Assembly: GCA_964036295.1 (NCBI GenBank) | Contig: OZ038464.1 | Coordinates: 872,501-936,500 of the forward strand | DNA: 64,000 bases | Direction of reading: 5' to 3' | DNA from: Plumapathes pennacea | Taxonomy: Eukaryota; Cnidaria; Anthozoa; Antipatharia; Myriopathidae | Shown: positions 1 to 64,000 of the stretch, one piece after another | How positions within the stretch are numbered: the stretch's first letter is position 1 | Layout of the letters: the number at the start of each line of letters is the position of its first letter | Made by a program: the position numbers and the translations under genes | The notes under the pieces: model-generated | What the model saw: the letters and a program-made list of their open reading frames with translations, nothing else | Told to the model about the DNA's origin: nothing | Database searches by the model: none

Positions 1-420
1 GCAATGGGCAAATAGATTTGGTTTGCATAGTACCCCAAACCCTTTCTTCACCTCACCACTTCCACAGACATCACCATCCGCATCCTCTAAAATGTGTGGC
101 TTCCTTCTCCTAGTCCCTATCTCCCTAAACTTTAATGCAGAATTATAGTGTCTCACTTCATCATCACACCATTACAAATCCTTAATACCTGCAATTCATA
201 TGATGACTTGATTGAATCCAAGAGTGTTGTTTGAATCAACTGCCATCGATTTTGAACTTTTTTGGTAGAGTTCTGTTGGGATAGAAACTTTTTATTACCT
301 CCATGATCTTGGACCAAGTTCTCCCAACTTGCCCTGCACAAATTGAATCAACAGTCACTTTGAGATTAAAAGTTAACATTTTCTCCATGATACTGAACAA
401 CATACAGTTGACTACTAAAA

Positions 421-633
421 GGAATGAAAGGAGAAGTTTGTCTCTATCACTCTCAACCCAAACAAAAGATCACCTGCCATTTTCTCCATACTGAACTACA
501 TACAGTTGACTATGTATTGAAAGGAGAAGTTTGTCTCTATCACTCTCAACCCAAACAAAAGATCACCTGCAATTTTCTCCATACTGAACTACATACAGGT
601 GACTATGTATTGAAAGGAGAAGTTTGTCTCTGA
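421..633. repeat. Partial tandem satellite, ~93-94 bp unit
   Basis: About 2.3 copies of a unit that reads roughly GGAGAAGTTTGTCTCT, then CATTTTCTCCATACTGAACT, then ACTATGTATTGAAA. The marker TGACTATG falls at about 507 and 600. The same unit is arrayed with a 94-bp period in METTL14 intron 7 (7395-7790). Confidence 0.8.
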
Positions 634-778
634 TCACTCTACTGTATATACCTGCAGGAACACAGGGTATAGGTTTTCATTGGAACATGGCATTCGAACA
701 TGGTGTCTATCCCATTTGTCCCTGTAAACAGTAAACAGTGAAATAAGCTGACAACACTATTTCATGAAAAATACTCCT

Positions 779-1029
779 CTGGGCCCGGTTTTTTGAAGGT
801 CGATTAAGCTAATCCAAGATTAACAAAATTCTTTCTCTCGATCTCTCAGTCATTAAACTGCTTGGTTTTGTTCGAAGATGGATTAGAAAGCTTGTTCCAG
901 CTTAAAACATTATCAAGAAAGTTGTTGTGGAATGGATGAAACTTTCACGTTTTCAGGCTAAAAAAATGACAAGAAAGTTTAGACCTAATCTAGGATTAGC
1001 CTAATCGTGCTTTGAAAAACCGGGCCCAG
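779..1029. mobile_element. MITE with CTGGGCCCGG terminal inverted repeats
   Basis: The left end CTGGGCCCGGTTTTTTGAAG and the reverse complement of the right end, CTGGGCCCGGTTTTTCAAAG, are near-identical, and the similarity continues for about 37 bp. No transposase is present, so this is a non-autonomous DNA element. A related but diverged element lies in METTL14 intron 2 (about 4910-5163). Confidence 0.8.
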
Positions 1030-2162
1030 GTGCATTAAATATTACAAAAAAGTGACATGTGCTGACCTGAAGGTGTTGTATGACGGCCTGGAAGGTTGGG
1101 TGCAGTCAGCTAATGATGATGGCTGTGTACAGAGTATACAGTAGATGAAAATAGAGTCATACTACGACTGCACAGTGTAAAATGAAAGGCTGTTCGATGG
1201 GACTGTCTTGGACAGTCATACAATATGCTGTTGTGGTGATGCTTTGACTATACCTGCATGAGTAATATCATCTTTGGAGGTCAAGTTGTAGCTACAGTAT
1301 TGACATAAAAGAGGCCCTAAATAGTTTATGTACATGCAGCTGAGACAAATTCTCCCAAATACAGAATATAATCAGCTTCTGTAGGAATAAGTACTTAAAA
1401 TGCCAATCTCTATGCTGTATTAAAACATCTTTCTGGTGAGAGACTGGAAAGAGAAAATTGAAGCTGATCAGACTGCAATCTCACCCGGATAAGCACTGAG
1501 TGGTCCGGTTGTGAAATCAGCGTTGGTAAAGGTGTACAACAAAATGGGGCTCTGTTAAGGCTGGACAAAGGAGAACCCTGGAGAGAAATGGGAAATATGG
1601 ATAAGGAGGATTATGTTAGACAACAAAACATTGTAACAGTACTTGAACAACTGGAGCAAACACAATAATCATGGTAAAAGTGTGACAAAAGTCATTACAC
1701 CATGTCCACTATCAGACTTTCTGGTCATGACTACAGCTTGTCCTTCAGAAAACTGTCTTACTTCTTTTTATCACACCCTGGAAGTGGCCCTAAATATTAC
1801 TGGTACCCAATGTACACATTTGTCTACCTGAGCTAAAAGAAAATATTGTTTTAGCAACTGTCAGAGGGGGGGGGGGGGGGGGGGGGCACTAGAAGATATA
1901 CTGATGCCCACTTTAACTCCTGCTGAAGCTGGACTTGTTTGCTTTGAGAACTCCTCTGATAACACTGGCGAACTGTAAAGGAAATTCAAATATTAAGCTA
2001 TACATATATTCAGAATCTATTTAATATACTTAATATATATTGTATATTAAGTTTTAAATAATATTGTATACAGTTTGTATATTTCATAAATCAATATTTT
2101 GTCAGTGTTTTCTTTTTTAATTTCACTTCATCATATTGTATTGAGTTACTTTATAGAAATGC

Positions 2163-2163
<1 letters not shown>

Positions 2164-2202
<39 letters not shown>

Positions 2203-2214
2203 TATTATTATTAG
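2164..2214. repeat. TTA trinucleotide microsatellite
   Basis: About 17 TTA/ATT units with one interruption, within an AT-rich stretch from about 1990 to 2240. Confidence 0.95.
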
Positions 2215-2281
2215 TATTAGTATTTAATATATATTACAGTATCAGTATATTATATGCTCAGATGAAGACAGACAAACTCAC

Positions 2282-3553
2282 TCTGGAAACACCAATGGTG
2301 AATCATCAAACGTTGACATGGAGCACGCCTCAGCAGACTCCATTCTTGTAAAATCTGCTGTTGCAATGTCTACACTGTCTTCACACTCAGAGTTCTCTTT
2401 GGTGGTAGTGGATGTAGGTGACTGTTGAATCCTATGAAAACACTTAAGAAATATATAACACATTCCTGTGTAATATAGCCTCATCTAAACACACAGGAAG
2501 TTGGGAGAACATGAGAGTAGCGTAGGGAAACCAAAAAGCCAAGGCATCACGTATCATGTTAGCAAGTAATATACTCTCATCTTACACAGTTATTTAGCCA
2601 ATCAGAACGTGCGTAGTATCATAGTTTTAAATTTATAAAATTTGATGTTTACCACTCCCACAATGCCATGCTGGAAGATTAGACTTTATAAAAGTGTACC
2701 TTCTTTCTGCAGCTTCTGCCATTAAGAGCCTTCTCTTTTGTTTTTCTGCATCATTGACCTCTCTGGTCAAACTGCCAGTCATACCCTCTGACAATCTGCT
2801 TGACATGCTATTAACTAAAAGAATGAGACAGATTTTGATTTATCCAAAATGCCTGTTGCCTCTGTTTCAAAACTAGGCCATGCAAGTGCAAATCTGTTCT
2901 TCTAAAACTTTGATTTGCACAAAAATGAACATGTGAGTCAACTCATTTTCATAAGAAAGGCTTTGCACCAGGCCAATTTGAAAGTGGCATTTTGAAAATG
3001 CAACAAACAGCTTGGAAAGTGGTCCACTGTTCAATCACAACACCAAACCCAACTAATTTTTAGACAGGTTGACATTGAGGCAACTCAGGCATGTGCTGTA
3101 TGTACATGAGTTGTTAACAGGTTTCCATATGCTCCATATGCTTTCCACCTGCTTAAGATTGACTACAAACCCTTGGCTATAGAGTTAGATTTAGGAATAT
3201 TTTCAGGGTGTTCTGGTTTTCCTGATTTTAGTATGTACTATCAAAAGTAGTATGATCATGGAATAGCGATAATCATTGATTATCAACATTTCGTGAGGTG
3301 CACACTATAAATGGGTTCTAAACGGTATTTTATGTTAAAAAGGGATCTCCAAAAAAGTTGGAAAGAGCTTCCTGAGATCTTCTGCTCCATAGTCGGATTA
3401 GCTCGCTTCTAGGCAATTATTTATAGGATGTTTTCTTTTACCACCAGTTGAATTTGCGTCGAGTTGAGCAACTCGCTGCCGTTTGAACGCCTCCTCAATG
3501 CTTGTTTGCTTTAGTCTCTTTCGTTTCTTCTCATCACCGGTTTCTTTGCTCAT
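2282..3553 (-). CDS. Unidentified divergent gene, 5' exons; VCP-interacting-motif-like segment
   Basis: Three exon candidates on the minus strand. Exon a runs from ATG 3553 to a donor near 3442 or 3445 and encodes a basic start (MSKETGDEKKRKRLKQTSIE...). Exon b is 2807-2700, after TTAATAG and before GTACAC; it contains RRLLMAEAAERR, which fits the R-x5-AA-x2-R pattern of the VCP/p97-interacting motif (VIM). Exon c is 2431-2282, after TTTTCATAG and before GTGAGT, and is acidic and Ser/Thr-rich. Exons b and c are both phase 2-2 and join cleanly to make an Arg codon. Exon a ends in phase 1, so a small exon is missing between a and b or the start is wrong. The gene probably continues left of the window. 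I do not recognise the family. A VCP cofactor role is a guess from the motif alone; the start lies 475 bp from METTL14 in divergent orientation. Confidence 0.5.
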
Positions 3554-4027
3554 TTCTTATCGTGCACACTGATGAAATACATGAAGATCCTGCAGAACTA
3601 CCAGCGTTTTCAAAGTACGCCCGCGTTGTCTTCGTTTAAAAGTTGCACTTCGTGTACTTCATGTAAGACTAACTTCAAAGGCTGAGACAGTTGTGCCTAA
3701 ATCGTACCAACGGGAAGGACAGCCGCGCAAGACTGAAAACGAAAACGAGTTTAGACCCGATCGCCTCACGACCGAGAATCGGACGATGTCGGTAAATCCA
3801 AGATGGCTGTCTTCTGTGTATTTACTGCAGACGCAACCTCGTTCCCAGGGCCATCCGCGGCAGAAGCTCGGTTGGCTGAGACGCATGGAGTCAGCGGTAT
3901 GGAACGCGGGGACAAATTTGCGCAGCCTCGTGCCCAGGGCCACAGACTTTGTCCGTATTGAGCATGCTCGTAAACCATATCCGCTGACAATCAAAGAAGG
4001 GCGCGTGGTTTGTTTTTGGCAGAGAAG
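3554..4027. promoter_or_regulatory. Putative bidirectional promoter (METTL14 / minus-strand gene)
   Basis: This interval separates the METTL14 ATG (4028) from the ATG of a minus-strand ORF at 3553. It is richer in G+C and CpG than the flanks, especially 3690-3970, as expected for a housekeeping promoter shared by divergent genes. I see no clear TATA box. The ORFs of up to 162 codons that overlap it on both strands look incidental. Confidence 0.5.
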
Positions 4028-7000
4028 ATGAGCGAAAGATTGAAAGAGATCAGAGAGAGATCGAAGCTTAGGCGACAAATACTTGCTCAGCAGGTAAGGA
4101 AACGAATGCTTAACTTCTATTAACTGCAGGGGATTGTATGTAAGCATTTACATGTGTTCTGAAGGCAAGAATGTCAAATTTTTTTAGTGTGCCGCCCGGA
4201 ACGGGAAACCTGGCCTTGCCCTATTTCAGACCAAAACATACGAATTTTCGACCCTCTTTCAGACCAAATATCAAATCTCCTTCCCTATTCCAGACCAAAT
4301 GCTCAAATCGACCAAAGACTCAAAATCGATACCCTATTTCAGACTATTAAAATGCTGAAAACGATACCCTTTGGTGCGGCACATAATATATGGCTTATAT
4401 ATTATGTGTACCGCCGCTGGCCTGCATACTGGTAAATTTTGAAAAATAGTCAGATGTGCTTAACTGTGCATGATGATGCAAGGTTGAATCGATCAAGAAC
4501 AAGGTGAAAAAAAAAAAAAAAAAAAAAAAAAAAAAGCAGACCCTTTTTTGCATGCTCCTGGGAGACTGGAAACAGGCCTACCCAAACCTGTGTATCATGT
4601 CTGGTTTATGGGAATCAAGAGACACAGTCACTGAAAGCCCAAATGCTGCACTGTACTGTACTCCCTGTTTTAGTTGGGTGCAACGGGAGCAGATTCCATT
4701 GGAGAAGTTCTTGGAAGTAGAGAGGCAATAGAGAAGAAGAAGTCTCCGCAGTGTAGTGTCGAAGAACAGCAAGGAGCATTGAAGTACAGAGCTGTTGCGA
4801 CATCATCTTCTGACCTGCCCGGTGTTCCTTCGATGCCAATCAGAGTAAGAAGTTAAACTGTTTACAGTCAAATGCCAGTCCTTGCGAGAATAGAAAAATC
4901 TACTACCCATGGCCCAGTTGTTCAAAGCATAGTTAGGCTCACCCTGGGTTGAGTCTCAACTTTCTTGTCATTTTGAGTCTGAAGTTAAGAACCCCTTGGC
5001 AAACAAAATGATTTCCTCACTATATTTTGAGTTAGAACAAACTTTTTTGTTAGTCTTTAATCAAAACTCTGCACTCTGTTGCTCAAAACCATGAGAGGCA
5101 GAATTTAGTTACATAACTGGAAGGCATGGGCTAGCTTAATCGAGCTTTTAACAAGTGGGCCCGTATTTACTACATGACCATACAATAGTGAGTAACATTA
5201 CATGTACTACATATCTGAAATATATATTGTAGTACTCAGGAGGTGATTGAGCTATTCTAACTACCTCCCTCATATAAAGTTATGTTCTTCTTGAGTGGTT
5301 CAGAGAATTTGTTTTATAAACTTGGGAGTGAAAATGTCTGAACATAGTGTTTCTTCTCTGTATTTATAGGTCCTTGTATCAGAGGGGAAGAAAGGGACTG
5401 ACTCTACAAAGAAAGATTTTGAGGACAAAGAGGTATTACCGGTAAACAATCATTTCAAACATTTCACCGCCACGTTTATCTGTCAAAACATGAATTCTGC
5501 TTAACAACAAAATGAACACTGCTATATTATAATGAATGTTGTCATTGACAGCTTTTCATTTGAATGATCACACCTTTAGGTTTCATTTGATAGTTTAGGA
5601 GTTGTGAGTGAACACTGCTGTTAGAATGTGCTAATAATTAGTTCAATTATTGAAAGCTTTCATTTGAGGTTTTCACACCTTTAAATTATAATCTCATTAC
5701 TAAGAAAATCTTTCTTCTGATTTCTAGGATGAGTCTAGTATTAACCAGGATGATTATGAGCCAGTTGAAGAGGTCTACAAAGACTCCAGTCACTTTCTGA
5801 AGGTACATGTACAATATATTTATTCCAGTCATAACAATCTATGGTATAACAATATAAAAAGTTAGATAGTGTTATTCATAACTTGTCTATTGATCAGCCT
5901 GTCTTTATGTCTTTTGATGTCTTCTTATTGTTCTGCCTGAGCCCTTGTGTGACCATGGCACATATCAGCCAGGGTCCAGTAGTAGTTGAATGAATATGCA
6001 CCATTTTATCATTATGTGCAATTTTACCTGCATGGTGCAAATCTTGCCCATTGCTGCAGCAGGGCTCGACATTAACGGTTGCCCGCTTGCCCGGGGCAAC
6101 CAAAACTTTTGGTCGGGCAGGTAAATTCTGGGCCAGGCAACTAGAAATTATGAAACTTTCTATTGCTTGAAGTCAATCTACAGTCTGAAGGGCAACCAAC
6201 CTAAAACCTTAATGTCGAGCACTGTGCAGTACATCTAAATCTATTGCTTGCATTTCTGTTTCTAAGTGATTGACACTTCTTGTCATTACTGTATGTCCAT
6301 TAGGGAACCCAGAGCGCAAATCCCCATAATGACTACTGTCAGCATTTTGTGGACACTGGGCAGAGACCACACAACTTTATCAGGGATGTGGGTATGTACT
6401 ACACACTATGCAATGCAAATCACAGTTTTCCTAGTATGCTCACCCTTGACTACAGTTATAATTATAATTATTGATTTCAAAGACTGACTGACTGATTAAC
6501 TGACTGACTGATTGACTGACTGATTGATTGACTGATTGATTGACTGACTGACTGATTGACTGACTGATTGATTGACTGACTGACTGATTGATTAACTGAC
6601 AGACTCACTGACTGATTTGCTTCAACAAAGGGCTAGCGCTTGAAACATCAGCTTCCATTCTTTTATGGCCTATAGGTTTCACACATCGACTCTTAGTGAA
6701 TTCATGTTATACATCTTTATCCACGCTGAAGCATCCAAATTCCTTTACTGCTAGTTTACTGTTGTGACTGAATAATTGACTGACTAACATTAATATTATT
6801 TTGTTCAACAAGGCTTAGCTGATAGATTTGAGGAATACCCCAAACTGAGGGAGCTGATAAAACTCAAGGTCAGTACAGCGTGCTGTATTTTAGGGCCTCT
6901 ACAGATGAGGCAAATTGTTATCAACAACTTTTTAGTTATCGATAAGAAAAACTTATCGATAACAAAAAATCTCGCCTGTGAATCAAGTTGTCGATGACAA

Positions 7001-10000
7001 ACGATGAAAAGTAAAGTCATTGACAACAAAATAGTTTTCCTTATCAAATAGAAAACTACTTTAGTTGTCAATAACAAAACATAATTATTTTAGTATTTAG
7101 TGTTTGCCACATGACTGACAGGGATGTCCCTAAATGCCGGCTGCTGGCGAAATTAGCTTGCTGAAAAACAGCACAGCACTGGCTAAATTTCAACCTTCTA
7201 CTGACTGACAGCCAGCCAAGTTTAATAACTGATTCTAAACCAGCATGATTTTTTTTCTTAGCTACATCTCTGGACTGAAGAACCTTTTATGTTGGTTGTT
7301 TGTGGTGCTACCAGTATAATCTTTTCTATTTTCTTCCAGGATGAAATAATAGTTCAGAGGGCCAGCCCACCAATGTAAGTACTCATTTCAAGTAAGATAT
7401 CACCTGCCATTTTCTGCATACTGAACTTCATACAGCTGACTATGTATTGAAAGGAAAAGTTTGTCTCTGATCACTCTTAACCCAAGCAAGAGATCACCTG
7501 TCATTTTCTCCATACTAAACTACATACAACTGACTATGTATTGAAAGGAGAAGTTTGACTCTGATCACTCTTAACCCAAGCAAGAGATCATCTGCCATTT
7601 TCTCCAGACTGAACTACATACAGCTGACTATGTATTGAAAGGAGAAGTTTGCATCTGATTACTTTTAACCCAAGCAAGAGATCACCTGCCATTTTCTCCA
7701 TACTGAACTACATACAGTTGACTATGTATTGAAAGGAGAAGTTTGCCTCTGATCACTCTTAACTCAAACAAGAGATGGCCTGCCATCTTCCCCTTGCACA
7801 TGTACTAAGCTAAGGTTGATGACTTTTGTTTGGACTTGGCCAAATATGTACTGGTGCATACAAACTTACTAGAGTTTCTTTTCCAGTCATCCGTCCATAG
7901 GCAAAATCCAGTTTGTACTTCTTTTTTTACCAATACATGTCCTTTACATAATCACTCTAAAGTAAATCCAATCCTGTTATATTCCACTTCAACTTCAATA
8001 ATCTCCTTTATGTCCAATTTCAAATACTTTTATATCCTGCACATTACTTTTTTATATAATCCTATATTCCATGTATGTAACACTAATGGTAAATAAATGA
8101 TGATGATGATGATGATGATAATGGTATACACGAATTAGACTGTATGAACAGGTTGTCAAGGTTGATGTTAATGCCCTTGTGCTTGTATGTATTGATGTGT
8201 ACCCAAGGTATCTAAAAGTGGCTTTTGATGATTTTGAGCTTCAAGAATTGGATTGCAAGTTTGATGTCATCCTTGTGGAACCTCCTCTAGAAGAGTATCA
8301 GCGACAAGCAGCAGGAGTGACCTTCAACTGGAAACCTTGGAGCTGGGAAGAGGTCAGCAGACTCCCCCACCCTCCCCTCCCCTCCCCCTCTCTGTTTCTC
8401 TGGTCTCTACTGTGGATTTGCTGAGCATTGCTATAAAAACACGCAGAGATTGTAGTGAATACCTTGAACTACAGTAGAGCCCAGCATAATTCATGGGTGA
8501 TTGTTCGTGAATATTTTTGGGTATAGAAAGCCAGATTAGGAAATTCATCAGAGCATGCCAAAGTTCTGAAGGTCGTCGGTGGGTTTCATGTATTTTGCAA
8601 ACTTATACCTTGTCCCTGGGTGTTGAATGTCTCAAATTTTGTACAAGTACACAGAAGGTCTATTAAAATGCATAGTAGGCAGTTCTAAAAATGCAAGTTT
8701 TATGCAGATGCAATGTCTGGTTTGTCTCAAATTTTCTCTGCCTTTTCCTGTCTCTGTCCATTTGTATCTCTGTCTGTTCTTCTCTCTAATTGCATGTGGT
8801 ACTAGTAATTATCTCCCCCCCCACCCCCCCCCCCCCCCCCCCTCCCTTTTCCATCATTTTCCATGACCAAAGTTTCTGTTTCCAGATCATTAAACTTGAC
8901 ATAGAGGAGGTGGCCGCACAACGATCGTTTATTTTTCTCTGGTGTGGTTCACATGAAGGACTCAATGAAGGAAGAAAGGTAAGATGGAAGCTAGATATTT
9001 GATTCCATTTACACCAGCAGACATCGCATTTCATCAACTGTGTACACATTTTGAAATGTCTTCGTACAGTCTTGAAAAGCCCTTGAATTTGACTGCTTGT
9101 CTTGAAAATTCCTTGAATTTGTGTGACAGCTTGAAAAGCCCTTGAATTTTGAACAGAAGTCCTCGAAAAGATGATGAATTTTTAAGGGTATTAATAGTTA
9201 ACCACAAGAGCTTGAATCAATCCAGAAATTTATGGACTGGCAATATGACCACCAAGTCAAACAGCACGAAGACTGTTCAGATGTACTCGATTGAGGAAAA
9301 GTTTATGAGAAACTGAAAACCTTCAAAGAGTGCCAAGTTCTTTTCTCGGGCAACAGGTATTTTCCAGTCCTTGAAAAATATAAATTGTCCTTGAGAAGTC
9401 ATCGAAAAATACATACCAAAAATGAGTTTAAACAGCATTTACAGGGATAGGAAATTTACTTCAAATTACCCTTGAGTTCCCCTTTAAATCTTGTCAAAAA
9501 TGTTATACGAACCCTGTCCCAAGTCATCCGATAAGCTCTACGTATTGACATAAACGTTTGCTTTTTATTGTTAGTGTCTCAGGAAGTGGGGATTTCGTCG
9601 CTGTGAAGACATCTGCTGGATCAAAACCAACAAAACAAATCCTGGAAACACGAAATACCTTGAGCCTGTGGCGGTGTTTCAACACACGAAGGAACACTGT
9701 TTGATGGGGATAAAGGGCACTGTGAGACGGAGTACTGATGGAGACTTCATACACGCTAACGTCGATATCGACTTGATTATCACTGAAGAAGTAGGTCGCC
9801 TTATGGATAAAAAACCCAGACAAAAATAACAAGTTATGTGACCAGTCTGATGCAAAGGGATATTCCCTTAATTTCATCCGTATACTATAGCTTCTTATTG
9901 AACCTCTATTCGATTTTTTCAGCCTCCAATCGGCAACTTGGAAAAGCCGACCGAGATTTTCCATATCATCGAGCACTTCTGTTTGGGCAGGCGACGATTG

Positions 10001-10527
10001 CACTTGTTTGGCAGCGACAGTACGCTGAGGCCTGGTAAGTACTCCAAGCACCCCCCCCCCCCCCCCCCCCTCCCCGACACAAAGGGCGTAGAACATCACC
10101 CCAGGGGGTAGCAACAGGAGTTAATCGCTTGATTATCTGTTTCCCTTGCACAAAAGGCGTAGAACATAACCCAGGGGGGTAGCAACAGGAGTTAATTGCT
10201 AAATTTCTTCCAGGTTGGCTTACGGTTGGACCCAATCTCTCAAGCAGCAACTTCTCCGCAGAGACATACAAGACTTACTTCAACAACGGACCGGATGACT
10301 ACCTCGTAGGAAACACACCGGAGATTGAGAATCTCCGGCCCAAATCACCCGTCTCCAAAAACAAGGGAGACAGAGGCCGTGGTCACGGAGGACCCCCTGG
10401 GAATGGACCTGGACGTGGGGGCCCCCGGGGGGGCATGATCCGCGGTGGTGGGGGAGGACTGGGCATGATGCGGGGAGGATATATGAATCGAGGTGGGCGA
10501 GGATTCAAACCCGGTCCCCCAAGATAA
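4028..10527 (+). CDS. METTL14: METTL14, N6-adenosine methyltransferase non-catalytic subunit
   Basis: METTL14 pairs with METTL3 in the nuclear complex that writes m6A on mRNA; it is the RNA-binding, non-catalytic partner. Twelve exons join into 480 codons plus stop: 4028-4093, 4674-4844, 5370-5441 (or -5432), 5728-5802, 6304-6391, 6813-6868, 7340-7374, 8208-8352, 8886-8978, 9575-9790, 9923-10034, 10214-10527. The start [20 protein letters not shown], the segment [11 protein letters not shown], the block [10 protein letters not shown], then [10 protein letters not shown] and [20 protein letters not shown] are strongly METTL14-like. At about residue 212 the protein has EPPL in place of the catalytic DPPW of METTL3, as METTL14 homologues do. 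The C-terminus is Gly/Arg-rich (RGG-type), known to bind RNA in this family. The human protein is 456 residues; the extra length is mostly N-terminal. Exon 3 has two in-frame donors, GTATTA at 5433 and GTAAAC at 5442, differing by three codons. Confidence 0.96.
4187..4432. repeat. Dispersed repeat with internal degenerate units (METTL14 intron 1)
   Basis: The segment begins GTGCCGCCCGGAAC and ends near GGTGCGGCACATAATATATG. Inside, the phrase CCCTATTTCAGACCAAA recurs four or five times in degraded form. A piece of similar character (TATACCCTATTGAGCGGCAC) occurs near 43311. It is non-coding and of unknown class. Confidence 0.5.
4507..4535. repeat. Poly(A) tract in METTL14 intron 1
   Basis: A run of 29 A residues, possibly the tail of a degraded retroelement, but no element body could be recognised upstream. 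Confidence 0.9.
4910..5163. mobile_element. Diverged MITE in METTL14 intron 2
   Basis: The left end GGCCCAGTTGTTCAAAGCAT and the right end AGCTTTTAACAAGTGGGCCC are imperfect inverted repeats. They resemble the termini of the element at 779-1029 but are more decayed. Confidence 0.6.
6474..6612. repeat. TGAC/TGAT simple repeat in METTL14 intron 5
   Basis: Roughly 33 units of the tetranucleotides TGAC, TGAT and TAAC in mixed order. Confidence 0.95.
7395..7790. repeat. 94-bp satellite array in METTL14 intron 7
   Basis: About four copies with the marker TGACTATGTATTGAAAGG at 7437, 7531, 7625 and 7719, an exact 94-bp period. The unit shares CCATTTTCTCCATACTG and TGATCACTCTT-type blocks, in the same order, with the interior of the dispersed roughly 200-bp MITE seen in the introns of genes B and C (for example 41210-41420). 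The satellite may have arisen by tandem expansion of part of that MITE. Confidence 0.85.
10051..10200. repeat. Poly(C) tract and 72-bp duplication in METTL14 intron 11
   Basis: Twenty C residues (10051-10070) are followed by two copies of a roughly 50-bp segment centred on GGGGGTAGCAACAGGAGTTA and offset by 72 bp (about 10079 and 10151). Both copies lie inside the intron before the last METTL14 exon. Confidence 0.8.
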
Positions 10528-10723
10528 CGAACTTCCTGCGCATGCGTTTGAAGACGGCGAAAGAAATGTGGATCCAGGAAACAACAGAGTTGACTCACTT
10601 ATTTTTATTTTTACAAATCTTTTTTGCGATTACATAGTCAGCCGTATGGGACTGTTTCCCTGTAAAAACGACCGGATTCTTTGTATTTGTGTCGTATAAA
10701 CAAACGGCCTTGTGTATGTTTGG

Positions 10724-10729
10724 AATAAA
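10724..10729 (+). terminator. METTL14 polyadenylation signal
   Basis: AATAAA occurs about 200 bp after the METTL14 stop codon (10525-10527). This gives a 3' UTR of roughly 210-230 nt and would put the cleavage site near 10740-10750. Confidence 0.75.
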
Positions 10730-10859
10730 ACCAGTGGAAGAAGCCCTTAGTACCAGACTAGTTCTGTTTGAAGCTTCCGGGAATGTTTACAAGCGATTGC
10801 GAACTTCTTACCGAACACTTTCCGAGTGCTTGTCCGCTGTTGCTTATTGTTCAAAATGA

Positions 10860-11037
10860 AAACTAATCATAAATTGCATTGGTGCTTCTGATTGGTGTGT
10901 TCTTACAACCTTTGTGATTGGCTGCACGGGTTTTGGTTCAAAAGCAACTATCTTTGACTTATAGTCAGAAAATTACTGGTTTGCCTCCTTTCCAAGCTTC
11001 ATCAATGTCAGAGCAGGAACATTAGACGGCACCCTTG
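10860..11037 (+). promoter_or_regulatory. Predicted promoter and non-coding exon 1 of gene A
   Basis: Several CCAAT-type pentamers (ATTGG, about 10880-10920) precede a segment ending CACCCTTG|GTAAGT at 11037/11038. The layout matches the predicted first exons of genes B, C and D (donors at 23966, 43880, 59469), though the sequence is more diverged here. The predicted 5' UTR exon would splice to 12989, twelve bases before the ATG. Confidence 0.45.
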
Positions 11038-12988
11038 GTAAGTATTTTTAGTCTTTGGACTTTTTTGTAAGTAATTTTTCGTGTAACAAAAGTTGATTTT
11101 GTTTTTTTCAGATTAGTTTTTGGCGTGCTTGAAGAGTGGTGAGTTTTTCTTTTTGTGAGGTGTAGCTTTTATCTGTTTTTTTTTTTTCTGTGTTTTAGTA
11201 GAGTGTAGCTCAGTTGTGGTTGTTTTCTTTTTACGAGGTGTAGCTTGTAGTTGTTTTTACTGTATGAATTTCGGGAAGTTGAGCTTGATGTAAAAAATAA
11301 CGTTAGGCGATTAGTTTATGTTTCTGTGGTATGTGTTCGGGTCTTTCTTTATCTTCTCATGCCGCTGTTTTCTCTTGCTTATTATCCTTCTCTTTCTCTT
11401 TATTTTGCTACTTCTTTCGTCACTACAATTTCGAGTACTGTTTAGAACAGAAGCAGGTATTTCACCAGGAAGTTTTATATTCTTGGAATGCTAGTACAGT
11501 CGAAGCCAACTAAAGTTTAGTTGTGCACTGTAACACCGAAATAAAATAAGTTCGTAAAGACAAACCTCTCGTGTAGGATTGAACACCAACGTCGGTACAC
11601 TGGTTTTATAACAAAAACATGCGGCGCTTGAAAGCAATTATTTAAAAATGTAAGTGTCCTTGTATTGTTTGAATCTGATTGTAAATCAAATTTTGGTTTT
11701 GAGTGCATATTAGACAAAACCTTAAGAACCTGAGAAAGCCTCAGTTCTTTCTGTCTTGGTTACTTAAACCTTCTTGAAAAGTCCCTGAGTTTTGTGTACA
11801 ACGTCTGCCGCGTGTTTGACGTATGCTGTAGTCTGTTTTGTACTCATATCACGGTTCACCAAAATGCCTCATAGAAAGGCTAATTTGAAAGAAGTCATCT
11901 TAGACACCTGGAATCACGAATTAATGAGGTGTTTTCCTGATTACGTACATTCACTTCGGAACCAGACGGGGTTGTCGTGGTTACCTCCTCAGCTTTGCGG
12001 CTCCCAAATTAGCACTTCTTCTAAGAGTTCTAGTATTGTTTGGTTTCATTTTTTTAAACCTTTAACTGCCAAAGAAGAGCTTGATTCATTCTGAAAACCC
12101 TTTAGATTTGTTGCTTTATTACTGTTAAAATGTGCCTTTTTGCTTTCTGTCATTTTCTGAATCGATTTTTACCATTATATTTGTCTTTTTTTTTTACGGT
12201 TTTTCTCCTGCGTATTTGTGGCTTTATTCTAGAAGCTTCTATTCTTCGTGTACTACGCTATTTGCACTTCATTTTCCGATTGATTTTTTTCCCATTATAT
12301 TTGCAACTTTGTTACCCTTTGTGCTTAAGATGGTTTCCGCTGTAAACTCGAGTAATGATCACGGTAAAACGAAACAATTCTTGTACCAAAACAATATATT
12401 TGTGATTTGAGAAACTTTCGCCACTTCTTGAAGATCTTGATGCCAGGCAGCTTTCACTGTAACACCGAAAGATAATTCACAAAACTGTTTAAGAAACAGA
12501 AGGACGAATATTTCTATAAACTCTTATTTGCAATGATAACGTACGTATTATTGCGCATTTTGAGCTAGGAAGGCAACCAAAAAGTGTCGCATCTTACCTT
12601 ACGCTTCTTGAATATTTTCGGTGTTACTCATGCTCCAGGAGTCCTTATATTACTCCTTCAAGAGTTTTCCGACAAGAACGGCGGCGACGAAGCGAGCGGA
12701 AAGGACTTCTGGGCGCGCGAGGGAGCAACCTCACTTCCACGAGTTCAGCTGAACTTCGTCGTTGATTGGTAAATTTTTGACAAACGCAATGGCGCATTGC
12801 CCGAATTTACAGCGGAAAACCTCTTAATTACTTTTTGTTTTTGTTTTTTTGTGTTTTGTTTTGTTTCAGTTTTTCTCTCCTGCCTATTAGTAGTTATAAT
12901 TTCTGAAGCTTCTGCAGTGCGCGCGCACTCTTTGTTCTCTATTAATAAATTATATTCTTTGCTGATTCCTTTTTCTCTTTATCCGCAG
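11038..12988 (+). other. Predicted long 5' UTR intron of gene A; no coding signal seen
   Basis: T-rich sequence with only short ORFs that lack domain similarity. It ends in the acceptor TTTATCCGCAG. I see no RNA gene or recognisable transposon in it. Confidence 0.4.
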
Positions 12989-13000
12989 CTTTGTATCAGG

Positions 13001-13064
13001 ATGAAATTCAGCGCTTTACCGCTTTGTTTTGCTTTCTTGTTGACGGCTTACACTGGCGCAGAAG
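13001..13064 (+). CDS. Gene A exon: signal peptide
   Basis: The exon encodes [20 protein letters not shown] plus two residues: one Lys, a hydrophobic core and a small-residue cleavage context. It is 64 nt, exactly as long as the signal exons of genes B, C and D, and is preceded by TTTGTATCAGG, the same pre-ATG context as in the paralogues. Confidence 0.9.
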
Positions 13065-16000
13065 GTAATACTAACCTCTTCAAACCTAGTTGCAAAAACA
13101 AACAAACAAAAAAAAAAAACAAAAACAAAAAAAGGGTCTCTATTGGGTGAATCTGGGATTTGCCGGACAAATTCAGTTTCGTTTACTGTACTGTACTTAC
13201 TGTGCATTTTCGAATGAGCCACTTACATAGTCATGCGAAGTATCAAAACAAACGAGTGTCCGTCACTTTAAAATCTTTCTGCAAAGCTTTAGGACGCCGT
13301 CCACACTAATCCGGATAAATTTGAAAACGGATATTTATTTATCCGTTTTGGCCTTCCATCCACACTAAGACGCGTTTTTGGTGAGCGAAAACGGATGTTT
13401 TCGAAAACACATTTTAGTGTGAACAGCAAAAACGACTTGAAAGCGGCAGTGTGAACGGAAAACTTTCGATGCGTTTTCATACGAAACGGCCGTTTTCAAA
13501 TTTTATCCGGATTAATATGGACGGGGCCTGAGATGTTTTTCTTCTCTTCAGTGGACCCGTGTTCTCAGTACAAGAAACGGACGGACGAAAGATTGGATAC
13601 GATGGGACCTGGCAATAATTGTGACAGATACACGATTTGGCAGAAGGAATGGTTTCGCTTCACAGGAAACTCCGGAGAACGAATGGCGGACTGGCCTGTC
13701 CCTGAGAAGCACTGTGGAACACAAGCAACTGGATGGCTGAAAGGCGGACATCCCACAGTAGCTGACGGCATTGTCCAGCGTAAAGTCTGCTATAACTTAA
13801 ATGGCGACACCTGTTACTGGGAAGACACTATCCAGGTCCAACAGTGTCCAGATGGTTTCTACGTTTACGAGCTCGTCAGGCCTCGACGTTGTTACACCCG
13901 ATACTGCGGGACTAATCGAGGCAAGTAGTTTCTGCTAGGTTCTTGAGTGGTGTAGCAGCTGTTGGTCTCTTCATAGGTTTCATGTGTGTAGAAGCCCCAT
14001 TGCTTTTAATTCTAGGGCTCTTGTTTGCTTGTTTGTCTTATTCAATGCTGCACTAACGTATCAGAGGTCCTGCATCGCCCAGTTCATATCTGCTAGTTTC
14101 CTCCCATACTAAAGTCTCATATTTTCTTCCATACGAAAGTCTCTTGATGTCCTGTCATACTAAAGTCTGTAATTCTCCGCCCATACTAAAGTTTTTTTTT
14201 TCTTTCCACATATTGAACCCCCATACTAACCTATCTTATAATCCTTCTATAAAATTCTTTATGTTCCTCCGAATTTGTTTCCTCCTTTTCATTTGTTTAC
14301 AGTTAAAATTTCGCCAGTCATTGGCCGCTTTTACTGTTTACATTATTTAGTCTTTCCTCATATTTCTGACTTCAAGCCGCCGTGTAATTTTCTTTTTACT
14401 ATATAAACACGAGTGTTTTACGAGAGAATGCACAAGCAACCTTGCAAGAGCGGGAAATGATACCATCGATATCCTCTATGAAAAATACGCCAGTCGGGTC
14501 CCGGATGTAGTTTGATTGTTGCGCACAGTATATTTTCCAGTATAACACTCGTGTCTATATAATAAAAGAAAATTACACGGCGACTTGAAGTCAGAGAAAC
14601 GAGGAAAGACTAAGAAATGTGAACAGTAAAAGCGACTGATAACTGGCGAAATTTGAACTGTAAACAAATGGAAGGGAGAAAATAAGTTGTAATAAAATGT
14701 AACCTTTCTTCTTAGGAGGATGGGCGGATTGGACGGCCTGGGGCGAGTGTAGTGAGCAGTGCGGGGGTGGAGAACAATCCAGAACTCGTACTTGCACCAA
14801 TCCCCCACCGGCCAATGGTGGTGAAGCATGCCCTGGGGACGACAAGGAGACTCGTGAATGCAACATTCAAGGATGCCCAGGTAATTAAAGAGACACGTGT
14901 TATGTCACGCACTTTTCATTGGCTGGGATAACAAAACTAAGCACTTGGTTAAAAAAATATGAAATTGTTGCTTGTTTCAAATATTTCAGTTGACGGTGGC
15001 TGGAGTGATTTTGGAGACTGGGGCGATTGTAGTAAGTCATGCGGTGGAGGAGAACAATCCAGAAATCGTACATGCACCAATCCCCCACCGGCCAATGGTG
15101 GCGCAGAGTGCTCTGGGGAAGACAAGGAGACTCAGGCATGCAACATTCAAGGCTGCCCAGGTAATTTAGAGAGACGTGTTATGTCACGTGTTATGTCACG
15201 CACTTTTTATTGGCTGGGAAAACAAAAATAAGCACGTGGTAAAGAGTATGAAATTATTGCTTGTTTCAATTTATTTCAGTTGACGGTGGCTGGAGTAATT
15301 TTGGAGACTGGGGCGAGTGTAATAAGTCATGCGGTGGAGGTAAACAATCCAGAAATCGTACTTGCACCAATCCCCCACCGGCCAATGGTGGTGAAACATG
15401 CCCTGGGGACGACAGGGAGACTCGAGAATGCAACACTCAAGGATGCCCAGGTAATTTAAAGAGGCACGTGTTATGTCACGTGCTGTGTTACGCACTTTTC
15501 ATTGGCTGGGAAAACAAAAATATGCACGTGGTAAAAAAGTATGAAATTATTGCTTGTTTCAATTTATTTCAGTTGACGGTGGCTGGAGTGATTTTGGAGA
15601 CTGGGGCGAGTGTAATAAGTCATGCGGTGGAGGTAAACAATCCAGAAATCGTACTTGCACCAATCCCCCACCGGCCAATGGTGGTGAAACATGCCCTGGG
15701 GACGACAGGGAGACTCGAGAATGCAACACTCAAGGATGCCCAGGTAATTTAAAGAGGCACGTGTTATGTCACGTGTTGTTACGCACTTTTCATTGGCTGG
15801 GAAAACAAAAATATGCACGTGGTAAAAAGTATGAAATTATTGCTTGTTTCAATTTATTTCAGTTGACGGTGGCTGGAGTAATTTTGGAGACTGGGGCGAG
15901 TGTAATAAGTCATGCGGTGGAGGTAAACAATCCAGAAATCGTACTTGCACCAATCCCTCACCGGCCAATGGTGGTGAAACATGCCCTGGGGACGACAGGG

Positions 16001-19000
16001 AGACTCGAGAATGCAACACTCAAGGATGCCCAGGTAATTTAAAGAGGCACGTGTTATGTCACGTGTTATGTTACGCACTTTTCATTGGCTGGGTTAACAA
16101 AAATAAGCACGTGGTAAAAAAAGTATGAAATTATTGCTTGTTTCAATTTATTTCAGTTGACGGTGGCTGGAGTAATTTTGGAGACTGGGGCGAGTGTAAT
16201 AAGTCATGCGGTGGAGGTAAACAATCCAGAAATCGTACTTGCACCAATCCCCCACCGGCCAATGGTGGCGTAGAGTGCTCTGGGGAAGACAAGGAGTCTC
16301 GAGAATGCAACACTCAAGGATGCCCAGGTAACTACGATCTAGTATGCCTGTTCGTTCCTTCAGAATCAGGGGCTGTATTCACAAAACGTTTCGTAAGAAC
16401 GTTTGTACGAATAAATAGTCTTGTAACTGCTAAAACCTAATAACTCAGCCAAGAAAAATCAATACGATTCTATTCACAGGTACAGGTCAGTTCAGTACAT
16501 TTGACAGGTGAAAAGGCGTTTCTCCGTCGTGTGTTCACCTAAATTTTGACTCAGCGGAGCTGTTAGTTTAGTGTAACGCTCGTAAAACCTACAGTAGAAC
16601 TCCGCTAACTCGAACCCCCAGGGGAAGCGAGAAATGGTTCGAGATAGCGGGAGTTCGAGTTAGCCGATAGTAAATGACTGAAAGGGAAATCCAAGGGAAG
16701 TGGGTTTGAATTCGAGATAGCGGGAGTTCGAGTTAGCCGATAGTAAATGACTGAAAGGGAAATCCAAGGGAAATGGGTTTGAATTCGAGATAGCGGGAGT
16801 TCGAGTTAGCCGATAGTAAATGACTGAAAGGGAAATCCAAGGGAAATGGGTTTGAATTCGAGATAGCGGGAGTTCGAGTTAGCCGATAGTAAATGACTGA
16901 AAGGGAAATCCAAGGGAAGTGGGTTTGAATTCGAGATAGCGGGAGTTCGAGTTAACCGAGTTCGAAATAGCGGGGTTCTACCGTAATAACTTGGTCAAGA
17001 AAGTCGAAACTAGGACTCCATACTCAGCTACAGGTCAGTTCAGTACGCTTTCTATAACAAGTTGCGCGCAAGAAAAACGGGGTTTGCACACGAGGTGAGT
17101 TTGATCGCGAGTTGAACAATTACATTGTAAATCGCGATGAACGCTTTCCAGCGGAAGTGACGTAAAAACGTATTGGCCGTGCGAAGGACGGCGTGTACGC
17201 GGAGCCAATCAGCTTCGATGTTAGGGCGCGTGGGGTCTGACGTATGCGAACGCTTTGACAATAACAAGAAGTAGATATGAGCTTATTTCAAAAAAGCTGA
17301 AAAATGGGATCCGTTACTTCTCGGCTAAACCTTAAACAACGCTCGGTAAGCCGGGCCTTTTTTCATCAAAAGGTAATGGCCTAACGGCATATAGATGTAT
17401 TTGACGTTCAGATAGAAAGTTAGCATTTACTACTGAAAGGAAGCCAGGAACTCATTGAAAATTGGTTATTGAAGTCACCAGAACAAATGCTTGGTTTGTT
17501 TTCTAGTTGATGGCGGTTGGAGTGATTTTGGGAACTGGGGAAACTGCAGCAAAACATGCGGTGGAGGAGAAGAACGGCGCACGCGCTACTGTAACAACCC
17601 GGCTCCTGCTTATGGCGGCGCAAATTGTTCTGGTGAAGACTTTGAGACTCGGGCTTGCAATGAGAGTCCTTGTCCAGGTGAATAGCATCAGTCGATAGTT
17701 GATTATGATTATTTTGCCTTTTCTTCATCTTCATCCTTGGTCCTCCTCGTTCTCTATTCATCTGCAACCTCTACTAGATGATTTACGCACAGGAGAAAAA
17801 CAGTGTGGCCTATCAAATGACAGCTGTTGATGAGTGTGTTCTCTTGTCACCGTCTTTTTTTTTTTTTTTTTTTTTTTTTCTTGAGTTTTACCATTAAATT
17901 CACATTCGATTGTATCTCGCGAAAATTTCGTAAAGTGATTGCTGAATAAATCGTCTAAGTTGATATTTGTTTATTTGCAGCGGTTGATGGCGGCTGGAGC
18001 AAATGGACCGATTATGGACCTTGCAATAAAGATTGTGGTGGCGGGAAAATGACGCGGACGCGCACATGTGACAACCCGCCTCCTTCCGAAGGTGGGAAAA
18101 ATTGTAAAGGCAAGAAAAAGCAGACGAAGGATTGTAACACGGATCCCTGTGAAGGTACGTTAAAAGGGCCCTCTGAACGGCGCAGGCTTTTCTTTCTAGA
18201 AAATCCCAGGATAAATTTGGTTTCCATGAACATGAAAGAACGTATTTAATCAAAAGAAATAGGCTAGTAGCGCTTTTAGATAAAAAGAAAAAGAACTAAT
18301 CTTCTCAACAAACGAGTCGGATGGGAGACGGTTGTTATATATTATTCGACTTTTAGGGCTGCCTCCCCCCCCCCCCCCCCCCCCCCTGAGCAAATTGTCT
18401 AACTTAAAATTTGTGTATTTTCAGAGGTTGATGGCGGCTGGAGCAAATGGACCGATTATGGACCTTGCAGTAAAGAGTGTGGTGGCGGGAAAAAGACGCG
18501 GACGCGCAAATGTGACAACCCACCACCCTCCGGAGGCGGGAAAAATTGTAAAGGCAAGAAAGAACAGACGAAGGATTGTAACACGGATCCCTGTGAAGGT
18601 ACGTCAAAAGGGCCCCCTCAACAGCACAGCCTTTTCTTTCTAGAAAATCCCAGGATAAATTTGGTTCCCATGAACATGAAAGAACGTATTTAATCAAAAG
18701 AAAAATAGGCTAACAGCACTTTTAGATAGAACAGAATTAATCTTTTCCTTAAGCGAGTCAGATGGAAATGGGTTGTTATTTATTATTCGACTTGCAGGGT
18801 CCCCCATAAATGGCGGATCCATGAACAGAAATTCATTTCTATTTCACTTGCTTTATAAGAACATTAGTTTCTTTTCATCTAAAAGTACTACTAAGCTATT
18901 TTTTTTCTTTTGATTTATTACGTTTTTTTCGTGTTGGGAACAAAGTTTAGCCTTGGATTTTCCAGATGCAAACAAAATCATCAATTAGCTGAGAGGACCT

Positions 19001-21962
19001 GTTAAAACTTGTGTTGAACGTGCAGATGGCGAGCTGATTTACAAATGCCTGAGGCAAGTTGCAAAATGGAAATTTCTTGTAATTCAGCGATTTCGCGTGT
19101 GATCTGCAGGTGATGGCGGCTGGAGCAAATGGACTAAATATGGATCTTGCAGTAAAGAGTGTAGTGGCGGGAAAAAGACGCGAACGCGCAAATGTGACAA
19201 CCCACCTCCTTCCGAAGGCGGGAAAGATTGTGAAGGCAAGAAAAAGCAGACGAAGGGTTGCAACACGGATCCCTGTGAAGGTACGTCAAAAGGGCCCCCT
19301 CAACCACAGACTTTTTCTTTCTAGAAAATCCCAGGATAAATTTGGTTCCCATGAACATGAAATAACGTATTTAATCAAAAGAAAAATAGGTTAGCAGCAC
19401 TTTTAGATAGAACAGAATTAATCTTTTCTTCAAACGAGTCGGATGTGAGGCAGTGTGGCCGAGTGGTTAGGGCGCCGGACTTGAAATCCGGAGGTCCCAG
19501 GTTCAAGTCCCGCTCTGACCACTAACTGAATTTGCAACACGTTAGCCCCGGGTTCAAATCCTCGGCCACACTATGTAAATCGCCAACTGGTTAGCCTCCG
19601 ACCAGTTGGGATTCTTAACGAATTTGCGTTCAGTTTATGATATTTGGTTTCTGCATTTCAAGTCTCCCCAATTTGCACGGCAGTGCTAAATACATTGAGA
19701 CTTAAATAAAGTGATCCCCGAACGAAGTGAGGGAAATACTCACGACACTAATGCAGTACTATTATACCGCCTACTTGGAGACTCCAAGCCTGTCGCCATC
19801 TCGAAATTTAACGTTGTCTGTCAGTCTGGCGTACGACTTTAGGCGCGGTTACCCCGCTAACCAATAACAAAGGCCGGATCGATCACGTGTGCCCTATTGT
19901 TTTACTCGGAATAATTGAGAAATTAGATTTGAACGAAGCAACAATATATCGTAGCTGCGTTCACGAAAATGGAAAACTTAAAAACTGAAGAACTTGAAAC
20001 ACAACAGTCTCGCGAAGCTCGTCTTCAAATAAGAAGGGAACAGGCACGAGCAAGGCGAAATCGTGAAACGAGCGAACAACGCCAAATTCGTCTCTAGAAA
20101 AGGTGACAATCCTGTTATGATCGGCAGCATCATAAACAGAAGCGTGCCGAAGAAACGACTCCGCAAAGAAAACAGCGCATGAATGCCGATCGAAAGCGAC
20201 ATGAACAGAAGCGGGTAACGCAGACAACTCCGCAAAGAGAACAGCGCTTGAAAGCAAATCGGAAACTTCAGGTGCAAAAGCGGGCCGAAGAGAAGACTCC
20301 GCAAAGACAACAGCGCATGAATGCCGACCAAAAGCGACAAGAACAGAAGCGGGCAACACAGGCAACTCCGCAAAAAGAACAGCGTTTGAAAGCGAATCGG
20401 GGCCTTCAGGAGAAAAAGCGGGCCGAAGAAAAGACTCCGCAAAGACAACAGCGCATGAATGCCGACCAAAAGCGACATGAACAGAAGCGGGTAACACAGA
20501 CAACTCCGCAAAGGGTACAGCGCTTGAAAACAAATCGGGAGCTTCAGACGCCGTTTTGTGTTAAACTCAGATACTTATTTAGAAAGGACAAGCAACAAAG
20601 GTTAGTCAGTGGAAATCGAACAATCACCGTGACAAATATATTCTATCCCGTATAGCTTGTAACTCGATCACTTCAAGAATGTATTAAAATCTGTATGCTG
20701 ATCATTTTCCCTCGAAGTATTGTTTTACTACGCTTCTGTCGCCAGTTTCGGCTACCGTATTCGCTCAGAGCAACCGGAACTTGGAGTCTTGAATGATTTA
20801 GTCAAATGTCTTATTTTTCTGTAATCTGACACGCGGTGATTGCAGCGAGAATCGTTCACAAGCCCTTAGAAGTATTACTGGGTCTGAAGCCCGTGTATAA
20901 TTTGAAGTAAACTGTTCAAGTTTTGCTTTGATTCTGGGAGAAATCTTGCTGTTTTGAGTGGGTTCACATACAAAACAATTCGAGCCTATTAAATATGCAT
21001 GCCTGAGTCTGGTGCATGCAATCCAGAGTAAAAACAAATCGCACAGGAAGCCTATTTAATTGTACTGCCTATGAATTCAAAATTGGAAAATCAATGTTCC
21101 TTTTTTCCCGTACTACGACGGCCGACCAACTTCAAACTTTGAGTATTAAATTTTGAGAACGTGCTTGGCAGACTGTATGAATTAATTTGACGTGCCGTGA
21201 CCGTGGGAAATACGTACTTCGTCACGCAATCGATTCTTTTTTCAACGCAAAAGTATAACACACACCATTCTTTTCTCCTTCCTTTGCGTGTAGCACTTGA
21301 GTTCGAAGAAAAGATTGAGTCAACATTTCGGTAAAACAAAGGCTACTCTTGTTGGGAGTTACCAAAGTAAAAGTCCCATCAATGGCAGAGTGAGGGGGTA
21401 TCTGCGATTATCGTATTTCTAGTTTATTTATTTTATTATTTTTATCGAAACGGCCGGTTGTTATTTATTATTCGACTTGCAGGGTCCCCCATAAATGGCG
21501 GGTCCATGAACAGCAATTCATTTCTATTTCACTTGCTTTATAAGAACATTAGTTTCTTTTCATCAAAAAAGTGCTACTAACCTATTTTTCTTTTGATTTA
21601 TTACGTTTTTGTCGTGTTGGGAACCAAGGTTAGCCTTGGATTTTCCAGATGCAAACAAAAACATCAATTAGCCGAGAGGATCTGTTAAAACTTGTGTTGA
21701 ACGTGCAGATGGCGAGCTGATTTACAAATGCCTGAGGCAAGTTGCACAATGGAAATTTCTTGTAATTCAGCGATTTTGCGTGTGATCTGCAGGTGATGGC
21801 GGCTGGAGCAAATGGACCAAATATGGACCTTGCAGTAAAAAGTGTGGTGGCGGGAAAAAGACGCGGACGCGCAAATGTGACAACCCACCTCCTTCCGAAG
21901 GCGGGAAAGATTGTAAAGGCAAAAATAAACAGACAAAGAAGTGTAACACGAAGCCGTGCTAA
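13001..21962 (+). CDS. Gene A: secreted D8C + 11-TSR protein
   Basis: Predicted secreted protein of 770 residues: signal peptide, one D8C domain, then eleven TSRs. Coding exons: 13001-13064, 13552-13920, 14716-14880, 14990-15160, 15280-15450, 15573-15743, 15863-16033, 16157-16327, 17507-17677, 17981-18154, 18425-18598, 19110-19280, 21793-21962. All junctions are phase 1 and the sum is 771 codons including stop. The D8C family occurs in uromodulin and GP2; TSRs are extracellular adhesion modules. TSRs 1-7 carry the Trp ladder ([12 protein letters not shown] type); TSRs 8-11 are lysine-rich ([11 protein letters not shown] type). The stop TAA sits where sister TSR exons have GAA and is followed at once by a donor (G|GTAGGT), suggesting a nonsense change in a once longer gene. 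The D8C exon uses a GC donor (GAG|GCAAGT). Confidence 0.85.
13291..13528. mobile_element. MITE in gene A, just before the D8C exon
   Basis: The ends ACGCCGTCCACACTAATCCG and, in reverse complement, GCCCCGTCCATATTAATCCG are inverted repeats that extend through GGATAAAnTTTGAAAACGG. The element ends only 23 bp before the D8C exon (13552), so the polypyrimidine tract used for splicing lies just outside it. Confidence 0.8.
13552..13920 (+). CDS. Gene A exon: divergent D8C domain, 8 of 10 cysteines
   Basis: The framework blocks [24 protein letters not shown] and [10 protein letters not shown] identify the family. The Cys after the WYRF block (GSC in paralogues) is replaced by DW, and the second Cys of the CC pair is Tyr (DTCYW). 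All other D8C exons in the window keep ten cysteines. The exon ends CGA G|GCAAGT, a GC-AG type donor. Confidence 0.85.
14716..16327 (+). CDS. Gene A exons TSR1-TSR6
   Basis: Six TSR exons (14716-14880, then starts at 14990, 15280, 15573, 15863 and 16157, each 171 nt). TSR3-TSR6 are almost identical in exon and intron, with starts 290-294 bp apart. TSR2-TSR6 contain SRNRTC, giving an N-glycosylation sequon (NRT) that the TSRs of genes B-D lack. They also contain CNKSCGGG or CSKSCGGG, which fits the POFUT2 O-fucosylation consensus. Confidence 0.9.
14990..16327. repeat. 290-bp tandem exon+intron units
   Basis: Five units of one TSR exon plus about 120 bp of intron repeat at 290, 293, 290 and 294 bp. 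The intron motifs GTGTTATGTCACG and CACTTTTCATTGGCTGGG are conserved in each. This is recent tandem duplication. Confidence 0.95.
16590..16985. mobile_element. pogo/Tigger-like MITE carrying a 73-bp minisatellite
   Basis: The ends TACAGTAGAACTCCGCTAAC and, in reverse complement, TACGGTAGAACCCCGCTATT are inverted and flanked by TA, as in Tc1/mariner-pogo elements. Inside, GAGATAGCGGGAGTTCGAGT recurs at 16641, 16714, 16787, 16860 and 16933, an exact 73-bp period. A related sequence lacking the element occurs near 48350-48390. Confidence 0.85.
17507..17677 (+). CDS. Gene A exon TSR7
   Basis: This TSR differs from TSR1-6: [20 protein letters not shown] and [11 protein letters not shown]. It most resembles the penultimate TSRs of gene B (40019-40189) and gene C (57208-57378), suggesting a position-specific orthologous module. 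CSKTCGGG fits the O-fucosylation consensus. Confidence 0.9.
17981..21962 (+). CDS. Gene A exons TSR8-TSR11, lysine-rich
   Basis: Exons 17981-18154, 18425-18598, 19110-19280 and 21793-21962. Each has the form GGWSKWTxYGxC followed by [16 protein letters not shown] and a [12 protein letters not shown] tract. They are very basic and resemble the last TSR of genes B and C. The final exon ends AAG CCG TGC TAA. The large intron 19281-21792 is swollen by a SINE and a Helitron-like element. Confidence 0.88.
18365..18386. repeat. Poly(C) tract in gene A intron
   Basis: About 22 C residues between TSR8 and TSR9, about 40 bp before the acceptor. A poly(T) tract of similar size lies at about 17852-17879. 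Confidence 0.9.
19446..19714 (+). mobile_element. tRNA-Ser-derived SINE
   Basis: The head reads like a tRNA, with A box TGGCCGAGTGG (19456), a CTTGAAA anticodon-like loop (UGA, Ser) and B box GGTTCAAGTCC (19500). A second B-box-like GGTTCAAATCC occurs at 19551. The body continues through GTTAGCCTCCGACCAGTTGG to an A-rich end (TTAAATAAAGTGA). The acceptor stem does not close, so it is not a functional tRNA gene. Confidence 0.75.
19715..21422 (+). mobile_element. Helitron-like element copy 1 (in gene A intron)
   Basis: It starts TCCCCGAACGAAG after an A and ends ATCGTATTTCTAG before a T, giving 5'-TC and 3'-CTAG (CTRR) ends with an A|T target and no target duplication, as in Helitrons. It shares both ends and most of its length with 55405-56789. 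It carries a degraded Arg/Gln/Lys-rich reading frame (from about 19969, internal stop near 20094, open again 20179-20655) with repeated [15 protein letters not shown] units. That region resembles the basic N-terminus upstream of the Rep/helicase in cnidarian Helitron proteins (inference). No Rep or helicase is present, and I find only a weak CGATTATCG palindrome near the 3' end. Confidence 0.65.
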
Positions 21963-22540
21963 GGTAGGTTGTATAAACATCATCGTGATGTACTTTGATT
22001 ATACAAACAAAACAAAAAAACTGCAGTAGATTCACCGGCGACAAACATGCGTTCCGTATAATTTAGAAATTGTTTTTGTGAAGTCTTTCTTAACCAGAGG
22101 TCTTCTTTCAACAGAAACCACGATTCTTGGACAATCCCATGGATGTCAGGAAGGGGCTTATTTTTAACGGGGGACATAAACATACATAAGAATCCTGAAA
22201 TTGCAAAAATCTTGATTAAAATTGTTCTATCATGCAGATTAGCACTCGCCGATTTTTGACTATTACATTTAATTCCTTCAGTTCTCTTTTGAGAAATTGT
22301 TACTTGAGTATATGCCATTTGTTTGCGTTCTTTCTAATTTCAAACCCTTTCAGACCTTTCACTCCTAAGCTCAATGTTCAGATTCTCCCAACCTTTTAAT
22401 CGGTTTGCAGAACTGGATCAAACCCTTACGTGGGATGTATTTCTGGTGACTAGAAACTAGAGGAGAAAATTGATTGATCACTCTTAGTAATTTAAAGGGT
22501 TAATCGGCTTACTCTGCGAAAACCCGGTGTCACAGGGTCG

Positions 22541-22577
22541 GTGGGGAGGGGGGGCAGCGGGGCGGGGCGGGGCGATT
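22541..22577 (+). other. G-rich block, possible G-quadruplex
   Basis: At least four G runs of three or more (GGTGGGGAGGGGGGG, GGGGCGGGGCGGGG) occur within 40 bases in an otherwise AT-rich intergenic region. Confidence 0.5.
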
Positions 22578-22725
22578 CCCAGGATTTGTATCCCTCCTAT
22601 TACTGCCTTGTCCATCTTAAAAAATGCTGGATTTCACGCGCGAAGCTCTGCGCAAGTATTGCATTTTATGACCCATCAAATATTTCCTCCTGCGCGTGAT
22701 TGGTAGAATCGTGACACGTGACCGA

Positions 22726-22753
22726 ATAACGTCCGCTCGTGAGCGGACGTTAT
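22726..22753. other. 28-bp perfect palindrome
   Basis: ATAACGTCCGCTC and GAGCGGACGTTAT are perfect 13-nt inverted arms around GT. The function is unknown. Confidence 0.8.
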
Positions 22754-22965
22754 CAGCGAATAACCCCCGCCTGGCGAACTAACGCTGTTTATTGACAATA
22801 TCCGAACACGATTCCATTTCTTTAGTCACAAAGATCATTACAAGATGACTACTGAGGAGGACATCAATTTATTGGTCGAAAAAGCAGTTCCAGAAAGCAC
22901 TAAAAAGCTTCACAGTTTCCGCGCCGTTATTAGCGCTGCGGGAAGAAATATTTGAAGGATAATAA

Positions 22966-23126
22966 AGACAATAAACTACTTTTGGCTTCGGAAATATGCA
23001 CAGATAATTGTCCTTGGACATTATCTGTTCCTCGAAGCTCACAGTCACTGTTTGCTTCTCGGAACAGATAATATCCTCGGACAATTATCCGTGCATATTT
23101 CCGAAGCCAAAAGTAGTTTATTGTCT
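22966..23126. repeat. 160-bp foldback (near-palindromic) sequence
   Basis: The arms start AGACAATAAACTACTTTTGG and end with its reverse complement. Pairing continues almost to the centre near 23046, with a few mismatches. It could be a foldback MITE or a hairpin-RNA source. The same short peptide reads on both strands, an artefact of the palindrome. Confidence 0.85.
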
Positions 23127-23568
23127 ATTTATGCAAACATCTGCGCACGTGTTTGCACCCGTGTCAACGACCTCTAGAAGTATTGAGCACCGATGCTTTT
23201 GAACCACTTTACTCTGCTGCTTCACAAGTTCGAGACATTTACCCAAAATTACTCGAATAACTGCCCTGTTACGTGATATTTCATCTTAATGTAAAATTAC
23301 CGACGCACTCGTACACTCGGTTATTTTATAACTTAAGCTATTACCGTCTGTCTTATATTAAAAAATCTCCTGTGGCGAGGATTTATTGCATGGCGTTCTT
23401 GGAAAGGAGCGGTTAGTTCCCAAGGAGACAGATAGATAACTTTTATTTATGCGCGATGAGTGTGAAAGTATACAGCTTGTTAAGGTTGTAGTATAAATCG
23501 GTCAGTCCACCTTCTTATCTGTCCGTCTTTGTGTATGTTGCTCTGCATTGCTTGAAACGGACACAAAC

Positions 23569-23594
23569 ACACACACACACACACACACACACAG
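23569..23594. repeat. AC dinucleotide microsatellite
   Basis: About thirteen AC units. Confidence 0.95.
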
Positions 23595-23796
23595 CTAGAG
23601 ACAGATGACTAACTGCTGCTAACTGCTGCTAACCCAGCTATGTCATTCTTGTTTGCTAACATTTGATAAGATTTCACATGGACCTCACTGAAGTATGGAG
23701 TCTGTAATTCAAGCTGTTCGTTTTGCCACTATTATTCTTCAGATTGATATTAAGCGCCCAAAATAAATTTCCCTTGTAAGTATTTCTTATTAGTGG

Positions 23797-23965
23797 TAAT
23801 TAAATGAGCAAGCAATAACTCCAGGGTTTCGATCTCTTCCCTCTTAGAGCTTTGTTTGGCCCAGAACAAATTCCTCATTTAATTAAATTGTGGGAAGATC
23901 CCAGTTTGCTTCATTTTCAGTTTGGTCTTTGTGGAGGTTGGAACACGCAAAGGACACTGGAAATT
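23797..23965 (+). promoter_or_regulatory. Predicted promoter and exon 1 of gene B (conserved module)
   Basis: TAATTAAATGAGCA (23797) and CTCATTTAATTAA (23874) form an inverted pair of homeodomain-like sites about 65 bp apart. They are followed by CAGTTTGCTTCATTTTCAGT and a predicted 5' UTR exon ending AAATT|GTGAGT at 23965. The module recurs upstream of gene C (43694-43879) and gene D (59283-59468), with a looser version upstream of gene A. The predicted exon would splice to 26228. Confidence 0.6.
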
Positions 23966-26227
23966 GTGAGTTGGTGTTCTTTATTGTATTAATTTAGCCA
24001 CTGTGCTGTTTTTAATTTTTTTTTTTAATGTTGTTTGATACACTTACAGGTAAGGTAGTTCTTTCTAAGGCTTTGGGCGCTTGAGGAATACATGTTGTAA
24101 ATAGAAACAAATTTTCATTGCGTGTGCCCGCAGTACGCAGGACCGAATAGTATGTCACGATGAACAACATGTTGAAAATTCCGCATCTTGCACTAACTAG
24201 GTGAAAACTGTTCAATCTTATAAAATACAATCTAAAAAGCGGAGCCCGGTTTCTTGTTAAAATCATCTGTACTACTCCTCTCCGTGATCGTTGTTCTCGT
24301 TGAAACGCCGATAATAATAATAATAAAAGAAAAAAAATTCATGACAGTAAAGTCAGTGGATGAAATAAACTCTAATATCTTTTTAACTGTAAAGCAATTT
24401 ACTAAAAGAAAAAAATAAAATAGAAAAAAACTTGCAAAAAGTAAACTGAATATTCAAGATTTTCCACAAAGTTTGTGCACATTTTGATTAAAACAAGATA
24501 AAAGAAAGACATTCAAGCCCAAAGCGAACAGAAAACGAGCTGGGCCAGTCCGGGGTGACAAGTGCGAGGCGACCGTGTAAAAAGACAAAGGGCTACAAAA
24601 CGGCCCATCTTCTGACAAATTTGCATCGAGTTCTGAAGAAAATGAGTGCTTCAAATACACAAAATCACAAACTACGGTCACTCTCTCTAAGGCGGACACC
24701 TTCGGGACTAGATTTAGTGTCCGCCTTTGAGAGAGAGCTCAGTTACAGAGAAACAAGTGAAAATTGGCAAAACCCAAATCTGCATGCTGTCCGCCTTAGA
24801 GAGAGTTCAGTTACAGAGAAACAAGTGAAAATTGGCAAGGACCAAATCTGCATGCTGTCCGCCTTAGAGAGAGTTCAGTTACAGAGAAACAAGTGAAAAT
24901 CGGCAAGGACCAAATCTGCATGCTGTCCGCCTTAGAGAGAGTTGACTGTATTCTCAGTTTGTTTGTAAGGAATTTGTCGTTATCAGTAAGGCCCTGTTTA
25001 AAATGAGGGTAAAGGGTAAACCCCAGAACTGGGGTAAAGACAGCTCGGGTTTACAAAAAAAATAAAACGGTCAGGGTAACCTATCTCCTTGTAAACAGAC
25101 CCTAAGTCAGTCTTGATTCCTGTCGTTTTAGAGGTGCTCAATGAATGGTTTGCGCTGAAACGATGAGCAAAAATCTTAAAATTAATTTGTTTTTCTATTG
25201 CTTGACTTTTAATATGTTGGAAATCAAATTAAATTGGATTTGCAGCACTCGTCATTAATTATCTTCTCTCTTTGGTTTATATTTCTGCGCGAGTTTCAAA
25301 CAAACGAATGATTGTATTAGCAACTATTCGTGCAGATTTAATCAAATCTGTTATCCGTGGGGATCGAGCGATATCCTTGGCGACACAAAGTTTGACAAGA
25401 AAAGTTTTTGATTTGAAGATGTCGTGCAGCTTGCTGTTAATTGCATTCACCAAGGGCTAGAACAGGTTGTCAAAGTTACCTAGCGTTTTGCACTGAAGGG
25501 CACCTTAAATCTGTGGGACGGAATTTACCCGGGTTAAAAATTCGCACCGCACCGCCAAAAGTTAGCACCGTGTAGACTTTTTTTTGGCTGGCACATTTTA
25601 TGCATCGTATAAACGGGGCAGTCCAAACTTTACCAACCCTTTTATTCCCAAGCACACAATGCAAATTCTCCCAATCTTTTAAGAAGAAAATGTGTGAGTG
25701 AGGTAACGTGAATTGTAAGTTTAGTCAGCTTTTATCTGAGCAAGATATCAAAAGCCAAGTTCTCCTTACTCTATGGTGTATTTCTGGTGAGAAACTAAAG
25801 GAGAAACTTGGAGTTGATCACTCTTGACTACCTATGAGAGGTACCGTAGTGACAGCAGGAAAACAAGGTAACCATGCCGCTAACTTTTGAAACCGCTGTC
25901 TATTTGTTCAACCCGGTTTTAGTTACGATCTATATTACTGATTGAACGATCCTTTTCCATCCAGATTGCATACAGTAATGTGTATTGATATGTTATGCGT
26001 ACTTTGGTTGGTGAATTCGTTTGTGTTGTTTTTATATACGCCTCGCGCGTTTTCGCTCGTGTCTGTGCGTGACGTGTTCGTGTGCGTGTGCGTGAATTCT
26101 TGGGAAGCTCACATTTTTTTGTGGTTTATTACGTTCCTCCCTATCTGTAGCTCTATTTCAGGAGTTCAGACACTTGTTGGTCTTTATCATTTTCTTCGCT
26201 GATCTTTTTTTTTCTCCATATCTGCAG
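23966..26227 (+). other. Predicted 5' UTR intron of gene B
   Basis: Non-coding. It contains a MITE with a minisatellite (24673-24950) and a roughly 200-bp MITE (about 25632-25840). One segment (about 25180-25500) is similar to 60655-60920 upstream of gene D, and another (25860-26227) is similar to 48210-48912 upstream of gene C. Confidence 0.5.
24673..24950. mobile_element. mariner/pogo-like MITE with 67-bp internal repeats
   Basis: The ends TACGGTCACTCTCTCTAAGG and, in reverse complement, TACAGTCAACTCTCTCTAAG are inverted repeats flanked by TA. Between them GTCCGCCTTAGAGAGAGTTC and its downstream flank repeat about three times at 67 bp. It has the same build as the element at 16590-16985 but a different sequence. 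Confidence 0.75.
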
Positions 26228-26239
26228 ATTTGTTTCAGG

Positions 26240-26303
26240 ATGAAGATAAGCGTTCTTACGCTGTGCTTTGCTCTCTTCTTGGCGTCCTACACGGGCGCAC
26301 AAG
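26240..26303 (+). CDS. Gene B exon: signal peptide
   Basis: It encodes [20 protein letters not shown] plus Gln and ends in phase 1 before GTAAAG. The acceptor TCTGCAG (exon from 26228) and a second AG directly before GATG give two possible acceptors that differ only in 5' UTR. Confidence 0.9.
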
Positions 26304-29300
26304 GTAAAGACATTGCTTTGTTTTAATTTACACTTCTTACTTTTTTTTTTCGCGTGATGGTGAAAATAAGTTCCACTCTAATCCAAAATGACCTACCCTG
26401 CTAGCAGAGCCTCCGAGTAAACGTCGGAGACTCTGCCAACGTCCTCGACTTTCCTTGTTGAGCATGCGTGAGCCGTTCTTCCAAATACTTGGATGAGTCA
26501 AACCAGTTTCTTTGTCTCAATAAACCGGTCATACGAGTCGGGGCTGCCCCGCATGTGCAGTTCGGTAAACTGCTGACTGTTTTTGTACCCACGGTGTTCT
26601 TTGAAACGAGGCTTCGACAGGCTTGGTCGCATAGTGCTTGCGCATGCTCAACGGAGAAAGTGGAGCTCGTTGGCAGAGGCTTCTTCTTCTTCCTTCGTTT
26701 CCAACGTAGAGAGAGTGAGGAAGGTTCTGCTCGCAGGGTAAAATGACCGAAACATTTTGGTAAACACGGTACCAGGACCGCAAAGGCACACAGGATTTAT
26801 ATTCTGGGGCCAATTCAATAAACATTTACACGGTGTATTTTACAAGCTAGACCATTATTCTAACACCACGAAACGGATTTTAATCCAGCAAAGTCTGCAC
26901 AATATTACAGATACAGGTCCCCAGTGTACAACCACAACAGCATTTGGCCATTGTATTGGATTAAAGTGTGTTTTAACGTGTGGGGAAATTGGTCCGACTC
27001 TTAAAATACGCTTGTAAATACTTTAATGAATTGGCCCCTGGTCATGCTCTTCGAATGGTGACGAAGTGCTCGGAAAACGACGATATTTTGTCCATAGCAG
27101 TCATCACTAATATCCGTTTTATTATTATTATAATTATTACCTCTCGTACCATGCCCATAACATATAAATGTTTCTGAATAAGACTGGAATACATTTTATC
27201 CCTTCGTTAAATCTTTTATCTTTGTAATAATTCTTGTTTCTTTTTCTGTGTCAAAGCTAATGAGTGTAGCTCGTACACTAAACTGGATGACAAAACAAGA
27301 CTGGATTCCTTCAAGGGAAGTGTTGTGTGTGACCAAAGTGCAATCCAGAAGGGCTGGTACCGCTTCACCGGTGCGTCCGGTGAAAGCATGCCAGAGAATT
27401 GTCCCGCTATGCATCACTGTGGAACACACGCACCCGGTTGGTTAAGCGGCAAACATCCTTCCGTAGCAGAAGGAATCGTAACAAGGAAGGTGTGTTATCA
27501 CTGGAGCAGCCAGTGTTGTCTCTGGAACAACAACATCCGGGTTCGCCAATGTCCAGGAGGATTCTTTGTGTACGAGCTGGACAGGACTCCACATTGTTCC
27601 TTGCGGTACTGCGGAGCCTCTTCGAGCATCAAACCAGGCAAGTCAATCCCGAAAGCTTTGCTGCATAAGATAATTTATGTTTAACTATTTCACTTCTGAT
27701 TTCAAAATGTGAATTTTCCAAGAAAAATCTTGTATGTGCGAGATAATGAGAATTGTTAGTTCAATGACCGTTCAAATAGCACCTCCTTATTTTATGATAT
27801 ATTATCTCTGGTGAAAAACTGAAGAAGAAATTTGAAGTTGATCACTCTTGGGAGTAAAAGGTTTTAACCTTTTTAAAGAGCGGTAAACGAACCGTTGTTC
27901 TAGTCAATGCAAGCAAGAAATATAGGAAGCTATTTAATGTTAAAGTGGCGAGAATGAGGAGAGTGGAAGGAGGTGGACCTATGACGATTCACAAGTAGTC
28001 GCTCGCCCACATTACTGAGGTACAGCGGAAATACGTCTTTCGACGTGCGATCACATTATTTTCGAGTCAGCGGTTATTGCATAAAAACTGTGGGAACGAC
28101 AACAAATCAGTTCCTGCAACGCTTTTTGTTCAAACTAACTCACTGGGGTTTATATTCTCATGAAAGTAATTTTGGATATAATAATTAAATAAAGTTTTTG
28201 ATAATTGAAATTTGTGTAATTTGTCCATTTGGCTCACAAGCGCCGTTGGCATTCGGATGCTGAACCTTACTGAGAAGCACACGAACTTATAGAGTTTACG
28301 AGGAAGGGGAGTCTTATTTATGGATGTTTACAATACTCCGTGTTATAATTTTTATTTTTTATTTTTTATTTTTTATTTTTATATTTTGAAACTGTCAAAT
28401 TTAATATTTAGTAAACGGTGGATGGACGGCTTGGACGGACTGGAGCGAGTGTAGTGAACCGTGCGGTGGAGGAGAACAATCCAGAAGTCGTACTTGCACC
28501 AATCCCCCACAGGCCAATGGTGGCGCACAATGCTCTGGGGAGGACAAGGAGACTCAGGCGTGTAACGCTCACGACTGTCCAGGTGAACTTTACTCAGCCA
28601 ATAAAACCACTTTTACGGCGCAACATTTCTGGCAATATTGACAAAAAATGTTCTGGGAAAAGGGTAGACACACGTGCACTTATTGCGCGCAATGTCGTGC
28701 CGTGTTAATCTTTCAACTCTCAAGCTTAAAAGGGAGATTCTCTTGACCTTTAAGAAAAGAATGTATAAGTGATGTATTGAGAATTAATGTTTTAATCAAC
28801 TTTCATCTAAGCAAGGTAACTATTGCCAAGTTCTCCATACTGTATGATGTATCTCTTGTGAGAAACTCAAGGAAAAAAAGGAAGTTGACCACTTTTGGGA
28901 GTGAAAGGTTTAAGTTATGTTCAGTGCTATCCAAACCCTTTATCTTCTTCTAAATAATTGTTGATGTCTTTTTGTTTTTGTTTTTGTTTTTCTTTTAACA
29001 GTTGGCCCCGAGTGTAGCTCATATACTAAGCTAAGTGACAAGACCAGACTGGACTCATACTCAGGAAGTGTTTCTTGTGACCAAAGTACGATCCAGAAAG
29101 GCTGGTACCGCTTCACGGGAGAATCCGGAGAGCGCATGGCAGGTTCTTGTACTCCTGTGAATCGCTGCGGAACACACGCGACCGGATGGCTGAACGGGAA
29201 ACTGCCGAACACCGCAGGAGAAGGAATTGTAACGCGTCAGGTGTGTTATCACTGGAGCAGCAAGTGTTGTAACTGGAACAACAATATCAGGGTTCGCAAG

Positions 29301-32300
29301 TGTCCAGAAGGATTCTTCGTTTACGAACTGGACAAACCACCAGCGTGTTCTTTGCGTTACTGCGGTGACAGCTCAAGTCTTGTACCGGGTAAATAAACAA
29401 GCGCTTTAGTTCAACTTGACCATATTACTCGTACAGAATTGACAACTCACTCAAAGCATGATACAATCACGATGTGGTTTTTGACAGTGTTGTTTGTCTG
29501 TTTTCAAGTTTTATTACATTCTCATACGTATCTGGCAAACCCTCTTTTGTCAATGTACAAATCATTTCTGTTGCTTTTGTTGTTTTGTTTATCGTCGTAT
29601 GAAGAGCAAATTGCGACAAAATTATACCGATATAACTATATGGGCTCCGTGCTGCTCAGGTCTAGGGAAATAACGAACTGCAATGTCTTTTACCTTGTGC
29701 GCTTCTACTGCCAAAGTATCTGATCAAACTCAAAGTAAAGTAAGCAAAGCTCTTTGGACAGTCTAGTGGTAACTGTTAAAATAGTTACGCAAACCAGTTT
29801 AAGAAGAAAACTAGTGTGGAAATAAATGTAGACCCAGAAAACAATCCCTTTTACTGAAGTAGCTAACATTTGTGCAATGTTCTGACGTCTACTGTTTGTA
29901 TAAATATCATTCTAGTTGATGGTGGCTGGAGCGACTGGACGGACTGGGGCGAGTGCAGCAAAGAGTGTGGTGGCGGAGAACAATCGAGGAGTCGAACTTG
30001 CACCAATCCCCCTCCGTTGAATAATGGAGCAGACTGTTCAGGATCAGACAAAGAAACCCAGGCATGCAACACTCAAGACTGCCCAGGTGAAGTTTACTTG
30101 GCCGAGAAAGAAGCCACTTTAACGGCGCAACATTTCTAGCAATAATGACACAAATGTATTGGTCAAAGGGTGGACACACGTGTAATAAATCCTAAAAGTG
30201 CACATAAGCCCAAAAATTATATCTTTACAATCGAATCTACATGACGGAAATATGTTGACCATTAGAATAATTCTGCGTTTTAACGCTACGCCTTTGAGTT
30301 ATAAAGGTTTGTATTTTGAATATGGTAATGACGTGACGTCAAAGAAGGAACAATTTATTATACAAAATCTTGTTGGCAGAGATAATTGACATTTTATCAA
30401 CGTCCATTTTATATTTGAATTCTGTATAAATGATTTTACCAAATACTTTGTATGAATATGGAAACAGTTCCAATCACGAAGAGAAAGAAATAACATTGAA
30501 TTACTCCTTTGACGTCACGTCATTACCATATTTGAAATATAAACCTCTATAACTTATAGGCGCAATGTTGAAACACAGAAATAATCTATTAGTCAACTAT
30601 TTACTTTATGTAGAATCGATTGTGAAGATATCATTTTTGGGCTTATGTGCACTTTACCCTTTTCACTCTGAAGCTAGAAATGCAGATTCTCTCAACCTTT
30701 AAAAAGAAAAATTATGAGTGATGTATTGAGAATTGATAGTTCAATCAGCTGTCATCTGAGCAAAGTATTAAAAGCCAAGTTCTCCTTACTATATGATATA
30801 TCTCTGGTGAGGATCTAAAAGAGAAACTTGAAGATGATCACTCTTGGGAATGAACGGGTTAAGTTATATTCAGTGCTCTCCAATCCTTTTATCTTCTTAA
30901 TCTCAACAAGTTCTTTTTGTTTTAACAGTTGGCCCCGAGTGTAGCTCATATACTAAGCTAAGTGACAAGACCAGACTGGACTCATACTCAGGAAGTGTTT
31001 CTTGTGACCAAAGTACGATCCAGAAAGGCTGGTACCGCTTCACGGGAGAATCCGGAGAGCGCATGGCAGGTTCTTGTACTCCTGTGAATCGCTGCGGAAC
31101 ACACGCGACCGGATGGCTGAACGGGAAACTGCCGAACACCGCAGGAGAAGGAATTGTAACGCGTCAGGTGTGTTATCACTGGAGCAGCAAGTGTTGTAAC
31201 TGGAACAACAATATCAGGGTTCGCAAGTGTCCAGAAGGATTCTTCGTTTACGAACTGGACAAACCACCAGCGTGTTCTTTGCGGTATTGCGGTGACAGCT
31301 CAAGTCTTGTTCCGGGTAAGTAAACAAGTGTTTTAATTCAACTTGACCGTATTACTCGTACAGAATTGACAACTCACTCAAAGCATGATACAATCACGAT
31401 GTGGTTTTTGACAGTTGTTTGTCTGTTTTCAAGTTTTATTACATTCTCATACGTATCTGGCAAACCCTCTTTTGTCAATGTACAAATCGTTTCTGTTGCT
31501 TTTGTTGTTTTGTTTACCGTCTTATGAAGAGCAAATTGCGACAAAATTATACCGATATAACTATATGGGCTCCGTGCTGCTCAGGTCTAGGGAAATAACG
31601 AACTGCAATGTCTTTTACCTTGTGCGCTTCTGCTGCCAAAGTATCCGATCAAACTCAAAATTATTAAAATAGTTACGCAAACCAGTTTAAGAAGAAAACC
31701 AGTGTGCAAATAAATGGAGACCCAGAAGACGATCCTTTCAACTGAAGTAGCTAACATTTGTGCGATGTTCTGACGTCTACTGTTTGTATGAATATCGTTC
31801 TAGTTGATGGTGGCTGGAGCGACTGGACGGACTGGGGCGAGTGCAGCAAAGAGTGTGGTGGCGGAGAACAATCGAGGAGTCGAACTTGCACCAATCCCCC
31901 TCCGTTGAATAATGGAGCAGACTGTTCAGGATCAGACAAAGAAACCCAGGCATGCAATGAGCAGGACTGTCCAGGTGAAGTTTACTTGGCCGAGAAAGAA
32001 GCCACTTTAACGGCGCAACATTTCTGGCAATAATGACACAAATGTATTGGTCAAAGGGTGGACACACGTGTAATAAATCCTTAACCTTTTTACTCTGAAG
32101 CTCAAAATGCAGATTCTCTCAACCTTTAAAAAGAAAAATTATGAGCGATGTATTGAGAATTGATGTTTTAATCAGCTTTTATCCAAACAAAGTATCAAAA
32201 GCCAAGTTCTCCTTACTGTATGATATATCTCTAGTGAGGAACTGAAGGAGAAACTTGAAGTTGATCACTCTTGGGAATGAAAGGGTTTAAGTTATATTCA

Positions 32301-35300
32301 GTGCTCTCCAATCCTTTTATCTTCTTAATCTCAACAAGTTCTTTTTGTTTTAACAGTTGGCCCCGAGTGTAGCTCATATACTAAGCTAAGTGACAAGACC
32401 AGACTGGACTCATACTCAGGAAGTGTTTCTTGTGACCAAAGTACGATCCAGAAAGGCTGGTACCGCTTCACGGGAGAATCCGGAGAGCGCATGGCAGGTT
32501 CTTGTACTCCTGTGAATCGCTGCGGAACACACGCGACCGGATGGCTGAACGGGAAACTGCCGAACACCGCAGGAGAAGGAATTGTAACGCGTCAGGTGTG
32601 TTATCACTGGAGCAGCAAGTGTTGTAACTGGAACAACAATATCAGGGTTCGCAAGTGTCCAGAAGGATTCTTCGTTTACGAACTGGACAAACCACCAGCG
32701 TGTTCTTTGCGTTACTGCGGTGACAGCTCAAGTCTTGTACCGGGTAAGTAAACAAGCGCTTTAGTTCAACTTGACCGTATTACTCGTACAGAATTGACAA
32801 CTCACTCAAAGCATGATACAATCACGATGTGGTTTTTGACAGTTGTTTGTCTGTTTTCAAGTTTTATTACATTCTCATACGTATCTGGCAAACCCTCTTT
32901 TGTCAATGTACAAATCGTTTCTGTTGCTTTTGTTGTTTTGTTTATCGTCGTATGAAGAGCAAATTGCGACAAAATTATACCGATATAACTATATGGGCTC
33001 CGTGCTGCTCAGGTGTAGGGAAATAACGAACTGCAATGTCTTTTGCCTTGTGCGCTTCTACTGCCAAAGTATCTGATGAAACTCAAAGTAAAGTAAAGTA
33101 AGCAAAGCTCTTTGGACAGTCTAGTGGTAACTGTTAAAATAGTTACGCAAACCAGTTTAAGAAGAAAACTAGTGTGGAAATAAATGTAGACCCAGAAAAC
33201 AATCCCTTCTACTGAAGTAGCTAACATTTGTGCAGTGTTCTGATGTCTACTGTTTGTATAAATATCATTCTAGTTGACGGTGGCTGGAGCGACTGGACGG
33301 ACTGGGGCGAGTGCAGCAAAGAGTGTGGTGGCGGAGAACAATCGAGGAGTCGAACTTGCACCAATCCCGCTCCGTTGAATAATGGAGCAGACTGTTCAGG
33401 ATCAGACAAAGAAACCCAGGCATGCAACACTCAAGACTGTCCAGGTGAACTTTACTCGGCCGAGAAAGAAGCCACTTTAACGGCGCAACATTTCTAGCAA
33501 TAATGACACAAATGTATTGGTCAAAGGGTGGACACACGTGTAATAAATCCTAAAAGTGCACATAAGCCCAAAAATTATATCTTTACAATCGAATCTACAT
33601 GACGGAAATATGTTGACCATTAGAATAATTCTGCGTTTTAACGCTACGCCTTTGAGTTATAAAGGTTTGTATTTTGAATATGGTAATGACGTGACGTCAA
33701 AGAAGGAACAATTTATTATACAAAATCTTGTTGGCAGAGATAATTGACATTTTATCAACGTCCATTTTATATTTGAATTCTGTATAAATGATTTTACCAA
33801 ATACTTTGTATGAATATGGAAACAGTTCCAATCACGAAGAGAAAGAAATAACATTGAATTACTCCTTTGACGTCACGTCATTACCATATTTGAAATATAA
33901 ACCTCTATAACTTATAGGCGCAATGTTGAAACACAGAAATAATCTAATAGTCAACTATTTACTTTATGTAGAATCGATTGTGAAGATATCATTTTTGGGC
34001 TTAAGTGCACTTTACCCTTTTCACTCTGAAGCTAGAAATGCAGATTCTCTCAACCTTTAAAAAGAAAAATTATGAGTGATGTATTGAGAATTGATAGTTC
34101 AATCAGCTGTCATCTGAGCAAAGTATCAAAAGCCAAGTTCTCCTTACTATATGATATATCTCTAGTGAGGATCTAAAAGAGAAACTTGAAGATGATCACT
34201 CTTGGGAATGAACGGGTTAAGTTATATTCAGTGCTCTCCAATCCTTTTATCTTCTTAATCTCAACAAGTTCTTTTTGTTTTAACAGTTGGCCCCGAGTGT
34301 AGCTCATATACTAAGCTAAGTGACAAGACCAGACTGGACTCATACTCAGGAAGTGTTTCTTGTGACCAAAGTACGATCCAGAAAGGCTGGTACCGCTTCA
34401 CGGGAGAATCCGGAGAGCGCATGGCAGGTTCTTGTACTCCTGTGAATCGCTGCGGAACACACGCGACCGGATGGCTGAACGGGAAACTGCCGAACACCGC
34501 AGGAGAAGGAATTGTAACGCGTCAGGTGTGTTATCACTGGAGCAGCAAGTGTTGTAACTGGAACAACAATATCAGGGTTCGCAAGTGTCCAGAAGGATTC
34601 TTCGTTTACGAACTGGACAAACCACCAGCGTGTTCTTTGCGGTATTGCGGTGACAGCTCAAGTCTTGTTCCGGGTAAGTAAACAAGTGTTTTAATTCAAC
34701 TTGACCGTATTACTCGTACAGAATTGACAACTCACTCAAAGCATGATACAATCACGATGTGGTTTTTGACAGTTGTTTGTCTGTTTTCAAGTTTTATTAC
34801 ATTCTCATACGTATCTGGCAAACCCTCTTTTGTCAATGTACAAATCGTTTCTGTTGCTTTTGTTGTTTTGTTTACCGTCTTATGAAGAGCAAATTGCGAC
34901 AAAATTATACCGATATAGCTATACGGGCTCCGTGCTGCTCAGGTCTAGGGAAATAACGAACTGCAATGTCTTTTACCTTGTGCGCTTCTGCTGCCAAAGT
35001 ATCCGATCAAACTCAAAATTATTAAAATAGTTACGCAAACCAGTTTAAGAAGAAAACCAGTGTGCAAATAAATGGAGACCCAGAAGACGATCCTTTCAAC
35101 TGAAGTAGCTAACATTTGTGCGATGTTCTGACGTCTACTGTTTGTATGAATATCGTTCTAGTTGATGGTGGCTGGAGCGACTGGACGGACTGGGGCGAGT
35201 GCAGCAAAGAGTGTGGTGGCGGAGAACAATCGAGGAGTCGAACTTGCACCAATCCCCCTCCGTTGAATAATGGAGCAGACTGTTCAGGATCAGACAAAGA

Positions 35301-38300
35301 AACCCAGGCATGCAATGAGCAGGACTGTCCAGGTGAAGTTTACTTGGCCGAGAAAGAAGCCACTTTAACGGCGCAACATTTCTGGCAATAATGACACAAA
35401 TGTATTGGTCAAAGGGTGGACACACGTGTAATAAATCCTTAACCTTTTCACTCTGAAGCTCAAAATGCAGATTCTCTCAACCTTTGAAAAGAAAAATTAT
35501 GAGCGATGTATTGAGAATTGATGTTTTAATCAGCTTTTATCCGAACAAAGTATCAAAAGCCAAGTTCTCCTTACTGTATGATATATCTCTAGTGAGGAAC
35601 TGAAGGAGAAACTTGAAGTTGATCACTCTTGGGAATGAAAGGGTTTAAGTTATATTCAGTGCTCTCCAATCCTTTTATCTTCTTAATCTCAACAAGTTCT
35701 TTTTGTTTTAACAGTTGGCCCCGAGTGTAGCTCATATACTAAGCTAAGTGACAAGACCAGACTGGACTCATACTCAGGAAGTGTTTCTTGTGACCAAAGT
35801 ACGATCCAGAAAGGCTGGTACCGCTTCACGGGAGAATCCGGAGAGCGCATGGCAGGTTCTTGTACTCCTGTGAATCGCTGCGGAACACACGCGACCGGAT
35901 GGCTGAACGGGAAACTGCCGAACACCGCAGGAGAAGGAATTGTAACGCGTCAGGTGTGTTATCACTGGAGCAGCAAGTGTTGTAACTGGAACAACAATAT
36001 CAGGGTTCGCAAGTGTCCAGAAGGATTCTTCGTTTACGAACTGGACAAACCACCAGCGTGTTCTTTGCGGTATTGCGGTGACAGCTCAAGTCTTGTACCG
36101 GGTAAATAAACAAGTGTTTTAATTCAACTTGACCGTATTACTCGTACAGAATTGACAACTCACTCAAAGCATGATATAATCTAGCATAATAACGATGTGA
36201 CTTTTGTTTTCAAGTTTTATTGTATTCTTGTACGTATCTGTCACACTCTCTTTTGTCAATGTACAACTTGTTTCTGTTGTTTTTGTTGTTGTATTTTTTT
36301 ATCGTCGTGTGAAGAGAAAATTATTTCGATGAAACTATACGAGCACGGAGCTGCTCGAATCTAGGGAAGTAACGAACTGCAATGTCTGCTACTTTGTACG
36401 TTGCTACTGCCAAAGTATCTGATCAAACTCAAAGTAAAGTCAGCAAAGCTTTTTGTATAGTCTGGTGTGGCAACTATTAAAATAGTTACGCAAACCGGTT
36501 GAAGAGGAAAATTAGTGTGTGCAAATGAATGGAGACCCAGAAGACCATCCCTTGTACTGAAGTAGCTAACATTTCTGCATGTTCTGACCCCTAATGTTTG
36601 TAAAAATATCGTTCTAGTTGACGGTGGCTGGAGCGACTGGACGGACTGGGGCGAGTGCAGCAAAGAGTGTGGTGGCGGAGAACAATCGAGGAGTCGAACT
36701 TGCACCAATCCCGCTCCGTTGAATAATGGAGCAGACTGCGCAGGATCAGACAAAGAAACCCAGGCATGCAACGACCACGACTGTCCAGGTGAGCAGATTT
36801 ATTTGTTCTGAGGCGAATATAATTGTGGGGTGTGAAAACGGAGCAACTAATGGGGTTATTTATAATTTCACACCCCCCCCCCCCTCCCACGTACATTGTT
36901 GTGTTTACTTTGAACATAAACTTTACATCTTGCAACAGTGACTTGGGGGGAAGGGGCGGGGAAGAACTTTAGCCAGGAAAGGTCTGTAGATTAATAAGAG
37001 TGAGCGAGCGTAAGGTTTTCAGTTGGTAGTACTGTAGTTTCCCTGTGAACTTAACCCTTCATCCTGAGACTGATTAATACTTGGGCTGGTTTCATTTTTT
37101 GGCCAAAAGATATGTTATGTACAAATGTGCTACAAATGTGCTACAAATGTGCTGTAATCACACTCAGACAAGATGTGGTATAAATATCAATTCTCGCTAC
37201 GCTACTCCTGCATGGTTAGGAGAAATTTATGCCTCGGCGTGACGAGTAAAACGTTCTTTTTGCGGAGAAAAACGCTAATATGTTGAACGTAGAGTCAGTA
37301 ATGTTGAGAGTAATTGTAATTTTCACTTTCAAAGTTGGTCCTGAGTGCAGTTCATACACCGAGCTGAATGACAACACGAGACTGGAGTCCTTTTCTGGAA
37401 GTGTTTCTTGTGACCAAGGTTCGATCCAAAAGAAGTGGTATCGTTTCACTGGTGACTCAGGAAGTCACATGCCAGAGAAGTGTGTCCCTATGAATCGCTG
37501 TGGAACACACGCGCCAGGATGGTTGGATGGCCAGCACCCCACAGTAAGAGAAGGAATTGTAACAAGGAAGGTGTGTTATCACTGGAGCAGCCAGTGTTGT
37601 CTCTGGAACAACAACATCCAGGTTCGCCAATGTCCAGGAGGATTCTTTGTGTACGAACTGGACAGGACTCCACACTGTTCTTTGCGGTACTGCGGCTCGG
37701 ATGCGGCTTTGATTGGACAAGGTACATGAATTGAACCTCGCATCTTCTCCCGTCCTCTCATCTCGTTTCTTCTCTATCCATTCCCGTCTGCTTTCCTCTC
37801 ATTCTCATCTACACCTTCTTCCCTCCTCCTTCACCTCTCCTCCCCTCCTGTTCCCTCTTCTATCATTTTCTCTTTCCATTGAAGGTAGGTTCTTCTTTCC
37901 TCGTCTTGTCTCATTTTCCTTTCCTCTTCCCTTCCTCTTTGCTTCCCTTCTTCATCTCCCCTCTCCTCCCGTTCCGTCTTCTCTTATCTTCTCTTTTCTC
38001 TTCCCCTCATTTATTTATTTATTTATTTATTTATTTTTTCTTGACTAATTTTGCATTTGCGCTCATTCTCCCAGTTGACGGTGGCTGGAGCGACTGGACG
38101 GCCTGGGGCGAGTGTAGTAAGCCATGCGGCGGCGGAGAGCAATCCAGGAGTCGCACTTGCACCAATCCTACGCCAGAACATGGCGGGAAACCCTGTGACG
38201 GTTTAGACAAAGAGACCCAGCATTGCAACACTCAAGGATGCCCAGGTGACTATAACACCAGATTTTATTGAGTTTTAAAGTCAGAATTTTGACTCTAGCA

Positions 38301-41300
38301 TACAAAATTATGCTCAAAGTCAATCAAGCAGAACGTGCAATGGAACACAAATGACTCTATCTATCCAACTGTTTTCAGTCGACGGTGGTTGGAGTGAGTT
38401 TGGGGACTGGGGAGAGTGCAGTAAACCTTGTGGCGGGGGAGAACAGGAACGAGTCCGCACTTGCACCAATCCCCCTCCGAGCAACGGCGGTGCAGAATGC
38501 GCAGGACTGGACCGAGAAACTCAGGGATGCAATAAAAGTCCTTGTCCAGGTAAGAGAAATATGTAGTGTAGTGTAGTGTAGTGTAGTGTAGTGAGAGAAC
38601 ATGTATCTACATTCAGAGGAAAGTTTATATTGTATGTTTGCCTAAAATTGTTAATAGACCACGAGACCACAGGAAAATACAGAGACGAATAAATAAAGGG
38701 ATCCAAGTTATAGTTTATTTATTTGACTCGCCATACTAAATTAATATGAGGAATCGAAGGAATTATGAACCATATTCTTACAACAGTGTAGTGTAATAGA
38801 TCAGTTTCTTGATTGTTCTGCTTATCATCAAGGCAACTGGCCAAAGCAAATCAATATGTCAACACACCTCATTCACGAACAATCAATATGTCAACACACC
38901 TCATTCACGAACAATCAATACTTGTCAGCCTTATCAGACTGTCGTGTGTTAATTTTTTTCAGTTGACGGTGGCTGGAGTGAGTTTGGAGCCTGGGGCGAG
39001 TGTAGTCAGCCGTGCGGCGGAGGAGAACAATCCAGGAGTCGTACTTGCACCAATCCCCCACCGGATCATGGTGGCGCAGACTGCTCTGGGGAAGACAAAG
39101 AAACGCAAGCTTGTAACGTCGATCCTTGTTCAGGTAACCTCAAGATAAGAAGACCAACTTCGAATTAACTAAGGGAGAAAAATTGGTAAGGCAGTGAATT
39201 TGTCGCTTGTTTAATGTCACCTATTTGGGTTTTTAGTCGACGGTGGTTGGAGCGAGTTTGGGGATTGGGGAGAGTGCAGTAAACCTTGTGGCGGAGGAGA
39301 ACAGGAACGAGTCCGCACTTGCACCAATCCCCCTCCGAGCAACGGCGGTGCAGAATGCGCAGGACCGGACCGAGAAACTCAGGGATGCAATGAAAGTCCC
39401 TGTCCAGGTGGGAAAAATGTGCAGCGGGAGAAAGCTTAAAAAGTTTACGTAGAGAGGCCACGAAACCGTGAGGTAGACATGGGCACAAAAAGACAAACAC
39501 AAGACCAAACATACAATGACAAGGAGACACGAACAGTAATTGTCTGCAGGCTTGTTGTACCATATTTCCATTTCATGACTGTTTTATAAATAATTCATCG
39601 TTTTTGCTTCAGGTAGTAAAATTCAATCAATAAGACAACCAATGCTATAGAGTCGACCAGCCGTCAAGTTCATCCCACTCAACACCATTTTTTTTTCTTT
39701 ATTCAGTTGACGGTGGCTGGAGTGAATTTGGACAATGGGGCGAGTGCAGTAAACCGTGCGATGGCGGAGAACAGTCCAGGTATCGCACTTGCACCAATCC
39801 CCCACCGGCTCATGGTGGCGCACAATGCTCTGGGGACGACAAGGAGACTCAGGCGTGTAACGTGGAATCTTGTTCTGGTAAATTATAGAGGCACTTATTA
39901 TCTTTTAGTTTAGAAGCAGTTTATATTAGCTGGCTTAACAGGGTGTAGATATATTGATAACGAGATAAGCGTGATGTTTATTTGTTTTGTTTGTTTTTTT
40001 GTTTGTTTGTGATTTTAGTTGACGGTGGTTGGGGTGATTGGGGGCCCTGGGGAGAGTGCAGCAAAACGTGTGGTGGCGGAGAGCAAAAGCGCATGCGCCA
40101 ATGTAACAACCCCTCGCCAGCGTTTGGCGGCGCATCTTGCTCTGGAGAGGACTTTGAGACGCGAGCCTGCAATGATGATCCTTGTCCAGGTGAATATAAT
40201 CTCATCAGACGGTGTGTATCACCCGAGAGACTTGATTAGAATCGGGCAATGTGAAGCGGCTGTTTCCAGAGAAAAAACGTAGACATTTCTAAGAACCCGT
40301 TTGAGAGCACGCTCTGAAATCATACTGGACAGAAAAAAATTTCTAAAACATTTCACAAAAAAGAGAGTCAAATGATAAGAGAGGCGAGTACGTGGGTTAA
40401 CCTTTGGAAATAATGATACGAGACAGTTTTTCTCGCAACTTACAAAGCAGCGGCATTGCAAAAGTCTAACAGGCCTTTTTTTTGTAAAACCATCCCTACT
40501 GTAATTACATGAGGGATACCATAATACTGTTGTTCTGTGGTATCCCTTATCTAACTACAGTATGATTCTATGGCTTACATAGGTTCGTTTTATGTTTTGC
40601 ATTTCGTTTCTAAGAGCTCGAGCTAAACTGACCAGTTTAAGATGTGAAGTAGTCGTGAGCAGCTAACTTGTGAATATATTTTCAGTTGTGAATGGCAAAT
40701 GGGGAAAATGGTCCAAATATGGTCCTTGTAGTAAGACGTGTGGTGGCGGGAAAAAGGAAAAGACGCGCAAGTGTGACAACCCACCTCCTTCAGGTGGCGG
40801 GAAAAAATGCAAAGGGAAAGACACCAAGAAAAAGGGCTGTAACAAACAAGCTTGTGAGGAAGGTGAGTTGAAACTCATCCAAACCAAAATCTAAACTCCA
40901 TAGAAATAGTTCGCTCACTCGTGAGATATCGAGATGAACACTCGAAGATAAATTTCATATCTCCAAGCGTCCGTGTATTATTCTATTTATTTCATAAACT
41001 CTTGTGTGATACAGAGATTTCCGCCTCTAAGAAATGCAAAAACATGCAAGATCACTGCTTGGCTGATATTAACACACGTAAAAATATCGTATTTTTACGT
41101 GTGTTCAGATACGACATTTCTCAGTGGCGGAAGTCTCTATATCACACCAGAGTTTATGTAATAAAGGTCTTTATTCTGTTCAACCAATCCGCAGAGATCC
41201 AACCCTAACCTTAACCCTTTCACTCCCGAACTCAAAATACAAATTCTCCTAATCATTCAATAAGAAAATGTATAAGTGATTTAGTGAGAATTGATAGTTT

Positions 41301-41952
41301 AATTAGCTATCATCCGAGCAAGGTATCAAAATCCAAGTTCTCCTTACTGTCTGATATATTTGTGCTGCCAAAACTGAAGGAGAAATTTGAACTTGGTCAC
41401 TCTTGCAAGTGAAAGGGTTAAAGCTCGACAACATGACCGCCATGACATGAAAATCAAGAATATCGTACGAACACCAATAATAGGGAAAAGAAAAACTACG
41501 AGTGCATTTGTCTTTGTTAGACCCGAAAAACATTCATATCAAATTCAAACCAATTCATATCAAACTCATACAACAACACACACACAGAAAGAAGTTGTAA
41601 TCAGGTCAGAAATACGCAATTTTACCTCCTTCGTTTGCTTTTAATTTTAGAAGTCAAAGTGGAGCAGCTTGGCTGCTATATGCAAGGTGACCCCAAAGCC
41701 CTCCCTGAGCAGCTCAAAGACTTCAAAGGAACCTTCAAGCCGAGCCAGGCTTCTAAGCTGCTGAACGCATGCGCCAAGCTGGTCAAAGACAAAGGCTACA
41801 CTCATTTCGGCCTGGGGGAGAATCAGCTGACCTGCTTCAGTGGCCCGGATGCAGCCAACACTTACGACAATGGCGGGAAAGGCAGCAAGAAGAAATGTAC
41901 TGGTTCAGGACAGGGAAAAGCGGGCGCTGTGTTTGTTTACAAACTCGCTTGA
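26240..41952 (+). CDS. Gene B: secreted 7x(D8C-TSR) + 6 TSR + WSC-like protein
   Basis: Predicted secreted protein of 1765 residues. Exons: 26240-26303 signal; 27257-27637 D8C1; 28412-28582 TSR1; 29002-29388 D8C2; 29916-30086 TSR2; 30929-31315 D8C3; 31804-31974 TSR3; 32357-32743 D8C4; 33274-33444 TSR4; 34287-34673 D8C5; 35162-35332 TSR5; 35715-36101 D8C6; 36618-36788 TSR6; 37335-37721 D8C7; 38075-38245 TSR7; 38379-38549 TSR8; 38963-39133 TSR9; 39237-39407 TSR10; 39707-39877 TSR11; 40019-40189 TSR12; 40686-40862 TSR13; 41651-41952 terminal domain and stop. The lengths sum to 1766 codons with every junction phase 1. D8C domains keep ten cysteines and the blocks [27 protein letters not shown] and GFFVYELD. 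No membrane segment follows the signal peptide. The role is unknown; a mucus, matrix or microbe-binding protein is the reasonable guess. Confidence 0.88.
26394..26739. mobile_element. MITE with 8-9 bp target duplication (gene B intron)
   Basis: The termini TACCCTGCTAGCAGAGCCTC and, in reverse complement, ACCCTGCGAGCAGAACCTTC are inverted. AAAATGACC flanks both sides (26385-26393 and 26740-26748). The paralogous intron of gene C has a single AAAATGGCC near 49073 and no insert. The duplication length fits a Mutator-like (9 bp) or hAT (8 bp) element. Confidence 0.85.
26804..27040. mobile_element. MITE with GGGGCCAATTCA termini (gene B intron)
   Basis: The left CTGGGGCCAATTCAATAAAC and the reverse complement of the right end, CAGGGGCCAATTCATTAAAG, are inverted repeats. 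The paralogous gene C intron reads straight through (TTGTTCTGGCCATGCTCTTC near 49139), so the insertion came after the B/C duplication. Confidence 0.85.
27257..27637 (+). CDS. Gene B exon D8C1 (GC donor)
   Basis: 127 codons beginning [20 protein letters not shown]. It is closest to gene C D8C1 (49353-49733) rather than to D8C2-6 of its own gene, so first-position D8Cs are orthologous between B and C. The exon ends AAA CCA G|GCAAGT, a GC-AG donor also kept in gene C D8C1. Confidence 0.9.
28412..28582 (+). CDS. Gene B exon TSR1
   Basis: It begins [20 protein letters not shown]. The VN start (instead of VD) is shared with the first TSR of gene C (50357-50527), again showing positional orthology. 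Confidence 0.9.
29002..36788 (+). CDS. Gene B exons D8C2-TSR6: five homogenised D8C-TSR units
   Basis: D8C2 to D8C6 (each 387 nt) encode the same protein sequence, and TSR2-TSR6 differ by only a few residues (for example [28 protein letters not shown]). Each D8C reads [17 protein letters not shown]..., [30 protein letters not shown] and [17 protein letters not shown]8C3/TSR3 versus D8C5/TSR5, and D8C4 versus D8C6, lie exactly 3358 bp apart. Confidence 0.92.
30193..30657. mobile_element. 465-bp foldback MITE, copy 1
   Basis: TAAAAGTGCACATAAGCCCA on the left pairs with TGGGCTTATGTGCACTTTA on the right, and the arms extend about 180 bp inward (including TGACGTGACGTCAAAG and CTTTGACGTCACGTCA). 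The sister introns at about 32079 and 35437 lack it and read AATAAATCCTTAACC, giving a TTA/TAA target. Confidence 0.85.
33551..34014. mobile_element. 465-bp foldback MITE, copy 2
   Basis: Nearly identical to 30193-30657 and exactly 3358 bp downstream. It was copied with the double unit rather than inserted independently. Confidence 0.85.
37335..37721 (+). CDS. Gene B exon D8C7
   Basis: Diverged from D8C2-6: [45 protein letters not shown] and a C-terminal [10 protein letters not shown]. It resembles D8C1 in QCCLWNNN and [12 protein letters not shown]. The acceptor is TTTCAAAG; the donor is G|GTACAT. Confidence 0.9.
38075..40189 (+). CDS. Gene B exons TSR7-TSR12
   Basis: Six TSR exons of 171 nt (starts 38075, 38379, 38963, 39237, 39707, 40019). 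TSR8 and TSR10 are near-duplicates ([20 protein letters not shown]). TSR12 has [20 protein letters not shown] and CSKTCGGG, matching gene A TSR7 and gene C TSR6. The last cysteine context varies (GCPG, PCPG, PCSG, SCSG). Confidence 0.9.
40686..40862 (+). CDS. Gene B exon TSR13, lysine-rich
   Basis: 59 codons starting [20 protein letters not shown], then [20 protein letters not shown]. It is the basic last TSR, like gene A TSR8-11 and gene C TSR7. CSKTCGGG keeps the O-fucosylation consensus. Confidence 0.9.
40904..41163. mobile_element. 260-bp inverted-repeat insertion in gene B intron
   Basis: The paralogous gene C sequence runs directly from AACTCCATAGAAG to GGTCTTTATTCTG (about 57974), whereas gene B has about 260 bp between. 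The insert contains a foldback core: ATAAACTCTTGTGTGATACA pairs with TATATCACACCAGAGTTTAT, and ACACACGTAAAAATA with its complement. Confidence 0.75.
41210..41420. mobile_element. ~200-bp MITE family, best-formed copy
   Basis: The ends TTAACCCTTTCACTCCCGA and GCAAGTGAAAGGGTTAA are inverted. The interior carries ATCAAAATCCAAGTTCTCCT and GAAGGAGAAATTTGAACTTG. Other copies lie at about 22347-22502, 25632-25840, 27683-27869, 28708-28913, 30655-30860, 32083-32290, 34013-34218, 35441-35648, 49778-49970, 50655-50853, 52175-52373 and 53706-53911. Those before the D8C exons were spread by unit duplication. Confidence 0.8.
41651..41952 (+). CDS. Gene B terminal exon: WSC-like domain and stop
   Basis: About 100 residues: [20 protein letters not shown], then a helix-like stretch with [20 protein letters not shown], then [26 protein letters not shown] and a final [10 protein letters not shown]. 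The order GCY...ALP...C...GY.FG...C.SGP...Y...C...VY matches WSC-type domains common in cnidarian extracellular proteins (recognition by eye). The stop TGA is followed by G|GTAAGA, a possible 3' UTR intron donor. No equivalent exon was found for genes A or C. Confidence 0.7.
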
Positions 41953-43693
41953 GGTAAGAACTCAAGGATATCGCACAGTAGATTGAATTTTAAAGTAGCT
42001 ATTGATTGAAGAAAACGTGCCACTGTCCATGTGTGCGTTCTGTCTTATAATTGCCGAAACTTTCCTGACCACGTTTATGTCCGACGTAATTTCAGGTTTT
42101 GACTAAAATTGGATAAGGCGTTTAAAAATAAAAATAAAAGCAGGGAAACAGGAAAGGAGAAGCCCGGTTCTTTTTGTAAACAACAGGCAATTTATTTACT
42201 TCAGTGCCTTGTGCTTAAATATAGAGCCCAGATTTTGAGTTTCCAGTAGTTATTATTGGGACTTTTCAAGCGTTGTGCGAAGTACACAGAAACTGTTGGT
42301 TTGATTACTCGGATTTTTTTTTACGTAATGATGTTAGGACAAATTTTTTGAAGGCGTACTCTGTTTGGTCTTATTCAACCTTTGCTCGGTGAGAAATGTC
42401 TGGGGCACATAAAACTTCCGTACGAACGAAAATGTTTGTAGGTATGACTCACGCATTGTATGTACGACTTGCGCAAGATAGTATGCGTAAGGCAATGTTC
42501 CCATGTGTAAATTATATTTACGATTATTATCGTTCGTACGCAAGTTTTGTAAACCCGGCCCCTGGTCATCTTTCTTTTTTCTTTTTTTTTTTTGTGTGTG
42601 TGTGTGTGTGTGTGAAGGGCTCCTTTATTTTAACCAAGGCCTTTCCTCAACAGAGCCCGGACAGAAGACCAGATTCCTTGGATAATTGTACGGATATCAG
42701 AAAAGGATTCATTTACAGTGGGGTAGGGGATAGTAGTGTGTTAGTTTGAGTCGTGATTAATACAGGTTGTAATATTTAAGGAACTTTTGCTTTGTTTCTG
42801 GTTTCAAAGGGGAAACTCTGATTAAAAATTGGTGCATCATTCATATTATTGGTGTGTTTTTGTGGAGAAATCCCTGTGGTGTGACTTCAATGGCGTTGTT
42901 TAAAGGAAGCAAGTGGTTTACCAAGGAGATAAACCTTTTTCCGCACCTCGCTTTGTACGTCTATCTATATTTCTCTTCTATTGCATTGTTTTGCCGCTTA
43001 TCATATGACTATAGAAAATTCTGCAATCTGATTGGCTAAGAGCAAGCAAGTTAAGCGTTAATTTGCGCTGAGTGCAATTCAAAATCTCTATTGCACTGAG
43101 TGCAAATATCGTTACCACAGCAACCGCTATTGTGTTCAGTTTTCTGTACTTTCTGTAGCTTTATCGGATAAGAGTTTCCAGTGCTGAAAACAAGCTGTCA
43201 ACCTTGACATTAGCGCGCGTGCTTAAAATGAGTGTTTGTTTGAATTTTGAGTCCGAACGTAATTTGTACGGTGATTTGTATACCCAGTTCAGAGTCGGAG
43301 AGGCGAAAAGTATACCCTATTGAGCGGCACATTCCCGTATAGACCATATATGGGAGTGACCCCCCTCCCTCCCCTCCCCCGTCACATAATAAATAAGTAA
43401 TTATGTGAGTTGCTCGTGTAATTAAAAAGTTGCTTTTTTTTTTTTGTATTCCGTGGACTTTGTTTCTGCTTAATGCAGTTAGTTTAATTTAGAACTGCCT
43501 TGTTGACTGCTCGCCTATAACTCTTTAATCAGCTAAATCTTGAGTTACTTTCACATGTGACGCAAAAACGCGAGCTGCATAGCCTATAACACCAGTTACC
43601 ATCATCCCATAGCGAAGAAAAAGAAGAAGAGAGAAAAAAAAAAAAGAAAAAACAATCTTCTCTGGTTTAAGCGATTTCCTTTCCCATTAACGA
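41953..43693. other. Intergenic region between genes B and C
   Basis: Probable 3' UTR followed by repeats. From about 42460 onward the sequence is homologous to 58260 onward, downstream of gene C. A TG microsatellite lies at 42593-42614. The segment 43050-43140 contains the inverted pair TTGCGCTGAGTGCAATTCAA / ATTGCACTGAGTGCAAAT. No coding exon was recognised. Confidence 0.5.
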
Positions 43694-43920
43694 TAATTAA
43701 ATGAGCAATCAATATTTCCACCGAAACAGGGTTTCCAGCTTTAATTCCCAGGTGAGTTTTTCTCGGGCAAGAACATGCAATTACTCGTCTAATTAAAAAC
43801 TTACAGGGAGTGTCCCAGTTTGCTTCATTTTCAGTTTGGCCTTCGTGGTGGTTGGAGCATGTAAAGCACGCTGGATTGTGTAAGTAGTGTTCCTTTCCTG
43901 TTGTTGGTCAGACAACGTTA
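42460..43920. repeat. ~1.5-kb flank duplicated downstream of genes B and C
   Basis: Collinear with about 58260-59510, including GCGCAAGATAGTATGCGTAA, the CTTTCCTCAACAGAGCCC block, TAAGAGCAAGCAAGYTAAGCG and the promoter module at its end. The gene-plus-flank unit was therefore duplicated as a whole. Confidence 0.85.
43694..43879 (+). promoter_or_regulatory. Predicted promoter and exon 1 of gene C (conserved module)
   Basis: TAATTAAATGAGCA (43694) and CTCGTCTAATTAA (43784) are the paired sites. The segment then reads CAGTTTGCTTCATTTTCAGT and TTGGCCTTCGTGGTGGTTGG and ends GGATTGT|GTAAGT at 43879. It would splice to 48913, so the 5' UTR intron is about 5 kb. Confidence 0.6.
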
Positions 43921-44922
43921 AATGAAAAAAAAGCGAAAAGTAGAGCGGATAGCTTACTTAAAGTTAACTTTTCCGGGCAGGGTAAGTTGGTGCATTTGTA
44001 ATAGTCGTTCTACTTCACATGGTTTCAATGCGCACATTCGTAAAGCGAAACTACCATGCACTGAGCTGTTTTACCCGGCCGGTTTGGGTTTCATTCATTA
44101 TTTCTCTACAGGCTGTCTCATGAATTCATAACACGAAATCAACTTCTGATCACTGCACAATCACAGTAAGGGGGGTGGGCTGGGCAAGTTTTGTCACTGA
44201 ACGTTCCAACGAAGTGCGGTTGCAATTTGTCTTATGGCGATTCGGTAGTGACCTCCCTTGGAATTTTTTATAATGAGGAAAACCAAACCTCGTAGGTCCT
44301 CCAAGTTTTGCTTTTATTTCGGCCCCAAAGGAAGTAGCTCAAACTACAGCGTAAGAAATGGCAAGTTTCCGTATTTCTTTTTTTTTTTTTTGCATATTTC
44401 GATCGGGAATCAACAGTCAAAAGACCGCTCAAAATTTATCCCTGTCTGAGCGGTGCTGAGGCTAGCCAGGCAAGGTTTGTGTACTTTAAAGTATATAGCG
44501 TCGATTTTGCTTAAATTCGTGAAGATTTTAGGTCGTTTTGAGGTTCACATGAGCACAGGCGGCCCAAGCTGATTGACTGTGTGACGTCACGGTCGGGTTT
44601 TATAAGCAAATGTATGGGAGATTTTAGTCGATCGATAACTCGAAAAATATTGCGAGAATAAAGCTTAGACTTGCTAACCTTGTTGTTGTGGTGGTTTTCT
44701 TGCTGCTGTAGCGATTTCAGCGTGTCTCGCTGAATTTTTCCTCTCTAACAGAAAGAATTTCAAGGCTGGCAACTCGGTCGATCTGGCATCCAGAATGGCT
44801 CCAGAAAAGTCTCTCAAATGCGGCCTTTCAACCTCCGTATGGCCACAAAACCCAGACATATGTCGAGTTGAATCCTTTTCCCATAAGACTGTCGCAAAAA
44901 CATTTCGAAAACGCCAGTTGAG

Positions 44923-45166
44923 TCCGAAGAAATTGCCGAAATCGGCCGTCAAAATGGTTTCTGACAAGCCGTGAGACCCACTCTTGGTCCAGGGAAAAGC
45001 GTTTGAATTTCATGCCGAGCTCTGATTCGGTAAATTGAATTAGCATGCGAAAGAGGCAGCGAATCAGAGCTCGGCATGAAATTCAAACGCTTTTCCCTGG
45101 ACCAAGAGTGGGTCTCACGGCTTGTCAGAAACCATTTTGACGGCCGATTTCGGCAATTTCTTCGGA
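44923..45166. repeat. 107-bp perfect or near-perfect inverted repeat, 30-nt spacer
   Basis: Arm 44923-45029 (TCCGAAGAAATTGCCGAAAT ... GAGCTCTGATTCG) and arm 45060-45166 (CGAATCAGAGCTC ... ATTTCGGCAATTTCTTCGGA) are equal in length and appear perfectly complementary by eye. The spacer is 45030-45059. Confidence 0.9.
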
Positions 45167-45439
45167 TATGATTGAATGTCGCGTGTTGGGAACCTCAGTG
45201 CCTTCGTGCAGGTTTTCACACTCTTGTTGATCACTGCGTAGCGAGTTATCCTTATTTGGACTTGCACGTGATACGCACGGTTAGCTCACGTGCAGTGGTT
45301 CTACTTTGAACCTCGAGTTGTTGTTGTTATCTTTTTTCGAGTTTTGCCCGTCGACTGGGCAGTGTAACTTACTTTGAAGTGATTAAACCTGAAATTGAGA
45401 TTATCCGTGAGTTCCATCGAACGATCACAGAACACACGG

Positions 45440-46050
45440 CATGCGCAAAACTGTAGTCGAAAACGGAAGCGTTTGTGGTGTTTGTTCTCTTTAGATTGCT
45501 TGAACTCTGTTTTCCATTCTTTGACACTGTATCAGGTAATTTTTACTTCGATGAAAGAGCGTTTTTTTCTATTTTGTCTGTGGGACCCAACCAGAGGAAC
45601 ATTTGATTGTGTCTTCTGCTGAGTCGGGGTTTGGGAGGGAGGGGGGGGGGGGGGGGGGGGGGGGGTGAAGGGAAGAGAGAGGAGATGATCGAGGTTGGAA
45701 TTGGCTCACGAATAAATATTATTTATTAACCTATTAAACTGTAAGATGACTAGCTGTTTAGGACAGATACATTTTGTTCTGAACAAAACTGACAAACATC
45801 ATCGCCGACGTGATCTGAGCTTGCTTAAAATTACAAGTGCGTGCTGTATGCGAATAAAAATTAGTTCAAGAGTAATTATCTAGTTGCTGCTAGATGAAGC
45901 TGGGCGTGGTTACTAAGAAACGTAGCCGGAAGATTTGATTAAGCAGAGTCACGACAATCGTGACAAGCTCTTCCCTTAATTGAGATATATCGCTAAAAAA
46001 CACGTCACTTTACTTCATCTCTCGGAGAATTAAGAAGTGCAGTAATTTGC
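45440..46050. repeat. Segmental duplication partner of 47550-48180
   Basis: Both contain TTGAACTCTGTTTTCCATTC (CTGAACTC in the other copy), TTCGATGAAAGAGCG, GAAGAGAGAGGAGATGAT, ATTATTTATTAACCTATTAA and CATCATCGCCGAC in the same order. The 47.5-kb copy has an extra internal duplication of ATTTATTAACCTATTAAACT. Confidence 0.85.
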
Positions 46051-48924
46051 AGCTATCCGACTCGTGTGGAAATAGTGAGTATTATTATCTCTGGTTCCTT
46101 ATTCTCTTGTGACGCATAAGTAAACCACTGCTTTTCCTATTTAAGACTGCTTTAAGAATTAATTTTGAGCTTGGTCTGAGCGTATTTTTCTGTTAGTTTT
46201 GTCTCCTTTTTTTCGTCCATTACTTCTTGAATCTTCGAATTGCCATCAGTTTACACGAGAACAAAGTGTTTGTTATGAGTTCTGTATACACTCAACTGAT
46301 CTTGGCACGGCCTTCCCTTCACCCGCTTCCTGATTGGTCCGCTAATTTAGAATATCCACTGTTACTCGTCTTCTTTATCATTTTTTTCTGGAGGCTAAGA
46401 CATTATGAATAACGCCAACATCCCGCGATTTTAACAGATGGTCAGTTTTTCCCGTAGCTGTTATATTATCTGGACAAACTGATTTCAAGTGTTTTTCTTA
46501 TTTTACTGTCGGCTTGAACCAAAGAACATTTATGATAGGACATGTCAGTCCAAATCCCATTATTTTACTCTGTAACCAGATGGTCGCGATAGTTCAACGC
46601 CCATTATTCTTCTTCATCGTGTGCGGACCCAGAAAGCATTAGCAAGAGTGGAGACGACTTGACTTCATATTTTGGAACCTAAAGATGTAGGCAAATAAGT
46701 GGTTTTACTTGGCGTATAATGCAGTGCTTTATCGACGAACTGCAGGCAGTGGGACGTGCACAAATTTACTGCAATTTTCAGCGATTCAATGGCCGTAAAC
46801 AACAGCACAATATAATTTTCGCGTACCATTTTACTATTAAAGTGTACTGTTGTTAACTAACATGACATAACATTTGGGAAACAAAGAGAGTGATTGCAAC
46901 CCAGAAGCACGAGCAAGGGAAAACTTCAAATATATTCATTGCGTTTACAGGCTAATTGATACTTGTAAGTAAAAGATTTCAAAACATCGTATTTGCTAGT
47001 AGAACTGATCTTTAGACCGCAAAACAGGCGAAACAACTATAGATATATTAAGACATAGTACACTAGATGTAGGGAGAGAACATTCAGCCGGTAATAGTAT
47101 TCGGCCCAGTGGATTGAAACTGCCACGAAAATTTCGCAAGTAATTACATTCTCTACAAGCTGTATCATGAATTCATAACACGAAATCAACGGCCTGGTCA
47201 AAATCGGCTTTTGATTTTTTTCTAGCTGTGTTACTTATAAGAATCGCCCGAATATTGCAGTTTTTGTTATGTGGGCGTTTTATTTTCATTAACTTCTAGA
47301 ATTTGTTCTTGGACTTTAGACTTGTTTTTGTTTCCGGTATCATAAAAACAGAGCAAAATGAGACAAACTGATTATCCTATCGAGAAGCTCGGAAATTATA
47401 AAAGGTGTTTTAGTGTTTGTCTGTTTGTCGGCAAGTTGATAGTTGTGTAATTTTTATGTCCTCATAGAGGTCCAGCATGTCTATAGATGGATTTCGTCAT
47501 ATTTTCCTTTGTCATATTTTTCCGGGTTTAATGACGCTCTTGTTGATCACGATGAAATGGAAAACTCCAGTCAGAACCAGAAGCATTCGTGGTGACTGTT
47601 CTCTTTCCATCGCCTGAACTCTGTTTTCCATTCTTTAACAAGTTATCAGGCAAGTTTTTCTTCGATGAAAGAGCGTTATGTTTTTGTATCTGTGAAACCC
47701 AATCGGAGGGGAGCATTTGACAGTGTTTTCTGTCCGCACGGTGGGGCATTTTCCCAAAAATGTTTCAAAACCTGAGCCAGGGGTTTGGGAGGGTAGGGTA
47801 AGGGGTAGGGGTGGGAAGAGAGAGGAGATGATTGAGGTTGGAATTGGCTCATGCATAAATATTATTTATTAACCTATTAAACTGCAAGATGACTAGCTAT
47901 TTATTAACCTATTAAACTGTAAGATGACTAGCTGTTTAGGACAGATACATTCTGTTCTGACCAAACTGACTAACATCATCGCCGACAGTCAACAGAGCTT
48001 GTTTAAAAGTACGTGCTGTACACGAATAAAGATTAATTCAAAAGTAATTATCTAGTTGCTGCTGGATGAAGCCAGGCGTGGTGCTAAGAAACGTAGGAGA
48101 TTTGAATATGGCAGAGTCACGACACTCGTGACAGGCTCTTCCCATAGTTAAGATATACTACTAGAGTACGTACGACAGGTACTGTAAATCGGCACGGACA
48201 AACAAGGTAACCATGCCGCTAACTTTTGGAGGCGCTGTCGACATCGCGGAAATACGTTTTTCAGCCGTGCGGTCACCTTGCTTTTGAGTCAGCAGTTATT
48301 GCACAAAACCTTGGATTCAAGTGCGATTTTGTGGTTAAATGTAACGCTCGTAAAACCTCAAGACTTAGGCAAGAAACTCAATACTAGGACTCGTACTCGA
48401 CTAGAAGTTAGTTTAATGCATTTTTTATAACATAATTTGTGCACAAGAAAAACAAGGCATGCACACGATGTGAAATTTTACCTCGAATTATAAGAAGTTA
48501 GATAGCCATGGTGACGAACGGAAGTGACGTCAAGAACGTATTTCCGCCGTGTCGGCGCTGTCCATTTGTTCAGCTCGGTTTTAGAGTTACGATCTATATT
48601 ACTGATTGAACGATCCTTTTCCATCCAGATTGCATACGGTAGTGTGTATTGATATGTTATGCGTACTTTGGTTGGTGAATTCGTTTGTGCTGTTTTTAAA
48701 TACGCCTCGCGCGTTTTCGCTCGTGTATGTGCGTGACGTGTTCGTGTTATTGCGTGTTCGTGTTCGTGTGCGTGAATTCCTGGGAAGCTCACATATTTTT
48801 TTGTGGTTTATCACGTTCCTCCGTATCTGTAGCTCTGTTTCAGGAGTTCAGACACTCGTTGGTCTTTATTATTTTCTTCGCTGATCCTAATTTTTTTTCT
48901 CTACATCTGCAGGCTTGTTTCAGG

Positions 48925-48988
48925 ATGAAGATAAGCGTTCTTACGCTGTGTTTTGCTCTCTTCTTGGCGACCTACACGGGTGCACAAG
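48925..48988 (+). CDS. Gene C exon: signal peptide
   Basis: It encodes [20 protein letters not shown] plus Gln. It differs from gene B by one residue (Ser to Thr), with the same phase-1 end before GTAAAG. Confidence 0.9.
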
Positions 48989-51900
48989 GTAAAGACACAT
49001 TGCTTTGTTTTTAGTTTACACTTCTTACTTTTCTTGTCGCTTGATAACGAAAGTTAGTTCCACTCTAATCCAAAATGGCCGAAACATTTTGGTAAACACG
49101 GAACCAGGACCGCAAAGGCGGATGGGATTTTTGATTTTTGTTCTGGCCATGCTCTTCGAATGGTGACGGAATGCTGAGAAAGCGATGAAATTTTGTCCAT
49201 AGTAGTTATCACTAATATCTGTTTTTTTTTTAAAATTACCTCTCGTACCATGCTCATAACATATAAGTGTTTTTGAATAAGACTGGAATACATTTTATCC
49301 CTTCGTTAAATCTTATATCTTAATGATTCTTGTTTCTTTTTCTGTGTCAAAGCTGATGAGTGTAGCTCGTACACTAAACTGGATGACAAAACAAGACTGG
49401 ATTCTTACACTGGAAGTGTTGCGTGTGACCTAAATGCAATCCAGAAGGGCTGGTACCGCTTCACCGGTGCGTCCGGTGAAAACATGCCAGAGAATTGTCC
49501 CGCTATGTATTACTGTGGAACACACGCACCCGGTTGGTTAAACGGCAAACATCCCTCCGTAGCAGAAGGAATCGTGACGCGTCAGGTGTGTTATCACTGG
49601 AGCGGTCAGTGTTGTGACTTGAGCAACAATATCCGGGTTCGCCAGTGCCCAGGAGGATTCTTTGTGTACGAGCTGGACAGGACTCCAGGATGTAACTATC
49701 GGTACTGCGGATCCGCTTCGAGCATCAAACCAGGCAAGTCAATCCCGAAAGCTTTACTGCGTAAGATAATTTATAATTTAACTCTTTCACCCTTGACCTC
49801 AAAGTATGAATTTTCCAAGATAATTCTTGTATGTGCGAGGTGATGAGAATTGTTAGTCCAACCAGCGTTGAAGTAGCAATTTCTCTTTATTTTATGATAT
49901 ATTATCTCTGGTGAGAAACTGAAAAAGAAATTTGAAGTTGATCACTCTTGTAAGTGAAAGGGATTTAACCCTTTTAAAGATGATAAACGAACCGTTGTTC
50001 TAATCAATGCCAGTGAGAAATAGAGGAAACATTTTAATGTTAAAGTGGTGAAGAACGAGAAGAGTGGAAGGCGAGGGAATTACACTTTTTGTTCAAAATT
50101 ATAATTTTAATTGAGGTTATTCTCATAAAGTAAATTTTGGGTTTAATAATTAGATCAAATTTTTGATAATTGAAATTTGTGTAATTTGTCCATTTGGCTC
50201 AAAAGCGCCGTGGACAGTAGGGTGCAAAACCTTACTGAGAAGCACATGAACTTACAGTTGACTGGGGAGAAGGAAAGAAGATCTTATTTATGGATGTTTT
50301 ACAGTACTCCGTGTTATAATTTTTTTTCCCTTCGAAACTGTCAAATTACATTTCAGTGAACGGTGGATGGACGGCTTGGATGGCCTGGGGCGAGTGTAGT
50401 AAACCATGCGGTGGAGGAGAACAATCCAGAAGTCGTACTTGCACCAATCCCCCACCGGCCAATGGTGGCGCAGAGTGCTCTGGGGAGGACAAGGAGACTC
50501 AGGCATGCAACACTCAAGACTGCCCAGGTGAACTTTATACTCGGCCAATAAAAGCACTTTTACGGCGCAACATTTCTGGCAATATTGACAAAATTGTTCT
50601 GGGATAAGGGTAGACACACGTGCACTTATTGCGCGCAACGTCGTACCTTGTTAATCTTTTAACTTTCAAGCTTAAAAGGCAGATTCTCTTGACCTTTAAC
50701 AAAAGGATGTATAAGTGACGTTTTGAGAATTGATGTTTCAATCAACTTTCATCTAATCAAGGTAACTATTGCCAAGTTCTCCATACTGTTGGATATATCT
50801 CTTGTGAGAAACTCAAGGATAAAATGAAGTTGATCACTTTTAAAAGTAAAAAGGTTGCATTATATTCAGTGCTCTCCAATCTTTTTATCTTTTTCTACAC
50901 ATTTCTGTTGTTTTATTGTTTTTTTTTTCTTTTTTTTTGTTTTCTTTTAACAGTTGGCCCCGAGTGTAACTCATATACTAAGCTAAGTGACAAGACCAGA
51001 CTGGACTCGTACTCAGGAAGTGTTTCTTGTGACCAAAGTACGATCCAGAAAGGCTGGTACCGCTTCACGGGAGAATCCGGAGAGCGCATGGCAGGTTCTT
51101 GTCCTCCTGAGGGTTACTGCGGAACACACGCGACCGGATGGCTGAACGGGGAACTGCCGAGCACTACGGGAGAAGGAATTGTGACCCGTCAGGTGTGTTA
51201 TCACTGGGGCGGTCAGTGTTGTCTCTGGAACAACAATATCAGGGTTCGCAAGTGTCCAGGAGGATTCTTCGTTTACGAACTGGACAAACCACCAATGTGT
51301 AATTTGAGGTACTGCGGTAATAGCTCAAGTCTTGTACCGGGTAAGTAAACAAATGCCTTAATTCAACTTGGCCGAGCTTTTCATACAGACTTGACAACTC
51401 ACTCAAAGCATGATATAATATAGTATAATCATGACATGGTTTTGACAGTTGTTTGTCTGTTTTCAAGTTTTATTGCATTTTTATACGTATCTGCCACACC
51501 TCTTTTGTCGGTGTACAACATGCTTTTTGTAGTGTATGGTGTTTAGTTTTTCGTCGTGTGAAAAGAAAATTGCGTCAAAATTATATCAATACAACTATAG
51601 CGGCTCGGTGCTGCTTGAATCTGGGAAAGTAACTAACTGCAATGTTTTTTACCTTGTGCGCTTCTACTGCCGAAGTATTTGATCAAACTCTAAGTAAAGT
51701 CAGCAAAGCTTTTCGGACAGTCTAGTGTGGTAACTATTGAAATAGGTATTCAAACTAGTTCAAGACAAAAATCAGTGTGCAAATAAATGTAGGCCCAGAA
51801 AACGATCCCTTCTACTAAAGTGGCTAACAGTTGTGCAATGTTCTGACGTCTACTGTTTGTATAAATATCGTTCTAGTTGACGGTGGCTGGAGCGACTGGA

Positions 51901-54900
51901 CGGCTTGGGGCGAGTGTAGCAAGGAGTGTGGTGGCGGAGAACAATCGAGGAGTCGAACTTGCACCAATCCCCCTCCGTTGAATAATGGAGCAGACTGTTC
52001 AGGATCAGACAAAGAAGTCCAGGCATGCAACGAGCAGGACTGTCCAGGTGAACTTTATACTCGGCCAATAAAAGCACTTTTACGGCGCAACATTTCTGGC
52101 AATATTGACAAAATTGTTCTGGGGTAAGGGTAGACACACGGGCACTTATTGCGCGCAACGTCGTGCTTTGCTAATCTTTTAACTTTCAAGCTCAAAAGGC
52201 AGATTCTCTTGACCTTAAAGAAAGGTATGTATAAGTGATATTTTGAAAATTGATGTTTCAATCAACTTTTATCTAATCAAGGTAACTATTGCCAAGTTCT
52301 CCATACTGTTGGATATATCTCTTGTGAGAAACTCAAGGATAAAATGAAGTTGATCACTTTTAAAAGTAAAAAGGTTGCATTATATTCAGTGCTCTCCAAT
52401 CTTTTTATCTTCTTCTACATATTTCTGTTGTTTTATTGTTTTTTTTTTCTTTGTTTTTGTTTTCTTTTAACAGTTGGCCCCGAGTGTAACTCATATACTA
52501 AGCTAAGTGACAAGACCAGACTGGACTCGTACTCAGGAAGTGTTTCTTGTGACCAAAGTACGATCCAGAAAGGCTGGTACCGCTTCACGGGAGAATCCGG
52601 AGAGCGCATGGCAGGTTCTTGTACTCCTGAGGGTTACTGCGGAACACACGCGACCGGATGGCTGAACGGGGAACTGCCGAGCACTACGGGAGAAGGAATT
52701 GTGACCCGTCAGGTGTGTTATCACTGGAGCGGCCAGTGTTGTCTCTGGAACAACAATATCAGGGTTCGCAAGTGTCCAGGAGGATTCTTCGTTTACGAAC
52801 TGGACAAACCACCAATGTGTAATTTGAGGTACTGCGGTAATAGCTCAAGTCTTGTACCGGGTAAGTAAACAAATGCCTTAGTTCAACTTGGCCGAGCTTT
52901 TCATACAGACTTGACAACTCACTCAAAGCATGATATAATATAGTATAATCATGACATGGTTTTGACAGTTGTTTGTCTGTTTTCAAGTTTTATTGCATTT
53001 TTATACGTATGTGCCACACCTCTTTTGTCGGTGTACAACCTGCTTTTTGTAGTGTATGGTGTTTAGTTTTTCGTCGTGTGAAAAGAAAATTGCGTCAAAA
53101 TTATATTAATACAACTATAGCGGCTCGGTGCTGCTTGAATCTGGGAAAGTAACTAACTGCAATGTTTTTTACCTTGTGCGCTTCTACTGCCGAAGTATCT
53201 GATTAAACTCTAAGTAAAGTCAGCAAAGCTTTTCGGACAGTCTAGTGTGGTAACTATTGAAATAGGTATTCAAACTAGTTCAAGACAAAAATCAGTGTGC
53301 AAATAAATGTAGACCCAGAAAACGATCCCTTCTACTAAAGTGGCTAACAGTTGTGCAATGTTCTGACGTCTACTGTTTGTATAAATATCGTTCTAGTTGA
53401 CGGTGGCTGGAGCGACTGGACGGCTTGGGGCGAGTGTAGCAAGGAGTGTGGTGGCGGAGAACAATCGAGGAGTCGAACTTGCACCAATCCCGCTCCGTTG
53501 AATAATGGAGCAGACTGTTCAGGATCAGACAAAGAAGTCCAGGCATGCAACACTCAAGACTGTCCAGGTGAACTTTATACTCGGCCAATAAAAGCGCTTT
53601 TACGGCGCAACATTTCTGGCAATATTGACAGAAAAGTTCTGGGATAAGGGTGGACACACGTGCACTTATTGCGCTCAACGTCGTGCCTTGTTTTAACAAA
53701 GGTTAAAACCTTTTAACTCTCAAGCTTAAAATGCAGATTCTCTTGACCTTTAAGGAAAGGATGTATAAGTGACATTTTGAGAATTGATGTTTTAATCAAC
53801 TTTCATCTAATCAAGGTAACTATTGCCAAGTTCTCCATACTGTACGATATATCTCTTGTGAGAAACTGAAGGAGAAAATTGAAGTTGATCAATTTTAAAA
53901 ATAAAAGGGTTGCATTATATTCAGTACTCTACAATCTTTTTATCTTCTTCTATATAATTCTGTTGTATATTGTTTTTATTGTTTGTTTGTTTGTTTGTTT
54001 GTTTGCTTTTGTTTTTTTTCTTTTAACAGTTGGCCCCGAGTGTAACTCATATACCAAGCTAAGTGACAAGACCAGACTGGACTCGTACTCAGGAAGTGTT
54101 TCTTGTGACCAAGATACGATCCAGAAAGGCTGGTACCGCTTCACGGGAGAATCCGGAGAGCGCATGGCAGGTTCTTGTCCTCCTGAGGGTTACTGCGGAA
54201 CAGACGCGACCGGATGGCTGAACGGGGAACTGCCGAACACAGTAGGAGAAGGATTTGTGACGCGTCAGGTGTGTTATCACTGGAGCGGCCAGTGTTGTAA
54301 CTGGAACAACAATATCAGGGTTCGCAAGTGTCCAGGAGGATTCTTCGTTTACGAACTGGACAAACCTCCAGTGTGTAATTTGAGGTACTGCTCAAGTCTT
54401 GTACCGGGTAAGTAAACAAGTGCTTCATTTCAACTTGACCGAGTTATTCATACAAGATTAACAACTCACTCAAAGCATGATATAATGTAGTATAATTATG
54501 ATATGGTTTTGACAGTTGTTTGTCTGTTTTCAAGTTTTATTGCATTTTTATACGTATGTGACCCACCCTCTTTTGTAGATATACAACTTGTTTTTTGCAG
54601 TGTTTAGTGTTTTGTTTTTTCGACGTGTGAAAAAAAAAATTACGACAAAAATATAGTGATACAACTATAGCGGCTCGGTGCTGCTTGAATCTGGGAAAGT
54701 AACTAACTGCAATGTCTCTTACCTTGTGCGCTGCTACAGCCGAAGTATCTGATTAAACTCTAAGTAATGTCAGCAAAGCTTTTCGGACAGTCTAGTGTGG
54801 TAACTATTGAAATAGATATTCAAACTAGTTCAAGACGAAAATCAGTGTGCAAATAAATTGGGACCCAGAAGACGATCTCTTCTACTGAAGTAGCTAACAT

Positions 54901-57900
54901 TTGTGCGATGTTTTCTTTGTCTTGTCTCATTTTCCTTTTCTCCTCCTTCCCTCTTCGCTTCCCTCCTTCACCTCACCTTCCTTTTCGTTCTTTTTTCTTT
55001 TTTCTTTCTTCTTTCCTTTTCTCTTTCCATTGAAGGCATGTTCTTCTCTCCTCGTCTTGTCTAATTTTCATTTTCTCCTTCATTCCTCTTCGCTTCCCTT
55101 CTTCATCTCCTCTCCCGTCCCCTCGTGTTCTATTTTCTCACATCTCCTCTCTTCTCTTCCCCTCTCCTTTCTTTTCTTGGCTTATTTTACATTTGCCCTC
55201 TTTCTCCCAGTTGACGGCGGCTGGAGCGACTGGACGGCCTGGGGCAAGTGTAGTAAGCCATGCGATGGCGGAGAACAATCCAGGAGTCGCACTTGCACCA
55301 ATCCCCCGCCAGAACATGGCGGGAAACCCTGTTCAGGTTTAGATGAAGAGACGCAGCCATGCAACACTCAAGGTTGCCCAGGTGACTATAACACCAGCTT
55401 TTAATCCCCGAGCGAAGCGAAGCGAAGCGAAGCGAAGTGAGGGTAATAATCACGGCGCTAATGCAGCAAATTCGCTTTATGTGGAGACTCCAAGCGAGTC
55501 GCCATCTCGAAATCTAATGTTCGTCAGTCAGTCTGTCAGTCTGTCATAGGGCGACCTCTAAGGCAATGACGTAATAATAATTATCGATTAGCGTCAAAGC
55601 GAGGTCAAACAAAGGTTTGAACGAAGCAACAACTGTACGTAACTGCGTTCACGAAAATGAATTGAAAACTGGAAAACTTGACACAGCACGGTCTCGCGAA
55701 GCTCGTCTGCAAAAGAGAAGGGAACTAGCACGGGCAAGGAGAAATCGTGAAACAATCGAACAGCGCCAAATACGGCTAGAGAAAAGACGACAAACATTTG
55801 ATAACCGACAGCATCATGAACGGAAGCGTGCCGAAGAAACGGCTCCGCAAAGGGAACAGCGCTTGGAAGCAAATCGGGAGCTTCAGACGCCGTCTTGTGT
55901 TAAACTCAGATCCTTATTTAGAAAGGACAAGCAATAAAGGTTAGTCAGTGGAAAGCGAACAATCACCATGACAAATATATTCTACCCGTATCTTGTAACT
56001 CGATCACTTCAAGAATGTATTAAAACCTGTATGCTGATCATTTTCCCTCGAAGTATTGTTTTAATACGCTTCTGTCGCCAGTTTCGGCTACCGTATTGGC
56101 TCAGAGCAATCGGAACTTGGAGTCTTGAATGATTTAGTCAGATGTCTTATTATTTCTTTCAAAACTAAAACTGTAACAAATACTGTAATTTGACATGCGG
56201 TGATTGCAGCGAGAATCGTTCACAAGCCCTTAGAAGTATGACTAGGTCTGAAGCCCGTGTATAATTTGAAGTAAACCGTTCAAGTTTTGCTTTGATTCTG
56301 GGAGAAATCATGTTGTTTTTGAGCGCGTTCACGTACAAAACAATTCGAGCTCATTAAACATGCATGCCTGAGTCTTGTGCATGCAGTCCAGAGTAAAAAC
56401 AAATTGCACAGGAAGCTTATTTAATTGTACTGCCTATGGATTCAAAATTAGAAAATCAGTGTTTCTTTTTTTCCCGTACTACGACGGCGACCAACTTCAA
56501 AATTTGAGTATTAGATTTTGAGAACGTGCTTGGCAGACTGTATAAATTAATTTGTCGTGCCGACCGACCGTGGGAAATACGTACTTCGTCACGCAATCGA
56601 TTCTTTTTTTCAACGCAAAAGTATAACACACACCATTCTTTTTCTCCTTCCTTTACGTGTAGCATTTGACTTCGAAGAAAAGATTGAGTCAACATTTCGG
56701 TAAAACAAAGGCTACTCTTCTTGGGAGTACCAAAGTAAAAGTCCCATTAATGTCAGAGCGAGGGGTATCTGCGATTATCGTATTTCTAGTAAGTTTTAAA
56801 GTCAGGATTCAGACTTGACGTTACAGTATTATGCTCAAAATCAATCAATCAGAAATTGCAATGACAAATGATTCTACCTATTCAACTGTTTTCAGTCGAC
56901 GGTGGTTGGAGTGAGTTTGGGGACTGGGGAGAGTGCAGTGAACCTTGTGGCGGTGGAGAACAAGAACGAGTCCGCACTTGCACCAATCCCCCTCCGAGTA
57001 ACGGCGGTGCAGAATGCGTAGGCCCGGACCGAGAAATTCAGGGATGCAATGAAAGTCCTTGTCCAGGTAAGAGAAACGTGCATTGAGAGAAAGCTTTAAA
57101 AGTTTACGTAGAAAGACCATGAAACCGCGAGTCAGACATGGACGCAAAAAAATACAACATACAATGACAAGCAGACACGAACAGTTGTACCATTTTTGTT
57201 ATTTTAGTTGACGGTGGTTGGGGTGATTGGGGGCCCTGGGGAGAGTGCAGCAAAACGTGTGGTGATGGAGAGCAAAAGCGCATGCGCCAATGTAACAACC
57301 CCGCGCCAGCGTTTGGCGGCGCATCTTGCCCTGGAGAGGACTTTGAGACGCAAGCCTGCAATGAAGATGCTTGTCCAGGTGAATATAATCTCATGTCTTC
57401 ATCAGACGATGGCAGTGTGAAGCTTATGAAAAATTTAGAAATTTCTAAGAACCTGTTTGAGCGCACGTCATGCAAATCACATCGGATAGAAAAAAAAAAA
57501 GGTTTTTGGAACATTTTACGGAAAAAGAAACATTAAGGGAAGCGAACATGTGGGTTAAACTTTGGAATTGAGGGTTTGAGGCCGTTTTTCTCGGAAGAGT
57601 TGCTCTGCAAGAGTCGTCCTTTATCTAACTACAGTATGATTGTATAGCTTACATAAGTTCATTTTATGTTTTGCATTTCGTTTCTAAGTGCTCGAGCCAA
57701 AGTGACCAGTTTAAGATGTGAAGTAGTTGTGAGCAACTAACTTGTGAATATATTTTCAGTTGTGAATGGCGGATGGGGCAAATGGTCCAAATATGGTCCT
57801 TGTAGTAAGGCGTGTGGTGGCGGGAAAAAGGAAAAGACGCGCAAGTGTGACAACCCACCTCCTTCAGGTGGCGGGAAAAAATGCAAAGGAAAACCCACCA

Positions 57901-58022
57901 AGAAAAAGGGCTGTAACGAACAAGCTTGTGAGGAAGGTGAGTTGAAACTCATCCAGACCAAATCTAAACTCCATAGAAGGGTCTTTATTCTGTTCAACCT
58001 ATCAACCAATTTTCCTCTGTGA
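48925..58022 (+). CDS. Gene C: secreted 4x(D8C-TSR) + 3 TSR protein, 3' end altered
   Basis: Exons: 48925-48988 signal; 49353-49733 D8C1; 50357-50527 TSR1; 50954-51340 D8C2; 51877-52047 TSR2; 52474-52860 D8C3; 53397-53567 TSR3; 54030-54407 D8C4; 55211-55381 TSR4; 56896-57066 TSR5; 57208-57378 TSR6; 57760-57936 TSR7. All are phase 1 as in gene B. The WSC-like exon is missing: the corresponding downstream segment was replaced by about 240 bp of repeat sequence. If TSR7 reads through its donor, the frame stops at 58020-58022 and gives 961 residues. Splicing onward to an unknown exon, or even into gene D, cannot be excluded. D8C4 lacks three residues before the C-terminal SSLVPG. Confidence 0.82.
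49353..49733 (+). CDS. Gene C exon D8C1 (GC donor)
   Basis: It begins [20 protein letters not shown] and is orthologous to gene B D8C1. The motif after the CC pair is DLSNNIRV rather than LWNNNIRV. The exon ends AAA CCA G|GCAAGT, a GC-AG donor. Confidence 0.9.
50357..50527 (+). CDS. Gene C exon TSR1
   Basis: [20 protein letters not shown]: the second tryptophan of the ladder is followed by Met-Ala instead of Thr-Asp. It is orthologous to gene B TSR1. Confidence 0.9.
50530..53570. repeat. 1520-bp duplicated D8C-TSR unit in gene C
   Basis: Unit starts 50954/52474 and 51877/53397 are each exactly 1520 bp apart, with conserved introns (AAAGCACTTTTACGGCGCAA, CCATACTGTTGGATATATCT). A third, more diverged unit follows at 54030. 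Confidence 0.92.
50954..54407 (+). CDS. Gene C exons D8C2-D8C4 with TSR2-TSR3
   Basis: D8C2 and D8C3 are near-identical and 1520 bp apart, as are TSR2 and TSR3 (51877 and 53397). They differ from gene B D8Cs by [25 protein letters not shown] and [10 protein letters not shown]8C4 (54030-54407, 378 nt) has GTDATGW and GEGFVTRQ and a shortened RYCSSLVPG end; all ten cysteines remain. Confidence 0.9.
55211..57378 (+). CDS. Gene C exons TSR4-TSR6
   Basis: TSR4 (55211-55381) is orthologous to gene B TSR7 ([13 protein letters not shown]). TSR5 (56896-57066) matches gene B TSR8/TSR10 ([17 protein letters not shown]). TSR6 (57208-57378) matches gene B TSR12. Three gene B TSRs of this stretch have no counterpart. 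The TSR4-TSR5 intron carries the second Helitron-like element. Confidence 0.9.
55405..56789 (+). mobile_element. Helitron-like element copy 2 (in gene C intron)
   Basis: It starts TCCCCGAGCGAAG and ends ATCGTATTTCTAG, inserted between A and T. The paralogous gene B intron (about 38260-38280) aligns without a gap across the junction (GATTTTATTGAGTTTTAAAG versus CTTTTAA|TAAGTTTTAAAG), so insertion added no target duplication. An intact 106-codon basic ORF lies at 55617-55937 ([20 protein letters not shown]...). A GAAGC microsatellite sits near the 5' end (about 55411-55440). Confidence 0.72.
57760..58022 (+). CDS. Gene C terminal exon: TSR7 with read-through tail
   Basis: [20 protein letters not shown]: the O-fucosylation Thr seen in gene B TSR13 is Ala here. 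After the exon border at 57936 (GAG GAA G|GTGAGT) the frame stays open for 27 more codons ([20 protein letters not shown]...) to TGA at 58020. It is unclear whether this donor is still used. Confidence 0.55.
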
Positions 58023-58250
58023 TTTGTGATTACAAGATGGCGGCTGGCTTTGCTCGGCCAGTCCAGTGGTAATTTGGTGACTGTGATGCCGTTAAGATGT
58101 CTGAACGCGTCAGGTTTCTGACCTTTTCTTTTTATTGTCTTCTGGATGGCTGGGGAATCTTTGTGAGCGCTTTGAGGGAAAAATGCAAGCGCTGCAAGGA
58201 CGAATATTGGGGAGCGCGGAAATGACCGTCCGGCCGCCATGAGTGTCAGC
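58005..58250 (-). mobile_element. Repeat-derived insertion replacing the WSC-exon region
   Basis: This segment has no match in the gene B flank and interrupts the B/C collinearity between about 57995 and 58260. On the minus strand it contains an open frame starting MAAGRSFPRSPIFVLAALAF with stop-free sequence for about 75 codons. It looks like a fragment of a dispersed element, of class unknown to me. Confidence 0.45.
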
Positions 58251-59282
58251 AGTTTTTACTATCTTGCTATCTTCTATCTTGCGCAAGATAGTATGCGTAA
58301 GTCATTGATCCGATGTGTAAATTATACTTACGATTATTTCCGTTCGTGCGCAAGTTTTGCGAACCTGGCCCCTGGTCATCTTTTTTTTGTGAAGGGCTCC
58401 TCTATTTTAACCAAAGGTCTTTCCTCAACAGAGCCCTGACAGAAGACCAGATTCCTTGGATAATTGTACGGATATCAGAAAAGGAATCATTTACAACGGG
58501 GTAGTGGATAGTAGTGTGTCAGTTCGAGCCGTAATTAATTTGAGGCTGTAATATCTAGGGTTTTTTTTGCTTTGTATCTGGTTTCAAAGGGATTTAAAAG
58601 TCTGATTAAAAGTCCGTATATCATTCAAACTATTAGTGTGTCCTTTATGGAGAATCCCCTATGGTGTGAATTCAACAATGGCGTTGTTTGAAGGAAGCAA
58701 GTGGTTTACCAAGGAGATAAATCTTTTTCTGCATCTCCCTTTGTACGTCTATTTATATTTCTGTTTTATTGCATTGTTTTACTGCTGATCATAGGACTAT
58801 AAAAACTTTTGCAATCTGATTGGCTAAGAGCAAGCAAGCTAAGCGTTATTTGCACTGAGTGCAATTCAAAATCTTGATCGCACTGAGTGCAATTAACGTT
58901 ACCACAGCAACCGGTATTGTGTTCAGTTTTCTTTACTTTCCGTAGATTTTTTTTAAAAAACAAGTTGTCTTCCGTGACATTAGCGCGCGCGCTTAAAATG
59001 AGAGAATTTTGTTTGAAGCTTGAGTACGAACGTATGTTTTATAGTCAAATGATAAACAAGTAATTATATGAGTTGCTGTCGTAATTAATGATGCAGTTAG
59101 TTTAACTTACCACTACCTTGTTGACTGCCCTTCTATAACTTTTCAATCAGCTAAACCTTGAGTTACTTTTCACATGTGACGCAAAAACCCGAGGTGCACA
59201 GCCTATAACACCAGTTACCTTCATCCCATAGCGAAGAAAAAACAGTCCTCTCTGGTTAAACGATTTCCTTTCCCATTAGCGG
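58023..59282. other. Intergenic region between genes C and D
   Basis: From about 58260 it is homologous to 42460-43690. No coding exon was recognised. Confidence 0.6.
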
Positions 59283-59468
59283 TAATTAAATGAGCAATCA
59301 ATATCTCCACAGGAACAGGGTTTCCAGCTTTGTTTTCCAGCTGAGTTTTGTTCGGACAGGAACATGCAATCCCTCGTTTAATTAAAAACAGGGAGTGCCC
59401 CAATTTGCTTCATTTTCAGTTTGGCCTTCGTAGTGGTTGGAGCACGTAAAGGACGCCGGCTGGATTTT
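59283..59468 (+). promoter_or_regulatory. Predicted promoter and exon 1 of gene D (conserved module)
   Basis: TAATTAAATGAGCA (59283) and CTCGTTTAATTAA (59373) form the paired sites. The predicted exon reads TTTGGCCTTCGTAGTGGTTG and ends GGATTTT|GTGAGT at 59468. It would splice to 62002. Confidence 0.6.
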
Positions 59469-62001
59469 GTGAGTAGTGTTTATTTCCTGTTGTTGGTCAT
59501 TTCTCGCTGTTTTATTTAACGTTGTCTAGAGCGGATAGCTTACTTAAAGCTAACTTTTCCGGGCAGGGTAAGTTGGTGCAGTTGTAATAGTCGTTCTACT
59601 TTACATGGTTTCAATGCGCACATTCGTAAAGCGAAACTATCATGCAGTTTTTTACGCGGCCGGTTTGGGTTGCATTCAGTACATGCTTTTAGCCCTCGCG
59701 TTTGCTAAAGTTTTGTAATTAGCAAGTTCTTTTCCTGCAATTATATTCATTTATTTTATCGTAGAATGGGTTAATCTTTGGATTTAAATTTTATCAATGT
59801 CTGACTAGAAAGATGGTATTTGCTATTCGGTTCACTGAAATGAGAATGTTCTCATTGTTTCCTGAGTCGTGCTTTTGTGTCCGACAGCTTTTCGTTTCTT
59901 TAAAAATGACAACAAAGCTCAAGAGCGGATCCAGGAAAAATTCTGACTGGTTTCAAATGTTCGAGGGCCGAAGGCGCGGGTTTCTAGAAGGATTTGGGAG
60001 CACACTCGCCCGAAAGTTTTTAGCCCTCCAAACGCTTTTTCCTGCCATTTCCGGGGCTGAGCACTCAGTAATTTACTGAGCAAGACTGGCAGATATCTGT
60101 AGGCCGTTGAAAACTGGCCAGGATTCGTCCCAGAAGTTTAAACCTATGAACCTATTAATCTTTTTTTGAGCAAGCGGACAGATCCAAAGAAAATCTGACC
60201 GTTACCAAATTGTGCGAGTTCCAAAGAGTTTTTTAGGGGTTTCGGAAGCATGCTGTCCCCCTTAAATTTTTTTAGACTTGGACGGTATTCAAAACGCAAT
60301 TTTCTGCTATTTTCGGAGGCTGAGAACCAAATGTCAAAAACCTGATTAAACCGGTTCGGTTCCGCTCCTGGATTGGGACTTTCAAGGTCGAGTCGCATAT
60401 TCCGCCTTTGGCAGTGAAAGAGGATGAAGAGCACTGATATCCGGCTGTTCTGTAAAACGCCGAGTTCGTTCCCCAATTGCTGGATTTATCTTAGACATGT
60501 ACAGTTTCTCAGTGCTACACATACCCGCGATGAAATTCGTCGCTAGATTTATTGCATTACTGAATTCGAGCAAGATTTTCACGGAGGAACGATTCGCACG
60601 GCGATATTTTATGTAATAAAAACATTAACGACTGAAATTATATTGCACTAAAAGGCTCTTTTGCTTTATTTTTTAATTGGAAATCAAACTTAGATTTCTA
60701 GCACACCAGCAGTTTCCTCATCTGTACCACCGTTTAGAAAGCAAGTTTGGGACAAAAATCTCCCAAGGAAAGATTTTTAAATTAAATTGCCTTCAAGAAC
60801 GAAAGCCTCAAATTTGATAAAATAAGCTTTTGTTTGAAGGTCTCGTGCAACGTGTTGCTCATTGCATTCAACTGAGGCAAGAAAAAGTTGCCAAAGTTAC
60901 CTAACATTTTGTGTAAAAGGAGAGCCTGTACGCCCAAAGTTTGATTAATGCTCTAGATGATAAGATGTATGTATATAAAGTTCATACAGTAGATTGTGGG
61001 AGTAGACGAGGTGTGTGTCTATGTTTGTTGTGTACGATATTATTCCGCGCCTAGTTTGTGTTATTTGATATACTCCTTACACGTTATGTTGCGTGTGTGT
61101 ATAAATCTATCCGTTCCATGCAGCTGTATTATCAGTAGTTTTAGCGCGCCTCTTAAATAGCTCACCATGAGTTTTAGTGGTGTTATAGCATAAAATTCGA
61201 TCGCGCAGTTTTGCCCATTTCAGAAACACGGACTTTCTTATTACGCAAAGTATAACTTTCCGTGGCATTAGGAAAAGTTAACAATTAAGTATTTGGATTA
61301 TTCATCAATGGTCTTGAGATTGTCATTATGGGTTCTTTCGTTGAGTCTCAATAGCTAGTTCACTAGCGCTGAAAAGACTAACGATTTAGAAGCTCTCACC
61401 AAAGGTCAGCTTTTTTCATGGTTCTGCATGCGTAATGCTGTTTTCTTTTCTATACTTCATTACAATCTAGCTTTCCTATAGGCTGCGTCATCTCGTTAAA
61501 CCTCAGATAAATCAGAAACTTCATAAGCAAGGTCAGCTTTCCACCTGGTCCGTTATCCTGCTCCTGGTCCGTTATTCTGATCTAAGAGTTACACATTTAT
61601 ATAGAAAATTTTAAACGGAATATTCAAGTGGTCACACGTGACTTTCTGCGTTGCCACTAGGGATGTTTTCTTAAAGCAGAATGTTTTTGAGATTTTAAAT
61701 TTGGTAAATATATATATTCAAGGTGGGCAAAGTGTAGAACTGCATGTTTGGTTCTAATGCAATTATGTAAAAACAAACCAAGGTCAGCAAAGAGATTTAC
61801 TTGAAAAACAGTGGTTTACGTCGGGAGTAAAAAGTGCTATTTGCTACTGGAGTGCGCATGACTGTGAAAGTGGCTCATTATCAATAATGCCATGGCGTTA
61901 GCCATCAATCTTCTGCATCATGAACTGGTTTGGTTGCCATAAGTTAGGAGTCACTTTTTCTGTCTCTGTTTTTTTATTGTTTATTTTCTCTATATCTGCA
62001 G
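59469..62001 (+). other. Predicted 5' UTR intron of gene D
   Basis: Non-coding by eye. It includes two diverged tandem copies of a roughly 140-150 bp segment about 250 bp apart (about 59929-60065 and 60176-60325, both with AAATTGT/AAATGTTCGAG-like and CCATTTCCGGGGCTGAG-like ends). A segment (60655-60920) is homologous to 25180-25500 of gene B. Confidence 0.45.
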
Positions 62002-62016
62002 GTTTTTTTTTTCAGG

Positions 62017-64000
62017 ATGAAGATTAGTGTTTTTACGCTGTGCGTTGCTTTTTCCTTGGCGACCTACACAGGCGTGCAAGGTAAGACGCCTTATAAGAGA
62101 CTGAAAGTTAATTGCTCTTGATCTTTATCCAACGGTGTATTCTTTGTTTGATAGCTGATGAATGCTCGTCCTACGAAACCCTGGACGACGCCACCAGATT
62201 GGATTCTTATTCTGGCGGACAGGCTACATGTGATCAGTGGGACGGCTTTAAGAAGGACTGGTACCGATTCACTGGTGCATCCGGAGTAAACATCGCGGTA
62301 TCTTGCCCTGAAAAAAACCGCTGCAGGACACACGCAACTGGATGGATGCAAGGCGAACACCCCTCAGTAGAAGAAGGAATTGTGACGCGTCAAGTGTGTT
62401 ATCACTGGGGCAGCAATTGCTGCAACTGGAAAAACAATATCAGGGTTCGCCAATGTCCAGGAGGGTTCTTTGTGTACGAGCTGGATAAACCTCCAGCTTG
62501 TCATCTGCGGTACTGCAGTTCCAGTTCTAGCGTGCTTCCAGGTAAAGGAACACGGATTTTATTGTCGCTAATCATTTCATGTCTACGAAAGAAATCAACG
62601 AGAATTACCTTGTTCCTGTTGCTTGGAGCCTTTGCAGCCTGCCTTCTGATTATTTCCAGTGTAGTTTCCGTCCAGAATATTATCTGCACTTAGGATAGAC
62701 GAGAATATGGCGGGAAATACGTGGCTACAAGCAACTGCTCGTTGACTGGGCAGAAAGAAAAGCAGTCACCAAAATAAAAAAGCAGATTTTATTTGGCGTT
62801 TCCCTTCGGCAGTACACAACTCATCGCTCTTTTGTATCATTTTTGTTTCAGTCGACGGTGGCTGGAGTGATTTTGGAGAATGGGGCGAGTGTAGTAAGCC
62901 GTGCGGTGGCGGAGAACAATTCAGAAGTCGCACTTGCACCAATCCCCCACCGGCCAATGGTGGCGCACAGTGTTCTGGGGACGACAAGGAGACTCAGGCG
63001 TGCAACACTCAGGACTGTCCTGGTAAATTAATCAAAATCAAATTCTTAGTTTTCCTGTTTTTGACTTTCCAACCTTTTTCAAAATACACAATTAAGGGCA
63101 GACCTTCCTATGTACAGAAGAGAAGAGTTAAACCGAATTTTTTTTGTTCTAAAGTTAACCCTGAATGCTCGTCATACAAAACCCTGAACGACGCCACCAG
63201 ACTGGACTCTTACTCTGGCGGACAGGCTACATGTGATCAGTGGGATGGCTTTAAGAAGGACTGGTACCGATTCACCGGCGCATCAGGAGAGAACATTGCG
63301 GTTTCTTGTCCCGAAAAGAACCGCTGCAGGACACACGCAACTGGATGGATGCAAGGCGAACACCCCTCAGTAGAAGAAGGAATTGTGACGCGTCAAGTGT
63401 GTTATCACTGGGGCAGCAATTGCTGCAACTGGAAAAACAATATCAGGGTTCGCCAATGTCCAGGAGGGTTCTTTGTGTACGAGCTGGATAAACCTCCAGC
63501 TTGTCATCTGCGGTACTGCAGTTCCAGTTCTAGCGTGCTTCCAGGTAAAGGAACACGGATTTTATTGTCGCTAATCATTTCATGTCTACGAAGGAAATCA
63601 ACGAGAATTACCTTGTTCCTGTTGCTTGGAGCCTTTGCAGCCTGCCTTCTGATTATTTCCAGTGTAGTTTCCGTCCAGAATATTATCTGCACTTAGGATA
63701 GACGAGAATATGGCAGGAAATACGTGGCTACAAGCAACTGCTCGTTGACTGGGCAGAAAGAAAAGCAGTCACCAAAATAGAAAAGCAGATTTTATTTGGC
63801 GTTTCCCTTCGGCAGTACACAACTCATCGCTCTTTTGTATCATTTTTGTTTCAGTCGACGGTGGCTGGAGTGATTTTGGAGAATGGGGCGAGTGTAGTAA
63901 GCCGTGCGGTGGCGGAGAACAATCCAGAAGTCGCACTTGCACCAATCCCCCACCGGCCAATGGTGGCGCACAGTGTTCTGGGGACGACAAGGAGACTCAG
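62017..64000 (+). CDS. Gene D: secreted D8C-TSR repeat protein, partial
   Basis: Exons: 62017-62080 signal ([20 protein letters not shown]...); 62155-62541 D8C1; 62852-63022 TSR1; 63155-63544 D8C2; 63855 to the window end, TSR2 (incomplete). All are phase 1. The D8Cs differ from genes B and C by [36 protein letters not shown] and [14 protein letters not shown]. Introns are short (74-310 bp). D8C1 and D8C2 are nearly the same protein; the unit repeats at 1003 bp including the intron. After each D8C the frame stays open into the intron for about 51 codons, ending in a hydrophobic stretch. The gene continues beyond the window. Confidence 0.85.
62155..64000. repeat. 1003-bp duplicated D8C-TSR unit in gene D
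   Basis: The D8C exon ends 62541 and 63544 and the TSR starts 62852 and 63855 are each 1003 bp apart. The intervening intron sequence differs at only a few positions. Confidence 0.93.

Follow-up and report, generated by a model that had tools for sequence, protein, structure and literature searches.

A cluster of six D10C-TSR genes

The window (the whole 64,000-nt stretch of DNA analysed here) holds three whole genes and the start of a fourth, all on the plus strand, which belong to a cluster of six adjacent genes (A to F) that extends ~29 kb beyond the window, the last, gene F, ending near window position 92,950. The genes differ in their content of D10C and TSR exons (D10C+TSR: gene A, 1+11; B, 7+13; C, 4+7; D, 5+9; E, 2+5; F, 2+6). 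A preliminary description of this DNA had counted four plus-strand genes with 14 D8C and 33 TSR exons; within the window these counts are exact, and the exons match the Pfam models. Its figure of at least 2+2 for the fourth gene holds inside the window, but gene D in full continues to about 70,407, carries a WSC-like module in addition to its D10C and TSR exons, and is followed by genes E and F. The alternating D8C-TSR array that it described is present in the other genes but not in gene A, which has one D10C followed by TSRs only. The signal exon that it took to be common is confirmed as a set of related exons at 13001, 26240, 48925 and 62017, those of genes B, C and D being 52–62% identical to that of gene A. 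The features in the window are given below; each TSR listed matches TSP_1.

Gene A
13001..13064, +, signal-peptide exon
13552..13920, +, D10C exon, 8 Cys (without C3 and C6), GC-AG donor
14716..14880, +, TSR 1
14990..15160, +, TSR 2
15280..15450, +, TSR 3, 290-bp tandem unit
15573..15743, +, TSR 4, 290-bp tandem unit
15863..16033, +, TSR 5, 290-bp tandem unit
16157..16327, +, TSR 6
17507..17677, +, TSR 7
17981..18154, +, TSR 8, basic
18425..18598, +, TSR 9, basic
19110..19280, +, TSR 10, basic
21793..21963, +, TSR 11, basic (+12), in-frame stop directly after the final Cys

Gene B
26240..26303, +, signal-peptide exon
27257..27637, +, D10C 1, GC-AG donor
28412..28582, +, TSR 1
29002..29388, +, D10C 2
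29002..35714, +, 3.36-kb two-pair block, two copies (29002-32356 and 32357-35714), 99.31% identical
29916..30086, +, TSR 2
30929..31315, +, D10C 3, same protein as D10C 2
31804..31974, +, TSR 3
32357..32743, +, D10C 4, same protein as D10C 2
33274..33444, +, TSR 4
34287..34673, +, D10C 5, same protein as D10C 2
35162..35332, +, TSR 5
35715..36101, +, D10C 6, same protein as D10C 2
36618..36788, +, TSR 6
37335..37721, +, D10C 7
38075..38245, +, TSR 7
38379..38549, +, TSR 8
38963..39133, +, TSR 9
39237..39407, +, TSR 10
39707..39877, +, TSR 11
40019..40189, +, TSR 12
40686..40862, +, TSR 13, terminal, basic (+12)
41651..41952, +, C-terminal WSC-like module exon with stop

Gene C
48925..48988, +, signal-peptide exon
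49353..49733, +, D10C 1, GC-AG donor
50357..50527, +, TSR 1
50954..51340, +, D10C 2
51877..52047, +, TSR 2
52474..52860, +, D10C 3
53397..53567, +, TSR 3
54030..54407, +, D10C 4
55211..55381, +, TSR 4
56896..57066, +, TSR 5
57208..57378, +, TSR 6
57760..57936, +, TSR 7, terminal, basic (+10); gene end provisional

Gene D
62017..62080, +, signal-peptide exon
62155..62541, +, D10C 1
62852..63022, +, TSR 1
63155..63544, +, D10C 2
63855..64000, +, TSR 2, cut at the window end (exon end 64025)

The spliced models of genes A to C contain no internal stop, the sole stop being the terminal one of gene A. The exons are consistent with phase 1-1 and AG acceptors, in a gene-model search that permitted phase 1-1 exons only, and a GC-AG donor is used at the first D10C exon of genes A, B and C. 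Read-through of the last donor in genes C and E gives a predicted 28-residue tail. A conserved block downstream of genes A to E (e.g. 43680-43895) was considered as a terminal exon and rejected, since the alignment, read by eye, shows no conserved frame. A sigma-70 promoter scan of 12000-13100 returned chance-level counts and is not meaningful for animal DNA. On the mitochondrial contig, a cox3-like frame lies directly upstream of an intron-bearing cox1, which is the sea-anemone mitochondrial order.

The D10C domain and its relation to uromodulin and GP2

D10C is known chiefly from mammalian uromodulin (UMOD) and GP2, in which it is the domain that catches bacteria. The earlier D8C assignment was borne out by profile search: all 14 D8C exons in the window scored above the Pfam D8C_UMOD cut-off in a search of the genome (E 3.4e-26 to 3.3e-18), and the same model was matched by all ten exons scanned singly, a set that left out gene B D10C 3–6, which are identical in protein to its D10C 2. 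Ten cysteines are present in 20 of the 21 D10Cs of the cluster, the exception being the gene A copy with eight, and the two that this copy has lost (C3 and C6) are partners of one disulfide in GP2. The 'D8C' exons are better named D10C. When one D10C copy was compared with the PDB, UMOD and GP2 were the only matches at E up to 1 (4.5e-32 to 4.2e-29).

The cluster shares the D10C domain with uromodulin and GP2, but genes B to F encode many D10Cs per protein, TSRs lie alongside them, three genes add a WSC-like tail, and neither a ZP exon nor the FimH-binding sequons are found. None of the 21 cluster copies has a sequon at the UMOD N275 or GP2 N65 position (the N275 position is E in all 21), and none of 80 ZP matches falls in the cluster (C3:885-965 kb). 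These results do not support the route to bacteria by way of uromodulin and GP2 that the preliminary description had implied. Because both FimH-glycan sequons are absent, D10C would be unlikely to act here as a mannose decoy, and the likeness to uromodulin is, as far as the sequences indicate, confined to the domain level. Elsewhere in the genome, D10C exons adjoin ZP exons at three places on C1 and C4, two of them with tandem D10C; unlike in the cluster, ZP exons there lie downstream on the same strand, giving a neighbourhood that is uromodulin-like as judged by exon adjacency alone.

TSRs and the C-terminal tail

All 33 TSR exons of the window match TSP_1 (E up to 0.001; the last is truncated by the window end), and six cysteines are found in each of the 51 TSRs of the cluster. 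WxxW is kept in 30 of these 51 and C-x2/3-(S/T)-CG, which we take to be the O-fucosylation motif of TSRs, in 15, and CSVTCG occurs in none. TSRs are also borne by coadhesin. In each of the six genes the last TSR has a net charge between +10 and +13, and the non-terminal TSRs lie at −2 to −8, except for gene A TSR 8–10 (+3 to +5). From their charge alone, the basic TSRs may bind polyanions.

Although the earlier inventory of domains was right as to D8C and TSR, it overlooked an additional C-terminal exon in genes B, D and F (41651-41952 in gene B), which has a conserved acceptor and encodes the WSC-like module. Near genes A, C and E, tblastn found nothing better than E 0.18 for this exon. Not every family member needs the tail, since genes C and E show none and the stop of gene A lies in a TSR. 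The gene B copy of the module had no Pfam match, and a PDB search was likewise without success; four of four relatives match Pfam WSC below the cut-off (E 9.8e-6 to 8.1e-3). By hand count, 17 of 54 module matches overlap above-cut-off WSC matches (two of the 17 only with in-frame neighbours), and none of the eight closest does so; the module is linked to WSC members through intermediates. A profile of the module retrieved one match from the PDB, an unrelated histidine kinase at E 0.28, and a single-sequence structure model of the gene B copy was poor (mean pLDDT 52.7), too weak to support a search by fold. Sugar binding by the tail is possible.

Exon orders read without gene models at two loci on C5 and in one region on C7 show a D10C followed by 4, 3 or about 24 TSRs and, last, a WSC-like exon. 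In contrast to the cluster, these loci have one D10C only and no alternation, and this order is perhaps the older architecture. A gap of 3.8 kb interrupts the C7 run, which may comprise two genes.

Copy-number change and selection

The unit that duplicates is the D10C-TSR pair. In gene B, a 3.36-kb two-pair block is repeated at 99.3% identity and five D10Cs are identical in protein; more generally, the arrays expanded within genes, while the C-terminal TSRs remain orthologous by position across genes. The proposal in the preliminary description of a multivalent secreted family with recent domain-level copy-number change is supported. Since the exons are phase 1-1, changing the copy number of the pair would be easy. 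Part of the near identity among repeats could be an assembly effect.

The highest D10C omega was 0.94, between genes B and C. A loop patch of D10C, picked after viewing the alignment, was considered as a target of diversifying selection and rejected: comparison of nonsynonymous with synonymous columns gave p = 0.07 (B/C/E), 0.25 (D/F) and 0.79 (all but A), and testing whether the patch was enriched in nonsynonymous columns gave p = 0.004, 0.61 and 0.35 for the same sets. Among TSRs, omega exceeded 1 in 3 of 689 pairs with dS >0.05, all three with dS near 0.06, and diversifying selection is not claimed from them. Taken over both domains, any indication of diversifying selection is weak.

Comparison with known multi-TSR proteins and proposed role

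Tentatively, and with confidence that comes near to an even chance, we propose that the cluster encodes secreted, disulfide-rich, matrix- or mucus-anchored multivalent proteins of adhesion or recognition, rhamnospondin-like in plan. The sequence of each gene shows a signal exon, D10C-TSR pairs arrayed on the N-terminal side in a number that varies by gene (gene A having a single D10C ahead of its TSRs), and a conserved TSR block that closes with a strongly basic TSR, followed in B, D and F by the WSC-like module. These last two parts, the basic TSR and the module, would tether the protein to polyanions or polysaccharides, as in mucus, glycocalyx or matrix, and the array would present many copies of one D10C face for high-avidity binding of a repeated target. 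Because the UMOD and GP2 N-glycan sites are absent, D10C probably binds via a protein surface and not as a mannose decoy. The most likely role would be that of an adhesive or recognition component of the epithelial mucus or surface matrix in a sea anemone or another cnidarian, with either microbes or host matrix as a possible target.

According to the portions of the cnidarian and uromodulin literature used (PMC8930769, PMC5446238, PMC12549020, PMC6626399, PMC4877951, PMC4820225, PMC4229989, PMC5571214), known cnidarian multi-TSR proteins are produced in mucous gland cells or bear lectin domains. Rhamnospondin of Hydractinia, predicted to be secreted like its fellow rhamnospondins, and Tsrp2 of Hydra resemble the cluster proteins as multi-TSR proteins with an extra domain of lectin type, but in them the lectin is one that binds rhamnose or galactose, and these portions mention no D10C; in the cluster, none of 31 SUEL matches falls, and no SUEL-lectin exon was found. 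HyTSR1, with 48 TSRs and made in granular mucous gland cells, and the cnidarian properdin-like proteins share the long TSR arrays but are described there as having TSRs only, whereas the cluster alternates D10C with TSR. Among the top-listed open-licence papers, none dealt with a D10C-TSR repeat protein as judged by titles and abstract openings.

A somewhat unlikely alternative is that the proteins are innate-immune opsonins or microbe traps, rhamnospondin- or properdin-like, in which the D10C array and tail bind microbes and the TSRs recruit phagocytes. Rhamnospondin, a proposed microbe binder according to the parts of the papers used, joins TSRs to a lectin domain, Tsrp2 is called rhamnospondin-like, cnidarian TSR-only proteins are compared there to properdin, and two uromodulin-like transcripts are highly expressed in Nematostella nematosomes, whose cells engulf E. 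coli and beads; nevertheless, the FimH-type glycan sites and CSVTCG (0 of 51 TSRs) are both absent and diversifying selection is not firm. The roles in immunity or symbiosis that the preliminary description suggested are conjectural. We regard as unlikely a purely structural part in adhesion or matrix, such as pedal-disc glue, wound gel or mesoglea, in which the proteins perform no recognition and copy number tunes length and stickiness. Identical repeats and purifying selection would suit a structural array. The same partial accounts report, for the Exaiptasia pedal disc, enrichment of the TSP-1 type 1 superfamily and upregulation of a uromodulin-annotated gene, and, for Nematostella, a uromodulin that is raised in wounds and occurs in adult mesoglea; however, those uromodulins are named by annotation, no D10C-TSR protein is shown in these accounts, and the search for ZP exons found none in the cluster. 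Nematocyst content or capsule proteins built of repeated disulfide modules are improbable, as no minicollagen-type region was noticed by eye in the gene models. A coral skeletal organic matrix protein, suggested by the naming of coadhesin in coral skeletal matrix papers, is highly improbable if the mitochondrial order (cox3-like, then cox1) means a sea anemone, which has no skeleton.

A broader account of cnidarian surface recognition may be put forward, although its parts taken jointly are doubtful. The D10C-TSR cassette would evolve by unequal exchange, which sets valency, above a constant foot of basic TSR and WSC-like module that anchors the protein; copies would be kept identical within a gene while the D10C face diverges between genes; and D10C would originally have been a glycan-free binder of protein or sugar, the mannose decoy of mammalian UMOD and GP2 coming later.

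The cluster clearly exemplifies a cassette of two domains that varies in copy number inside genes, and the same genome retains the simpler D10C-TSR-WSC-like order and D10C-ZP neighbourhoods for contrast. Arrays of D10C repeats that lack the mammalian glycan sites raise a testable question, that of the original ligand of D10C. Should these proteins reach the mucus, control of microbes at the cnidarian surface would be a candidate function.

Gene models and composition of the D10C/TSR cluster

The genome containing the window comprises 290 Mb in 24 contigs, and the window, on contig C3, carries on its plus strand four genes (A-D) with 14 D8C exons (here called D10C) and 33 TSR exons. These counts, claimed in the preliminary description along with a common signal exon, proved exact on checking. 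The signal exons that open the four genes are related to one another:

13001, plus strand, gene A
26240, plus strand, gene B
48925, plus strand, gene C
62017, plus strand, gene D

All 33 TSR exons matched TSP_1, and the D8C match on which the preliminary description had been made to depend was significant for all 14 D8C exons, each passing the D8C_UMOD cut-off in a genome-wide profile search. Scanned one by one, 10 of 10 D8C exons matched, the other four being gene B copies 3-6, which are identical in protein to copy 2. Each domain is encoded by one exon with fitting phase 1-1 (the sole phase allowed in the model search for exons), and the spliced frames are open. GC-AG splice donors (AG/GCAAGT) were found at the first D10C exon of three genes; for the remaining exons GT donors alone were modelled, and one was located for each.

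13552-13920, plus strand, first D10C exon of gene A, GC-AG donor
27257-27637, plus strand, first D10C exon of gene B, GC-AG donor
49353-49733, plus strand, first D10C exon of gene C, GC-AG donor

The earlier count of "at least 2+2" for the fourth gene holds inside the window; with 50 kb fetched to its right, gene D is completed at 5 D10C and 9 TSR exons. Two further genes follow, E (2 D10C, 5 TSR) and F (2 D10C, 6 TSR), giving 21 D10Cs and 51 TSRs in the whole cluster, which, judged by sequence, is a well-formed gene family.

Several other features lie in or near these genes. A 290-bp tandem array at 14894-16331 (4.9 copies, 94% matches) has one TSR exon plus intron as its unit. Gene A has, between two of its TSR exons, a tRNA-Ser (TGA) prediction (19449-19520) and an STPR-repeat-like open frame (20107-20652; PF21107, E 0.0064, below cut-off), and an intron of gene C contains a second STPR-like frame (55581-55934, E 0.11); these are possibly a mobile element. 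Tandem repeats at 16638-16959, 390-640, 7389-7790 and 24718-24943 have periods of 73, 93, 94 and 68 bp, respectively; of these, the two with units of 93 and 94 bp, 7 kb apart, resemble each other. Past the cluster, at window position about 96,700-109,100, minus-strand open frames resemble, by eye, portions of a receptor guanylate cyclase, its ligand-binding region included.

D10C domains lack the FimH-relevant glycan sites

At E up to 1, the PDB matches of one gene B D10C copy were exclusively uromodulin (UMOD) and GP2, a second vertebrate D10C protein (E 4.5e-32 to 4.2e-29). The ten Cys are complete in 20 of the 21 cluster D10Cs; that of gene A has eight, with C3 and C6, partners of each other, both missing. 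The high-mannose glycan at UMOD N275 is reported as the FimH target, and N65 as required for GP2 binding. A sequon at either position is absent from all 21 cluster D10Cs, three of which have sequons elsewhere. In 57 D10C rows of this genome (45 distinct, some partial), the distinct rows hold 5 sequons vs a shuffle mean of 41 (0 of 500 shuffles as low, relatedness being uncontrolled), and VYEL occupies the N275 position in 43 of the 57, including all 21 of the cluster.

TSRs and a WSC-like tail

All 51 cluster TSRs have six Cys; WxxW is present in 30 and an O-fucosylation-type motif in 15, and CSVTCG in none. The final TSR of every gene has a charge of +10 to +13, TSRs 8-10 of gene A have +3 to +5, and all others -2 to -8. 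A further exon, which has a stop and a phase-1 acceptor that matches, is present in genes B, D and F; the gene B copy had been missed in the preliminary description:

41651-41952, plus strand, C-terminal tail exon of gene B

No such exon was found near genes A, C and E (tblastn best E 0.18). The window's own tail module alone had no match in Pfam and PDB searches, and its structure model was of unusably poor quality. For four tail relatives WSC was the best Pfam hit in every case, under cut-off (E 9.8e-6 to 8.1e-3). By hand count, 17 of the module's 54 genome matches overlap WSC matches over cut-off, the best of these matching the module at E 6.4e-13; of the eight matches closest to the module, none exceeds the WSC cut-off. 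We call the module WSC-like. WSC is described in the source paper as a putative carbohydrate-binding domain for which evidence of that function was lacking at the time of writing.

Copy-number evolution and selection

Downstream sequence showed stretches [B, C] and [D, E] to be copies of each other: the B-to-C and D-to-E intergenic parts are 95.4% identical over 3.7 kb, and C and E, compared downstream from their last TSRs, are 92.2% identical over 4.1 kb. The domain-level copy-number change proposed earlier was borne out by recent cassette duplication in genes B and D. Five gene B D10Cs encode the same protein (dN 0, dS 0 to 0.036). The same gene holds a repeated 3.36-kb two-pair block whose copies agree at 3,330 of 3,353 aligned bases; in gene D three D10Cs are identical and its first three 1-kb units match one another at 97.6-99.3%.

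The D10C tree unites all 21 copies of the cluster (support 99/99), with clustering inside this group of B2-6, of D1-4 and of the array copies of C/E; the gene A D10C sits on a long branch, which makes its placement uncertain. In the TSR tree, the terminal TSRs, and several others from the C-terminal part, fall together with those at the matching position in other genes. Array TSRs split into an A group, a B/C/E group in which genes are not separated, and a loose D/F set. A by-gene clustering test of TSRs gave a strong result for two genes only, 0 of 500 shuffles reaching as low a value for A and 10 of 500 for B. Across 195 of 210 D10C pairs median omega was 0.19, and across 689 of 1275 TSR pairs it was 0.18; thus purifying selection dominates. 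Omega between B and C array D10Cs was about 0.57-0.94, and a post hoc patch test gave no firm support for diversifying selection on D10Cs.

Related loci elsewhere in the genome

The genome contains at least 150 D10C and at least 150 TSP_1 matches; exon orders were read in 20 stretches. D10C, then TSRs, then a WSC-like exon occur at two loci on C5 and in one C7 region, and TSRs and tail with no D10C in the stretch on C1, C2 and C7. One place on C1 has just the tail exon, C2 and C12 have mixed D10C and TSR exons with no tail, and C11 has runs of D10C alone. One C11 stretch (1735001-1745000) holds 13 D10C exons about 0.6-0.9 kb apart and no TSR. ZP exons come next to D10C exons at three places, one of those on C1 having a single listed D10C and the other two several; these are uromodulin-like neighbourhoods:

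C1:24.925 Mb, same strand, D10C and ZP exons
C1:24.94 Mb, same strand, D10C and ZP exons
C4:2.78 Mb, same strand, D10C and ZP exons

On the minus strand of C9 (16535308-16537292), a 2-kb span with SUEL-lectin, TSR and WSC-like matches marks a possible rhamnospondin-like gene. In the contig with COX1, a frame read by eye as cox3 is immediately upstream of cox1, itself interrupted by a frame bearing LAGLIDADG-like motifs; such a gene order is one of sea anemones.

Comparison with known systems

The cluster differs from uromodulin in that no ZP exon was found in it and the FimH glycan sites are missing, so it is not uromodulin. Its plan resembles that of rhamnospondin and Tsrp2, in which TSRs are reported to be paired with a lectin domain; however, the profile search located no SUEL-lectin exon within the cluster, and for this reason it is not a rhamnospondin member. 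As the preliminary description had supposed, the alternating array is not a characterised system in the open-licence literature searched, where we found no paper describing this domain arrangement; the arrangement is built from known domains. The gene models establish a predicted plan of signal exon, N-terminal array of D10C-TSR pairs, conserved C-terminal block and, in three genes, tail, with recent cassette duplication. The proteins may be located at the surface or in mucus, where the strongly basic C-terminal TSR and the tail would dock the protein and the D10C faces would provide multivalent binding.
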